Assembly: GCA_002049455.2 (NCBI GenBank)
Contig: KV919077.1
Location: 24,052 to 88,051 of the forward strand
Reading direction: 5' to 3'
DNA length: 64,000 nt
Source of the DNA: Porphyra umbilicalis
Lineage: Eukaryota; Rhodophyta; Bangiophyceae; Bangiales; Bangiaceae
A model generated the notes under the pieces. The model saw nothing but the letters and a program-made list of their open reading frames with translations, made no database searches and had not been told where the DNA came from. Position 1 is the first letter of the stretch. Each line of letters begins with the position of its first letter. The position numbers and the translations under genes are program-made. Below, one piece after another: positions 1 to 64,000 of this stretch.

Positions 1-1268
1 ACAACATGCAGCATGCCCGGACGCAGCGACGACGAAGACAGGGGGCCCAGTCCGGCCAACGGACAGCGCCGTCGCCATGCGCACCGCCTGCCGTCAACAG
101 ATGCAAGAGCGAGGCAGAGAGCGCGGGTGGTATGGGCGAGTAGAGAGACATGAATGGCGGGCTGATGCTGATGATCGAGGAGAGGGGTGGGGGGCAACAG
201 AACGGGGTGGGAGGAAGGGGATGGGTGGGGGCAAACACCGACCGAGCGAGTGCGCGACGAGTCGTCGCATTGCCGGTCGTGTCGGCTGTGGGACCAGCAG
301 CAATGTGTCGTGAGAGGGTGGCAGCTGCCCACCCACGCAGCTGTGCGGAGAGGCCAGTTTTGCACCGGTTGCCATCGCAGCACACTCGCCACTCCGCTGC
401 TCAACAACCGGTTTAAAACCGATAATGGGCGGCGAATGAAATCACTTAAACCGATTCGGCCGGGCCAACCGATTGGACACCCCTAATGTCCTATTCGAAG
501 CCGAAATACTGCACGCACACCCTATTCAGGACGGTTGGAGTATGCTGCGGGCCCCCTCATTGGCTGGGCGCCAAATGGTTTTATTGCCATACGTGTCTGA
601 CGACGATCGACGACGCAAAACAACGACCGCGACACGATCGAGGCCCGATGCACTGGGCAGATGGTGACACGTGACCGAGGGACTGATGCAGACGCAAACC
701 CTGTGAGAGGCCGCGACGTACGAGGGCGACAGAGACTCGTGGAAGGCAGCCACAAGCATGCCCACACTCCATAACGTAGATTGATCCCCGGCAGCAATCG
801 CGTTGCACTCTGGGCCCGACTTGTGCCTCTCGAGTCGTGCGAGGAATGAGAATCAGGGGGAGCGGTGGACGCGCAGCACATGCTTCTTAACAGTCAGTGA
901 AGTGTGAGCGCGTTGGACCTACACCTGTCGATGCGGATGTCGTAGTACTGGCTGCCGGCCTCTCCTACGTATGAGAGAGTCCTCAGCGCTGTTGAGCCTG
1001 ATTGGTCATGCGACACGATTGGTTCAGCGACTAACACTGATTCTAAGGCTGTACCAGATGCCAGGTACCGCCCGGCTGCGCCAGAATATGCGCGGTCTGC
1101 CGGGGGTGCCAGCGGGGAGGTGTCCCAGAACCGAGGCGCACGCCTGCCCCTGTCGTCGCCGTGCCTCACGTGCTGCTGTGCTCGCCACCGTCGTGCTCGC
1201 CACCGTCGTGCTCGCCACTGTCGTGCTCGCCACCGTCGTACTCGTGGCCGGCGCCGCCTGCCTTCACC
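1..1268. other. Flank without a recognised gene
   Basis: No reading frame here has recognisable motifs. A 256-codon frame on the minus strand (1664-894) overlaps the transposase gene and looks like its shadow. The stretch may hold the promoter side and the left end of the resident Harbinger element, but I could not identify its terminal inverted repeat. Confidence 0.5.
1178..1237 (+). repeat. 15-bp tandem repeat, four copies
   Basis: Four head-to-tail copies of GTGCTCGCCACCGTC, with one substitution in the third copy. They lie just upstream of the chosen transposase start codon. The unit is a multiple of three, so frames stay open through it and an upstream ATG at 1161 looks possible but less likely. 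Confidence 0.85.
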
Positions 1269-1927
1269 ATGGACGCTGCAATGACTGTGAGTGGATGGGA
1301 GGAGGACGAGGGCGTCAACGATGACGTCACCACCGCGGTGGTCGTCGCCGCTCACGTGGCCACTCTTCTTGAATCGCGACGGCGGGCTCTCGCGGCCGCG
1401 CAAGTGCACAGGCCGCGGTACCGGAGCTCCGTGCCCGGTCGGTTGGCCAATCGGCCAAGAAAATTTGAGCTTGGCCTCCAGTGCATCCTTCGCGACTATT
1501 TTGGCGTCGACGGCCTTCCCCCGGTTTTCGGTCGACAACAGTTTGAGCGACGATTTTGCGTGCCGTTGCCGGTCTTCCTGCGGATCTACCATGCTATCAA
1601 GGACCGGCCGTTTTGGGCGCAATGTTTCAACGCAACTGGGCAGCCGCAGGCCCACCCGCTTCAAAAGCTGGTGGCCGCGTTCCGCGTGCTGGCGTACGGA
1701 GAATCGTACGACCGCGCGGACGAGTACGTGCGCTTGTCCAGATCTACAATCGCGCGCGCGGTCAAGCTCTTCACCGAGCTCATGGTCGACGAGTTAGGTC
1801 CACACTACCTGCGGCCGCCCACGCCCCTTGAGATTGAGAAGATCCTTGCCCGCAATGCTGAGCGTGGGTTGCCCGGCTGTCTCGGTTCTCTTGATTGCTC
1901 TCACTGGGAGTGGTCCTCGTGCCCTAA
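1269..1927 (+). pseudogene. PIF/Harbinger-type transposase, 5' part
   Basis: This is the N-terminal 219 codons, plus two bases of codon 220, of a DDE transposase of the PIF/Harbinger (DDE_Tnp_4) type. It ends just after the first catalytic block, where GSLDCSHWEW contains the presumed catalytic Asp209. I chose the ATG at 1269 because it sits in a good context (CACCATGG) and follows the 15-bp repeats; an in-frame ATG at 1161 is the alternative. The frame then runs into an inserted element at 1928 and stops at 1961. The rest of the gene lies at 41639-42866, with the codon split AA|G across the insertion. The upstream residues look like a helix-turn-helix region (LSRSTIARAVKLF). Transposases of this kind cut at TIRs and make 3-bp TWA duplications. 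This copy cannot be functional. Confidence 0.88.
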
Positions 1928-1955
1928 GAGCATTCCCACCAATGTCGGGCCAACG
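1925..1955 (+). repeat. Left TIR (28 bp) with TAA target duplication
   Basis: TAA at 1925-1927 is followed by GAGCATTCCCACCAATGTCG and eight further bases, to 1955. The same 28 bp occur in inverted orientation at 41608-41635, followed by TAA. A 3-bp TAA duplication and a GAGCA start are typical of PIF/Harbinger-type elements. Confidence 0.93.
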
Positions 1956-2611
1956 GTCTGAAACGGTGAAATGAAACCGCTACGTGTGGCCCTGCGAGTG
2001 GTCAGTTGCCAACGGGCCAACGCGTTGCCAACGGGCAATGTAATGGGTTAAATAGAGTGGGCTACCATTCGAAGATCTGAGCGCCGTTGGCCTCGACGTT
2101 GTTGGCCGCAGTCGGGGGTTGCCAACGAAGGACACGTATCAGCGTCGTCGCAAGTATCGAAATGAAGCGGCGTCCGTCGAATACGTGCCAAACATGTCAC
2201 GGAAAGCGTGTGAACGGAGCACGAACCGCCCAAATCAAGACAATCTAGCGAGACACGTGGAGGCCTTTTGGTACCAATCTGGATCGAATCCGCTCGTGTG
2301 CTGCGGTCGCACCCCCTCAGGTTGTGCGAGGCCTTGGAGGCTGAGTCATGCCGGTCGAACGGTCACCTTCAGCCATCGTGGCCTGCCGATGTGCTCGAAG
2401 GAGTGGCCCAAGAGCTGTCTACGTGCCCCCCTCTACTGTGTGCATCCCACCGTTTGCTGACTGGGGCGGTTTCAAAGGAGCTGGCACACCCGCTCTCAGG
2501 GCTGTGCTGCCCGAAAAAGTCCAAGGCTCGGCCAAAAAGGGTCAATAGAGGGCAGCGACCCACAGCCAGGGACTTTTGAGTGCGTATTTGTGCACTTGTG
2601 TGGTTGCCTCC
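1956..2611. repeat. Left subterminal region with GCCAAC/GTTGGC motifs
   Basis: Several GCCAAC or GTTGGC hexamers cluster here: for example two TTGCCAACGGG stretches near 2010-2035, GTTGGCC near 2090-2105 and GTTGCCAACG near 2117. The same motif clusters at the other end (41381-41560). No gene is visible. Confidence 0.6.
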
Positions 2612-2647
2612 TATGGCCCTTCTCCCAAAAATGACCCCACCTCTGTG
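2612..2647 (+). repeat. Left TIR of the giant TA-flanked element
   Basis: The dinucleotide TA at 2612-2613 is followed by a 34-bp repeat starting TGGCCCTTCTCCCAAAAATG. The inverted partner is at 38039-38072, followed by TA, and matches at 33 of 34 positions. TA duplications are the hallmark of Tc1/mariner-type elements. The core TCCCAAAAATGA also occurs in the TIR of the short element at 55363-55994. Confidence 0.85.
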
Positions 2648-3476
2648 AGCAAACGTTTCCCACCCCCCCCCCAGGGGGCCCTGAGGCGACATGGGTTTCT
2701 GCCGGCGACAGCGTCTCCAAACGTTTCCTGACAGTGCCGCCCCATCGCGAGGTCACTTGCCAGGACGTGCCCGCGCTCTCAGGACGCGGAGGCCGCGCAA
2801 TCGTCGAATGCGACCCGGGCGGTGGCCCACCACCCTAATGGGGTCGACCGAACCCCCAAACTTGATTTCCATTGGCGGCCCCGCCGGGAATTTGAGCAAA
2901 CGTGCAGACAAACGCTTCGCACTGCAGCCAGTCCGGTCCTTCCAGATCGAATTCTATTTTGAGAAGGGGCCGTCACGAAGCAACGGGGAGGGGGTCCCGA
3001 TTCAATGCGGATTTCGGCGGCAGCGCAAGCGCCAATCTGGGGTAATCTGGGCGAACGTGCCGGCAAACGTTCCCCCAGTGCGGGTCCAGAGCCACATGCA
3101 AACAGTAACTCAAGCGTGCAAACTAGTATACACAGCGGCAATCTCGGTCGCTTGAATCGATCTGGACGTCCTAGACAGGGAAACAGACTGCAGTCTCTGT
3201 CACGCCTGGATTGTGCGGCCTGCAAGCAGCCTGCAAGCAGCGTGCGTTTTGTCGCGCCGACCAATGGCCTGCGGCCGTCATCTCAGATCTGCACGGGGCC
3301 AGTTCGTCTGGCAGCAGGGCCGTGCAAGGAGCTCACGGCGTCAGATCTGCCAACGACGCCAAGTCTTCAGCGGGACTTGGCGGCGCACAGCACTGTTGTA
3401 GGCGACGTCGTCTTCTTCCGCGGGCGCCGGCCGGCCACGAGTCCCCAGTGCCCCTCGCGCTCCTCGTGCTCCGCGG
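2648..3476. other. Left arm of the giant element, no gene seen
   Basis: It contains AAACGTTT-type octamers (2651, 2719, variants to 3070) of the kind also found at the right end. Overlapping frames on both strands carry no recognisable motif. Confidence 0.5.
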
Positions 3477-4813
3477 GTGGCGGCGGTTCGTCGGCGGCCG
3501 GTCGGTAGTGCTGGCGCTCTCGTGGCCGGCTCTGCGGCGATTGGGCGGCGGTTGCGTCGTGCTTCCACTGGCGGCGGAGGTGGGGCGGTTGGTCGTTCCC
3601 GTGAGTGGCGGAATACACTCCTGCGGCTCGTGCGGCTCGTTCGGCGGTGCGGCGGCCGGTGGCTGTCTTCGCGACTGGTGGACTGTGTACCTGGTGTGCG
3701 CGGTCGTGCTCCGCTCACCGCGTGGCCGCACGTCGTGGGCGCGCTCGTGCACCAGCGTGCGGCTGTGCGGCACGTTGTGCATGTGGTGCACGTGCTCCAG
3801 CGGGCGGGGGTGCCTCTGGGTGGTGCTCGTGCTCTTGCTCGTCGTGCCTCAGTGGGCGTCGTGTGCGTTCCCGTGCACCAGCGGACGGCGGCCCGGCACG
3901 GTGCGCAAGAGCTCCGGCGGGCGGCGGTGCCTCGGTTGGTGCTCGTGCTCTTGTTAGAGCTCTGGCGGGCGGTGGTGCGGCACGGTGTGCACGTGCTCGA
4001 GCGTCTGCGGGCGGTGGTGCCTCGGGTGGTCCTCGTGCTCTTGCTCGTGCTGCAGTCGGCGGCGGTACGGCGGCTGGTCGTTTCTGCGAGTAGTGGTTTG
4101 CGGCTCGTACGTACGGCGGTTCGGCGGCTGGTGGTCGTACCCGTGACTGGTGGACTGTGTATTGTGTACCTGGTGTGCGCGGTCGTCCTGTTACTGCGTG
4201 ACCGCAAGTCTTGTGTGTGCTCGGGTGTCGTCCCCGTGACTGGTGGACTGTGTACCTGCTGTGTGTGGTCGAGCTCCGCGCACTCTGTGACCGCACGTCG
4301 TGCAAGTGCTCGCGCTCAGGTCGCGGCAGTGCTCCAGTGGCCGCTGCGGCTCGTGCTCGTGCCCGTGCTCGTGCTCCAGCGGGGTGCGGTGCGGAAGCTG
4401 GTCGTCTCAGTGAGTAGTGGACTGCGGCTCGTGCGGCGGTGCGGCGGCTGGCTGGTGAACATTTCCGTGACCTGTGCATTGTGGACGTGGCGTGCGTGGT
4501 CGTGCCCCGTTCGCCGTGTCACCCCCGTCGTGCAAGTGCTCGAGCTCCAGCGGGCGGCGGTGATACAGTGTGCACTGCGGCTCGTGCTCGTGCTCGTGCT
4601 CCAGTGGGCGGCGGTGCGGCAGCTGGTGTTCGTGGTCCTGAAACGGGCATCCTCTGCGGTGCTCCTGGTGTGCGTTTTCGTCCCGTTGCCCTCCCCGTGT
4701 GATCGCACCCCGTTCACGTGCTCGCTCACAGAGAGCAGCGGTGCCCCGTCTGGTGCCCGTGCTACTGCTCGTCGTCGTCCCCGTGACTGGTGGACTGTGT
4801 ACCTGCTGTGCGC
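3477..4813 (+). repeat. Degenerate GTGCTCGTGCTCC-rich minisatellite
   Basis: Variants of GCGGCTCGTGCTCGTGCTCC alternate with a longer motif, GACTGGTGGACTGTGTACCTG, seen near 3671, 4146, 4235 and 4787. Frames are open in several phases on both strands, so the 545-codon frame here is not taken as a gene. Copia A interrupts the array at 4813; it resumes at 10779. Confidence 0.7.
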
Positions 4814-5186
4814 TGTGAAGTCGGTGTGGTCAAGTGGGTGCGTTATTTTACTATGGCAGAGGTCCTGGGCCGTGTCCAGCCACCTAATGTACCCCAGGCG
4901 GCCTCAGGACAGGTCGTCGGGCAGCCCGCTCTCGGAGCACACCCACGTGCCTCAGTTCTCAGTGCGCGCGGGCCGCGGCGCACCTGCCAGAACGGGGCAT
5001 GCACCTCCCCACACAAGTCCCCCCCCCCGAGCTCACCCCAGCAGAGAGTGCCCACTACGAGACCAGCAAATCAAGTACACACAAGTACAAAACATACAAC
5101 AAGTGCATAGGTAAATACCCAAAACAGGGTCCCAATGCTCAACCGGGTAAGTACAGACAAATGGAATTGCTGAGCCATGCTCAACA
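4814..5186 (-). repeat. 3' LTR of copia A
   Basis: 373 bp. On the minus strand it begins TGTTGAGC and ends TTCACA. It differs from the partner at 10405-10778 by one base in a C-run near 5020-5030 and one substitution near 5128. Confidence 0.95.
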
Positions 5187-5198
5187 CTCCCCCCAATT
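5187..5198 (-). promoter_or_regulatory. Polypurine tract of copia A
   Basis: On the minus strand AATTGGGGGGAG lies directly against the 3' LTR. Copia B has the near-identical GGAATTGGGGGAG in the same place. This is the expected primer for plus-strand synthesis. Confidence 0.85.
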
Positions 5199-5289
5199 AC
5201 ATTGTGACGGTTCCGGAGTCCGGATGCAAGGTAGCCCGGCTTCCGGCTTACAGCTTGATTTGGCTTCCCGATCGCCGCTGCTCGGGCCC

Positions 5290-5964
5290 GGGCTGTAGCA
5301 GTACAGCCCTCCTCGGGAAGCCATATCAGTTTTGGGCTGTACTGATACAGAACCCCCCCTCCCCGACTTGGCCGCAAAACGCGATGTGGGCCAAAAAACC
5401 GCCCACCGCCAAGTCGACAAGCGCCGACTCGGACAGCATCAGAGCACCCGCCAGCCGACCGCCAGGCCGCCGCAAGCCGCCCAACCGCCGCAAAGTCGAC
5501 GCAAACCGCCGACTTGGTAGAGACGCATGAAGCTGGGCTGTATCAGTACAGCCCTCCCCCCGCCACTTAAAACAAAAAAACGATGTCCGCCAAGTCCGCC
5601 TCGGTCGACGCGGACAGCATCGGAGAAGCCCTTAGCCGACCGCCCGACCGCCGCAGGCCACCCAGTCGGCGTCAAGGCGACGCAAGCTGCTGCCTTCGTA
5701 GCGATGCAAGGGCCTGGAGCTGTATCAGTACAGCCGTAACGGCTACCGCCCAGCCGAAAATCGAATTGACGCGGTCGTCCAATGTTGATCGGATCGTCCG
5801 ACGAAACGTTCGGTAGACATCGATTCGACCGGCCGCCCCCGACTCGATCGGCGAAACGTCGACTTGATCGACGAATTTCGGCACGAATCCGACTCGGGCT
5901 GTATCAGTACAGCCCGCCGACAATCGGATCCCGATTCCGAGGAGGGCTGTACTGATACAGCCCA
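5290..5964 (-). repeat. Six 20-nt hairpins in the 3' region of copia A
   Basis: GGGCTGTATCAGTACAGCCC or its reverse complement occurs at 5535-5554, 5896-5915 and 5945-5964, with variants at 5290-5309 (loop GCAG), 5334-5353 (three mismatched end bases) and 5717-5736. Each forms an 8-bp stem with a 4-nt loop. They lie between the gag-pol stop and the 3' LTR. Copia B has hairpins of the same size but different stem sequence. Function unknown. Confidence 0.9.
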
Positions 5965-6063
5965 GCCCCCGACTTCGCCGTAAACCGCCCAATCGACCCG
6001 AAGCCGTTCCGGGCCGCCGACACCGCCACTCCGCCGCCAACCGCCGCCCCCCCCCGAGGGGGT

Positions 6064-9000
6064 TCAGCACTGCGGCGCAGGACGTAGGGCCCGCGTGCCG
6101 CTACTCCCCGAAGTGCCCAGATCCGAGCCAACGCCGATGACGCCCCGGAATGTGGCGAACGCCGGGGCCGGCAGTGGCTTCGTCATGCCATCTGCGGGCA
6201 TGTCGGCGCTGGGAAGAAAGTAGAAGGCAACCTCCCCACGCGCGACGTAGTCGCGCACCATGTGGTACGCAACGTCTACGTGCTTAGTACGCCCGGTGGC
6301 TTCGGGATTGTTGACCAAAGCGAGGCACGCCTGGTTGTCCTCCCCCATGGGCACGGCGTCCCCGTCGACGCCCAGCTCCGACAGAAGTTTGCGCAGCCAC
6401 AGCGCCTCCTTGGTCGCCATAGCGGCGGCGACGTACTCGGCCTCGGCCGTTGACGTCGCCACGGTCGACTGGCGCTTGCTCGTCCACGATATCGGCCCGC
6501 CATTGAGGGTGAAGACAAAGCCCGTCGTCGACCGACGAGCGTCAATATCGCCTGCCCAGTCTGCGTCAACGTACCCTTGGAGAGGCTTGTCGTCGCCGTA
6601 CACGACCCCTAGTCGCGTAGCCCCGCGAAGATATCGGAGCACCCCCTTGGCCGCGCGCATGTGGTCCTCCTCGGGGCATGACATGTAGCGGGGGAGCACG
6701 CCCACGGCAAAGGCAATGTCCGGCCTCGTCGTCGTGGAGAGGTACAGCAACGAGCCAACAAGCTCGGCGTACCGGTTGCCCTCGGGCAGTAGATTCTCCC
6801 CCGTCTTGCAAAGCTTGGCACCTGACACCATGGGCGTCTTGTTAGGCGCAGACTTGTCCATCTGGAAAGCCTCAAGCAGGGAACTGACATGCCCCGGATT
6901 GCTCAGGGTGATCACCTTGGCAGCCCGATCTCGCATGACCTTCATGCCAATGAAGTCCTTGACCTCACCCATGTCGCGCACGTCGAAAGACGCCGACACC
7001 GAGGCCTTGACCATCTGGACCCCTTCGAGGCTTTTTCCAGCCACAATGAGATCGTCCACGTAGACGAGGATGTAGACAAGCCCGTGCACAGGGTGGCTCC
7101 ACGTGTAGAGGCACGGGTCCACCATGGACCGGACCGCTCCGATGGCATTGAGCTCTTTGTTAAGCTTGATGCCCCACAATCGTCCCGCCTGTTTGGTCCC
7201 ATAGAGAGCCAGGTTCAGACGGCGGACATCACCTTCCTCCCCCGGCTCGGCTCCGACCGGAAGCTTGATGTACATCTCCTTGTCCATCTTTGCGTTGAGG
7301 AAGGCCGTCTTCACATCCACGTGGTGAACTTCCCAGTCCTTGGCCGCCGCCACCGCGAAGAGCGCGCGTGTCGTGGCCGAGCTCGGCACTGGTGCCCATG
7401 TCTCATCAAAGTCGCGCCCCGGCACTTGGTTGAAGCCCTGCGCCACCAGTCGCGCCTTGTACCGAGTCATGTTGCCCTCAGCATCGTGCTTGATGTCGTA
7501 CACGTACCGCGTTTTGACAGCCTTACGCTTGTTGCTGCTCCTGGTATTGGACCAGGTACCAAGCTTCTTGTGTGCGAGGTACTCTTCTTTCTCAGCCGCC
7601 TTCCAACGCGGCCAGTCCGATCGCGCACGCGCCTCCTTCGCATTGGCTGGCGCCTTGGTCAGGTCCCATCCCGACGGATCTCCGCCCTTGGGTCCTTCTG
7701 CAGCGTATGCCTTTGGGTTACGCTCCCACCAGGTAACCTTGGGTGCCGGCTTGCGCTTCGACCGCCGGAGTGCTTGCACCCCGTCGTCACCACTCTCTGT
7801 GGTGGATCCAGACAGCACGTCGTGTCCATCATGATCCGCCGCGTCCTCGCCGGCGTCATTGTCATCTCCGTCTTCTGCGTCGAGTCCGGAAGCCTCGTCC
7901 GGATCAACGTCGCTCTCTGACGACTGCTGCGAGGCATACTCGTCCCCGCTTGCGGCTTCCGCTTCCAGCATGTCCATGGCGCCGTCCTCCTTGTCACCAT
8001 CCGTCTGACTGGTCAGGAAAGGGGTGGAAGCAGGGCCAGGGACAGAGGTCATCTTGATGGCTTTGCTTGAGGTCTCCTCCATGAGCACATCTCGGCGCTC
8101 AAAGACCTTGTTTGAGCCATCCTCTAGGATGCGGTAGGCCTTGCCACCAACAGTGTAGCCGACAAATCGGCCGACATCGGTCCTGGGTTCCAGCTTTCGC
8201 TGCTGCTGCTTGGGCTTCAGAGCCCATGCCCGGCTCCCTCAGACCCGAAATCCCTTCACGTCGGGGCGTCTGCCCGTGAGGGCTTCCAGCGGGGTCACAT
8301 CTTGACCCGCCTTGGGGGATCGGTTGAGCACGTGGATGACGGATGACAAAGCCTCCGCCCACAGCTCCTCTTCCGCTCCGGCGTCCAGAAGAGCCGCACG
8401 GACGCGCTCCATGATGTACCGGTTGGCGCGCTCTGCCTTCCCGTTCTGCTGCGAAGAGTACGGCGCCGTCTTCTCAGACGTAATGCCTTTGTCTTCATAC
8501 CAGGCTTGGAGGTCGCGGCTCACGTACTCCTTGGCGCCATCGTGACGAACCCGCTTCACCTTAAGCCCAGTTAGGGTCTCTAGCTGCTTGATGCGGGCCT
8601 TGAGGACATCCGGAACCATGCCCTTGGACTTGATGGGCGTCGCCGTGATGAACCCAGTGGAGTCTTCCATCAGAGTCACGAAGTAGACAGAGCCGCCCAG
8701 CGACGCCGTCAACGGCCCATCAACGTCCGTGTGAACCAACTCGCACTTGGTGGTGGTCGTTGTCGAGCGATGATGCGGAGAACGCGCCATCTTTCCGTCG
8801 ACACAAGGCACGCATACCGTACCAGGAACGCGCTTGGCGTCGGCTACCGTCGATGGAATCCCATCGACCATCCCAACCACACGCTTGAGGTTCTCGAAAC
8901 CCAAGTGGTTGAACCGGCGGTGCCACAGCTCTGCCTCGCCGTCCATGTGCGTGGAGGCGGCTCTGGCCGACGCCGTGACCGGAGTCACCTTGAGCACGTA

Positions 9001-10248
9001 GTTCTCCGACTCGTTGACCGAGCCGACGACAGACGCGTTGCTCAAAACTCCGCTCACGAGCACCGCTTCCCCATTACTGAGGATATAGCAGGCGTCGCCA
9101 ACGAACACCACGGCACCACCACAGCGGTCGACCGCTCGGACCGACAGAAGGTTGTCTGTCAGATCCGGCACAAGCATGACCTCATCGAGGACCATGCGAG
9201 CCGTGGTGATTCCCTTCCCCACGTCCATGGACGCGTATCCGTGCCCCTTGATGGGCACCTTGTGGCCGTCAGCTAGAGTGACCTTGGCCCCGCTCCCCGT
9301 CGTCTTGACGGTGAAACCCGCGTCCTGGGCGGCCATATGGTTGGTCGCACCCGAGTCCAACACCCAGGTCGAGGACCCGCTGGTGCTCCCGGAAGCGTTG
9401 AGCTTCCCGGCCTGGCCTGCCGACGCAGCGTAGGCCAATGCGGCGCGGGGAGGTGCACCACCTCCACCACCACCCTCACGACGCCCGAGATTTGGCTTCT
9501 TGTTGCCCTTGGCGTCGTCGGCCTTCTTCTTGAGACAGTCGCGCTTCATGTGCCCCTTCTTGTCAAAGTAGTAGCACACGACCGCGCGCTTGTCCCACGG
9601 CTTCTTAGAAGCCGTTGCCGCAAACGCTTGCGACTTGACGCCGGTCGCCGAGGACGACCGCCCATGGCTCCCCCGCTGCTCCACAGTGAGCAGCTTGGCG
9701 CTCACGTCAGCGAGGTTGCGCTTCCCGTCCATGTTCTCCAGAACGGTCTTGATCATGTCATACTCGGCCGGAAGGCCCGACAGGATCTGCAGGACAAGCG
9801 TGTTCTCGTCCACCTGATTTCTCAGCATGGAGAGCTCTTGACGGATGCCCTTGGCGCGCGACGTGTACTTGATGATGTTCTCGTCGCTGCCCTTCTTGAG
9901 GTTGCTCAGCTCATGCATGAGCTGCAGCAGGCGTGCGTTGTCCCGCGCCTCAAAGATGTCCTTGAGCGCATCCCACGCCTCCTTGGCCGTACTGACCGCC
10001 GTCACCGAATAAAGATGAACCGGCTTGACCGACATCTGGATAGTCGCCAGGGCCGACTCGTTCATGAGGTCCCACGCCTCAGCTGCAACGTCGCTCTTGG
10101 CACCGCTCCCAGACGCGGGGCGGTCCGTCACAACCGCAGCCCAAACCTTCTCCTTGATCATCTGTGCACGGCAGTACACAGCCCAGACCTTGTAGTCGTC
10201 GTCCAGCTGCGCGAAGCGAGGGCCAGCGTAGCGGCCGTACTCCGACAT
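6064..10248 (-). pseudogene. Copia A gag-pol polyprotein with one premature stop
   Basis: A single frame of 1395 codons encodes Gag, a zinc knuckle (CYYFDKKGHMKRDC), an aspartic protease (WVLDSGATNHMA), the GAG-pre-integrase and DDE integrase regions (VHTDVDGP, RHDGAKEY, QNGKAERANR), reverse transcriptase (LVYVDDLIV) and RNase H (VDADWAGD, TAEAEYVA, TKHVDVAYH). The start ATG at 10248 (MSEYGRYAG) matches copia B. Codon 670, at 8241-8239, is TGA where copia B has TGG in the same context (GFRVWGSRAW), just after the integrase core. The rest of the frame is open. A functional product would need readthrough; simple mutation is more likely. Confidence 0.93.
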
Positions 10249-10390
10249 GACGATGACAACCACGCCAGCAGGCGCGGCACTGACGACGTGGGAGGCTATA
10301 CCCACCTGCCCGACGCCGGAACACACGGCAACCCAACCAAGGTCGTCCCGCCAACAACGGCACGGAAGACGACGATGACCACCAGCGACA

Positions 10391-10404
10391 CTGGGCCCAT
10401 AACC
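10391..10404 (-). promoter_or_regulatory. Primer-binding site of copia A (initiator tRNA half)
   Basis: On the minus strand GGTTATGGGCCCAG follows the 5' LTR directly. It is complementary to the anticodon arm of eukaryotic initiator tRNA-Met (CTGGGCCCATAACC), not to the tRNA 3' end. Drosophila copia is known to use such an internally cleaved tRNA half. Copia B has the same site. Confidence 0.85.
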
Positions 10405-10778
10405 TGTGAAGTCGGTGTGGTCAAGTGGGTGCGTTATTTTACTATGGCAGAGGTCCTGGGCCGTGTCCAGCCACCTAATGTACCCCAGGCGGCCTCAGGA
10501 CAGGTCGTCGGGCAGCCCGCTCTCGGAGCACACCCACGTGCCTCAGTTCTCAGTGCGCGCGGGCCGCGGCGCACCTGCCAGAACGGGGCATGCACCTCCC
10601 CACACAAGTCCCCCCCCCCCGAGCTCACCCCAGCAGAGAGTGCCCACTACGAGACCAGCAAATCAAGTACACACAAGTACAAAACATACAACAAGTGCAT
10701 AGGTAAATACCCAAAACTGGGTCCCAATGCTCAACCGGGTAAGTACAGACAAATGGAATTGCTGAGCCATGCTCAACA
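10405..10778 (-). repeat. 5' LTR of copia A
   Basis: 374 bp, near-identical to 4814-5186. On the minus strand it starts TGTTGAGC and ends TTCACA, directly before the primer-binding site. Confidence 0.95.
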
Positions 10779-11394
10779 GGCGCGGCTCGTGCTCGCGCCC
10801 GTGCTCGTGCTCCAGCGCGTGCCTTCCAACCGGGTGGTGCTCGTCCTCGTGCTCCCGTGCACCATTGTGTCGCAGTGGTGGGGGTACTCCTGCTCTCCGC
10901 ACCGCAGGCCACACTTGGTGCCTGTGGCCGTGACCTGCGGGCGACGGTGCCCCTGCCGATCTTGCCCCAGTCCGCGGCGCGGGGTGCCTGGTCTGGACGC
11001 TTTCCTGGGTTCTTGGGGTGTGGTTCACCGTCTGTTGCCCAGGCTCGTGCTCCCGCGGGCGACGGCGCCCGGCCGGCACTTGTCTTGCGGGCGACGGCGC
11101 CCGGCGGCACTTGTTTTGCGGGCGACGGCGCCCGGCCGGCAGTAGTACTCGCGTTCCTGTCGAAGTAGGGCTGCAGCTGGTGTTCGTGTGTGTGCCCGCT
11201 GCGGTTGGCGGCCCTCGTCTTCGTTCCTCGGGCTTCCTTCAAGGCCAAGGGCGCGGTTGTTCGGCGAATCGCGGCGGCGTCGTGACACGGGGCGGCGGTC
11301 CTTCGTGGCCGCCGTCGCTGGGCGTTGTGTGGTGTTCCTTCGCGGCCGCGGTCGCTGGGCGTGGTGCGGTGGTCTGTGCGGACTTGCAGGGATG
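10779..11394 (+). repeat. Continuation of the split minisatellite and spacer
   Basis: GCGGCTCGTGCTCGCGCCCGTGCTC at its start continues the array broken at 4813. GC-rich imperfect repeats of GGCGACGGCGCCCGGC follow near 11055-11140. The stretch leads into the DDE transposase region without a recognisable gene. Confidence 0.55.
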
Positions 11395-11505
11395 CCATGT
11401 TTCCAGCTAACGTGCGTCTCTGCGCAATCAGCATGGTTGCCCACGGTGTGCCGCGCAAGGTCGTTCAGAGGATCGTTGGTGTAAAAACAATCCGCTCTCA
11501 AGAGG

Positions 11506-12438
11506 TTGTGTCGCTACCATCGCCAGAACGGGACTGTCTGGCGCAACCCCGAGCGCCGTAACCTGCATGGAGACTCGTGCTGGTTGGACCAGCGCCTCAT
11601 GAACGCGCTGCTCATGGTAGTGCGGGAGCGGCCCGAGGCTTTGCTCCGTGAGCACTCTAAGCTGCTGCAGCGCATCCGGGACCACCCTAGCGGCCTCTGG
11701 GTGAACATGTGCTGCTCGGAGGCGACCGTGGACCGTCACCTCCGTCGCATGGGGTTCACCAGAAAGCGCGTGCTGCGGCTCTTCCAGGAGGCGAACGCCG
11801 TGGCTCGTCGTGCCCACGCCCGCCTGCGGCGGCGCATGGGACCTATGCCGATCGTCTCTGTGGACGAAACGCACACGGACGGTGAGGACGTCTACCGAAA
11901 ATATGGACGAGGTCTGCGCCGTAACCGTGTGAGGCGGTGGGACCGGGACCCGCGGTCGATCCCGTGGACCAGCACGACGATGGCGGTGGGCAGTGACGGT
12001 AGCATCCTCGGCCACATGTCCGCCGTGTGCAGCGATGGCGGAAGCGGTTTGACTGCAGCGGACTGGCGACTGTTCCTGCAGAACCTGATACCGCGACTCG
12101 GCGTCTACCGGCCTGGACGCCCGTGGCACCAGCAGCTTCCAAACTGTGTGCTGCTCTTTGACAACGCGTCCATCCACGATGCTGCTGGCGACGCGTTCCT
12201 GACCGCCAACGGCATCCCCTTCCTGCACCTTCCGCCCTATAGCCCCGACCTGCAGCCGGTGGAAGGTGTATTTAACGACCTCAAGGTCATCATCCGCAAC
12301 TTGATCTACGGTCAGCCGTGGTTACTGGACGAGCCGCATTTGCTGCAGGCGATGGCCGCAATGTTCATCACCCGTCGCCAAGTAATTGGCCAATTCGATC
12401 GGGTCGAGCGGACTGTGACCGCTCTGATTGCGGAATAA
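11506..12438 (+). CDS. Tc1/IS630-type DDE transposase (DDE_3)
   Basis: 310 codons carry a complete catalytic core: VSVDETHTD (Asp120), VLLFDNASIH (Asp219) and YSPDLQPVEGVFNDLK (Glu253), with 33 residues between the last two. It would cut and join transposon ends at TA sites. The usual N-terminal helix-turn-helix is not in this frame, but a matching stretch (RLCAISMVAHGVPRKVVQRI) is encoded from 11395 in another phase and runs out near 11500, so a one-base frameshift probably separates the two. If so, the protein lacks its DNA-binding part unless the start differs. Its position inside the TA-flanked 35.5-kb block makes it the natural candidate for moving that block. I found no closer pair of TIRs around it. 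Confidence 0.8.
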   Translation: MCRYHRQNGTVWRNPERRNLHGDSCWLDQRLMNALLMVVRERPEALLREHSKLLQRIRDHPSGLWVNMCCSEATVDRHLRRMGFTRKRVLRLFQEANAVARRAHARLRRRMGPMPIVSVDETHTDGEDVYRKYGRGLRRNRVRRWDRDPRSIPWTSTTMAVGSDGSILGHMSAVCSDGGSGLTAADWRLFLQNLIPRLGVYRPGRPWHQQLPNCVLLFDNASIHDAAGDAFLTANGIPFLHLPPYSPDLQPVEGVFNDLKVIIRNLIYGQPWLLDEPHLLQAMAAMFITRRQVIGQFDRVERTVTALIAE

Positions 12439-13450
12439 ACAGGACGATCGAGGTTGCTACTTCTGTCAGCTTGTCGACCAAGGGCAGGTGCCATGAAAAG
12501 GAGTCGCAGAGCACGGGCGCCAGAAACGTTCGGAGGGAGTTGCGCGCCTCGTGCGCGGGTCCGTGATGGTGTATCTGTCGTTGTCGCGCGCCACAAGACA
12601 CACGCACTGTGGACGTCGGCGAACAGTTTGGTCCATGTTCTTTGACATGCGTCTCCCGTGCAGTCAGGGGTGCTGCTCATCGAATCGTGCGCGCCCAAGG
12701 AAGGTGTCGTGGCGTCGGTCGCGTGCTGTTGTCTCCGGCGCCTTCGATCGTGCCGAGGCATCGCGCCAGAGTCAAGCCAATAATCTCCCCTCTTCTGCAA
12801 GGCAAGGTGGACAATTGCAATTAAAAGCCTGAGGGTGCGCTACATCGACTTACGGATCGGTTCTCAGTGCAAACGGCGGACATGAGTGGACACTGTGGCT
12901 GTGAATTCGTGTTGCCTCGGGCGAAGAACGTGGACAACGATCGGTTCGACCTGGAAAAGCCGCTTCAGCGGCGCTCGGGTGGCCATTTTGGGAGATTCGG
13001 TCCCAGAGAGAACCATGCGCCGCATCGTGATCGACGAACACCACCACCAGTTGTCGTTGCTGTCGGCCGCGGCACTCACACCGTCGTCGTCGTCGTCATC
13101 CGCCACCGGCACGCCATCTGGTGGCTACGGTTGGCCGTCACGTCGCGCGACTTCGATTGACCGTGCGCCAGGCGTCACTCCGTCGTCTCGGTGGCTCTGT
13201 CGGTGGCGGTACGTGGATTGGTATGCAGTCGTGGCGTGTGCACGGTGCTGACCCGCGCTGATCGTCATGGTGAAAGGGGGGCACGTCGTGAACGGTGGAT
13301 CTCGATGCGGCACGTGTTATGCGGCTGGCGTGCGCTTCAGCGGACCACGCCTATTGGTGTAGACGTCGCCACCGCTAATGTGTTTCTGACGATTCTTGGT
13401 GCTGCTCTATGCTCGGTGATTTGGCTCCGTTGTAGCAGTCGTGTCGCGCA
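12439..13450. other. Intergenic, no gene recognised
   Basis: Short frames occur on both strands without motifs. A GTCGTCGTC microsatellite lies near 13080-13100. I see no RNA gene. Confidence 0.5.
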
Positions 13451-13801
13451 ATGGCGCCACGATGCGGCTACTGTGGCTCCGACGATGGTCCCCAAGGCGT
13501 CCACTCGTTCCGAGTGTGCCGCAAGCGCGACTTTGTTTGCCGCTACACTCTTCCAGATGACAATGTGTTTTCCTTGCGAGGTGTGTGTCGCAACCCAGAG
13601 CACAGCGACATCAAGTGTTCTGCTTGTCATGAGGACGGCCACAGCTTCAACTCACAAGTGCCCCGCATCGGTAGGTGGCAGTTCGGGGCAAGCGGCGAGC
13701 TGAGACCGGCGATTCGCCAGAGGAAGTTGGCAGATGATGACTTTGCATGTCGTTACCGCATTGCGTTGCCGGGGGACGGTCCTGCTGGCGCCGCTGCCTA
13801 G
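13451..13801 (+). CDS. Small Cys/His-rich protein (new-looking domain)
   Basis: A 116-residue protein. Residues 5-64 hold an ordered set of metal-binding candidates: C-x2-C-G, then H-S-x3-C, x6, C-x-Y-x-L, then C-x4-H-x4-C-x2-C-x3-G-H. The same order and near-identical spacings occur at the start of the broken gene at 37312. I do not recognise the family; two or more zinc sites are likely from the eight Cys/His ligands. No signal peptide or membrane segment is visible. The remainder after residue 70 is basic to neutral without motifs and ends GPAGAAA. The start is chosen because the domain begins at residue 5, as in the paralogue. Confidence 0.65.
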   Translation: MAPRCGYCGSDDGPQGVHSFRVCRKRDFVCRYTLPDDNVFSLRGVCRNPEHSDIKCSACHEDGHSFNSQVPRIGRWQFGASGELRPAIRQRKLADDDFACRYRIALPGDGPAGAAA

Positions 13802-14326
13802 CTTGGCGACAACACGAATAAACGGCCGCTTCTTGCACTTTGTTCCCTGTGTTCGAACCGCGCTTTTCGTGCTGGAGCCGCCCAGCAAGCAAGGAAGAAA
13901 AACTACCACGACAGCCGAGTGAGGAGGCGTAGCACAGGGCTGGCGAAGGAGCCGCGTCACGCGTAGCACCCCCGCGGCTGCTTGTCGTCGAGCACCAGCA
14001 GCCGAGTTGTCCAGTCCGGGTACTCAATCGGGAGCAGCAGCCGAATGGCAGCGCGTCCCCGTCGTGGGTGAGCGGCAGCTCCAGCAGCCCGCAAGCACTC
14101 CCCTGGACGTCGGGCAATAGACCAGCAGAAGAACCTCCGCAATGCCTGAAGCAGAGCAGCAGTAGCCCATGAACAGCACTCGCGCCGGCGCAGGGTATCC
14201 GGCCTCCGCAGCCGACAGGAAGCACGCCCGCGCTGTGGAATTAGAGGACCAACAGCTGAAGAGCGCCCCATCCCAGTAGCTCGACATCGACCACCTGCAG
14301 CAGATGGGAAGCACGCCGGTGCCACG
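13802..14326. other. Intergenic, no gene recognised
   Basis: Overlapping Arg/Ala/Ser-rich frames on the minus strand reach into the 119-bp repeats and look like composition shadows. Confidence 0.45.
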
Positions 14327-14565
14327 CGTTGAGCAGGAGCAGCCGACTGGCTGCACCCTGGTGCCTCACGTCGAGTCAACCCTGCCGCAGCGCGTGGAGG
14401 AGCAGCCGCCGACGAGCAGCACACTCCCGCTCGTCGACGTCGCAGGAGCGAGCAGGACCAGCCGACTGGCTGCACCCTGGTGCCTCACGTCGAGTCAACC
14501 CTGCCGCAGCACGTGGAGGAGCAGCCGCCGACGAGAAGCACATTCCCGCTCGTAGACGTCGAGCA
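14327..14565 (+). repeat. 119-bp tandem duplication
   Basis: Two copies in tandem; AGCCGACTGGCTGCACCCTG starts at 14341 and at 14460. Only a few substitutions separate them. No convincing gene overlaps. Confidence 0.85.
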
Positions 14566-15337
14566 CAGCCGGCACGTATTTTCATTACCAGCGCACGAGC
14601 AGCAATGCACCGCTGCCGCACGTCAAGCAGAAGCTGTCGACGAGCAGCGACGCCCCGTTTCGCGAGCAGCGACGCCCCGTTTCCGCCGTCGAGCACCGTC
14701 AGCCTGACAGCACCTCGACCGCGTCTGTTGCATAACGGAATCCACTGTTGCTGGTCGGCTGGCCTGACACCGAGCAGTACAAGCTGACCAGCGTCACTGC
14801 CCCGCTGTTGCCCGTCGCCCACCGCTCGACGAGCATAGGTCGTGCGTTGGGCGTGTCGCCGTGCATGCTCGACGGAGGGAAGTACTTCATATACGGTCTT
14901 CTTCTGGGGAAGCCGCAGCATGGCTTTTTTTAAGATGGTAACGAGAGAAAGAAAAGACGGTGCGCAAGTCCACACAACCGTCCACACAACCGTCTCCCCA
15001 CTGTGTGCAGCCCTACAGTTCCTAAAGCGCTCCACACCCAGACGACTACCTCGTCGGTCACTAAGAGGGCCTAGGAGGTGCTGCTGCCGTCAAACAGCCG
15101 TCCGACCAAAAGGGCGCGCCATTGCGCGCGGCGTTGGGTCCTCCTCAAATCCCTCTTCCCTTCGGTGAACGACATATTGAGGTACTTGCTCGACATGAAC
15201 ACGACGTCGTCGCTCGGTTTTCCGGCGTGAGCAGGTTGAGCTAGGCGTCAGCGACGGAAGGATATACGGCTGACCCCGAGCACGACGGTCACAGCAGCTT
15301 CGCGCTCACCGACGTCCGTCAACATACGTGCGGCATG
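14566..15337. other. Intergenic, no gene recognised
   Basis: A minus-strand frame of 219 codons (15035-14376) spans part of it and reads into the repeats. It has no recognisable motif and is not annotated as a gene. Confidence 0.4.
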
Positions 15338-15864
15338 CCGCACATACTCAGCGTGCATCATCTGCCGTTGCCGCCCAGGACCTCCGACGTCCTGCATCAC
15401 GGAAATTCGAGGATCAAAGCAAAGAGAGGAGCAGAAAACACCCATCGACAGGCACACAGGAACAGCAGCGATGCATCCATTGGGTCACAGTGGTGTCGTC
15501 AGCAACTGACTCAGGCAGGTGCACGACTGCTCATGATGCCCACTGTTCTGGCCATGGCGGCCCCAGGTCCATCGTGGAAAGGAGATCATGAATGGATGCT
15601 GCCGCACGTACTCAGAGTGCATCATCTGCCGCTGCCGCCCAGGACCTCCGACGTCCTGCATCACGGAAATTCGAGGATCAAAGCAAAGAGAGGAGCAGAA
15701 AACACCCATCGACAGGCACACAGGAACAGCAGCGATGCATCCATCGGGTCACAGCGGTGTCGTCAGCAACTGACTCAGGCAGGTGCACGACTGCTCATGA
15801 TGCCCACTGTTCTGGCCATGGCGGCCCCAGGTCCATCGTGGAAAGGAGATCATGAATGGATGCT
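15338..15864 (+). repeat. 263-264-bp tandem duplication
   Basis: Two almost identical copies; GCCGCAC starts at 15338 and 15601, and AATGGATGCT at 15591 and 15855. Frames on both strands are duplicated with it (on the minus strand each copy encodes a segment starting MCLSMGVFCS), so their openness is not independent evidence for a gene. Confidence 0.9.
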
Positions 15865-17919
15865 CCAATGTACTCAAGTGAGCAACGACGGCCCGGGCGA
15901 CGACAATGGGGGCGGGCGGCGCGACCGAAGCAGAAGGTCGTCGTCGCGGGTGGCAGTCACTCAGCAGGCAAGGAGACCAACGCGGGCGCGGCCCGACGGC
16001 TGGGGAAGGGACAACGGAGGTGGTGACGATGGTGGGGACGGCGGGGACGTTCTGCGCGGGGACGACAACGGCGGCGGTGAGGGTGACGGTGACGTCGACG
16101 GTGACAGCGTCAGTCGGCCGGTCAGTAGTCGAACAATGGGGATCTCGATATGCACCAATGAGAACCCGCGCTGGCGCCAAGGGCCGTGTGTGTGGACGTG
16201 GTTCGTCCCCGGGCGTGCCTCATTCGGAGCCGAGATCAACGTAGCCCCCCTGCAAATTGTCCTCGTACGACCGCAGCGATGATGTGCCCGACCGAATCGA
16301 TGGGAAAAGCACGATGACCAGCGGTATGCCCGTGGTTTCGGCGGCGTGCATTGACGAAGTCGTACCAGTCTCGAACAAGTCCGCCGCCGTCGGAATGAAG
16401 CGGGAACAGAAAATTACATGATCAGGAATGATTCGACTTGGGCGTGAAATCACTGTGAACACGGTGTGCTGGGCTGCAGTTGCGCTGTTGGCGATCATTG
16501 GTGATGGAAGCCTGCACTCGTTTTGCAGCGATTGCCCGCACCACAGTGAATTAAAAAGAGGACGTGACGGCATTGTTACACTTCGATGTGTACGTGACGG
16601 CTTAGACTGAATGGCAGAGGCCGTCCAGATGCATCCGTCGGTTCAGTAGAGGCAGGGATCGCCAATTGCCATGCTCGTGCGCTGCCTGTGCGGAAGACGA
16701 GGTGACCAGCGTGGTCATTGCGACGTTGTGCTTCACGCCGTGACATGCAGGCAGCGGTCGTCTTGCACCGATCGAATGGATGGTGGGCGACTAACCGGTG
16801 CATTCATCTGTCGATCGAGAACAATTCGAGACCATGTGAAGAAATACATGTCTAATTCGAAAATAAATAGTAAGGACATGCATGTGTAGTTCGTCAAAGT
16901 GCTTGGACCGTCGTCTGCGTGTTGTGGGCGGCATGCTTTCGCATCGTGTTCTGCACCTGTCACGGTGGAGGTGCAGCACGGGGAAAAACACAAGGGGTAT
17001 GCTGCTTCGCAGGTGGATGGTCTATTAGGCCGGGGGGCTCTGGCGGTCACCATGTCGGCAGCGTCTTTGCGGTGGCAGGAAAGACGCCCGTCTTCAGTGC
17101 TGCTCTGTGAGAATGCCCTCTACCGCTCCCGGATGCAGCCGTTGCCGGCGGAACGGAGCACAGTCCAAAGGGCTTGGCGGGCATCCGAACAGCTGCCGAG
17201 TCGTGAGTGCATAGGGTGCGCTGGTCATCTTTAGCACAGAATCCATTCAGCAATGTTCGGATGCAGAGGTGTTGTGGACACGGCGGCCACGTGCGGCAGG
17301 TGTGAACAAGTGCCGTGCGTCTTCTTCAAAGAAATGGAAGAATCGCAGTCTGATCCGCAGATCAGAGGCTGACATCAGCGCATCAGGATCACTTCCTCGT
17401 CTGCCGGTGATATTGCATGAAGACATTTCATGTAATTGTACTTGTCGAGTACGAAGGTCGATCGATGCCGCCAAGACATGGACGTTCCGGCTCTTGCTCC
17501 GTTGATTCGTGTCTGTGATGGCGCCACGACAAGGAGCAGCTGTTGTCGCCCGTTCCAGCACTCCCCGTTCTCGTCGCCCGACGTCCTCGTCGCCCCGCAA
17601 CCTGCAGGTGCCAGCTGGAGCGGTGTGCGCAGAGCCTCGTTCTGCTGCGGTCGCGCAGTCGCTACTGTGCTGCCGTCAGTGACGGTCGCAGCTGCTCGAG
17701 CCCTTGTGGCTATTGTCCCCCATCCCCCCTTTCCCTCATCCCCACTTCCCCACTCCCCTGCACGACGCGGGTGAATCCTCTCCGTGCTGTCGTCGCGTGC
17801 TGTCGCCGGCGTTGGGGACAGGTGTCGCCACGCAGACCAATCGCCTACCAGTCGTCGTGGTTGCTCCTTGTGCCTTCTCGCCTCCGTCTTCGCTGTTGGC
17901 GTCCCCGTTCTCCGTCGCC
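15865..17919. other. About 2 kb without a recognised gene
   Basis: The first 350 bases are GGTGACGACGG-rich. 16200-17250 has lower GC and only short frames. 17550-17919 is the GC-rich leader of the zinc-finger gene; its frame stays open upstream of the chosen ATG. Confidence 0.45.
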
Positions 17920-19656
17920 ATGGCGGCACCTGCCCCACCACCGCCGCCGCCACCGCCACCCCCGGGGCCCGGCCGCTCTCCCTGTCCCCCCTCGGAGCCC
18001 GTGGAGCTGTGGTGGTCGGGTCCCGACCAGAAGGGCGTGTACACGTGCCATCGGTGCTCCATGGACGTTTCTGGCAACAAGAACTGGGAGCAGCACCTGG
18101 CCGGCCGGCCGCACCTCAAGCGTTGCGCTGTGCTTGCTGGGGGACCTCCGCCTGCCGCTAGCGGCGCCGACGGCCGCTGGGTCTGCCCGCTGTGCAACAC
18201 TAAGTGCGGCACGCCGCTCATGCTGCTGTCGCACGTCGAGGGCTCCACCCATATGAAGAATCTAGGGCACCACTTCCAGCGGCGGCAGTTCGACGCCATT
18301 GACCAAGTGGCACCGCGGCTGCGTGCCGCTCGTGTAGTGGCGCACGAGCAGCGCCAGGACGTCAGTCGTTTTGCAGCGGCCATTGAAGGAGCGGTGCAGG
18401 CGGGTCGGCGTCCCGGAGAGCCCGACGAGGAGCTCCAAGCCCGACTGGCGCGCCGTACGACTGGTGGCGGCTCGACCAACGGGGGCCGTGCCGCGGTCGG
18501 CAGCGGCCGCGGGCCGTCCGGTGAAGCTGGGCATAGTCGAGGCAACCGGAGCTGGGGTGGCCACCTGCAGACCGGGCGCCGCCTTTCAACAGGCGCCTGC
18601 GGGAGGCCGGGCGGTGCGGCCCACCCTCGTGGCGGCAGCAGGTGGTGCGACGACGACGGCAAAGCCCGTAGCGGCTACGGAGGCGACGGTGGTGGGCCGT
18701 CCGGCGGTGGCGGTCACGGGCGAGGCGGCGGGGAGGACGACTGCCACGCCGGCAGTGGTTACGGCGGCGGCGGTGGCGGGCCGTCCAGCGGTGCTCGTCA
18801 TGCGGGAGGCAGCTGGCAGGACGATGCGACTTCTCCTAGTGCCTACGGCGGCGGTGGTGGCGGACCGTCCGGTGGTTCTCCGCGTCCACGTGGAGGAAGC
18901 AGGTGGGACGAAGAAGAGCACCGACCGAGCGCCTACGGCAGAAGCGGTGGCGCACCGGCTGATCGCGTTGTTGACGGACGTGGCGGCAGCAATTGGGAAG
19001 ACGCGGGGCGCCACCCCGCAAGTGGCTACGGCGGTGGCAGTGGGGGGCCGTCGCGTGGTTCTTACCACGGCAGCGTCGGCAACAGCTGGAACGACGCTGT
19101 GAGGGCCGCAGATGGCTACGGCGGGAGCGGTGGCGGGCCGTCACGTGGTACTCAAGGTGGACGTGGCGGCGTCACCCGGGAGGACAATGGCGGGCCGTCA
19201 GCAGCTGCAGTGCCGGCCAGCAGCCGCGGCTACCGTGTCACGAACGCGTCACCGGCTGACCGCGCCGGTGGTCGTGATGGCGGCGGCAGCTCCGCCGCGG
19301 GCGTTCGTCGACGGAATGAATTTTCCGGCGAGGAAGACCGGGCGTCCTCTGTCAAACGGATGTGGGTGCACGTGGGCACTGCCTGTGCAGTCCCGAGTGG
19401 TACTACAGCGGTGCCGCCCACGGCGCGCGTTTGGTTTGAGTGCGCCCACTGCCGCAGTTTGTGGGGTTCCTCCTCGGCTTTTGAGCGGCATGCGGTGGTG
19501 TGCGCGGCCAGCACGCCGGCTGGTGAAGACGAGGAGGGGCAGAGCGAGGGGGGAGGCGCGCCTGGTGGTAGGGAGCCGGCTCGAGATGGGAACGGTGAGG
19601 GGTGGGAGGGTCGACGTGACGCAGGGAAGGGGAAGCGGCCAGCCCGCTCCCGTTGA
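17920..19656 (+). CDS. U1/matrin-type C2H2 zinc-finger, Gly-rich protein
   Basis: 578 residues, probably nuclear and RNA- or DNA-binding. A Pro run opens the protein. Two fingers follow: C43-x2-C46-x12-H59-x5-H65 and C89-x2-C92-x12-H105-x5-H111. Their x5 spacing between histidines suits the U1-C/matrin class, which often binds double-stranded RNA. Residues 170-430 are imperfect repeats of the type GYGGGGGGPSGG with RGG-like pieces. A third, C2HC-like finger (FECAHCRSLW) starts at about 507. The C-terminus is acidic, then basic. The ATG at 17920 is in a strong context (CGCCATGG); the frame is open upstream to 17704. The tail runs directly into the 116-bp minisatellite. The specific family is not known to me. 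Confidence 0.7.
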   Translation: MAAPAPPPPPPPPPPGPGRSPCPPSEPVELWWSGPDQKGVYTCHRCSMDVSGNKNWEQHLAGRPHLKRCAVLAGGPPPAASGADGRWVCPLCNTKCGTPLMLLSHVEGSTHMKNLGHHFQRRQFDAIDQVAPRLRAARVVAHEQRQDVSRFAAAIEGAVQAGRRPGEPDEELQARLARRTTGGGSTNGGRAAVGSGRGPSGEAGHSRGNRSWGGHLQTGRRLSTGACGRPGGAAHPRGGSRWCDDDGKARSGYGGDGGGPSGGGGHGRGGGEDDCHAGSGYGGGGGGPSSGARHAGGSWQDDATSPSAYGGGGGGPSGGSPRPRGGSRWDEEEHRPSAYGRSGGAPADRVVDGRGGSNWEDAGRHPASGYGGGSGGPSRGSYHGSVGNSWNDAVRAADGYGGSGGGPSRGTQGGRGGVTREDNGGPSAAAVPASSRGYRVTNASPADRAGGRDGGGSSAAGVRRRNEFSGEEDRASSVKRMWVHVGTACAVPSGTTAVPPTARVWFECAHCRSLWGSSSAFERHAVVCAASTPAGEDEEGQSEGGGAPGGREPARDGNGEGWEGRRDAGKGKRPARSR

Positions 19657-19829
19657 CTTCTTGCTGTGGCCGGCGCATGTGTCCGTTGCTTGTCTGGCGC
19701 TGTTGACGATGGGCTTCGCAGTTACTCCTGGTTGTTTCTAGCTGTTTCTTTTGTGCTCGGGGTCTTTTCTTTTGTTTGTGCGTCGTGTTGTTCTCCACGG
19801 CTGGCGCTCCCGTGTTCGTCCACATGTAT

Positions 19830-20870
19830 CCGCTGCTTCATGCGCGGCTGCAGGTGCTCCTGCTCGGGCACCGGTTGCTCGTGCTGGGGCACCGGTTGTT
19901 CGTGCTCGGGCACCGGCTGCGGGTGCTTCTCTGCCTTTGTTTGGGGTGGTTTTTGCGGCTGTCGCTGCCGTGCTCGTGCTCGCGTATCTGCTGCTTCATG
20001 GGCGGTTGCACGTGCTCGTGCTCGGGCACCGGCTGCGGGTGTTTCTCTGCCTTTGTTTGCGGTGGTTTTTGCGGCTGTTGCTGCCGTGCTCGTGCTCGTG
20101 TATCTGCTGCTTCATGGGCAGTTGCACGTGCTCGTGCTCGGGCACCGGCTGCCGGTGCTTCTCTGCCTTTGTTTGGGGTGGTTTTTGCGGCTGTTGCTGC
20201 CGTGCTCGTGCTCGTGTATCTGCTGCTTCATGGGCGGTTGCACGTGCTCGTGCTCGGGCACCGGCTGCGGGTGCTTCTCTGCCTTTGTTTGGGGTGGTTT
20301 TTGCGGCTGGTGCTGCCGTGCTCGTGCTCGTGCATCCGCTGCTTCATGGGCTGTTGCACGTGCTCGTGCTCGGGCACCGGCTGCGGGTGTTTCTCTGCCT
20401 TTGTTTGCGGTGGTTTTTGCGGCTGTTGCTGCCGTGCTCGTGCTCGTGCATCCGCTGCTTCATGGGCGGTTGCACGTGCTCGTGCTCGGGCACCGGCTGC
20501 GGGTGTTTCTCTGCCTTTGTTTGGAGTGGTTTTTGCGGCTGTTGCTGCCGTGCTCGTGCTCGTGCATCCGCTGCTTCATGGGCGGTTGCACGTGCTCGTG
20601 CTCGGGCACCGGCTGCGGGTGTTTCTCTGCCTTTGTTTGGGCTGGTTTTTGCGGCTGTTGCTGCCGTGCTCGTGCTCGTGCATCCGCTGCTTCATGGGCG
20701 GTTGCACGTGCTCGTGCTCGGGCACCGGCTGCGGGTGTTTCTCTGCCTTTGTTTGGGGTGGTTTTTGCGGCTGTTGCTGCCGTGCTCGTGCTCGTGCATC
20801 CGCTGCTTCATGGGCGGTTGCACGTGCTCGTGCTCGGGCACCGGCCGCCTGTGTTCCTCCGCAATCTTAT
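19830..20870 (+). repeat. 116-bp minisatellite, about nine copies
   Basis: CTGCTTCATG recurs at 19991, 20106, 20223, 20339, 20455, 20571, 20687 and 20803, a period of 115-117. Each unit carries GTGCTCGTGCTCGGGCACCG and TTTCTCTGCCTTTGTTTG-like parts. All three plus-strand frames are free of stops for about 1 kb, and because 116 is not a multiple of three each copy is read in a different phase. The 386-514-codon frames here are not taken as genes. Confidence 0.92.
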
Positions 20871-21489
20871 GGTCAGATTTTGCGGCTGGTGCTTCCGTGC
20901 TCGTGCTGCTGTACCGAATGCTTCTGGCGCGGCTGAAGGTGCTGTGACACGGGCTTCTTGTGTTGTTCCTTGTGCAGCGGTGTTCCCGTACTCGCATCCG
21001 TTGCTTCTGGCCGTCTTCCACCAGGCGACGTCACGACGAACCACAGCAATGCGGTACCTACTTTGTTTCCCTTCTCAGCCGGATTTGTTTATGACTCGAA
21101 AGCGTGGACGTGGTGTTCTGAAGGCTCCAAAACAAAAAACGGTCAGGGCATTGACCTCTCTGTCTCTCTTGGGTTTTTTCATGGAATTTGTCTCCCAGTG
21201 CGACGAGTAAATCGAGGGTAACAACGTCATGTAAGCCGAGTGTAAGTGTCTTCTGTGGGCGTGTGTGATTGGCTGGCTTCTTCTCCATGCGCTCGTTCGC
21301 AGTCGGGCCGTCCGGTAAGCAACTAATTGGACGTTGTCGGCTGGACTTCGTTCCTCAAATCACGCCAGGCGTGCGGTGGCATTGTCAGCACCCCCAGATA
21401 GTCCACTGGCTGCCTGCCGTGGACATCGGCGTGCATCGGTGTTGCCTTGCCGTGGCAGCCGGCTGGGGAGACCCCGCCTGACTGTCGTC
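20871..21489. other. Spacer after the minisatellite
   Basis: No gene recognised. It may be the promoter side of the frame starting at 21490. Confidence 0.4.
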
Positions 21490-22932
21490 ATGAGCCGTCA
21501 CACATGCTCCCCGGCCCCGCCCCTGCTGCCATATGCCGCCCGGGCTTCCACCCCCTTCCGTCGCTGCCACCACCGGGCGACGCCACCCACAGCAGCGCTA
21601 CCAGCAGGTGTACCTGCTCTCCCCCTTGCTCTGACCGTTGTGCTCGCCGGCTGGCCGCGCAGCGTTGTTGGTCGCAGCGCGGCTCGCTCCAATTCGTGTG
21701 GGACGGCTCCTGTTCCAGTCTCTTCTGGAGACCCCCGCACGGCTTTCGTAGCCCTTGTTTCCGAGGCGCCTTCGCCATCTGGTGCTGACCAGACGCTGAT
21801 CAGCTGTGTTGTCGCTGGTCCACATCAGCCGCTGTTCCTCGACGTGCGCCCCGGTGTTGCAGCCATGCTTGAGCAGTCCATTGTGCAAGACAACACCCCA
21901 CTCGACATTGCCACGGCTGCAGGGCGTGGAGGACGACTGCTGATTCGTGTCGTGCCGCGCTCCTGCGACGGAGACGCCATAGCATCGGCTGCTGGGGACA
22001 TCATCCTGCACGCGTCGGGGCACTGGGCAGCTGTGGGGGACGGGAACGGGCGCTTCTTGTCAGCCGACACTTGTGCTGGTGGTTGGCGTGTTCGCCTCGC
22101 ATGGGTTGGTGGTACGTCGCCGCTGGACGACCTGCGGACGTACACCATATTCTTGAGCATGCTGAACGCAGATGTTTCAGCAGCAATCGACGCTGCGGAT
22201 GCGGCAGCAAAGGCCCCCGCCGCGGCTGAGCAGATGGCAGCGGACGCGGCTACAGTGCAAGAGCCAAGAATTAGTATCCGGGTGACGGCACCGACAACGC
22301 GTCGTCTGGGGCACGGTGCACATCCCGCTGTCCGTCCCGGCGCGCCTGGTACAACTGCGGCCGCGATGTGGCGGCAGTCGCGGCCACTGCGCATCGACTA
22401 CATCACGCCCGAGACCTCCACTGGCTCCTTGAACGCCACATCCAGGAGCACCCGCCGCGACGCAAGGTGTCCTCTTTACCATGTCCATTGCCGCACGTTT
22501 GCGGCTTTGGTCGTCCACTCGAACACGGATCACAGTGGCGTTGCGATTACCTTTTCCCGTGCCCGAGCTGTACGGGCGACCTCATCGCCTGCCGTCGCAA
22601 GGTCCTCTGCAGCTGTTCGTCTCCCCGCTGTTGTGGAGGCCGACGTTGACCACTACATCGCGCTCATCAAGTGGTTGCCGCGAGCTTCACATGTGGATGT
22701 GCGGCCGAGCACCGAGCGCGACGTCGGGAACGACTCGGACTCGTCAACTATTGACGAGGTTCTTTGCGTCGGGCGGCGCTTTCCCGCGTACGCGCGGTGG
22801 GCTGGAGGTATGTTGGTGAACAGTGACGACGGTGGGAGAGGACTACTATTTGGGCGGGTGGGTGGTGGATTGCGTGCTCTTCAGAGCATCGCTCACTCTT
22901 CCTTTCTTGACGTGGCAAGCGCAGGTTCCTGA
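21490..22932 (+). CDS. Hypothetical protein, uncertain model
   Basis: A 480-codon frame from an ATG in MSRHTCSPAP. I do not recognise it. Residues about 100-260 look globular (SCVVAGPHQPLFLDVRPG; DDLRTYTIFLSMLNADVSAA), followed by an Ala-rich helix. Toward the end, a different phase (22368-22649) encodes a Cys-rich stretch (LPHVCGFGRP, RCDYLFPCPSC), so the true gene may change frame through an intron near 22.4 kb and the last 150 codons given here may be wrong. The composition matches neighbouring genes. It is followed closely on the same strand by the frame at 23335. Confidence 0.35.
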   Translation: MSRHTCSPAPPLLPYAARASTPFRRCHHRATPPTAALPAGVPALPLALTVVLAGWPRSVVGRSAARSNSCGTAPVPVSSGDPRTAFVALVSEAPSPSGADQTLISCVVAGPHQPLFLDVRPGVAAMLEQSIVQDNTPLDIATAAGRGGRLLIRVVPRSCDGDAIASAAGDIILHASGHWAAVGDGNGRFLSADTCAGGWRVRLAWVGGTSPLDDLRTYTIFLSMLNADVSAAIDAADAAAKAPAAAEQMAADAATVQEPRISIRVTAPTTRRLGHGAHPAVRPGAPGTTAAAMWRQSRPLRIDYITPETSTGSLNATSRSTRRDARCPLYHVHCRTFAALVVHSNTDHSGVAITFSRARAVRATSSPAVARSSAAVRLPAVVEADVDHYIALIKWLPRASHVDVRPSTERDVGNDSDSSTIDEVLCVGRRFPAYARWAGGMLVNSDDGGRGLLFGRVGGGLRALQSIAHSSFLDVASAGS

Positions 22933-23334
22933 CTTTGTCATGTGCGGCTTTGACTGGTGCACCGACGTGCCGCCCGTCGCCGCTGGCTGGCATTTCGGCT
23001 GTCTTTGTTCTCTACTACAGTGCCATATGTTCCTGTTGAGGCCGCTGCGAGTGGTGCTGTCGAACGAGATGGCCTTCTGGACGACCTGTACGTTGGACTG
23101 TAGGCCGCTCTACTGCCCTCCGAGGATGCGGGAGCGGCGGATGCCTGGGGACGTTCCGCATCTCTGCCACTGCAACGGCACGCTGGCCGCTGCAAGAGCG
23201 CATCTTGCCGCCAATGCTGTACTAACATCCCCGGTCCGTCGCGCTTGTTGTATTGTGGCCTGTTGTTTTGTGACCGCCTGCCCATTTGTGCTGTGCAACT
23301 GCATGCTGCCGACAGCAGTTCTTTGGCGCTGAAC
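22933..23334 (+). other. Possible exon region between two frames
   Basis: A frame at 22823-23332 is Cys-rich (FVMCGFDWCTD; WHFGCLCSLLQC; VPHLCHCNGTL) and might belong to a spliced gene joining 21490 with 23335. I cannot fix splice sites. Confidence 0.25.
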
Positions 23335-24015
23335 ATGGAGCGACGACCAGTCTCCTCACTTGCGACTCCACTGGTGCCACATCCTATCGCTGCGGCGGCG
23401 TCCAGAAGCAGGCCAGATTTTCCCTCTGCCTGTGCCCCAGCCCGTGCGGGGGGCTTGCCGGCACGTGCGGCCGCAACCTGTGCACCGAGTCGCCGGACGA
23501 AGACCCCGCCTCGACGGCACTACTACCACACCAACAGCCTCAGGCGGATGCGGCTGACGCATCTGCCTGCACCTGACTTGTCGGCCGACTCGGAGGACGA
23601 CATGGACGAAAGCTGGTTGACTGCCATGGACGCTGCTCGCATGACTTCTCTACCACTGCCACCGGCGGACGTGCTGTTTATGGGCATGTGGACCGGATTT
23701 GTCGAAGCCGCACCACCTTGGGGCGACCGCGGGACTGCGGATTTGTTCACCAACTTTGTTGCTGCTCGTGCCACAGCGCTGACACGTGCTGGCCTGCTGC
23801 CTCAATTGGTTGCTCATGTACGCATTTTGGTGCAGCAAGGGCTCGTCGACGCCGGAACGGCGGCGCAAGCTGTTGGCGTCCTGACAGGTGCTCGAGCGAC
23901 ACAGTCGGGACTACATCCTGTGGAGGCCGTGACTGTTGCTGCTGCTGGCCTCACCGGCGCAGCGGCAGATGTTTCGATTGACCAGAGTGTTTGGGACGTG
24001 TTGCGGCAGCGATAG
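23335..24015 (+). CDS. Hypothetical protein
   Basis: 226 codons from the ATG of MERRPVSSLA. The first 80 residues are basic and low in complexity. The second half looks like a folded helical domain (ESWLTAMDAARMTSLPLPP; TADLFTNFVAARATALTR; LLPQLVAHVRILVQQGLVD) and ends SVWDVLRQR. No known motif. It could be the last exon of a larger gene beginning at 21490. It is convergent with the PEX11-like gene, with 201 bases between their stops. Confidence 0.42.
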   Translation: MERRPVSSLATPLVPHPIAAAASRSRPDFPSACAPARAGGLPARAAATCAPSRRTKTPPRRHYYHTNSLRRMRLTHLPAPDLSADSEDDMDESWLTAMDAARMTSLPLPPADVLFMGMWTGFVEAAPPWGDRGTADLFTNFVAARATALTRAGLLPQLVAHVRILVQQGLVDAGTAAQAVGVLTGARATQSGLHPVEAVTVAAAGLTGAAADVSIDQSVWDVLRQR

Positions 24016-24216
24016 GTCATGTCTCCGTCAAGCCTTGCCTGCCAGGGGGGGCAGTAGAAATGACGACCACTGATTTCTAGTGTGATTTTTTATGGCTATC
24101 CGACGGCTCGTAGATGGGACGCCTCTTGCATGGAGAATGGCAGGTACTGCACCCGCAGAGCACAACCAGCAACAGGCCGCGTTCAATGTCGCCTGAACAC
24201 AGCGTCGTCACAGGAT

Positions 24217-24953
24217 TCATGGTGCGGAGCCGCCAGTGGACGTCTTTCTGGCGCAACCTGGTCGGGATGGCGCCACCGGGTTGCTGCTGCAGCGGAGGCG
24301 CTGCAGCGGCCGCCATACGACGTCCTTTAAACGACCTGCTCTGAACTGGCCCGCGTACTTGACGGCCACCACCCACGGGTAGACCCGCTTGTGGGCGACC
24401 CACGTGCGCACGCCCGCGTCGTCGCTCGCGTCGGCGGCGGCGCCCGCCCCCCACCGCTTGCGCCAGGGCCGCTCCGTCGCCGACGCTTCGCGGATGGCCA
24501 CGGCGGCGGCGGCGACCGCCGCCACGGCGCGCAGCAGCGCCGCGAGGCGCGCCAACCTGCGGGGGCGGGGGGTGGGCTTGGCGCCCCCCCCTGCCCACCC
24601 TCACCCATCGGCCGCTGCCGGCGGCGCCGCCGTCGCGCGGAGGCCCGCCACCAAATCCACCCCGGCCGCGACCGCGGCGGCGGCGTGAAGAGGGTGGGGA
24701 GGGTCGCCAGCCGCACCAGCCGCCGCGTCGTGCCGAGCGCCGCCTTGAGGGACGATGGGGGGGGGGGGGGGGACGCGCTGCTGCCGCCGCCGCCGGCGCG
24801 GCGGGCGGCCGCGGCAGCGGTCGACAGGCGCATCAGGGCGGTGACGTAGTGCGCGAGCCGCAGCAGCGCGTCGCGCGTCGGCGGGTCGCCAGCCATGGCG
24901 GGGAGGGAGAGGGGGCTGGTCGCGAGCACCGTGTCGTCCAGGGGCGCCGCCAT
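24217..24953 (-). CDS. PEX11-like peroxisome protein, one intron
   Basis: Two exons, 24953-24652 and 24556-24217, join across a 95-nt GT-AG intron (GTGGCGGG...CCGCAG) into a 213-residue frame, the usual size of PEX11 proteins. These proteins shape and divide peroxisomes at the membrane. The N-terminal half resembles the family: RDALLRLAHYVTALMRL, then SSLKAALGTTRRLVRLATLP, the typical 'SL...R+..RL' amphipathic region. The second half has an Ala/Val hydrophobic helix (LLRAVAAVAAAAVAI). The last 50 residues do not match what I know of the family, so a further intron near 24.3 kb is possible. If real, this is a host-type gene inside the TA-flanked block. Confidence 0.42.
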
Positions 24954-25665
24954 GGTCACAATGTCAGGCGGGCGGGGGTGGGGACAGCACCAGGGGGACG
25001 CGCGGGGGGAGGAGAGGCAAACGCGCCGGCACCCTCTGGCAGCTGTTGCCGCCCGCGCACAAGAGCAGCGGGGGGGAGAGGGTGGGTAATCGGCGGCAGG
25101 GAGAGACGGCGCGAGAGGCGCTTCAGAACCCGAGGTGGATGGCGCGTGTGGTTGGCGCGGGCTGCGTGGCCGCGCGTCCGACAACAGCGCGACGGCGACA
25201 GCGGCGCCGCAGCGCCAACTGGTGTGCGTGGCTACGCAACCCAGGCAACGTGGCCTGAGGCACGTCCAACACCTGCACGATGCGCGAGCAGCGCGCCAAT
25301 GCAGCAACAGACAAAAACTGGGTCAGCAGGAAGGTCAAAAGTCCTGACACGGGCTGCCGTATCATTGGACCTGCACACGATCAGGTCAAAAATACAATAT
25401 TTGAATGTGACAAGTACAGACATCAAGTACATGCGGAAGTGAGCAATAAACACACACGGAGAAACGCGAGGTTTTCTGTGCCGATCGCAAATGTACCAGC
25501 GTTGCGGAATGGCTGAGAGACGCCGAGGAGATTGGCCCACACGACTGAGAAGAACAAGATGGGCGGCACAACGTAGATTCACCCACTTTCCTCTGTGAGC
25601 ACCGGTGCTCATACTACTGGCAAAGAAATGATACAGCAGGACACAGGAAAGGAAAAAAATAAAAC
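24954..25665. other. Intergenic between two minus-strand genes
   Basis: The first part is GC-rich leader of the PEX11-like gene. From about 25260 the sequence is AT-richer and holds the 3' side of the E(z)-type gene, including an A-rich stretch near 25640-25665. No further gene seen. Confidence 0.5.
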
Positions 25666-28600
25666 TCATGCACGCCACCCGCTGACAGTGTACCCATAAT
25701 GGAAAAATAGCTCCTCCCCTGGACGCAGCGCACTCGTAGCAAAAAATGCCACTCGAATGTCGCCGCAAACGCTTAGTAGCTTCACTTCCAAGTTCGGAGA
25801 CGCAGCGCTGTGGTTGATGAACTTGGTGCGATTGCCACAGTACATGGCGTCTAGGACCACAGTCTTGGTCGTCCGGAAGACGAAGCTCACGTCGGCCGCG
25901 TCATACGTCCTTCCACGGATCCGCGCCTCCGTCAACGACAGCACCTCCCCGGTGTACTTGCCGACGAAAGCACCTTCCGCGACCTCCTCACCCGCAAAGA
26001 CACCCAGCCCGTGCGCCGCAGACGGACCAAGCAGCAGTCTCGGTCGAAGCCCCACCTGCAGTTGCACGTTACGGCAGCGTAGGGTGCCCACAGAGGTGCC
26101 ACCGCCTGACAGTCCAGACTGCACGAGACCGACGCCGTCCCGCGGAGCAGGTTCCACGGTGGCCGCACCGTGTAAACCACGTCCCGTTCGTCCACCGCCC
26201 CGCCGTCCACTCTGCAGGATGGTGCCGTCGACACCAGAGAGCGGGTGCCAGTGTGCCCCACAGGACAAACAAGCGTCCGGGTCACACTCTCGGTCCACCC
26301 TGAAGCAAGGGCAATCGTCGGTGCTGCAGCTCGCGGGGGGGCGACAAGTGCACCACGTGCGCTGCTGGCACAGGGAAGAACCAGCCGCCGTCTCGCTCCC
26401 TCCTGCAGCGCCCGAGAGCGCTGAGGTTGCGCGTCGCGGGCGCCCCGCCCCACGGGCAATCCAGCGTGTGCCCGAGCAGCCGCAATACTTCTCGCAGGGA
26501 AGCGCGTTTCGCACACAGCTGCAGCGGTCGTCCACACATGGTCCGCTGTGCATGCACGGCCGGTAGTCCGCAACCTTGTCGGGGGCCGCTGCATCCTCCA
26601 AGCTGCTCATGACCGCGTCGCCGGGTGATAAAACAACACCGACATGAGCAGATGTCCCGCTCTCTGCGGCAGGAGCCAGGGTACATCGAGGCGCCTTTTC
26701 CCCCTCCGCCTCTTCCGCGACGGCCCCTTCGACAGGGGCAGCTGCCGGCGGCCACCCAAACGAGTCGAGGTACAGCGCAACCCCGCGGCACGTCCTGTCT
26801 GGAACGAAGCACGCGAGACGGCACGTGTCATGTCTGCCGACCAGCTCCGCTGCCGCACGTAACAGTGCAACTTCTTCCGCCGTCCACTGGCTTTCCGCTG
26901 GCGCTCCAAGACCACACTGGAAAACGGAGGGATGAGCACGCACGTCGTGACGACAATCGACACAAGTGCCGCCGGCAACCGAGAGCGCTTCGTGCTGCAC
27001 ACCGGCGCGACGGTTGCGTGCAGCAGCAGCACTTGACCCGCTGCTCGTATCGTCACCGAGCGCCGCCGCGGCCGCGGCCGCTGCAGGTCCTGCACCGGGG
27101 ATGAATAGACGACGGACGGTGCCCAGTACGTCGGGCGCGAGCAAACGCTCACCAGCTGCCACGTGAGTACGATCCGGTCGCGGTCGACCGGTAGGTGCCG
27201 TGGTGCACTCAACGGTGGGGCGTGAAGCTCCAGCCCTCGTCGAGCCCCATGCGCTCGACAGGCATAGCGGAGGCAAAGCCGGCACAGCAGCCTGGAGAAC
27301 GTGTCCCGGCCCAAGATAGAGCAGTCGAGCACTACAGCCCCATCAGCGGACGTGGGTGTCTCTGCATGCGCCGCGGCACCCCCACCGGATGAAGTAGCAC
27401 GAACACTTGACGGCGACGATCTAGATGCAGAGTTGGAGCCCACACGGGACGTGCGCTCGTCGTCTGCTGGGTCGCAGGCACTCTGCAGATATTCTCTGAC
27501 GGCCGCTGCATCACCGATACGAGACGCGGCGGGCGCAAGCTCCACAGCAGCTGACACCTTCTCTGCCACCAGCCACGCTCGACTGCGAGCAGGAAGTCCT
27601 GCTGCGGCGACGTCACGGCCCGCCTCTAGACCGGCAGCAAATGCAGCAGCCGGCACCGCTAGGCCATCCCAGGCCTCCTGCCATCCAGCCGGCGGAGAAC
27701 GAGCTGCTGCACCAACGTCGCCTCCCACCATGATCGTTGCCAGGCGCTGCCCCCCCGTAAGCTCCTCCAGCGCAGCGGACCGTGCGGCAGCGGCACAACG
27801 ACCGCGTCGAGCCGCGTCCACGTCACGCATGCGGCGCTGCACAAGCCCCAGTAGACGCCGCACCGCCGCCTCGCTCCGCTGCAGATTCATAGCTAGGGCC
27901 TGCACCACCGACGGTCCCGAACCAAACTCCTTGATGACGGCCCCCACCGCCCGCCGTTCCGCGGCGCGCCGGGTACGCGCGCCCATGGAGTAGTAGTCCT
28001 TGGGGCGGTTGTCGTCGTCCGACTCGGACGCGTCGCTGCCGTCGCTGTCCACCAGCTGCCACCCATTCTTTAGCACAATTGAGCGCGAGAGAGCACGCGG
28101 CACCGCAGCATCTCCCAAGTACGGCACAAAGCGCACGTCCTTGTGCGGCTCGACACGACGAAAGCAGCGACGCAACGGTGCATACGCCGTCATTGTCGGA
28201 GGAGGCGTGCACGCGCGCAGGGGGACAAAGGGAGGAGCTGCCGCATGAGCGGCAGCCCAAACCCGCCCTCTCGCCACAGTAGCCGGGAGAGATCCGGTCC
28301 CACCAGAAGCATCACCCGCACGAAGCACCTTGCGCGGTGGGCCACGGTCAAAACGCCGCCCTCGAAGCACACTGCCGTGACCGGCAGCAGCCGCACCTGC
28401 CGCGTCCTTCTGGCCGGTGGAGGCGCGCTGCACCGCCGTGCTCCGGCCTCGTACACTGCTGATGCGCCGACAGCTGCGGCGGCTGCCATGGTCACGACAG
28501 AAACTCCCACTCCCGCTGCTACTGCTGCCGCCGCCCTTCCGACCGTGGTCGAGACGCCAACTGGAGTCGCTCCCGCTTGTGGTGCCGACGTAACCGTCTT

Positions 28601-29225
28601 CTTCGCTGCTGCTGCTGCCCCTCCTGCCGTGTCCTCCGCCGTTGTCAATCCCGCCGTCGTCGCTGCACCAGCTGTATTCGCTGCTCCCGTCGTCGAAGCC
28701 ACCGTCCTCGTCGCTCCTGCCGGGCGTCCCGCCGCCCGCCCCTCCAGCGGAGCCAGCGTGCACAATACCAACGCCAACACCATCCCCGGCGCTGCGGCCT
28801 ACACAACCGCTGCTACTGGCACCTACTCCCAAACCAACTCCACCGGCTCCACGTCCCCAGCCGCCGCCGATGTCCCCGCTCGCTCCGAGACGGATGACGG
28901 CACCAAGCGCTTCCACAGGTGGCAGTTCAACGCCACAGGTTCCAATTAAGGTCGAGGCCACATGCCGTTGCCGGTTCACAGCGGCTCGGTTGGCCACCAC
29001 TGCAACATGCACAGCAGCACTCCGCCGCTGTTTCGCATCTTCCATTGCTCTGTGGAATACACGAGTGACTGTGGGTAGCAGCTGCGAGCCCTCCCCCATA
29101 CACTCGCCAGCGTCGTCGCCAGCGTCGTCCCCCGAGTCCCCCGAGGAGCTGGCCGCCGCGAACCACTCCCGGACAAAGTCATCTTCAAGCCCCACCATCC
29201 CCCGCGCCCGCCTCGGGGGCGTCAT
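25666..29225 (-). CDS. E(z)-type histone H3 lysine methyltransferase (PRC2 catalytic subunit)
   Basis: Exons 29225-27153 and 26994-25666 join across a 158-nt GT-AG intron (GTGAGCG...GTGTGCAG) into 1133 residues. The domain order is that of Enhancer of zeste: an acidic/Gly-rich N-terminus with VRFVPYLGD, the LLCRLCLRYACRAHG zinc motif near 650, a SANT-like stretch (SQWTAEEVALLRAAAELV, about 725-770), the CXC domain (PCVDDRCSC to ECDPDACLSCGAHW, about 833-937) and a SET domain (about 1007-1126). The family trimethylates H3K27 within PRC2. Odd points: NHSAASPNLE in place of NHSxxPNC, GEELFFHYGY where the family has FFDYRY, and roughly 45 extra residues between the CXC halves. Upstream exons are possible. 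It lies inside the TA-flanked element. Confidence 0.85.
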
Positions 29226-29652
29226 GACCGGCAGAACCACAGAAATAGCATCACGAGCACGCGAGGACGCAAAGGTAACGGCGGCCGCACCAGGTCCCAC
29301 CCACCTACCAGCCCCTGCTGCGCCACAGCCACACCTGCGACGTTATAGCCGCGACGGAAACACACACAAACACAGCGACGGCTGACGGTGCGGAAGCACC
29401 GCCAAGAATCTGCGTGATCCTCGGAAAAGCCGGTCCTTGCACGGCCAAGATCAGATCCTGATCGGGCCCTTTGAGAAAAACATAAAATTAAAAATCGGGA
29501 GCGCATTCCCGATTTTTGCAGCTGCAACTGTTTCTGCACAACCAGGTCACCGCCGCGGTCTATTTTCATGCGCTCGCGGGACAGAAAGAGGGGAGACACC
29601 AAGTCGCACAATGTGTATGGAACAGCTCATGGTATCGCGGGGTGCACTGCTG
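29226..29652. other. Intergenic
   Basis: A short AT-rich inverted pair, AAATCGGGAGCG...CGATTTTT-like, lies near 29490-29517. It may be a terminator-like hairpin of the gene on its right. No gene seen. Confidence 0.4.
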
Positions 29653-31295
29653 CTAAAAGTCGTCCCCCTCCCCATCATCTTCTTCACCGTCGTCATCCTC
29701 TCCGTCGCTGTCGCTCACGACCACCCTCCGCGCCGCCGCATGACCCGCACCTCTGCCCATAGAGTGGCGCTCCGCGACAGCGCCACCCCCCGCACCACGC
29801 CCCGCCCCCCGCCTTGAATCACCTCCCGACCCACGACCTGCACCACGATCCGTGTCGCAGCCGCCTAAGCGCTCCAGCTGCGCTATGTTCGACTGCTCAT
29901 CGTCGACGTCCTCCTCCCACGGACCGGTGCCCTCTACAGCTGCTGACCCAGCAGCGGCGGCGGCAGAGATGCGGCGCTGGTCCCGTACAAAGGTCTCCAT
30001 CCACTGGGCCAGCATCACCAGGAGAATCGAGTTGTCAACATTGACGCGTGTGGAGCACAGGCGCTCGGCGAACTCTGCCGCCAACACTGCACCGCAGGTT
30101 ATCGACGCTCCAAAGAGGAAGTTCCCCTCTGCCGCGGAAATCAACTGCGACTCCAGCTCCGGGTAGAGCGCTTGCGGACCGCTACCAACACCCTGCTCCA
30201 GGGCAACTAGGGCGAGCTCCCGCGCCGAGAGCTGGCTTACGTACGCGCTCTCAAACACATGGTGAGCCAGGAACTGATCCCGACGCCCGGGAGGCCACAT
30301 GAGATGCTTCGCAGGCGCAGATGCCGTTCCTGGAACACCGCCGGCCGCCGCGGGGCCTGCTCCACCGCCACGACCCGGGCTGCCGGTCCAACGCGTCGAC
30401 CCCGAACCGGACGTAGTCATCTCCATGAGAGACTGCGCGTGCCGGTCCGCTTCAGCTGCACTCCGCGTCTGCTGTTGTCGCATGAGGTCCACCACAGACG
30501 GGAAGACGTTTTCTCCACCTGCGGAGCCGCCACCACGAGAGGAGGACGACCCGGCTGTAGCTGCACCACGCGCGGATCCCCGGCCACCGCGGCCGCGGCC
30601 TCGGCCGCGCCCACGCGCGTTGGTACCACCACGACCAGTGGCGCCGGGTGATGAGCCCCCACCAACGGCGGAGGGGGCAGCTCCAGCGACACCAGCAATG
30701 GCGGCGGCGACAGCTGAAGCGGCTGAAGCGGCACCCGCGGCAGCGGCAGCTGCGGTCGCCCCGAGCACATGCGCCGCCCCGTCCGTTGAGCTCGAGCCAC
30801 CGCGCCCGCCCCGACGACCACGAACGGCCCGACCAGCAGGTGGCGCTGTGCCACGCCGAATGGTTCCACCAGAAACCAGCGAGGAGGGCGGCATACCACC
30901 CGGAGCGGCTGCGGCTGCGGCGCCGTCGGCACGACCGACACCCACAGCGCCACCAGCCGCAGCGCGACCGGCGGCGGCCGCCGCCAGAGCCCCGCCGGCG
31001 GCGACAGCGGCACGCCCAAGGGTTCCACCTGCAGCGAGCAGCGACGCTTCGACCGCAGTGTTCGAGCGGTTCTGCAACGCCGTCGACGCCCGGTCGAATT
31101 GGCCGCGGTTGGCAGGTGCCAATGATGCAGCAGCCGTGCCGCTCGCCTCCATGAGGTTGGCTGTAGCAGATGACGACACGTGTAGCCCGGACTGGTAGAG
31201 CTTTCCGGCAATGGCGGCCGCGGTGCCGGCCAGCCGGTTCTTCTCCGCGTGGTGCCGATAGGCCTTGCCAACGACGTCAGCCTTGAGTTCTGCAG

Positions 31296-31717
31296 TGTTG
31301 AGCTCTGCTCGGGAATTCCATGGGAGCTATACTTACACGCGGGCTCTTGGTGACTCAAGCTCGTGTACTTGTTGGCATTCCATTGTTGTATGACTTGTAC
31401 TTGTTTGTACTTGATTTGTGTATCTCTTGGTGAGCCCCCCCTTTCTTGTGGTGAGCTCGGGGAGATTGTGCGTGGCGTGGTGACTGGATTGTGCGGCGGT
31501 GGGCGGCTTAGCACAGGGGAGGCGCATGCTCCGCTTTGGGAGGTGCGCCGCAGGCCCTGCACGCGCGGAGAGTGGAACTGCCTGGCGAAGCACTGAGAGG
31601 GGGGTCTTCCCTGCGACTGGCAGAGGGGTCGCCTGGGGTATATCAGGCGGTCCTAGTGGGCCCAAGACCGCCATCCAAGTAAACCAACGCACCCACCTAC
31701 CTACCTCCCGCTTCACA
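31296..31717 (+). repeat. 5' LTR of copia B
   Basis: 422 bp, TGTTGAGC...TTCACA. It differs from the 3' LTR at two positions (near 31380 and 31587). Confidence 0.97.
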
Positions 31718-31732
31718 GGTTATGGGCCCAGC
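31718..31732 (+). promoter_or_regulatory. Primer-binding site of copia B (initiator tRNA half)
   Basis: GGTTATGGGCCCAGC directly follows the 5' LTR. All 15 bases are complementary to the anticodon arm of animal-type initiator tRNA-Met (GCTGGGCCCATAACC), the arrangement known for Drosophila copia. Confidence 0.88.
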
Positions 31733-31874
31733 TGTCGCTGGTGGTCATCGTCGTCTTCCCTGCGGTCGCTGGTCGGACGACGTTGCTCGGGTTGCGGTGT
31801 GTTCCGGCGTCGCGCGGGCCGATACCGCCGTCGACGTCGTCAGTGCGGTGCTTGGTTGCGCCGCTGTCGTCAAC

Positions 31875-34800
31875 ATGTCGGACTACGGCCGCCTTAGCGG
31901 CCCACGGTTCGCGCAGCTGGACGACGATTACAAGGTGTGGGCGGCGTACCAGCGTGCGCAGCTCAAAAAAGAGAAGCTGTGGACGGCCGTCGTGACGGAC
32001 CGCCCTGCTTCTGGTTCGGACGACAAGAAGTCCGACCCGGTGGTCGAAGCGTGGGACGCCATGAACGAGGCGGCGCTGGCGACCATCCAGATGTCGGTCA
32101 AGCCCGTGCATCTCAACACGGTCACGTCGGTTGACACGGCCAAGGAGGCGTGGGAAGCGCTCAAGGTCATGTTCGAGGCACGTGACAACGCGCAGCTGCT
32201 GCGGCTCATGGACGAGCTGAGCAGCCTGAAGAAGGGCGACGACGAAAACATCATCAAGTTTGCGTCGCGCGCCAAGATGATCCGGGACGAGCTTGCCATG
32301 CTCGGAAACCCGGTGGACGACAACACGCTCGCACTGCGTGTCTTGTCGGGGCTTCCGTCAGAGTACGGGATGCTCAGGACGGTCTTGGAGAACAAGGACA
32401 CCAAGCTCGTCATGTCGGACGTGACGGCTAAGCTGCTGCAAGTGGAGCAGCGGAGCATTACCGTCGCCGCGTCGAAGCCTTCTGGCAGTGTCAAGTCACA
32501 AGCCTTTGCTGCAGCGGCGCACAAGAAGTCGTTTGACAAGAAGTCGGTCGTGTGCTTCTACTGCAACAAGAAAGGGCACATGCAGCGCGACTGCTACAAG
32601 AAGAAGGCGGATGAGGCCAAGGGCAAGGGCAAGCCCGGCGGTGGTGGTCGTGAAGGCGGCCAAGGCGGCGGGCCCCACGCGGGTGCCGCTCTGGCCTACA
32701 CTGCTTGCACCGGCAATGCCGGGAGCAGCAAGGCTCACGGGAGCACACGCGGGTTGTCAACCTGGGTGCTCGACTCTGGCGCAACCAACCACATGGCCGC
32801 CGGGGATAAGGGCTTCACCGTCCGGACGGCGGGAAGCGGGGCCGAGGTCACCTTGGCCAACGGCGATAAGGTGCCCATCAAGGGGCACGGCCACGTCTCC
32901 ATGGACGTTGGCAAAGGAAACACCAAGACGCGTATGGTGCTCGGGGAGGCTATGCTCGTTCCGGACCTGACTAGCAACCTGCTGTCGGTTCGAGCAGTCG
33001 ACCGCAATCGAGGTGCGGTGGTGTTTGTCGACAACGCCTGCTACATTCTTAGCGACGGGGATGCTGTACGCTTGAGCGGGGTGCTCGACAAGGCGTCGGT
33101 GGTCGGCAAGGTGAACGACCTGGAGCATTATGTGCTCAAGGTGACGCCGGTCCGGGCGTCGGCTAACGCGGCATCCACGCGCATAGCCGGGGAGGCGGAG
33201 CTGTGGCACCGTCGGTTCAACCACTTGGGGTTAGAGAACCTCAAGCGGGCGGCCACATTGGTCGACGGCATGCCGTCGTCAGTGGCAGACGCCAAGCGCG
33301 TCATTGGCACTGTGTGTGTGCCGTGTGTGGACGGCAAGATGGTTCAGGCGCCGAGCCCCCGCTCATCTACAGCGACGACCAAGTGCGAGCTGGTGCACAC
33401 CGACATTGGTGGCCCACTCACGGAGTCGCTGGGTGGTTCCATCTACTTTATGACGGCGCTGGAGGACTCCACGGGGTTCATCACGGCAACGCCTATCAAG
33501 ACGAAAGGGATGGCACCGCAGGTTCTCAAGACGCCTATCAAGCAGCTTGAGACGCTGACGGGAGTCAAGGTCAAGCGCGTCCGTCATGACGGTGCCAAGG
33601 AGTACGTCACCAACGACCTCAAGGCGTGGTACGAGGACAAGGGCATCACGTCGGAGATGACGGCGCCGTACAAGTCACAGCAGAACGGCAAAGCGGAGCG
33701 GGTGAACCGCACGCTGATGGAGCGCGTGCGTGCTGCTCTGCTCGATGCCGGAGCGGAGGAAGAGCTGTGGGCTGAGGCGTTGGCCTCCGTCGTCCATGTG
33801 CTCAACCGGTCCCCCAAAGCGGGGCTGGACGTGACACCGCTGGAGGCTCTAACGGGTCGACGCCCCAACGTCGCGGGATTCCGCGTTTGGGGGAGTCGGG
33901 CGTGGGCGCTCAAGCCCAAGAAGCAGCAACGCAAGCTGGAGCCAAGGACCGACGTCGGCCGCTTTGTCGGCTACACGGTCGGTGGCAAGGCCTACCGCAT
34001 CCTCGAGGACGAGACGAACCAAGTCTTTGTGCGTCGAGACGTGCTGATGGAGGAGAACCCGGCTAAGGTCGAGGCGTCGGCAGTCGGGTCAAGCGCTGGT
34101 CCCCGGCTGACTGCGGACTATGACGGCGACAAGGAGGACGCCACGGAAGGGGCAATGGACATGCTCGACGCTGAGCGCGGGCGAGAGGACGAGTATGCCC
34201 CCGACGACACCTCCGACAGCGATGACGAAGGCAGTGCTCCCTCCCTTTCTGAAGATAGCGAGGAGGAAGACGAGGACGGCCCCGACGGCTCGATACCGGC
34301 GGTCGGTCAAGGACCTGCTACCTGTGACAGCGCCGCACCTGAGCCTCGTCGCTCGAAACGAAAGCCAGCTCCCAAGGTAACATGGTGGGAGAAGGAACCC
34401 AAGGCGTACCTGGCAAGCGGTACCAAGTCCTCGGCTGAAGCGGGTTGCGACCTGCACAAGCCCCCTGTGAACGAGAAGGAGGCGCGTGCTCGTCCTGATT
34501 GGCCGCGGTGGAAGCAGGCCATCAAGGAAGAAGTGGCAGCACACAAGAAGCTTGGCACCTGGTCCAAGATTAAGGTGAACAACAAGAAGCAAAAGGCCAT
34601 CAAGACGCGATTCGTGTTCGACATCAAGCACGACGCGGAGGGCAAGATGACGCGCTACAAGGCCCGACTCGTGGCCCAAGGCTTCAACCAAGTGCCGGGG
34701 CGGGACTTTGACGAGACGTGGGCGCCGGTGCCCAGCGCGGCTACCACACGGGCCCTCTTTGCCGTGGCTGCAGCCTCGGGCTGGGAGCTTCACCATGTTG

Positions 34801-36053
34801 ACGTCAAGACTGCCTTCCTCAACGCCAAGATGGACAAGGAGATGTACATCAAACTCCCCGACGGTATCGAGCCGGAGGGCGTGGAGGAGATGTGTCGGCT
34901 TAACCTGGCGCTCTACGGGACAAAGCAGGCTGGGCGGCTGTGGGGCATCAAGCTCGACAAGGAGCTCAAGGAGATCGGTGCAGTGCGGTCCAAGGTGGAC
35001 CCGTGCCTCTACGAGTGGTGCCACCCTGTTCACGGGCGCGTCTTCATTCTCGTGTACGTCGACGACCTTATCGTGGCGGGCGAGAAGCTGGCTGGGGTTG
35101 CGGCCGTCAAGCGCTCCGTGTCGGCGAAGTTTGAGGTACGCGACATGGGGGAGGTCAACGACTTCATCGGCATGAAGGTCATACGTGACCGTGCGGCGAA
35201 GACGCTGACCCTGAGCAACCCGGGGCACCCCGTGACGCTGCTGGAGGCGTTTGGGATGGAGAATTCCACCCCTAACAAGGCGCCGATGGCGTCAGGGGTC
35301 AAGCTGACCAAGACGGGGGAGGACCTGCTGCCGGAGGGCAACCGGTACGCCGAGTTGGTCGGCTCCCTCCTCTACCTGTCTACCACGACGAGGCCAGACA
35401 TCGCCTTTGCCGTGGGGGTGCTGTCGCGCTACATGTCCTGCCCTGAGGAGGACCACATGCGCGCGGCCAAGGGGGTTTTGCGCTACCTGCGCGGGACGAC
35501 TCGCCTTGGGGTGGTCTACGGCGGCAGCGAGCCGCTGCAGGGGTTTGTCGACGCCGACTGGGCGGGCGACGTTGACGGCCGTCGGTCGACGACAGGCTTT
35601 GTCTTCACCCTCAGTGGCGAGCCCATCGCGTGGGCAAGCAAGCGCCAGTCGACTGTGGCAACCTCGACGGCCGAAGCAGAGTACGTGGCCGCCGCGATGG
35701 CAACCAAGGAGGCGCTGTGGCTACGCAAGCTGCTGTCGGCTCTGGGCGTTGATGGCGGGGCCGTACCGATGGGGGAAGACAACCAGGCTTGCCTCGCCTT
35801 GGTCAACAACCCCGAAGCCACCGGGCGTACCAAGCACGTGGCCGTCGCGTACCACATGGTCCGTGACTACGTGGCGCGCGGAGAGGTGACGTTCTACTTC
35901 CTCCCTAGCGTGGACATGCCGGCAGATGGGCTGACGAAGCCGCTGCCGGCCCCGGCGTTCATCTTGTTTCGGCGCCTCATTGGCGTTGGTGCCGATCTGG
36001 GCAACGCGGGGCTTGGCGCTACGCCGGCCCCACGTCCTGCTTCCACATGCTGA
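31875..36053 (+). CDS. Copia B gag-pol polyprotein
   Basis: 1392 residues in one frame from MSDYGRLSG; the frame is open upstream to 31722, but the ATG at 31875 matches copia A. The order is Gag (about 1-210), zinc knuckle CFYCNKKGHMQRDC (227-240), protease WVLDSGA (Asp300), integrase with HTDIGGP (Asp510), RHDGAKEY and QNGKAERVNR, reverse transcriptase with YVDD (1061-1064), and RNase H with VDADWAGD (Asp1226), TAEAEYVA and EDNQACLALV. Integrase before reverse transcriptase defines Ty1/copia. In the last RNase H motif residue 1323 is Ala (TKHVAVAYH) where copia A and most relatives have Asp, so RNase H may be impaired. Gag and Pol are not separated by a frameshift. Confidence 0.96.
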   Translation: MSDYGRLSGPRFAQLDDDYKVWAAYQRAQLKKEKLWTAVVTDRPASGSDDKKSDPVVEAWDAMNEAALATIQMSVKPVHLNTVTSVDTAKEAWEALKVMFEARDNAQLLRLMDELSSLKKGDDENIIKFASRAKMIRDELAMLGNPVDDNTLALRVLSGLPSEYGMLRTVLENKDTKLVMSDVTAKLLQVEQRSITVAASKPSGSVKSQAFAAAAHKKSFDKKSVVCFYCNKKGHMQRDCYKKKADEAKGKGKPGGGGREGGQGGGPHAGAALAYTACTGNAGSSKAHGSTRGLSTWVLDSGATNHMAAGDKGFTVRTAGSGAEVTLANGDKVPIKGHGHVSMDVGKGNTKTRMVLGEAMLVPDLTSNLLSVRAVDRNRGAVVFVDNACYILSDGDAVRLSGVLDKASVVGKVNDLEHYVLKVTPVRASANAASTRIAGEAELWHRRFNHLGLENLKRAATLVDGMPSSVADAKRVIGTVCVPCVDGKMVQAPSPRSSTATTKCELVHTDIGGPLTESLGGSIYFMTALEDSTGFITATPIKTKGMAPQVLKTPIKQLETLTGVKVKRVRHDGAKEYVTNDLKAWYEDKGITSEMTAPYKSQQNGKAERVNRTLMERVRAALLDAGAEEELWAEALASVVHVLNRSPKAGLDVTPLEALTGRRPNVAGFRVWGSRAWALKPKKQQRKLEPRTDVGRFVGYTVGGKAYRILEDETNQVFVRRDVLMEENPAKVEASAVGSSAGPRLTADYDGDKEDATEGAMDMLDAERGREDEYAPDDTSDSDDEGSAPSLSEDSEEEDEDGPDGSIPAVGQGPATCDSAAPEPRRSKRKPAPKVTWWEKEPKAYLASGTKSSAEAGCDLHKPPVNEKEARARPDWPRWKQAIKEEVAAHKKLGTWSKIKVNNKKQKAIKTRFVFDIKHDAEGKMTRYKARLVAQGFNQVPGRDFDETWAPVPSAATTRALFAVAAASGWELHHVDVKTAFLNAKMDKEMYIKLPDGIEPEGVEEMCRLNLALYGTKQAGRLWGIKLDKELKEIGAVRSKVDPCLYEWCHPVHGRVFILVYVDDLIVAGEKLAGVAAVKRSVSAKFEVRDMGEVNDFIGMKVIRDRAAKTLTLSNPGHPVTLLEAFGMENSTPNKAPMASGVKLTKTGEDLLPEGNRYAELVGSLLYLSTTTRPDIAFAVGVLSRYMSCPEEDHMRAAKGVLRYLRGTTRLGVVYGGSEPLQGFVDADWAGDVDGRRSTTGFVFTLSGEPIAWASKRQSTVATSTAEAEYVAAAMATKEALWLRKLLSALGVDGGAVPMGEDNQACLALVNNPEATGRTKHVAVAYHMVRDYVARGEVTFYFLPSVDMPADGLTKPLPAPAFILFRRLIGVGADLGNAGLGATPAPRPASTC

Positions 36054-36138
36054 GCCCCTCCATGGTCGGCGGAGGTCTGTGGCGGAGCTACACAGGCGAC
36101 AGGCCGCGTGCCCTTTGCGTTTGGCATCGGCTTTGCGG

Positions 36139-36492
36139 CGCTTTGGGCCGGTTGTGGTGGCCGGACGGTCGGCTGGGGTATGTCATGTTGCTGTGCGAGT
36201 CGGCGGTGGTTGACTGAGCCCCTTTTGTGTTTTGCACTAACGGCGATTTTTTTCTAGTGGACGGTATCGTTACCGTCCCGAAGAAAAATCGCGCGGATTG
36301 CTTGGGGCGGTTTGGGTCGGTTGTGGTGGCCGGACGGTCGGCTGGGGTATGTCATGTTGCTGTGCGAGTCGGCGGTGGTCGACTGAGGCCCTTTTGTGTT
36401 TTGCACTAACGGCGATTTTTTCTTGTGGACGGTAACGATACCGTCCCGAAGAAAAATCGCGCAGAGTGGTTGGGACGGTATCGATACCGTCC
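36139..36492 (+). repeat. 169-bp tandem duplication and three 20-nt hairpins in the 3' region of copia B
   Basis: GTTGTGGTGG recurs at 36151 and 36320, and the surrounding unit is repeated almost exactly. Hairpins are at 36259-36278 (GGACGGTATCGTTACCGTCC), 36427-36446 (its reverse complement) and 36473-36492 (GGACGGTATCGATACCGTCC, a perfect palindrome). The first two are enclosed by GCGATTTTT and AAAAATCGC, which extends the stem. Confidence 0.9.
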
Positions 36493-36520
36493 GTTCCGGT
36501 GGACTTACATTAACTCCAAT

Positions 36521-36533
36521 GGAATTGGGGGAG
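36521..36533 (+). promoter_or_regulatory. Polypurine tract of copia B
   Basis: GGAATTGGGGGAG abuts the 3' LTR at 36534. Confidence 0.88.
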
Positions 36534-36955
36534 TGTTGAGCTCTGCTCGGGAATTCCATGGGAGCTATACTTACACGCGGGCTCTTGGTGACTCAAGCTC
36601 GTGTACTTGTTGGCAATCCATTGTTGTATGACTTGTACTTGTTTGTACTTGATTTGTGTATCTCTTGGTGAGCCCCCCCTTTCTTGTGGTGAGCTCGGGG
36701 AGATTGTGCGTGGCGTGGTGACTGGATTGTGCGGCGGTGGGCGGCTTAGCACAGGGGAGGCGCATGCTCCGCTTTGGGAGGTGCGCCGCAGGCCCTGCAC
36801 GCGCGGAGAGTGGAACTGCCTGGGGAAGCACTGAGAGGGGGGTCTTCCCTGCGACTGGCAGAGGGGTCGCCTGGGGTATATCAGGCGGTCCTAGTGGGCC
36901 CAAGACCGCCATCCAAGTAAACCAACGCACCCACCTACCTACCTCCCGCTTCACA
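36534..36955 (+). repeat. 3' LTR of copia B
   Basis: 422 bp, followed by the TGCAG duplication at 36956. Confidence 0.97.
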
Positions 36956-37312
36956 TGCAGTGTGGTGGTCATCCAGCGTCCTGCACATGTACTCCGACGC
37001 ACGCTCCACGAAACCCGCCTCCTTGACGCGGATGGGGTCTCCTGCGTTGTTTCGGGCGTACAGCCCGTCAGTAATACGCAGCGTGTGCGGCAGATGTCCA
37101 ACAGCTCGGCACCTGGGACACGTCAGCTCGTGTACGCAACCCTTGTCCAGGCACGACACGGGGCCCCCCGGTTTGAAGAACTTGCTAGTCGGCGACAGCT
37201 GGTACATGCACGGCATGGAGCGCATTGTGCACGTGCGCTGCGAGTGGTTGCCCTTGATGTTGTTGCCGTCAGCGTCTTTCCCGAGGTCAAACCCACACAA
37301 CAGGCAAACCAT

Positions 37313-38038
37313 GACAGGAGCAAGGAGCAACAGAAGACTCCGTCGTCCCGTCCTAAAACATGCGACGCCAGCCAGCCAGTAGAGTCACAGCCGCTCACGG
37401 GCGCCGGTGGGGGAGCGCGACCGCAGTCGCCCGCCACCGCCGGTCAAAGTCGAATGCCGACCGGTACGGCCACAGCCTCAGACCGCCGCCGGTGGTGGAG
37501 GAGCACGACCACGGCCACCCGCCGCTGCCGGCGGAGCGCCGCCGCAGGCGCAAAGCCGGTGGAACAGCAAAGGGAGTCGTCGCGCCACCGCCGGGGGAAA
37601 AGGAAGCCCGCCGTTGGAACAGCGTGGCTTGACGCACTCGCCGCGCGTCGTGGAGCGACTGGACAGCCACGAGCGCCGGCCACCTTGAGCAAAAAGACAC
37701 GCCACAACGGGAGCCTGCCGGGCGGCACGGCGGGAGGGGGAGGAGGGGAGCGCGAGAGAGGCGCGGGGACCACGGTCCAGCGGGACAGCAGCGACGACGA
37801 CGACGACACACATCGGACACGATCTCCTGCCACTGGCCTCCAACACGGCGTCCTGCCGTAGATTGCGGACCTGTGGCAGAGGAGGCGCTTCCGTGCATGG
37901 CTGCGGGCAGTATGAGTCAATCGCGCGACAAGGTCGCTGGGGCTCGAGTTTTCTATCGGGGCACAGAACCTCCGCCTCCTATTGGCCCCTCCCTGCCTTA
38001 CAGAACGTTTCCAAACGTTTGTCCCCCTCCACAGCCTG
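37313..38038. other. Right arm of the giant element, no gene fixed
   Basis: Probably the 5' side of the Cys/His gene. Frames on both strands are Arg/Pro-rich without motifs. AACGTTT octamers near 38003-38020 mirror the left end. Confidence 0.45.
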
Positions 38039-38074
38039 CACAGAGGTGGGGTCATTTTTGGGAGAAGTGCCATA
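38039..38074 (-). repeat. Right TIR of the giant TA-flanked element
   Basis: Inverted copy of 2614-2647 (33/34), followed by TA at 38073-38074. Confidence 0.85.
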
Positions 38075-41000
38075 CTGTTGTGGACACTACAGGCAGTTGG
38101 TATCGTGGAAGCGTTGACAGCTTAGGAGGCAGGCTGACTGCAGAAACGTGCAGTGGCTCGCCAATGCATGAATGTTGACGCCGATTTTCACAGTCCCACC
38201 TCTAGCCCCACAGTGGCCGCACCTCCAACAACCGCACTACCCCAAACCCAGCCCCCTACCCCCGGCCCACCGCGAAGTATAACCCTGCCCCCACGTCCAC
38301 CCGAGCACCCCCACCAATCTGCAGCAGCAAGAGGCGCTCGCCAGCCAACGACGCGCGGACCCTCCCCCCTAGCCTGATTGCGCCGCCCGCCGACCCGGCG
38401 CGCGCGACCCTCGCCCCAGTTTTCTCACCCTCTCAGCCACAACGCACGAGCAACACAGCGGCCAGGGCTCGGCCCACAGTTCCCGACAGGGAGTGGCGGA
38501 CTCCTGCGCATGGTTGACAACACTGGGCCGTGGCCCCCCCAGCGGGCGCGACCACACAGGCACGTGGGCGTGGTTGCTCTTGGTGACACAAGCCCTTCAG
38601 CGCACGGCGGCCGCAAGCATGCGCCCCTCGGTCACCGCCGGCCTCGTCAGCTCTGTACCACAACTCCCGCTGTACCGCATTTGCTGTGTGGGGTATTGCT
38701 GTTGCATGCAAATTTGCAGACCTTGGATAGTAAACCGCCCAGAGCAGATCCTTGTTTGAGTGGTCCTCTGCCGGTTTCCGGACATGTCATTGGCCAAGAC
38801 TGCTGTTTCTGGCGTAATTATTAGTGTTCATAACGGCGATAGTTCCAAAGTGAGAAACTCCACCGCACAAGCTCGAGCTGTGTGGTAGGATTTTGAACAA
38901 TACAATAATTGCGGGGGGGCTGCCAACGTACGTTGACTCCGCAGATGCTGTAGCGGCAGCCACCCCACAAAATCGGGGTCTGCAGGGGGCAACAGTGAGG
39001 TGGGCGGGGGCGGCCGTAGACGGCGGCGCTGGCGGAGGATTTGGTGGCACAGGGTGGTGGGGGTAGTGGGGAAGGCGGGTGACGGCGGCGGGGGACGCAG
39101 CGCGGGAGCCCTTTGCGGCGGAGGGGGTGGCGGGGGATGGCGGCGGGGGAGTCCGGACGGCGGAGGACGGTGACGGAATCTGTCGGGCGGGCGAGGGCAG
39201 CAGACGGCGGTAAGGGCGGTGGCAGGCGCCGCGGCCGCCGACGGTTGAGGCGGAGAGGGCCGCTGCGGCGAGGGCGCTGGCCTAACCTGGCGGCCGCGGC
39301 GTTGGCGGCAGACGTGGTGGTGGAGGACGGCGGCGGGGGCGGCGGCGGCTGGGGGCGCGACAGCGGCCGCAGCGGCGGCGGCGGCGGCGGCGCCTTGTGG
39401 GGCACCGGCCGATGGCGGTGGGCTGGCGGGGTGCGCAGCGGCGGTGGCTGGTGGCGGAGGGGATGCCGGGTGCAGCGGCAGCGGGGGGGGGGGCCGTACA
39501 CGGCGGTGTCGGCGGAAGCGGCGAGGGCGGCGACGGGAGACGGCAACGGCTGGGGCGGCGAGGATGCTGGCCGGCGACGGCGACGGGGGCCGTAGGGGCG
39601 GGGACGGCGGTCAACGATGGTGGCGGAGACGGCGAAGGTGGCTGTACGCAGTGGCGGCGGAGGCGGCGACGGCAAGGTCGGCGGTTAGCGTCGGCGGGGG
39701 GGGGCGCGACTGCAGGGGCGGCGGTCTGTGGCGGCGCAGGGCGCGCACGGCGCCAGCGTGGACGGAGGCGGGGTCGGAGGCGGCTTCCAGCTTCGGCGGC
39801 GACAGCGGGGGCGGCCGTTGGCGGTGTCGGCGGGGGCAGCGACGACGGATTCGGCGGTCGGCGGTGGTGGAGGTGGCGGAGACGTCGGGGGCAGCTGTCA
39901 GCGGGGGCGGGCGGGGCAGTGACGGCTGGAGCGGCGGTTGGGCGGCGGCAGCCGACGGCAGTTCGGGGGACGGCGCCTGAGGAAGTGTGGCGGCTGTGGC
40001 GGAGGTGGCGGCGGTGCCCGCCGTCGGCGGCGACGGTAGCTGTGGTGGGAGCGGCGACGACGGGGACGGGAGCGGGGAAGGGGTTGGCGGTCGACGGGGC
40101 CGGCGGTCGGCGGGGGTGGTGGCTGCAGCAGTCGTCGGCGGCCGGGGGGGGCGCGACAGCGGGGTTGGCGGTTGGAGGCGGCGGCGGAGGAGGCGAGCGG
40201 CAATGGTCCGGCCGGTGGCGTCGGTTCTCGGCAGCGCCGGGGGCGCCGGCAGGCGCGGCGACGGCGGGGGCGGCCGTCGCGAACGGCGTGGAGTGCAGCG
40301 GTGGCGCGGACGGCGGTCGACCGAAGCGGCGGTCTGCGGGCACGGCGACGGCGACGGTTGGCGGCGCCAGCGGAGGCAGCGACGGCGTGGCCGGTGGTGG
40401 GAGCGGCAGCGGGGAGACCAGCATAAGACGCCGGCGCCGGTCGCGGCGGCGCCGGCGGCCGACAGCGGCGGGGGCGGGGACGGCGACGGCGGGAACGGCG
40501 GCGGCAGCGGGCGGCATGGGCATGCGAGGCTGGGGCGCACGACGACGGCGACGGCGGAAGAGTCAGCGGAGGCGACGGCGGCGGACACCGGCGGTGGCGG
40601 CCGACGGCGGCGGGGGCGGCGGGGGAGCGGCGGCCGGCGCGGGGCAGCGGCTGCGGTGAGGGCGGCGGTGGTGGCGGTTGCGGACGGCGGCGGGTGACGC
40701 GAAGGCGGTGGCCGACGTCAGTGGCGGAGAGGGGGTTGGCGGTCTCGAGGGCGGCGGGGCCGGCGACTACCGACAGCCGCGAGGGCGGCGGCATCCGGGG
40801 GGGGGCGCGGCCGACGGCGGTGGGGGCGGCCAGGACGGCAGGGGTTGCGGTGGGCAGGGTGGGGGCGACGGCTGTGGGTGCGCGGGGGTGGCGTGCGCGG
40901 TGCCAGCGGCGGTGAGGGCGGCCATGGGCATTGCCGTATGCCACCGCCACTGCCGTTCGGTGCGGCGGGGGTGGTGCGGGCGCGCACCGGCGCTGGCGGG

Positions 41001-41380
41001 CACGCGTGGCGGCCTGAGCGGCCCCGTAGCCTGAGGAGGGCCTGACGCGGGGCCGCTGGGAGCAGCCCCGCCTCGTGTGCCCCCTCATTCGCTCAGATCC
41101 ACTTGCTTTTCCAGTGTCGGTGGGATCGCGCCGCGTGTCTGACGCGCCCGAAAGCACGTTCGGCCACGCGCCACGCATGTGGGATACGTGACACGCTCCA
41201 ACGATCGGGACCCTTGGGCCGAGCTGACGCGCGGCCATCCAGTTCCGAGAGGTACCATATTCCATCCATGGGTAGCTGTCGAAACAAAAATATGATAAAT
41301 CGGGCAATCTGAGGACAATATGAAGTGCCACATGTCACCGATTTAACCCCGTGAAACTGCGATGGACCAATCAGAGCACA
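38075..41380. other. Interior of the 4.2-kb Harbinger-type element, GGC-rich
   Basis: 38075-38870 has no recognisable gene. 38990-41040 is an impure GGCGGC/GGCGACGG-rich tract in which five of six frames stay open for hundreds of codons as Pro/Arg or Gly/Ala strings. The long frames (413, 477, 420 codons) overlap one another and carry no motif, so none is called. 41041-41380 is ordinary sequence. Confidence 0.6.
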
Positions 41381-41607
41381 GGACCCGTTGGCCACAGGGC
41401 CAACGAGTTGCCAACGGAGGCTCCGTTGGCAACTCGTTGGCCCCGGGGCCAACGGCTCCGACCCCGAATCGGACGCAAGTACATTCGCGTTTTAACTCGC
41501 TTGACCTCCGTTGGCAACGCCGCGTGCGCGTTCGACATTGTTACCCGCCCCGAGAACTGGCCAACGTCGAATTTGAGACACGTTTCTGCAACGTGTGCCC
41601 AATATGG
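41381..41607. repeat. Right subterminal region with GTTGGC/GCCAAC motifs
   Basis: It includes a palindrome-like block around 41395-41455, where GTTGGCC, GTTGCCAACGG and their complements alternate, and further copies near 41510 and 41560. It mirrors the left subterminal region. Confidence 0.65.
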
Positions 41608-41638
41608 CGTTGGCCCGACATTGGTGGGAATGCTCTAA
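41608..41638 (-). repeat. Right TIR (28 bp) with TAA target duplication
   Basis: Perfect inverted copy of 1928-1955, followed by TAA at 41636-41638. Confidence 0.93.
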
Positions 41639-42866
41639 GGCGCGGGCGCGGACCTACCAGGGCCAGGATGGGCGGCGATCGATTGTGATTGAGGCCATCT
41701 GCGATGAGGACACGTGGATCTACCACATCTTCGCGGGGAGTCCAGGAAGCCTCAATGATATTATCGTCCTGTACCAATCGCCTATGTTTATGGATGTTAT
41801 CACGAGAAAGTGGCCGCCCCGTGAGATTTCGTTCACTGTGAACGGTAATACCCGAACTTTGCTTTATTACCTGGTGGACGGAATCTATCCCCGCTTCGCG
41901 TTCTTCGTTGCCCCTTTCCCCAACCCGCAGACTCTCGAGCAGCGCACGTTCAACCGTCTTTAAGAGGCTCTGCGGAAGGACGTAGAGCGTCTTTTCGGCA
42001 TCCTTACGACGCGATTCCACGTCATGTTGCACCCTTGCCGAATGTGGACGGTCCCCCAGATGGTGTTAACGACGCAGACTGTTGCCATTCTTCACAATCT
42101 GGTTGTCGAGGCACACAGGGACGGTTTCCTGTCGCGCTCGCGCTCGTCCCACAATGGGGCGGACATTGCGGGCGCGGAGGCTGATCTGGGTGGGGGTGGC
42201 GCGGGCGTCGGCGCCGCTGACGGTGCGGGTGTCGGCGGCGCGGCGGGAGACGATGGGGCGGGCGCGGCTGGCGCGGCTGCTGGCGCTGCTGACGGCGCAG
42301 AGGCCGGCGGCGCCGCCGCGGGAGGCGCTGGGGCGGACGCGGCGGACGGGGATGGCGCGGGAGCTGGCGCCGCCGATGGCTCAGGAGCTGGAGGTGGCGC
42401 CGCGGGAGGCGCTGGGGCGAATGGGGATGGCGCGGGGTCTGGCGCCGCCGATGGGGCAGGCGGCGCCGCGGGCGCGGCTGCCGCGGGCTCAGCCGACGGC
42501 GCTGAGGCCGGCGGTGGCGCTGCGGGCGACGCCGGGGCGGGCGGCGGTGGCGCGAACATCGGCGGCGGTGCGCCAGGAGGGGCTGGGGAGGGAGGTCACG
42601 GGGGGGGGGCTGGCGGGGCAGGAGGTTCTGGGGCTGAAGGCGCACGTGCTGCTGCAGGGGGTGGGCTGGGCGACCTAGACGGAACTCCTGGTGTTCCACC
42701 CCCAGCTCTAGGGGCCGCTGCGGTGGCCCCCATGAGCGAGTTCATGCGGATTCTGATGGCCACTGGCGAGGCCAAGTCCCGTGAAGAGCATGCGGCGCTG
42801 CGCCAGGATCTGTGCGCGCACGTATTTTCGCAGCGTGGTGAGTTCTTGGCGCCTTACCTTGACTGA
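41639..42866 (+). pseudogene. PIF/Harbinger-type transposase, 3' part
   Basis: This continues the gene from 1927 and would complete 628 residues. It holds the second catalytic Asp (SPGSLNDIIVL, residue 260), the YYLVDGIYP motif, and Glu336 in LRKDVERLFGIL. Codon 328 (41961-41963) is TAA where related proteins commonly have Gln before the E-A-x-RKDVER block, so a second, independent lesion is present. After AILHNLVVEAHRDG, which ends the core, comes a stretch of about 200 residues of Ala/Gly/Asp repeats and a conserved-looking tail (REEHAALRQDLCAHVFSQRG). The Ala/Gly linker looks like late expansion of GGCGCGG repeats. Confidence 0.87.
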
Positions 42867-43169
42867 TTTCTCTCCCTGTATCGTGTGTGGTGTGCACACC
42901 CTTCCCTGCGGCGTGCTCTGTGATTTTTGTTGTGTACGAGAGATCTGTTACACCATGCGGGCGTGAACCTTAAAACGTTGTGCACATGTTAACCTTCTTC
43001 CCATTTCGGACACATGCACAATTGGTCGGCTGATGCGCGTTCAGGGTTCTGGTATCGGTCGTGCGGCAGTTGCCGCCGTGCTCAAGGTGCTTCGCAGGTG
43101 GAAGCCTTTGCGAGGGCGACCACCGCAGCGCGAACCACCCCGCACGCCGTCGTCGTCTGTGCGCGGCGG
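42867..43169. other. Spacer downstream of the transposase
   Basis: AT-richer 3' sequence near 42870-43020, no gene. The Harbinger right end may lie here or further right; I could not find it. Confidence 0.4.
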
Positions 43170-44620
43170 CGGCCGCCACCGCTCCACGCCGGGCACGGCG
43201 ACGGCGGCCGCCGCTAGTGTTTCTCTACAGCAGCGACCGCCGCCACGCCAAACCATGCGCGGCGGCGGCCGCTGTACGTGTTGCTTACGGCGGCGGCCGC
43301 CGTCGTGCCACATCACGCGCGGCGGCGGCCGCCGTACTTGTTCCCTTGCGGCAGGGCGGCCGCCGCCGTGCCGCACCATGCGCGGTGGCGGCCGCCGCAC
43401 TTGTTCCCCTGCGGCGGCGTCTGCCGCCACGCGGCACGACGGGTGGCGGCGGCCGCCGCACTTGATGTTTTTGGCAGCTACAGCCGCCGTGCCACATCAG
43501 GAGAGGCGGCGGCCGCCGTACTTGTTTCCTGCGGCGGCTGCCGCCGTCGTGCCACATCACGCGCGGCGGCGGCCGCCGTACTTGCTCCTTTACGGAGAGC
43601 CAGCCGCCGCCGTGGCGCACCATGCGCGGGGGCGGCCGCCGCACTTGTATCCTTGCGGCAGGGCGGCCGCCGCCGTGCCGCACCATGCGCGGTGGCGGCC
43701 GCCGCACTTGCTCCCCTGCGGCGGCGTCTGCCGCAACGCGACACCACGGGCGGCGGCGGCCGCCGCGCTTGTTGTGTTTGGCAGCGGCCGCCGCCGTGCC
43801 TCGAAAAGAGAGTCGGCGGCCGCCGTACTTGTTTTCTTCGGCGGCTGCCGCCGTCGTGCCACATCACGCGCGGCGGCGGCCGCCGTACTTGTTCCTTTAC
43901 GGAGGGGCAAACGCCGCCGTGCCGCACCATGCGCGGTGGCGGCCGCCGCACTCGTTCCCTTGCGGCAAGGCGGCCACCGCCGTGCCGCACCATGCGTGAA
44001 TACGGCCGCCGCACTTGTTCCCTTGCGGCAGGGCGGCCGCCGCCGGGCCGCACCATGCGCGGTGGCGGCCGCCGCACTTGTTCTCCTGCGGCGGCGTCTG
44101 CCGCCACGCGACACCACGGGCGGAGGCGGCCGCCGCACTTGTTGTGTTTGGCAGCGGCCGCCGGCGTGCCAAGACAGGAGAGGCGGCGGCCGCCGTTCTT
44201 GTTTCCTTCGGCGGCTGCCGCCGCCGTGAGCCATCACGTGGGGCGCCGGCCGCCGTACTTGCTGCTTACGGCGGCGGCTGCCGTCGTGCCACATCACGCG
44301 CGTCAACGGCCGCCATACTTGTTCCTTTTTGGCGGGGTGGCAGCCGCCGTGCCGCACCATGTGCGGTGGGGGCCGCCGCACTCGTTCCCTTGCGGCGGGG
44401 CGGCCACCGCCGTGCCACATCTCGCGCGGTGGCCGCCGCCGCGCGTGTTCCCGTTCGGCGGCAGCCGCCCACGTGCCGCATAACGCGCCGCTGCTGCCGC
44501 AGTACATGCTTGCTGGCGGCGGCGGCCGCCGCTGAGCACCACCATGAGCGGCCGTGGCCGCCGCACTTGTTCTGTTACGGCCGCGGGCCGCCGCCGCGCC
44601 ACACCATGCGCAACGGTAAG
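43170..44620. repeat. GCGGCCGCCG minisatellite, unit about 60-66 bp
   Basis: More than twenty imperfect units, each with GGCGGCCGCCG(T/C)ACTTGTT, then GCGGC and a CGTGCC(G/A)CA(C/T)CA block. Because the core is self-complementary, frames are open on both strands and in most phases (for example 398 codons forward and 305 reverse). None is called as a gene. Confidence 0.85.
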
Positions 44621-46275
44621 GGCTTCCGCACTTGTCGTGTGGCGACGGCTACCGCCGCCGCGCACCGCCGGGCGCGGGGACCGTGCCGTTCTTGTTGTGC
44701 GGCAGCGGTGGCCGCCGCCACTCAAGGGCGCGCGAGGAGGCACCGGCAGCACTTGTGCTCGTGCTGCGGAGGCCGCCACAGCCGGACGCACTGCGCGGGG
44801 GCGGCGGCCGCACACGTGGTCAGTGGGCTGTGGCCGGTGCTCGTGTGTCCGCCTGGCGGTGGCCGCTGCCAGCCACCGATACCTACCGCAGCCGGCCCCC
44901 GCGCGGGGGCCCACTTGTGCCCGCCTGGTGGCGTCAGCCAGCAGCCACCGCCACGTTCCGCAACCCCTTCCAAGTGGGGGCGGACGTGCGGACAGTGATC
45001 GGCGGCCGCTAGCCCGCGCAGCCGTTCCTGGCGGCGGCGGCGACGCGGGCGACGTCAGCCAGGGACCGGCGTGCACTGAAATCGCGCCCCCGCCTCTCAG
45101 GTACACCGTGGCTGCCCCCCGCCCTACGCGGCGCCTCGCGCACGTGCGGCACACTGTCTGATTCATATCTCCCCCCCCCCCTCTCGCCCGGCCGTGGACG
45201 CAGTTCAGTCTCTAGCAGCGCACGTGCCCGCCCCACCCTCGCACAGCGACCCGCAAAAAATGATGTGCGACATCTGAACTGACCAATTAGAGACGTTTCA
45301 ATCATAATCAGAAAGAGACGTTGACCAATCAGAAAGGCGCCTCGCGATGCTGATGCAAGCTGCAAACAAGGTGTCGCAAGCCGCCCAACACAAACTGGGC
45401 ACAACAGCGACAACGCCGCTAGCCACTTGACGAAGGGTGCGGTGCGGCACCGCCGGCCGCGCCGCTGCTCTTCCCCCACTGCGCCTATGGCGCCACCACC
45501 ACCTCCCAGGCGACCGTCCTCACCCCGCCGCCGCAACCGCCCCACCGCCGGCTGTCACCCCTCGCGGTGGAAGCCGAGCCCGTTGCCGCCCCCCCCCCCT
45601 CTCCTGCAAGCGCTGCCACCTCTGCCTACCACGGCCGACATGGCGCCCGCCGCCGCGGCGACGCCGCCGCCGCCGAGTGCGGCGTAGCGGCCGGCGCGGC
45701 CGCCGCGGCGACGCCGCCGCCGCCGAGTGCCGCGTAGCGGCCGCGGCGGCCGCCGCGGAAACTGACGTGCGCGCGCCTGGGTCGTCGTCGCCCACCGTGC
45801 GGCGTAGCGGCCGCCGCGGCCGCCGCGGCGACGCCGCCGCCGCCGAGTGCCGCGTAGCGGCCGCCGCGGCCGCCGCGGCAACTGAAGTGCGCGCGCCTGG
45901 TTCGTCGTCGCCCGCCACGCCATCGCCCCGGCACAGTGAGTGCCCATCGGAGTTGCGCGGCGCATATCGACGGCCGGCACGCGCGGAAACGGGGGGTTCG
46001 GAACAGCGTGCCGTCACGCAATTGGGGGGACGCTGAGCTGCATCTCACTGGTGTACGAGAGTGCACAGACAAGTCATGTAGGAAAAAGAAAACCCTGCCC
46101 AATGGGGAAAAAAAACTTTGTCTCTCTACGGTACCACGCGGCATCACAATCACACTCAAACACAAACACAAAACGCAAAGGACAATCCCCTGCAAAGCGG
46201 CACAGAGGAACAGATGGTCCGCGACCTCGAAACAAACAAGACAGAAAACAATACAATGGGCATGGGCATGACGGC
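44621..46275. other. GC-rich region with short repeats, no gene called
   Basis: 45670-45920 has two copies of a GCGTAGCGGCCGCCGCGGCC block, about 117 bp apart. Two ATTAGAGACG / AATCAGAAAG stretches lie near 45285-45335, AT-richer than their surroundings and possibly promoter-like (CCAAT forms). No frame carries motifs. Confidence 0.45.
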
Positions 46276-48079
46276 CTACTCCTCTTCAGACTCACTGGAC
46301 GAGCGCCCGCAGTTGAGGGCAAAAGAATCGATGAGATCACTGTCAAAGCCATCGAAGCCGCCGCCGTCAGAGACCGAGTCGTCAGAGCCAGAGGCCGGCG
46401 GCGGCGCGCGACGCTTGCGGCCCCATGAGGGCGGCGCACTCGGTGCGCTTTCTGGTGCGACCACCACTGCCGCCTCAGCCGCCGCGGCCGCCGCCGGTGA
46501 AGATCGCGCTGCCGACGGCGCCGCCGGCGGGATCGTCAGGTCGACGGTCGTCATCAGCGGCTCGTCCATGGCGGCGGCAGCCTGCTTCCGCTTGGTCGAC
46601 TGCGCGCGGCGGCCGCGTTGCTTGTGCACGTCCTGGGCGGCCGCGCGCGCGGGCAGTCCATGCGCATCAGCGGCTGCCGCCACCGTCGCCGATGCCGCCG
46701 CCGGAGGGGCCACACTCGATGCCGCCCTCGCAGGCGCAGAAGAAGCGGCTGCGGCCATCGACGCGGTCAGCGTGGAGTCGGCCGCCGTGCCCTCGGCAGC
46801 CGACTCCGGCGGCGTCCTCGTCGCCTGCTCCACGGGCACTGGCGTCGCCGGTGGCGCCGGCGGTGGCGCCGGCGGTGGCGCCGGCGGTGGCGCCGGCGGT
46901 GGTGGCGGTGGCGGCGCCGACGACGTCGTGTCGCCGACGATGGTGACGTCCTTTTCTGCCGCGCCATTTCCCGTCGCCGAAATGTCGTCATGAGCGGCTG
47001 TCAGGAGCGGGTACAGCGCCTGCAGCCTTGTCCTTGTTCGCCGCCCCCACCCCGTCAGCGGCAGCCGACGCGTCGGCCGCCTGCCCGAATGACGGGACCT
47101 TAATGCCCTCGTGGGCAAGCATCTTCTTGGCTTGGTGCGCCCAAAACGCTGCACCCATAGGCGTTTCGCGCATGAAAACAAGGCTGAAGGCCATCATGGA
47201 AGTTCGCTGCGTGGTTGCGTCGCCCAACTTCTCCACCGCGGTGGCAACGCGGCCCATCGTACGGTCGTCGGCAATGCCATCGGCCCGGGCGCGCTTGGCC
47301 GCCTTACAGCCTATGGGGCGAGCCGCCTATGGCTGTTCCTCCTCGTCTTCGTTGCTCTCATATGCATTGCTCGGCGCCGCTCGGCCACCAGCAGCGCCGG
47401 CGGCCGCCGCATTCCCGGCCGCCGCATTCGCGGCCGCCGCATTCGCGGCGGCTGCCGGCGCGGGATTCCCGCCAGCAGCCGCCTGCTCAGCAGCGGGCCC
47501 GCCGCCGTCCGCTGCAGCGGCCGCCGCCGTCCTTGCCGCGGCACACGCGTGCGCGGTGGCGGACCGCTTCTGCAGGGCGAAAAATTCGGCGGTCGCCGAC
47601 TTGAAGCGATCTTGGTCATTGAGCACCTCCCAATACTGTGCCCATGGGCACGTGACCCGCTTGATGCGGCGCTTGGTCTTCTTCCCGACGGCCACGTCGT
47701 CGGCGTGGTCACCGCGGATGCGCCCGTACACGTTTGTGCCACAGTACAGGCCCTCCGCGCAATTGACGAGGTCCGCATGCGTCGTGATTCCCGTCGGCGT
47801 CGCATTCCGCGCCTGCACAATGCAGCTCGAAATGTCCATGAAGCCAGCCACCATCTTCGCCCACTGCTTGCGCAGCGCGTCGATTCCACGCTGGTCGCGC
47901 GCCGCCTTGACCGTAGCGTCCGTTTCATTCCGCAGCAGGTGCTTGCACGACGTGAGCACCCGCCCCAAAAACTCCTTCCCCGACTGGTCCGTCCCCCGGA
48001 TGGGGTTGTTGGCTTCAATGATCCACGCCTTGACGAGCGCCATGTTGTCCGCCACGGCCCACGCCGGACCGCGCCCCAT
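46276..48079 (-). pseudogene. Myb/SANT-like protein of the Harbinger-accessory (NAM-associated) type
   Basis: The ATG at 48079 starts a protein with the trihelix/Myb-like pattern seen in the second protein of PIF/Harbinger elements: NMALVKAWIIEANNPIRGTD, IDALRKQWAKMVAGFM, CPWAQYWEVLNDQDRF, then an Ala-rich linker. A TAG at 47329-47327 stops it, but the same frame goes on with the typical RPIGCKAAKRARADG block and ends at 46988. Further on, another phase (to 46276) encodes a Pro/Ala tract and an acidic tail (GGFDGFDSDLIDSF), suggesting a frameshift or intron near 47.0 kb. Such proteins help Harbinger transposases enter the nucleus and bind ends. Convergent with the transposase at 42866, it is probably its decayed partner. 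Confidence 0.65.
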
Positions 48080-48381
48080 CGTGGTCGACGACCTCGCCGG
48101 CCACAGTCTTGCAGACCTGCTCAGCGGATGGGCCACCACGGCGGCACGACGCCGGATACAGTGGCGGTCGGCCGCCGCTACAGCCCCGTCTGGGCCTCTT
48201 GGATACGGGCCGGTCGCCGCCACCAGCTGCAGGGGCAACACCGGCGCCTGGCGTCAGCGCTGGCGAGGCAAATGCGCTGCACAGCGAAAAAAGGGGGACC
48301 ACACCGGCGGGGCCAGAGTCTGAGAAAGGAGTGTTGGCGAGCGACTGTTGCACTGGTTACGAGCGAACGAATAAGATATTG

Positions 48382-49174
48382 CTAGCATGTTGTTGTATCT
48401 GGGCGCCCTCTCTTGGTACCTCGCACACTCTCACGTCCATTCTCCTGCTCGATTCTAGTCCTGATACTAAAGAGGGTGGGAGCCTTCCCGTCAACGGCGA
48501 CCTCATAGGACCTCCGACACTCCTCCCGCCCCATCTCCCGTATCTTCTTCATCACCGTGTTGCCCTTGGAGAGCAGGCTCACCTGCGCCTTGTCCAGCTT
48601 GCCGCCTGCCCCCCGCAGGAAGCCCTTCATGGGCGCGTACCCCTTCCACCCATCTTTCCATGCCAGAAAACAAGTCGTCAACTGACTTGAGCCCACGGCC
48701 AACGACCTGGTTGGGCTGTCGGGGGGCACCGCGCAACGCCTCGGCGAGGTCGGAGCCCTTGCCCGAGGCCCCGCCCGTCGCCCGGGTCGCCGCGTGCCCG
48801 CTGCGACCCGTCCCGGCTTGGTCGCCCAAGACCGCCGTAGTGCCCGGCGTCACCGGCCGCTGGCCATCGACCTGGTCATCGGAGGTCGGCGGGGAGGACG
48901 AGCGCGGGGGGTGCGCGTCGCAAGCGCGAGCGGAACGCGAAACCGCGCGCCGCAGCTTCTCCCCCGCCGCGACGGCGCTGCCGAGTACCAGCGCCGCCAG
49001 TTCGTTGAGCCACGACTCGAGCGGCACGGCATCTGCGGGGGAGAAATTGAAAGCGGATGAAAAAAGGAGTAGGTCGTTGTCGGTGGGTGGGGTGGGTACA
49101 AAACAGGCCGCTTGCAGCTGTGCGGCAGGGTGAACGCCGATGTTCTGCTCGACGTAGTCGTCAAACAGCGACAT
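48382..49174 (-). CDS. Hypothetical protein, frame change near 48.66 kb
   Basis: The first frame begins at an ATG (MSLFDDYVEQNIGVHPAA) and runs about 170 codons through an acidic/Ser-rich linker to SVDDLFSGMERW. A second frame carries a conserved-looking end: WKGYAPMKGFLRGAGGKLDK, VSLLSKGNTVMKKIREMG, stop at 48382. The switch lies in a G-rich run near 48660-48690, either a small intron or a frameshift. I do not recognise the protein. It is divergent from the tyrosine recombinase at 50121, with a 946-base shared upstream region. Confidence 0.45.
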
Positions 49175-50120
49175 GATGGGGCAGGTGCTTGGGGAGAATG
49201 AGGCCGGTGTGGGCGGAAAATAGTGCTGCCTGGGCGGGCGCAGCTGGCGGTTGCTACCAGAATTTGTTGGACTGTGATGCTCGTCGCCGACTCCACTGGC
49301 GGTTCGCGGATGGATGATGGTCGGTGACCCTTATGGTACCCCACATGGTACATTTGCAAGACGTGGTCAAGTTGCACACATTCGTGTTGGGTCATATTGG
49401 GGCGTTACTTTTGGCATGTTTTGGATTTGATCTTCGCTTTGCTCTAGTGGCTTTTGATTGGGTGAGTGATTCGATTTGGTGCGAGGGCGTGGGCGTCGGT
49501 GTGGGCGCGAGAGGAGGGAGCACTTGGGCCGGTGGGGACTATTTGAGAGGTGCTCTCGGTTGGGAGAGGCGGGGCGAACCTTAGGACAACCAACAAAGCA
49601 CGTTCGCACACACACACACAAGCTCAAGCCACTCAACCACATCACCGTGGTCCCCCAACCCCTATCCCCACTGCATTTCAACAGAATTCGGCAGATGAGC
49701 TGGCAGGTGGACGACAGATGCGCGCCAGTATTTTCAAAGTGCCACGTTGATGTTCTTCACAAGTAGCCCCCCTTCCTATCCTCAAATGGACGAGGAACGG
49801 CACATCATCCGCGCGCCGCTGCCCCTCGGCAGCCGTGGTCACCCCCATCTTCTACTCAATGGCAGCTCCCCTGTAAACTGACTGTGAGGACAGGACACGC
49901 GCTCTCGCGATTGCATGCCCAGAGGCCCTGTCTGACCAACGGCTGCGCCCCTGTCCCGTAGTCCCGCCAGTTTGCGTCCGGCCGTCGACCTGCACAGGGC
50001 CTGTCACTGCTCGGCTGATGCAGCCTCTTCGGACGAGATCTGGCCACAACCACCTCCCCCTTCTCCCTTCCACTTCTGTCTGCTTCCATTGAGCAGCTGC
50101 CCACCCCGCCCCCTCTCATC
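49175..50120. other. Shared upstream region of two divergent genes
   Basis: It holds a short CA repeat (CACACACACACA near 49606) and no gene. It may carry both promoters. Confidence 0.5.
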
Positions 50121-51687
50121 ATGGCGCCGCCTCTGCCCGAGGGGCGCCTGCCGGCAGACGCTGCTATTGACCTCAACGCCATCTCTCGTGGGCTCCTTTC
50201 CAGCGCTACCAACACCAAGTATGATTCCTATATCAATGGGAAGCGGGGGTGGGTGGAGTTTTGTGAGGCGCGGGACTTGGACGCGCTTGCCGTGAGCGCG
50301 GAGACGGGGAAGGACGTGGCCCGGTTCTTCTACTGGAGGACAGACTCTCTGCTGAAGGGGAAGTCGATGGGCGAGCAGCTCCATGCGGCGATGCGGGCTC
50401 TTTTTGCGCCGACGCGTGTCCTTGCCAGCTGGTCTGTTATCACTTCAAGTGTCGAGACGGTTGCCCCCACTTTTTCTGGTAACCCTGCCCTCTCCGACGA
50501 CATGACGGCCATATACAAGGGGCATGCCATTACCAGGGCGAGGCGGGGAGAGCTGGACGTGCGTCGCGTGGACCCAATTGAACCTTGCCACCTTTTGCGC
50601 TGCTGGTCGAAGCACTTTGCCGGGCGCACGGTTGATGGCATTGACACTCGGATGCTGATGGCATACTCCTCAACGTTGCTGTGCGCCAACCTCCTGCTCC
50701 GCTATGATGAACTCGTGATGCTACGGTACGTTGTTTTGACTGTCGTTGCCCGCTGTTGTGAAGTCGTACTTGGAACGTGGCTCCACCGGGGAGCTGACTG
50801 TCGGGACGCCTTGGGCGTGGTGTGCAGCGCCATTGACTCGATTTTTTTCGTATGTTTTGATGCATCGCTTTGTTACCCTCTTTCTCAGTATGGAGCACAT
50901 GGGTATGAGCACGAATGGTATCAAGCTGAGCATCAACAACGCGACGAAAAACTCACTCAAGCGCCGTGTGTACGTCTGCCAGCCGTGGCCAGGCCCCCTT
51001 GGGTCCGACCCGAGGTACGTTGAAACGACTTCGGCATTGTTTTCTCTTTTTGTTTGTCTCTTGTCTTTGTGCTACATGTTAGCTCGGTCACCGGCAGACA
51101 CTTTGGTCATTGCCATTGGGTTCGCGACGACTGACAGTGAACGGCTGATCTGCAGTGGCACGCCACAACATCATCTCGCACGGTGTGTGCTAACCACGTC
51201 TCGTGGAGGGAGCCGCGGTGGCAGGGCGTGTGTAAAGCATGAGGGTATGGGAGTAGCAACTCACTTACTCTCTTTTGCTCTCGTCGCTCACCTGCGCAGG
51301 CTGGATGCTGAACGCATACTCCTGCTGTGGTTGAAAGTGCGCGGGGGGAGGCCCGGGCCCATATTCTGCAGACCGCTGCTGCGGAAGGCGAAGGGTAAGG
51401 ATACAACGGTCTGGGACACAAACCAGAAAATCGGGTGTGAGGCGCTCACGACCCTCGCACGAGAGGCGCTGGCTGACTGCGGCATGCTTGACGTCAGCAA
51501 GGTAGCGACTCACTCAGGCAAGCGGACTGGCGTGCAGCTATACGACGCCCTTGGGATGACTGATGCGTGGGTGATGGACAAGGGCGGTTGGGACAGCGCG
51601 TCCGCGTTTGTTAACTACAAGGCACTTTGCAACCGGTTGGAGATGCGCCATCCGTTTTGCAAGCCGCAGGCATGGTCCAGTGTGTGA
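50121..51687 (+). CDS. Tyrosine recombinase (phage-integrase fold), two introns
   Basis: Exons 50121-50725, 50889-51014 and 51300-51687 give 372 residues. Both introns (163 and 285 nt) begin GTACGTTG and end CAG. The N-terminus looks like a SAM-like core-binding domain (TKYDSYINGKRGWVEFCEA). The catalytic part follows the family: Arg in LLLRYDELVML, a Lys in the SINNATKNSLKRR strand, HSGKRTG (the His/Arg box, one residue longer than HxxR if the Arg is used), GGW, and the nucleophile Tyr in FVNYKAL. Such enzymes cut and rejoin DNA through a Tyr-DNA link. It may belong to a Crypton-like transposon, but I found no DNA-binding C-terminus or short terminal repeats that prove this. The frame is intact. 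Confidence 0.82.
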
Positions 51688-52219
51688 TGCTATGTCTGTG
51701 CTTGTCCTTCATTTTTTATGTTCTGTTCTCTTTTGATGTGGTTCGCACTGTCATTCTTTCCAAGTTTCTTTTGTGGTGTGCTTGCCCGCGTCCACCCCCA
51801 ACGCCGCCAGCGGTGGCGGCGGCGTCGCTGCGGCGCCGCGCTGTGGCCATCGAAACAAACGCGCCCAGGAGCGCGTGCCAGGTTGAGCTCGCGGCGGCAG
51901 GCGGCGGCATGGCGGCGCGCGTCGGCACGGCAGTCGCCGCCGGCGGGGCCCCGAGGTCGAGTATACTGCCCAATAAAGGCGCCGCACAGGCGGTACGCGG
52001 CCGCGATGGGGCGGGTGGGTCCGCGACGCGAGTGGGGATGGAGGTGGAATAGGGGGGGGTGAATAGCGTGACCGTGTGCTGATGCCAGGCGGGGGGCGAG
52101 GCAGGGACGGAGGCAGGGTGGCGGAGGGAATCCTGAAAGAGGGATTCGCCAGAGGCGGACAGGGCGGTGGCAGTGGAACGGCCACTGCGGCAACACCACC
52201 ACCGGTGCCATGTCCGCCG
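51688..52219. other. Intergenic
   Basis: An AT-rich 3' region to about 51780, then GC-rich sequence. Frames on both strands are Pro/Arg-rich without motifs. Confidence 0.45.
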
Positions 52220-52782
52220 TCAGCCGGCAAGAGCGTCATCGCACGACGGCCACCCATTCACCGCGTCTCCCAGCATCCCCAACTGGAGCCCCACCGACCA
52301 ACCGCCAGACGAGCTCGCGACGAGGGCCACGCCGGGATTCGGCGCGGAAAGGCGGTGAAAAGACGCTGCAACCCCTACCGGCAAGACGCTTCCCTGCCCC
52401 CCGGCCACACCCGGTCCGGGCCAGCCGCCCGACCCGTCACGCACCCCGCACCCTGCCGACGCAGCTGTCCGCTCACGTCCGCCTCGCCGTGACCCGCCAC
52501 CGCTGCCACCGGCGCCGCCAGCTCGGATGCGGACGCGGCGGTGAAGCTCACTGGAAAGCCGCTGCTTTGTAACCGCCGCCCAGCGGCTGGTACTGCCGCT
52601 GTTGTGCTGGGCGACGACCCGCACGTTCGCGCGGAAGTCCACAGCTTTGGTGACCGCCGCCCCCCACCCCCCCCCAGCTTCATCGTCACCCACGCGCGGT
52701 CAAAAAGGTTAGGGTACCTGCTGTGATCTGCCGGGAGCGCCAGCACCGCCGCGACGACCAGCACGGAGCAGGTAGGGCGCAT
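52220..52782 (-). CDS. Possible small secreted protein, one intron
   Basis: An ATG at 52782 gives MRPTCSVLVVAAVLALPADH, a convincing signal-peptide shape. Joining 52782-52718 to 52598-52220 across a 119-nt GT-AG intron (GTACCC...CAACAG) keeps the frame and yields 147 residues. The mature part (WAAVTKQRLSSELHRR, then Gly/Arg-rich, ending WPSCDDALAG) shows no known domain. The intron choice rests on frame matching only. Confidence 0.35.
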
Positions 52783-53239
52783 TTGGCGGCTTTTGGATTC
52801 GCCATCCCCCCCGCCAGCGACAGATACGTGGGTGGCAGGCCCGGTGTACAGAAAGAGGGGGCCGCCAGCGGTGGTTGTCACGGCGGGCGAGGAGCCGAGG
52901 GACCGGGGGGGGTGGCACGTAGCCGGCGCCCCTCATTTTCTGGGTTGTGTCCGTGACGCCAGCCCCGGTCGGGGCAGTGGGGCTGATGGGGAGGCGCTCC
53001 TGGTTGGGGCAGCGGCCGGGTGCGGTACGGCGGGGGGGAGCGGGCGCCGCGGCCAGCGCGGCGTCAACGCCCATCCCCCACCGGCTCGTGTCGGCGGAAC
53101 AGCGTGAGCTGGATGGGGGGGCGGAGGGGGGCGTCGTCGAGGGAGCGCAACAACCACAGCGGCAACGGCACAGCAGAGGGGGAGAGATGGCGCACAGACC
53201 GAGAACGGCGAGAGAGGGTGCCGCAATCCCCCCCCCCCC
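52783..53239. other. GC-rich spacer
   Basis: G/C runs (for example C10 near 53230) and no recognisable gene. Confidence 0.4.
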
Positions 53240-54140
53240 GTCCCCCCCACGGAGCTCACGGGCGCACCGGTACACCAGGCGAACAGGCGCCCCGGTGTAC
53301 CAGGCGCATGGGAGCACACGCGCATCGGTGCACCGCGCGCACGGGTGCACCGGCGCACGGGGTGCGCGGTTGCCTGGGGCGCATGGGCGCACTTTCATGC
53401 GAGGTGGGGCGCTGGGGAGCGCGGGGAAACTGGCATCGGCGCTCGGCGGCACCCACACACGAAGCGCGCAATGGAAAAAGCACGCGGGGCGCACGGGCGC
53501 AGCAGCGCACGGGGGGGGGGGCGCGAAGGCGCGAGCGGGGATGCGCGTGGGATCTCGGGGCGCACGCCGCACCGACGCACCGGCGCTTGCAGCCCCCAGA
53601 CACGCCGGCGCGCGGGGCGCTCGGGGCGCACGGGCGCTTGGGGCCCACTGGCACTCAAGGCGCACCGGCGCACGACGCCCCGTGGAGTGCGGTCGCGCGG
53701 GGCGCTCGGGGCGCACCGGCGCTGGGAGCGCACCGGCGCTTGCGGCGCACCGACACACTGGGCCGGCGCCCGGGACGTCTGGAAACACAGGCGCTTGAAG
53801 CGCACCGGCGCACGGTGCCCCCGGGTGTGCTGGCGCTCGAGGCGCTCGGGGCGCACCCGCGCTTGGGGCGCACCGGCAGTCGGGGCGCATCGGCGCTCGG
53901 GATTTCTGGCCGCACCGGCGCTTGGCGCGCACCAGCACATTGCGACTCCGGGCGCGCGAGGGCGCGAGGCGCTCGGGGCGCACCGGCGCTAGACGCTCAC
54001 CGGCGTTTCGGGCTTCTGGGCGCACCCGCGCTCGGGGCGCATCGGTGCACGGTGCTCCTGGGCGCACGGGCGCGCGGGAAGCTCGGGGCGCACCGGCGCT
54101 GGAATCTCACCGGCGCTCGGGGCGCACCGGCGCACGGGGC
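53240..54140 (+). repeat. GGGGCGCACCGGCGC-type tandem array
   Basis: Imperfect units of about 15 bp around GCGCACCGGCGCTCGGGG. Frames are open on both strands for 180-450 codons as shadows of the repeats; none is called. Confidence 0.8.
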
Positions 54141-55362
54141 AGCAGCCGGTGCCCTCCTACCCCCCCCAGCCTCATGCTGATCACGCCCATCCACACCCCC
54201 ACTCGGGGTGGTGACAACAGCCGACAGCACAACGAGCGGAAAGGAGGTTCGGGACGGAGTGGACGGCCGACGGGACATGGTAGGCCAACGGGAGGTGGGC
54301 GGCGGCGGTCATTGAGCGGCCGGCGGCGGCGGCGGCCGGCCGGCCGGCGGGACACGGCCAGTAGCAGGAGGAGGGTAAGCCCGGGAGGGCGGCGGCGGCA
54401 GGTGGGCGTATGGCGACGGCGGTAGGCAGCCGACCTTCGCGACGTGGCCGGTGGTAGGGCGAACGTGTCTACGGCACGTGTCCCGCGGCGGCGTTACATT
54501 GTTAGGTTTGCTCTCAGACTTCGTGTCGGATTGTGTCGCTGGAGATCGCGCGTGTGGAACTCGAAGTCATATCAACTCCGTAATTGTGCGCCCCCTCACG
54601 CGATCGACCAACTGAAATGGTCCTTAAATCCTGCGATCATGGCCCCTTTCTCGGTCAAAATGGCAGCGTCGGAACTGAAACGAGAACGCCTCGCCGTGGT
54701 GCGCCGTGAGAATGCATTCCTGGCGCGAGGGCTACAAAGTGCGCAAGGGTGCCTTATAAGAGCACTGTCAACAACTCAGGCTATCTCTATCGGCTATTCC
54801 ATTCTAGAACCAAGTCCGCGTCCTTAGACAGCCACATGTACGTCAGCGGTTGGCTGCTTTGCTGTCATGGGCCTAAGTACCTGCAGGATCCCTTACACCA
54901 CGTCCTTTCTTGGCCCGATCAAGACGATATTTTCCGCCAGGACTTGATTCACTGCAGCGGCAGTTGACAACTGTGGTGAGCAGCCGTATCATCCATATCG
55001 AAGGCGCAGAGAACGCTCGTCGGCAGAGGGACAAAGAAACAGGTCAAAACGTGCAGCGCTTGATGACGTCCACGCATAGAAGGGCGTCGCTGTAGGACCA
55101 TTGCCATGTAGGACAGCTCCTGCGGACGTTCCGGAACAGCGACCATCTCTGCACAGAAGGAACTGGCAGTCAATCTTGCAGACGTGGCGCACACGTTTCA
55201 GCCACGTGCTACTATTTGCTGTGAAACGGGTCGTTGATCCATTACATGGGCCAATCAGAGGCTCCCGTGAGATAGCCTCGGCTATCCTAAAAGCTATTCC
55301 GACTCGAAATAGAAAAGCGATAGCCGCACAGCTATTCTTGGTCAGCGGAAGCCAGAATCCAG
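54141..55362. other. Region without a recognised gene
   Basis: From about 54450 the sequence becomes AT-richer than its surroundings. Near 55265-55330, AGATAGCCTCGGCTATCC and AAGCGATAGCCGCACAGC form imperfect palindromes, suggesting another small mobile element adjoining the next feature. Confidence 0.4.
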
Positions 55363-55994
55363 TATGGTGCGTGTCCCAAAAATGAGACATGCGCGTTTTC
55401 TGAAGGACTGACACATCACTGCACGGGGGCAGGCGGCGTGGGGTACGAGAAAATTCTCGACTGGCCTCCATGGAAAGAGCCTCTCCCGACGAGTGCTTGG
55501 CTGACAACTCCTTCATGCCCGCCTGTGGGCCCTGTTCTGTGGACTTCTCAGATAGCCCCGATCTTGGAGCCATTCTTTTTCAGGTTCTTGGGGTTAAAGG
55601 TTTGCAACGCCAAAGCTCATGTGCTAACTGGAGCTTCGATGAGGGGTGTCCCAAATCGTGTTTTCCTCACAAGGGGCTACATGGCGGTCTTTTTCACGTT
55701 TTTATTGGTCAGGTGGTGCCCTTTTCATGGTGCACAAAATGTCAGCACATGCCTGCTCTAGTATCTGTGCATTTGATTGGGCCGCGTGATCGTCACCTGT
55801 CGAAGTTGCAATGAATGACACTTTCCCCCATGACAAGTCAGGATGTGCCGCCTCTGCTGACACTGTCAGGGGCTGTTCTGGAAGCATTGTGGGACCGAGT
55901 GCGTCACATTACATTATCGGACCGTTGCAGAAGGCCAGTGGGCCGAAAAAAAAAGAAAAAACCGCCATGTCTCATTTTTGGGACACGCACCATA
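55363..55994. mobile_element. Short Tc1/mariner-type inverted-repeat element
   Basis: TATGGTGCGTGTCCCAAAAA and nine more bases (55363-55391) recur inverted at 55966-55994, 29 of 29. Treating the outer TA as duplication leaves 628 bp with no transposase. The TIR shares its outline TATGGnnCnTnTCCCAAAAATGA with the giant element. Confidence 0.8.
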
Positions 55995-56750
55995 GGTAGT
56001 TCTATTTCCATGGCCCGAACAACAAAAGAGCTTCTTCGTCTAAAAAGTGGTGTTACATCGGACTTCTGGTGGTTAATAGGACACGTTGTGCAACGTGGCG
56101 TGAATATGGCGATAGCATCTCATTGTTAACAATGCTCTAAGCGGATTCCAGGCACGTGCGTGCAAAACCCCGGCCTTCAGGGCGGTGGCGCGCTCGGCGT
56201 CGCATCGATACCAGGCACGCCGGCGGGCTCCATAGCCGCGAGCGTGCGTGGGGGCACGTACAGCCACGTTGCCGTGGTGGGGGGGGCGTCGGGTGGGAAA
56301 AGGGGTGCCGCCTCCGCCACCACAGCGGCGGCGGCCCGCCGGCGTCGCGCGACGCCCACGGGCGGGGCCGTCACTCCGCCGCGCAGCGCACCTGAGCACG
56401 GCGGGCGGGGCGGCCGACACGGCGCACGGGCGGGAGGGTGGGATCGACCGCCGCGCGACGGGGCGCCCCTAACCGCGCCGCTAGATGGCGTCAGCAACCG
56501 CCAACGCGCCGCTGCAACAGAAGCAGGCGCGCAGGCACGATCACCCGCGCGTCATCGCGGCCGCGTCGAACCCCGGAATTCGCGGCACGCGGTCGCCGCG
56601 CGCAACTCGGGGCCGTGGGGGGGCAGGGGGGCCGGCGCCGTCCGGGTCCTGTGACCCCTGTGGCAGGACAGTCCATCTCAGCCATGTAACTCCATTCGCT
56701 TTTAGCGTCATCGCGACCCTTCCAGCACTGACGCGCCCTCAGATCCCTGA
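55995..56750. other. Spacer, no gene
   Basis: A GC-rich part (56150-56660) lies between AT-richer stretches. Open frames are compositional. Confidence 0.45.
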
Positions 56751-57813
56751 GAGCAAGCCCAGCGGTGCGGATCCTGCACCAAACTATAGTGCAGCACCAA
56801 ATTATGGTGTGGAAGGGTGCCCAGCGGTCAGATTTATAGTTCACGATCCGCACCAAGTGTTAGGATGGTGTCGATCCGACACCATAATCCGGTGGTTTGG
56901 TGTCAGATCTGCACCATCCCAACGTTTGGTGCAGCGTATGGGGGAGACCCCGGTTCGGAAAGAGTCAAACCATTGGAATGTGACCAACCATTGTGCATGA
57001 TTGCGTGCCACGACGCTCGCAATCCCGCGCCAAGCGCTCTCCGCTTGCCAAGTGTCCAAATTCCTCACTGCCACATCATCTTTAACTGCCACTTTGATAG
57101 TCCAGCAGGCCTTCACAGGTCGACAGAGCAGGTCATGGCAGCGGCATGGTTGAAAATTGTGCTTTTCAACTCATCGTGTCCTCGTAGACTCCGTTTCCGC
57201 GCAGAAGGACGCCGACGACACCGTCGCAGCCCCATAAAGTGCCACTGTCCCGCCTCGTCAACGTGCGGCGAGCTCTCATAGCCATCGTCCGCCATGAAGC
57301 CAACTGTCAAGAAGGTGGTCGGCCCGGGGCGTGATTTGGGGTAGTCTCCTCCTGAGTTGCTCGCCTTCACTGACACGGCCCCCCTCGTGCTCCATGATGC
57401 TACCGTTAGGGGCGGCCGAACAGCGACCGCGCTACAGCGGCGCAATCGCATTCGTTTTGCGGCGCGCGCGCCACCTGCGGCGAGCTCCGAGCCGGCGTCC
57501 GGGGGCAGCCTCGACCAGCGTCGCTGAGGGGGACGCACTGCTCGGGCCAGTAAAGTGCGGTGGCACACCATTAAGGCCTCCTGCATGGTGTAGAAGCAGG
57601 CCAGTGGACGGATGGAAATGATACAATTGGATGGAAGGTGTACAATAGATGCGAAGATTCCAGCACAACATTCCGAGTTACATATGGTGCGCGCACCGCT
57701 GGAGCACAACGATTATTGGCTGCACCATAGTATAGCGGAGCCACTTACATCACGCCACGAATCCAGGATAAATCACCATAGTATGGTGTTGGTGCGCACC
57801 GCTGGGCTTGCTC
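56751..57813. mobile_element. Harbinger-like short inverted-repeat element, about 1.06 kb
   Basis: GAGCAAGCCCAGCGGTGCG at 56751-56769 recurs inverted at 57795-57813. TGA flanks both sides (56748-56750 and 57814-57816). The start GAGCA..CCCA resembles the 28-bp TIR at 1928. Inside the left end are many GGTGCAG/CACCAAA motifs. No transposase frame. Confidence 0.72.
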
Positions 57814-58062
57814 TGAGGACACGAATGCAGACTGCCACCTCTGAAACGGAGAGCAAGTCCCGTGATCTAAGTATATGTGTGCATCACTACACTTTGAGAG
57901 CACCCTGTCCTAAAGGCCAGGGAATAGTGACTGTAAGGAGTCGGCCGTCCGAGGTGTGCTTGGGGATGCATCTGACACTGGGCGATCGACCGCGGCGCGG
58001 CTGTTTCTTTGTGCACGGCCTGTTGACCCCCGTCAATCGCTCCCCCTCCCCAACTCTTGGTG

Positions 58063-58546
58063 AGGCCTTGTCTAGACGGCGGGCCGTCGTGCACGTGATT
58101 GGGCATAAACTGCAACACAATTCCGTGAAACGGGCGTGAAACGAGCACTGCTGTCTTCACGGCAACACGGCATGCATGAACGCGACGTGCTCCAAAATCA
58201 GCTGCCAAAACGAGGAGATCAGATCACGCTCGCATAGGCAGAAACTCACCGTGGCGAAGGCAGCACTTCGACCAATCAGAAGTGCGGAAACGATCGCAAC
58301 TGGAGGCTCAAGTTGACTTTCGAGCACGTTCACGTGCGCGAGGTATAAAAAAATATCTCGCACACGTGAACGTGTTCGGCCCAAGAGGGACGAAATGGCA
58401 CATTTTGGCTCGTAACTCCTTCGTGTGCCATAGCATCCGATCGGTCCGTGAAGGGTCCGCGTGATTCGCGTGTGATTGAAGCTGTGCGTTCTGATTGGCT
58501 AGCACTCGGCTGTGCACGCCATGCACGCGCCGTCTAGACAAGGCCT
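58063..58546. mobile_element. Foldback-type short element
   Basis: AGGCCTTGTCTAGACGGCG (58063-58081) recurs inverted at 58528-58546. In the middle, 58322-58342 and 58357-58377 pair as a 21-bp stem with two mismatches around a GTATAAAAAAATAT loop. No coding frame and no clear target duplication. Confidence 0.6.
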
Positions 58547-59524
58547 GAGGTCCGCAACCAGACCCACAATGCTGGCTCTTCAACCACACCACCACCAGGG
58601 CCTAGCCGTCACGGACCCGACACTCACCCGGAGGACCGACGGACAACCACCGAGATCAAAATGCGCATCGTGGCTACGTTTACAAGGCGCGCGGCATCAT
58701 CGGGCAGAGAGAGACGGGCCAAAAAAAAAAAAAAGGTAGAAATAAGAGTCCCCAGAGCCACCGCCCCAAGCGTCGAGCCACGCGGCGCGCAACGCGCACG
58801 CGGCCGACCGGGCGGCGGGCCACCCCGCACCAAAAACGCAAGTACCACCGGGTGCCAACACGCGGATCGACGACCGGGCCGTCATACGCGGTCGCGGGGG
58901 CGGTAAGGTGCGGGGCGTTTCGGGCCGGGCAGCGGGGGGGGGGGGGGAGGGAGCCGGCGGGCGCCCCTCAACCGCCCAGGCGGCGAGGTGGGGCCACCGC
59001 CGGCCACCCACGTCAGCAACACCACAGCACGCAGGCACGCACGGCCATCTACACGCAGTCGCACCGGCGCATCGTCGATCACGCAAAAAGTGGAGAAAAG
59101 AACAGCAAAGGGGACAGCGCGGCAACGGCACGCCCACCAGGTCGCTGCCCGACGGCTCCACCAGTCATGTGCACGCGGGTGCCAGGCGCACCCCCATCCC
59201 AGCCGTCGGTCTCGGCCCGTGCGTCGTCGGGTACGCAAAGGGCACGGCGGCAGCGCTTCAAATACAAAAGACCAGGGGGGCTCGGACCGCAACGCGCAGC
59301 CAAACAAAGCGCACAGAGGAGGCGGCAGCTACCCGCCGGCCCCACCGCCGCACGCGCCCGACGTCCAAACGAGCGCCGGGTCTGCCCACCCCCCCAGCGG
59401 CCGACGCGCCACCCGCCCACCCCCCCCCCCCCCCCCCCCGCCCCCAAAACCGTCGACCGCCCGCCGCCGCCGCGCAGCGCCGCAAAAAGGAGCAGAAACC
59501 CCCAAGCCAGTCGCGCGCCCCGCC
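58547..59524. other. Downstream region of the bHLH gene
   Basis: Pro/Arg-rich frames on both strands and C/G runs. No motif-bearing gene seen. Confidence 0.45.
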
Positions 59525-60267
59525 TCACATGCCGCTGCGCTTGGCGCCATACGCGTTGCCGAGCGCGCACGTGAGCTTGACGGCCAAGTCGTAGCAGGCG
59601 GGGTCAAACGGGCGCGCGACGGTGTCGTAAAAGGCAACGACGGCGGCGACGCTGCCCGACACGGTGACGGGGACGGCGACGCAGACGCGGAGGCCAAAGC
59701 GGCGCGCGAGCGGCGCGCGCAAAAAGGTGCCCCGGTCGTCGGCGAGCGACGCGAGCCACTCGGGCCGCATCGTCGACCACACGCGGCCGGGCACGCCGAC
59801 CTTTGGGCGGAAGCGCCACGCGCGGGACTCGATGGAGAAGCGCTCCAGGGCGGCGTTGGCCGCCGCCAACGACGCCGACGCCGACGGCCGGGGGGTGATG
59901 CCCGAATCATAGGCCGCCGCCGCGCCGGGGGGGGTCGACGGCGCCGCCGCGGCGACCGCCGCCGCCGCGCTCAACGCAGCGACCGCCGCCGCCGCCGATG
60001 AGGCGCCGTCAGCCTCGTCGCCGCCGTCGCCGCCGCCGCCGCCACCGCCGCCGCCGCCGTCGGCCGTGCGACGGGCGGGGGGTGTGGCGGCGGCGCCCGC
60101 CGCCCGCCGCGGCGCCGGCCCCGTCACCGACGCGAGGTGGGGTCCGAGGAGCCCCCCCCCCCCCGCCACCCCCGCCGTGTTGATGATGGAGCGGCAAAAC
60201 TCGAGCTCCGCCTTGTTTTCATTCTCCGCCACCGCCGCCGCCGCCGACGCGGCAATCTCCGCGGGCG

Positions 60268-60311
<44 letters not shown>

Positions 60312-60815
60312 CCACGGGCGCCGCCCCTGGCGCCGCGCGCGGCGCGCACGGGCGGCGCCGTGGCGGCGGCGGCAGCGGCGGCGGCTGCGGCGGCGGCGGC
60401 GGGCGACGCGGCGGCGGGCGACGCGGGGGGCGGCGGGGCGTCGCCCCCCCCGACCGTGTCGACGGTGGACCCGTCGGCGCTCTTGGCCAACCACAGCTCC
60501 GCGTACTTCCACCCGCGGCGGAAGCAAAAGAGCTTCATCACCTCTGTCATGGCGTCGGGGAAGGAGGCAGCCGACGCAACGACGCGGCCGACCCAGGCGG
60601 CCGTGTTGCGCGGCGAGGAGACGGCGAGCTCCGCCTCGAGCTCCATCGTGCGCGCCATCATGCCCCGCAGCTGCGCGATGGTGTACTCGAGGATTTGGGC
60701 CTTGTGCGTCACCGTCGCGGGCGCGGCGGGGAGGGTGCGTTTGAGGCGGTCAAACATGCCGTTGAGGCGCTCGCGGCAGAGTTTGGTGTGCGATTTCCCA
60801 CCCGCCACGGCCGGG

Positions 60816-60880
<65 letters not shown>

Positions 60881-61169
60881 CGTGCCGCCGCGGCTGCTGC
60901 CCCCGCGGCTGCCGCCGCCCCCCGCCAGTGTGGCGGCGGCGGCGGCCCGCTCCGCGTCGCTGCCGGCGGCAGCGGCGGCGGCGGTGGCGCCGCCGCGCCC
61001 GCGGGCGCCGGTGCCCCGCTTGGCAATGGATTTGGCGGCGCCGCCGCCGCCGCCGCGGGGGCGCCGCGCGGGCGCCGCCTTGGCCCCCGCCGCGCCGCCG
61101 CCGCCGCGCGCACGCCGCGCGGCGGCGGCGACAGAGACGGCGCCGGGTGGCGGCGGGCGTGGCGGGGGG

Positions 61170-61204
<35 letters not shown>

Positions 61205-62172
61205 GGGGGGGGGGGGGGGGGGGGGGGTGGCGCCGCCCGTGGAGGGGGGGGGGGGGGGGGGGGGGGGCCTCCCCGTCAACCCCGCCGCGGGGGTCGCTGC
61301 CGCCGCGAGCGCCGCGGCGGCGGCACCCCCCTCGGCCCCCGCCATGGCAGAGGCGGCGGCGGCGACGGCGGCGACCGCCGCCGCCGCCGCCGCCGTGGCC
61401 GGCGGCGTCGGCGGGGCCATGGCGGCGGCGGCAGCAGCGGCGGCGGCGGCGGCGGCGGCCGCCGCCGCGCCGGCGGCGCCCTCCACGCTGCGCACCGACG
61501 GGGAGGCCGACGCGCTGCCGCCGTCGAGGGTGTCGCCCTCCGAGTCCCCCCCCGCGTCGGGCTCGACCGAGGCGGCGCGCGGGTCGGGGGTGGGCCCCAG
61601 GGGGTGGGCCCCCGCCGCCGCCGCGTCGGTGGCCATGGCCAACACGCCCGCCTCGGAGAAGAGGGCGTCCATCGCCGCGGCGCCGCCGAGGGCAAAGCCC
61701 CCACCGCCGCCACCGCCGCCGCCGCCGAGGCTCGCCGGGTAGACGGGCGCGGCGGCGGCGGCGGCAACGCCGCCGCCGCCGCCAACCCCCGACGCGTCCA
61801 TCGACAGGGGCGGGCGAACGCCCCCCATCATGGGGGCCGACACGCCGCCGAGGCCGTCGAGGCCCACCCCCGGCGACACGCCCGTCGCCGCGCCGCCGAC
61901 GCTGTGCCCCCCGCCGTTAACAAAGCCCTCAATGGTCGCCATCCCCCCCGGCGTCTGCGCAATGCTGTCGAGGAGCCCCCGCACAATGGTGCCCATATCC
62001 GCATCCGCATCGTCGGCCAAGCCGCCGGGGATGGCCGCCCCCACCCCACCGCCGGTCGGCGCCAAGCCGCCGACGAGGCCGCCGCTGCCGAGCAGGGACG
62101 GCGCCCGCGGGGGGTACCCCCCGACCCCCGCCGGGAAGCCGCACGTACTCAACGGGTAGGCCATACTTGCCA

Positions 62173-62215
<43 letters not shown>

Positions 62216-62482
62216 GCCGAGGCCCGCCACCCCGGTGGCACCCACGAGCCCGCCGCCGAGGCCACCAACGGGGCCGCCTCCCCCCCCCGCCCGCGGCGGT
62301 GGCACGCCAGCGGCGGCGCCCACGCCCGGTGGCGCATACATACTCGGCGGGCCCCACAGGCTCGGCGACGCTGGGCCGAGCGGCGACGACACGCCAACGG
62401 TCGGGGAGAGGCCGCCGCCCACGGTCGGGGGCGGGGAGCCCGCGTCGACGGGCATCCCGTGGTCGAGCGCAAACCACGCCAT
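59525..62482 (-). CDS. bHLH transcription factor with GAF-like C-terminus
   Basis: 985 residues from the ATG at 62482 (ACCATGG context, MAWFALDHG); the frame is open upstream but low in complexity. Residues 1-560 are Gly/Pro/Ala-rich with long homopolymer tracts from GGC/CCG repeats. A bHLH domain is at about 561-620: GKSHTKLCRERLNGMFDRLK, then THKAQILEYTIAQLRGM. The helix is followed by CFRRGWKYAELWLAK, as in GAF-type sensors. The last 100 residues (GVPGRVWSTMRPEWL, CVAVPVTVSGSVAAVVAFYD) also look like a GAF fold, so one GAF domain seems to be split by Ala/Gly expansions. It would dimerise and bind E-box-like DNA in the nucleus; a ligand or redox input is possible. No intron is needed. Confidence 0.8.
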
Positions 62483-64000
62483 GGTCACCTCACCCCCGCC
62501 GGGCGAGACGCGCGCACATGGGGCACGGGGAACGAGCGGGTGGGCAAAGAGCAAGGGGAGGGTGGGGAGGGTGGGGAGGGGGGTGGGGAGGGGGGGGGGG
62601 GGGGCAGCGAGAGAGACGGCACGCCCCGGTCGCAGACCCGCCCAAACCGCCGCCACGCCACGCACGTGGGCGGGAGATGCAGTGCAGCACGCGCCGGGGG
62701 GTGTGGTCGCAGCGTGCCACCGCCGGGGCGCCCCCGCCCGCGAGGTGCAAACGGCGCCCACGCCGCACGGTGCCACGGGCGGTCGGTCGAGCCGCCGCGT
62801 CCGGCCCCCCTCGAGCACACCTCGTCTGACGGTGCCCGCGCCGGCAACGGGGGTGACGGCGACGCGCGGCGCGGCAGCGTGGCCACAACTCGGCACCCGC
62901 GTCGAGGTCGGGGCGGGGCGGCGGCGCAGCGTCTCGGCGCAGGGGCGCGTGGCGGGAGCGGGACGGCCGGTCGCGGCGGCGGGCGCCCGCACCGACGGGG
63001 GCACCCCGGCGCGGACGGGCACACGCAATTGGGGTGCGGGCCCCCGCGCGAGGCGGAAACGCAGCGGGCCCGCCACACACCCAAAAGCACTGACGTGGTG
63101 ACCTCCACCGCCCTGGTCGCGTCGCCGGTTGGACCAGAGCTTCCAGCCCGCACAGCCAGCGCCCCTCTAGCGAGGCAGGCGAGGTGCGGTCCCGGTGCCA
63201 TTGGCCGGGGTGGACCCCGTGCGGCCAGGTCCCCCCAGTTGCACGTTGGCGTCGTAGATTTCTCAAGTCCCAGGGGGGCGCGAACCGTCACGTGTGGCGC
63301 GGGCCAGAAGGGGGCGCGGGAGCGCCGTGGCACCAGCGTCGGCGGCAAGTCGAGCAATCCCAGCCGCTCGTCTCGTGTGGCTCGCTCGCGCTGGCGATCG
63401 CGTGCCTCCTCCCGCTGGCTGCAGATCCGTCGAGACAGATGCGACGCTCTAACGAGAGGATGGGGCCGGACTTCCGCCTCCCCAGGCGGCCATTCTTGCC
63501 CGCTATTGGGCCAGGCTTGGATCATCATAAGGCCAGATGGCCGAGCGGGGCAGCACCAACTGGGAGCTCACAAGCTCGTTTCAGAGTCAGCTGGGCCTTC
63601 GGATGTGGACCTGACTCCAAAGGTACTGTAACGGTTGCTCAAGTATTCCGTCCTTCTCATGCAGTTCTAGAATTCTAGATGGAGAAAGCACTAAAGCAAG
63701 CACATTCCGAACAACAAACTTTCAAAAACCAGTCGTTTGAGATTTGACAATCTAGAATATTATCTTGGGCGAGCAGTACAATGAAAGTCGGCTTCAGTCC
63801 AGCGATGGCCAAAATGAAATATTCCACCTAGACGCTTTTGCCTAGCCCTTTTGGCATTTTTTGCCCGACCTATCACACAGCGTCGGACGGGCACCCCCCC
63901 TCTCTCTTTCGGCGTGAGATATCTACCACCCTCCTCTGCCGCCCCCAACTCTCCCCGGGCGGCTCTCTGGCAACGCGTTGCGACGGCGGACGAGGCCGCG
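62483..64000. other. Upstream region of the bHLH gene and window end
   Basis: 62483-63100 is GC-rich leader. 63530-63830 is AT-richer, with TTCTAGAATTCTAGA palindromes near 63665. No gene or RNA gene that I can support. Confidence 0.45.

Follow-up and report, generated by a model that had tools for sequence, protein, structure and literature searches.

The window, i.e. the whole stretch of DNA analysed (64,000 nucleotides of Porphyra umbilicalis contig KV919077.1), contains a giant Tc1/mariner-type element with cargo genes at 2612..38074; this proposal of an earlier note on the sequence was borne out by the TIRs, the TA, the transposase, the paired ends and the empty sites. The following features were located:

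1927..2611, unstranded: left part of the 4.2-kb target element, with inverted ends GAGCATTCCCACC... and TAA flank
2612..38074, unstranded: whole giant element, 35,463 bp including TA on each side; ~23.8 kb without the two Copia inserts
2612..2647, plus strand: left TIR, TATGGCCCTTCTCCCAAAAATGACCCCACCTCTGTG; same left end in five TIR1 copies with different flanks
2651..2726, unstranded: subterminal AAACGTTT motifs of the left end, copies at 2651 and 2719
4813..10778, minus strand: nested Copia LTR retrotransposon 1; LTRs 4813-5186 and 10404-10778, 99.5% identical; missing from sister copy C261
11485..12438, plus strand: Tc1/mariner-type transposase, 317-aa part with DDE_3; N-terminal part displaced by a frameshift
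17683..19656, plus strand: ORF with C2H2 (zf-met) fingers (Pfam)
19900..20907, plus strand: 116-bp tandem array, 8.7 copies
21319..24015, plus strand: SUZ12-like gene; N part 21319-22932, VEFS box ~23494-23870; frame broken between 22932 and 23104
25666..29342, minus strand: E(z)-like histone methyltransferase gene, here in two frames (25666-27342 and 26607-29342)
~25693-26010 and ~26254-26352, minus strand: SET and CXC domains of E(z), respectively (Pfam matches)
29653..31326, minus strand: ORF-R, right-end protein; conserved domain of ~115 aa (29965-30333)
31294..36955, plus strand: nested Copia LTR retrotransposon 2; LTRs 31294-31717 and 36532-36955, 99.5% identical; 5-bp duplication TGCAG
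38013..38020, unstranded: subterminal AAACGTTT motif of the right end, one copy
38039..38074, minus strand: right TIR, pairing with the left TIR
38075..41636, unstranded: right part of the same target element as 1927..2611

Alignment of 2612-2647 with the reverse complement of 38039-38074 gave 35 identical positions out of 36 and divergence immediately beyond; both ends start with TA, in agreement with the inverted, TA-flanked ends described previously. The 29-bp TIR core occurred 16 times in the genome (up to 3 mismatches; reversed-pattern control, 0), and two degenerate TIR patterns gave 77 and 111 hits (100 of the latter were used downstream; controls, 0 for both). TA was found on both sides in four of the five TIR1 copies and on the left side in the fifth. 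The joined flanks of the window copy (positions 2611 and 38075, single TA) had at least 33 uninterrupted matches in the genome, full-length or nearly so, which represent the empty TA sites whose search had been suggested; 40 of 1290 candidates were scored, and among these 40 no empty sites were found for C135, C193 and C2. Exact AAACGTTT was present twice at the left end and once at the right (window total 3 vs 0.42 expected), and degenerate variants were discernible by eye near both ends; the motifs reported inside both ends were found, the term "arrays" being too strong. The left-end motifs are candidate transposase sites.

The target of the insertion was a 4.2-kb element flanked by TAA/TTA, within which the giant element sits; the supposed nesting in a 4.2-kb Harbinger-type layer was thereby confirmed. 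A DDE_Tnp_4/Plant_tran transposase was found only outside the giant element, split at ~1931 and ~41613. PIF/Harbinger (HarbingerS) identity was rejected for the giant element itself, which has DDE_3 and TA, not DDE_Tnp_4/Plant_tran and a 3-bp TWA.

The window copy is swollen to 35.5 kb because two Copia retrotransposons (~11.6 kb together) inserted, both absent from C261 (23.7 kb, ~99% identical); the length of C261 accords with the core of about 24 kb estimated earlier. Four main blocks of the two copies were 98.9–99.6% identical, a fifth (tandem array) 96.1%. Relative to C261, the window copy is defective, with one frameshift-size indel each in transposase and E(z). The long inverted arms at 6.06-10.39 and 31.73-36.06 kb might have marked one inverted-repeat element with arms of 4.3 kb; this reading was rejected, since the arms are two separate young Copia insertions. 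The Copia content, the PRC2 nature of the cargo and the superfamily of the relatives are observations beyond the earlier note.

Transposase and cargo genes

The left half contains transposase, zinc-finger gene and SUZ12, all on the plus strand, and the right half contains E(z) and ORF-R, both on the minus strand; the genes of each half point inward, as had been noticed. The Tc1-type DDE transposase expected inside the element was recognised by DDE_3 in 11485-12438; in C261 it is a 383-aa open frame, the N-terminus of which gave HTH_28 (0.0061) and HTH_23 (0.022), each under the curated cut-off. The P0001 model described below has a helical N-terminus, and PF13384 is annotated in relatives such as P0009. 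The catalytic triad D156, D255, E289 was invariant across 36 aligned rows; D255 and E289 are spaced by 33 residues, distant relatives such as P0064 having one more. Pyropia yezoensis also has a relative of the transposase (50%). No match was found between the transposase and PDB sequences; the predicted model of metagenomic relative P0001 (90% identical to the transposase) has a Mos1/Sleeping Beauty fold, and the SETMAR/Metnase transposase domain surfaced in its fold comparison.

Element E(z), one 1225-aa frame in C261, contains CXC (PF18264, 1e-7) followed by SET (PF00856, 3.4e-16), and its best PDB match is EZH2. The catalytic NH motif and GEELFF.YGY were retained in nearly all of 17 compared element E(z) C-termini (C61 is broken there); such conservation of the catalytic core fits an active enzyme, as predicted from sequence, better than a pure decoy. 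The SUZ12-like gene was identified by its VEFS box (PF09733, 2.2e-8); the region upstream gave Zn_SUZ12 at 0.0064 and 16.7 bits, below the cut-off of 28. Both element genes are distinct from the genes resembling the host's own E(z) and SUZ12. Six-frame Pfam comparison of the element core gave no WD40 hit (EED/ESC and p55 subunits), and PRC2 assembly would therefore have to rely on the host. Of the 62 genome matches to the C2H2 finger region, 56 have an E(z) or transposase hit less than 20 kb away. For ORF-R, relatives outside this genome amounted to two metagenomic proteins among 7995 candidates scored; its structure model (pLDDT 41) was built from 3 sequences.

The family in the genome and selection on E(z)

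Among the TIR matches listed, 14 convergent pairs 17–44 kb apart were found (pairs above 60 kb were left out of the counts), and 13 of the 14 enclose transposase, E(z) and ORF-R, in line with the search for paired ends that had been recommended. SUZ12 was hit in 10 of these 13 gene-bearing pairs (three are without it), the zinc-finger query matched six, and the E(z)-bearing pairs span three TIR subfamilies. The ends are not confined to short MITEs, the outcome named earlier as refuting; 13 short pairs of 3.2–7.1 kb without recognised genes coexist with the long ones among the same TIR matches. The TIR1 unit was present in five copies at different loci. Ends of further-subfamily elements were located at C498, C458 and C116; at C482, C5 and C313 no element boundary was found within 3 kb. 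A compact class with transposase and ORF-R and without E(z) was also seen (weak matches).

Besides the probable host gene C76, the genome contains ~80 E(z) loci (83 including C76: 96 matches, minus 19 extra pieces of listed loci, plus 6 CXC-only loci). A scored transposase lay within 15 kb of 55 of the 83, ~4 being expected assuming random placement. In the CXC-SET tree, the outside references of which were one host and one green-alga sequence, both long-branched, the element E(z) sequences were separate from C76.

Between subfamilies, E(z) amino-acid identity was 44–76% and dN/dS 0.15–0.24 where computable; most pairs were near synonymous saturation (for 9 of 20 no value could be computed), C115/C50 being the sole pair with dS < 1 (dS 0.63, dN/dS 0.21). 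These values support purifying selection on E(z) during diversification of the elements, and E(z) therefore probably serves the element. Within subfamilies, dN/dS was mostly 0.3–0.9, with several pairs > 1, close to a control non-coding stretch read as codons (0.73–1.20). These near-neutral values, together with the stops or frameshifts seen in many TIR1 copies, mean that most copies are decaying.

Proposed explanation and alternatives

The window copy very probably belongs to a family of giant (~17–44 kb) cut-and-paste elements of the Tc1/mariner (IS630-Tc1-mariner) type carrying PRC2 genes, for which an element-specified PRC2 is proposed. The Tc1/mariner assignment is established by TA targets, TIRs and the type of transposase, together with numerous insertions whose flanks are unrelated and with exact empty sites. 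Equally established is that these elements bear genes for two PRC2 subunits, a histone methyltransferase of the E(z) type and, frequently, SUZ12. A mobile element thus appears to have incorporated a chromatin-silencing machine into its own equipment.

The founder may have been a compact two-gene element (transposase and ORF-R, as the weak matches suggest), to which the zinc-finger gene, E(z) and SUZ12 would later have been added. The two element-encoded PRC2 proteins would join EED- and p55-type subunits of the host, and the C2H2 protein or ORF-R may direct the resulting element-specified PRC2 to element DNA. Methylation of H3K27 on element chromatin would keep the copies quiet yet recoverable, with less damage and no permanent H3K9/DNA-methylation silencing; it could also steer insertion toward silent repeat DNA. 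That transposons took over the catalytic half of Polycomb in this way, with a PRC2 of their own, an element-borne DNA-binding guide and H3K27 methylation as a self-controlled dormancy switch, is put forward tentatively, its chance being put at somewhat under even.

The element PRC2 might instead be an anti-silencing device or decoy, competing for EED/p55 or replacing permanent heterochromatin by removable H3K27 marks, so that mobility is kept. This is rather unlikely. In its favour, some transposons code for proteins that control how the transposons themselves are epigenetically silenced (Vandal in plants and TET/JBP in fungi; PMC12730594), and H3K27me3 is deposited over the transposons of a red alga, a diatom and a ciliate (PMC8788455). 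Its pure-decoy form is opposed by the NH motif and GEELFF.YGY kept in nearly all of the 17 C-termini, C61 excepted. E(z) and SUZ12 as passive passengers, host genes caught by chance between TIRs and of no service to the element, are improbable. Gene capture is common among DNA transposons (PMC6431247), many pairs within subfamilies have near-neutral dN/dS and between-subfamily dS is mostly saturated; however, 13 of the 14 long pairs (among the TIR matches listed) enclose E(z), these pairs belong to three TIR subfamilies, element E(z) groups apart from C76, and a passenger would have decayed at 44–76% identity instead of retaining dN/dS of 0.15–0.24 where computable.

An endogenous virus or Polinton/Maverick-like element, to which the large size, inverted ends and multiple genes would be suited, is very improbable: the TIRs are ~36 bp long with a TA target, no polymerase B, capsid, protease or packaging ATPase was hit by Pfam in six frames of the core, and rve integrase, absent from the core in the same comparison, was confined to the two Copias. 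IMG/VR, searched within reach of close relatives, contained no E(z) relative, and its transposase matches were distant and partial. Hardly any weight is left for a chance pair of solitary MITEs around ordinary host genes; the 13 short pairs of 3.2–7.1 kb speak for it, but one unit recurs five times across different loci and 13 of 14 long pairs enclose the same gene set (both pair counts among the TIR matches listed), which speaks against it, and the empty sites for the entire 35-kb block refute it.

If the proposed element-specified PRC2 is real, the host PRC2 operates beside tens of selfish PRC2s, and the H3K27 mark, long considered an anti-transposon defence, is partly written by transposons; transposon repression has been proposed as an ancestral role of PRC2 (review PMC8788455). 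Transposons carrying and preserving E(z), often with SUZ12, by the dozens allow a direct test of which party puts H3K27me3 on mobile DNA and for what reason, and a possible route from compact two-gene element to giant cargo element lies within one genome. The ~80 extra E(z) loci of this one alga would mislead a PRC2 census blind to transposon origin.

Comparison with known systems

In the open-licence PubMed Central literature (subscription papers, Repbase Reports and most preprints being outside this scope), neither transposon-borne E(z)/SUZ12 nor a Tc1/mariner element of giant size was found to have been described. Mos1, Sleeping Beauty and Tc1 share with the giant element the TA target, short TIRs, the D,D,E transposase (fold from the P0001 model) and precise empty sites; they have one gene in a few kb, whereas the giant element, with its ~24 kb core and at least five genes, exceeds the customary size of natural Tc1/mariner elements. 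From the second D to E its clade has 33 residues, the usual Tc1/mariner value being 34. In SETMAR/Metnase, a SET domain is likewise linked to a mariner transposase, but as a domesticated host fusion gene that is not mobile. vSET of Paramecium bursaria chlorella virus 1 is an H3K27 methyltransferase on a mobile genetic element; it is a minimal viral SET protein that lacks both a CXC domain and a SUZ12 partner, unlike the E(z) described here. Starships (tyrosine recombinase), Teratorn (piggyBac) and Polintons (rve) are giant eukaryotic elements of tens of kb with cargo and use other integrases, none of which was found by Pfam in the core outside the Copias; Starship identity was rejected, since six-frame Pfam comparison of the core gave no tyrosine-recombinase captain.

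Enlarged CACTA elements (16–20 kb) of the red alga Chondrus crispus are similarly oversized multi-ORF DNA transposons; they belong to the En/Spm superfamily, and the accessible text mentions no Polycomb genes (PMC6431247). Fungal TET/JBP transposons also bear an editor of epigenetic marks, a dioxygenase acting on 5-methylcytosine (PMC12730594), vs histone H3K27 for the predicted enzyme of the giant element. The closest precedent for an element-borne methyltransferase is given by the SET-encoding HarbingerS transposons: Phytophthora HarbingerS and MuDR elements are DNA transposons with a SET histone methyltransferase gene of their own (Kojima and Jurka 2014, via the accessible part of PMC12730594, where no SUZ12 partner is mentioned); they have a transposase of another superfamily, whereas the giant element combines a methyltransferase of the E(z) type with SUZ12.

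Ends, copies and insertion sites

The assembly searched comprised 83.8 Mb in 665 contigs (C plus a number denotes a contig and the copy or locus on it; the window lies in C317). The inverted ends that the earlier note had described for the giant element are real: 35 of 36 bases match, and TA flanks both. The 29-bp core of the terminal inverted repeat (TIR) gave 16 occurrences at ≤3 mismatches (reversed control, 0); five convergent pairs had a common subterminal sequence, unequal at left and right, and unrelated outer flanks.

Copies with window-type ends (TIR1 copies)
C261: 23.7 kb
C317 (window): 35.5 kb
C135: 30.9 kb
C193: 16.8 kb
C2: 28.1 kb

Features of the window
1803–1931 and 41613–42122: Harbinger-type (Plant_tran/DDE_Tnp_4) transposase gene, interrupted by a 4.2-kb element whose ends lie close to 1927 and 41636
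4813–10780: Copia LTR retrotransposon
19900–20907: 116-bp tandem array, 8.7 copies, separating the zinc-finger gene from SUZ12; overlapping alignments place it in C261 and C2 as well
31298–36956: Copia LTR retrotransposon
59500–63600: probably low-complexity sequence; very G+C-rich (83% at 60–62 kb), many imperfect short repeats, long frames on both strands

Four main blocks of C261 were 98.9–99.6% identical to the window copy, and a fifth, covering the tandem array, was 96.1% identical; the two gaps in the alignment are the Copias, which lie in mutually opposite orientation (LTRs 99.5% identical) and thereby account for the long inverted arms of the window. Identity to the window copy in main blocks was about 96–98% (C135), 95–97% (C193) and 91–95% (C2), with deletions and insertions.

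For each of the five copies, the 70 bases outside either end were fused around a single TA, and these joins served as queries for empty sites; the best 40 of 1290 candidates were scored. The empty TA sites proposed earlier were found: the window join matched at least 33 places across the junction at 85–96% identity (136–142 bases; query and target lengths equal). The C261 join gave one match among the candidates scored (90% over 108 of 142 bases, junction spanned); for C135, C193 and C2, own flanks only were obtained among the best 40 of 1290. The window copy sits in the 4.2-kb repeat (inverted ends GAGCATTCCCACC..., TAA/TTA flanks), which itself lies within the broken Harbinger-type gene, and the nested picture drawn from the sequence was thus correct; the layers number four, Copias counted. 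The C135 copy (C135:57605-57676) lies 3 bp from the TIR of another element (TATGGCACTTCGCCCAAAAATGGACC), a position that suggests insertion beside or into relatives. Both placements, two cases only, would be in keeping with insertion biased towards silent repeat DNA.

Gene linkage and other subfamilies

Genome matches: window E(z) query, 96; CXC domain, 78; VEFS box (SUZ12), 26; ORF-R domain (the conserved protein at the right end), 95; zinc-finger region, 62; for the transposase, the best 125 of 373 candidates were scored. After merging of pieces, 83 E(z) loci remained. Expectations (in brackets) assume random placement and ignore the clustering of repeats: a scored transposase lay no more than 15 kb from 55/83 E(z) loci (~3.7), and ORF-R no more than 15 kb from 62/83 (2.8); E(z) lay no more than 25 kb from 24/26 VEFS loci (1.3) and no more than 20 kb from 42/62 zinc-finger loci (2.5). 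The transposase–E(z) association is clade-specific: among scored transposases E(z) lay within 20 kb in 4/7 of the window's own class, 57/83 of the 52–67% identity class and 1/35 of the 38–52% class. Among named proteins the transposase matched one from Pyropia yezoensis best (50% over 86%), followed by a fungal one (32%), a result that indicates a red alga of the bangiophyte group; closer matches were metagenome proteins, one of which, P0001 (90% identical), supplied the predicted transposase structure.

Five of the 35 low-identity transposases had an ORF-R match 2.1–5.1 kb off, convergent in all five (chance expectation within 10 kb, ~0.8); these matches were weak, with E-values from 3e-5 to 8e-3, and among the matches listed the contigs had neither E(z) nor a zinc finger. 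The five loci are putative compact two-gene relatives and, as a lead, giant elements may have grown from such.

A second TIR type was found in C498, C458 and C116 (left boundary sharp, flanks unrelated, then TATGGCAGATCCCTAAAAAATGGG) and a third, TATGGCACTTCCCCCAAAAATGGACACACCGC, via degenerate patterns. Three second-type left TIRs in C228 (99193, 99807, 100421; 614 bp apart) form a tandemly repeated end ahead of one giant element. Convergent neighbours <60 kb apart among 121 listed TIR places gave 14 long pairs (16.8–43.8 kb) and 13 short pairs (3.2–7.1 kb); only one divergent pair <60 kb was present. Transposase, E(z) and ORF-R occurred together in 13 of the 14 long pairs, SUZ12 in ten of these 13 (C2, N part only) and the zinc finger in six. 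None of the five genes was matched in C13:247903-280136 (32 kb), which is either an element with different cargo or a pair of short elements unrelated to each other. ORF-R pointed inward in 13/13 gene-bearing pairs, 2.0–3.2 kb from one end in 11 (C2, 7.0 kb; window, 7.7 kb, 5.7 kb of that Copia). The remaining genes differ among subfamilies in their order and orientation; the inward layout noted for the window is therefore not universal.

Short TIR pairs, 3.2–7.1 kb
C22, C263, C33, C3, C12, C44, C46, C42, C354, C56, C96, C103, C95

No recognised gene was found in any of the short pairs, and they look like non-autonomous derivatives. Their ends resemble the third TIR type.

Selection and origin of E(z) and SUZ12

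E(z) C-termini (450 codons, seven loci) were compared. Between subfamilies dN/dS was 0.15–0.24 in 11/20 pairs (amino-acid identity 44–76%) and synonymous sites were saturated in 9/20; C115/C50 was the only such pair with dS <1 (0.63; dN/dS 0.21). Within subfamilies values were mostly 0.3–0.9, exceeding 1 in near-identical pairs with very few changes; TIR1 copies gave 0.41 to 2.4 (non-coding stretch, 0.73–1.20), and several carry stops and frameshifts. Low values between subfamilies, near-neutral ones within them and the damaged frames thus make a pattern that supports E(z) having probably been under selection while the elements propagated and decaying later. That E(z) and SUZ12 were passive passengers is very improbable, its odds being slightly raised by the saturation.

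Separate E(z) (C76) and SUZ12 (C478) genes, with no transposase on their contigs among the matches listed, are probably the host's own. In the CXC-SET tree the element sequences (18 rows: 17 loci plus a metagenomic protein) formed a group distinct from C76 and from a green-algal E(z), with support 87/95; the depth of the split is unsure, as both latter branches are long. The C76 protein (L051) has a Gly/Ala-rich insert inside the SET domain; the aligned element E(z)s differ. A second lone VEFS locus (C6:429693-430049; no E(z) or transposase match on the contig among those listed) may not be a host gene but a remnant, because its upstream part is 43–54% identical to element SUZ12.

Proposed function and precedents

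The genes, their linkage and the past mobility of the element are observed; an element-specified PRC2 is predicted and favoured. No WD40 domain was found in the element, so host EED/p55 are proposed as the subunits that would complete the complex, which the zinc-finger protein or ORF-R would direct onto element DNA. Self-marking for dormancy seems likeliest. Anti-silencing is a close rival, as is choice of insertion site.

The main text of a giant-transposon review (PMC6431247) is without the words Tc1 or mariner. Among the papers that searches of the open-licence literature listed, none dealt with transposons that carry PRC2 genes. A PRC2 review that includes red algae covers a proposed ancestral anti-transposon role (PMC8788455). 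The closest precedent, as cited in PMC12730594, is the HarbingerS and MuDR elements of Phytophthora, which likewise carry a SET histone methyltransferase on a DNA transposon.
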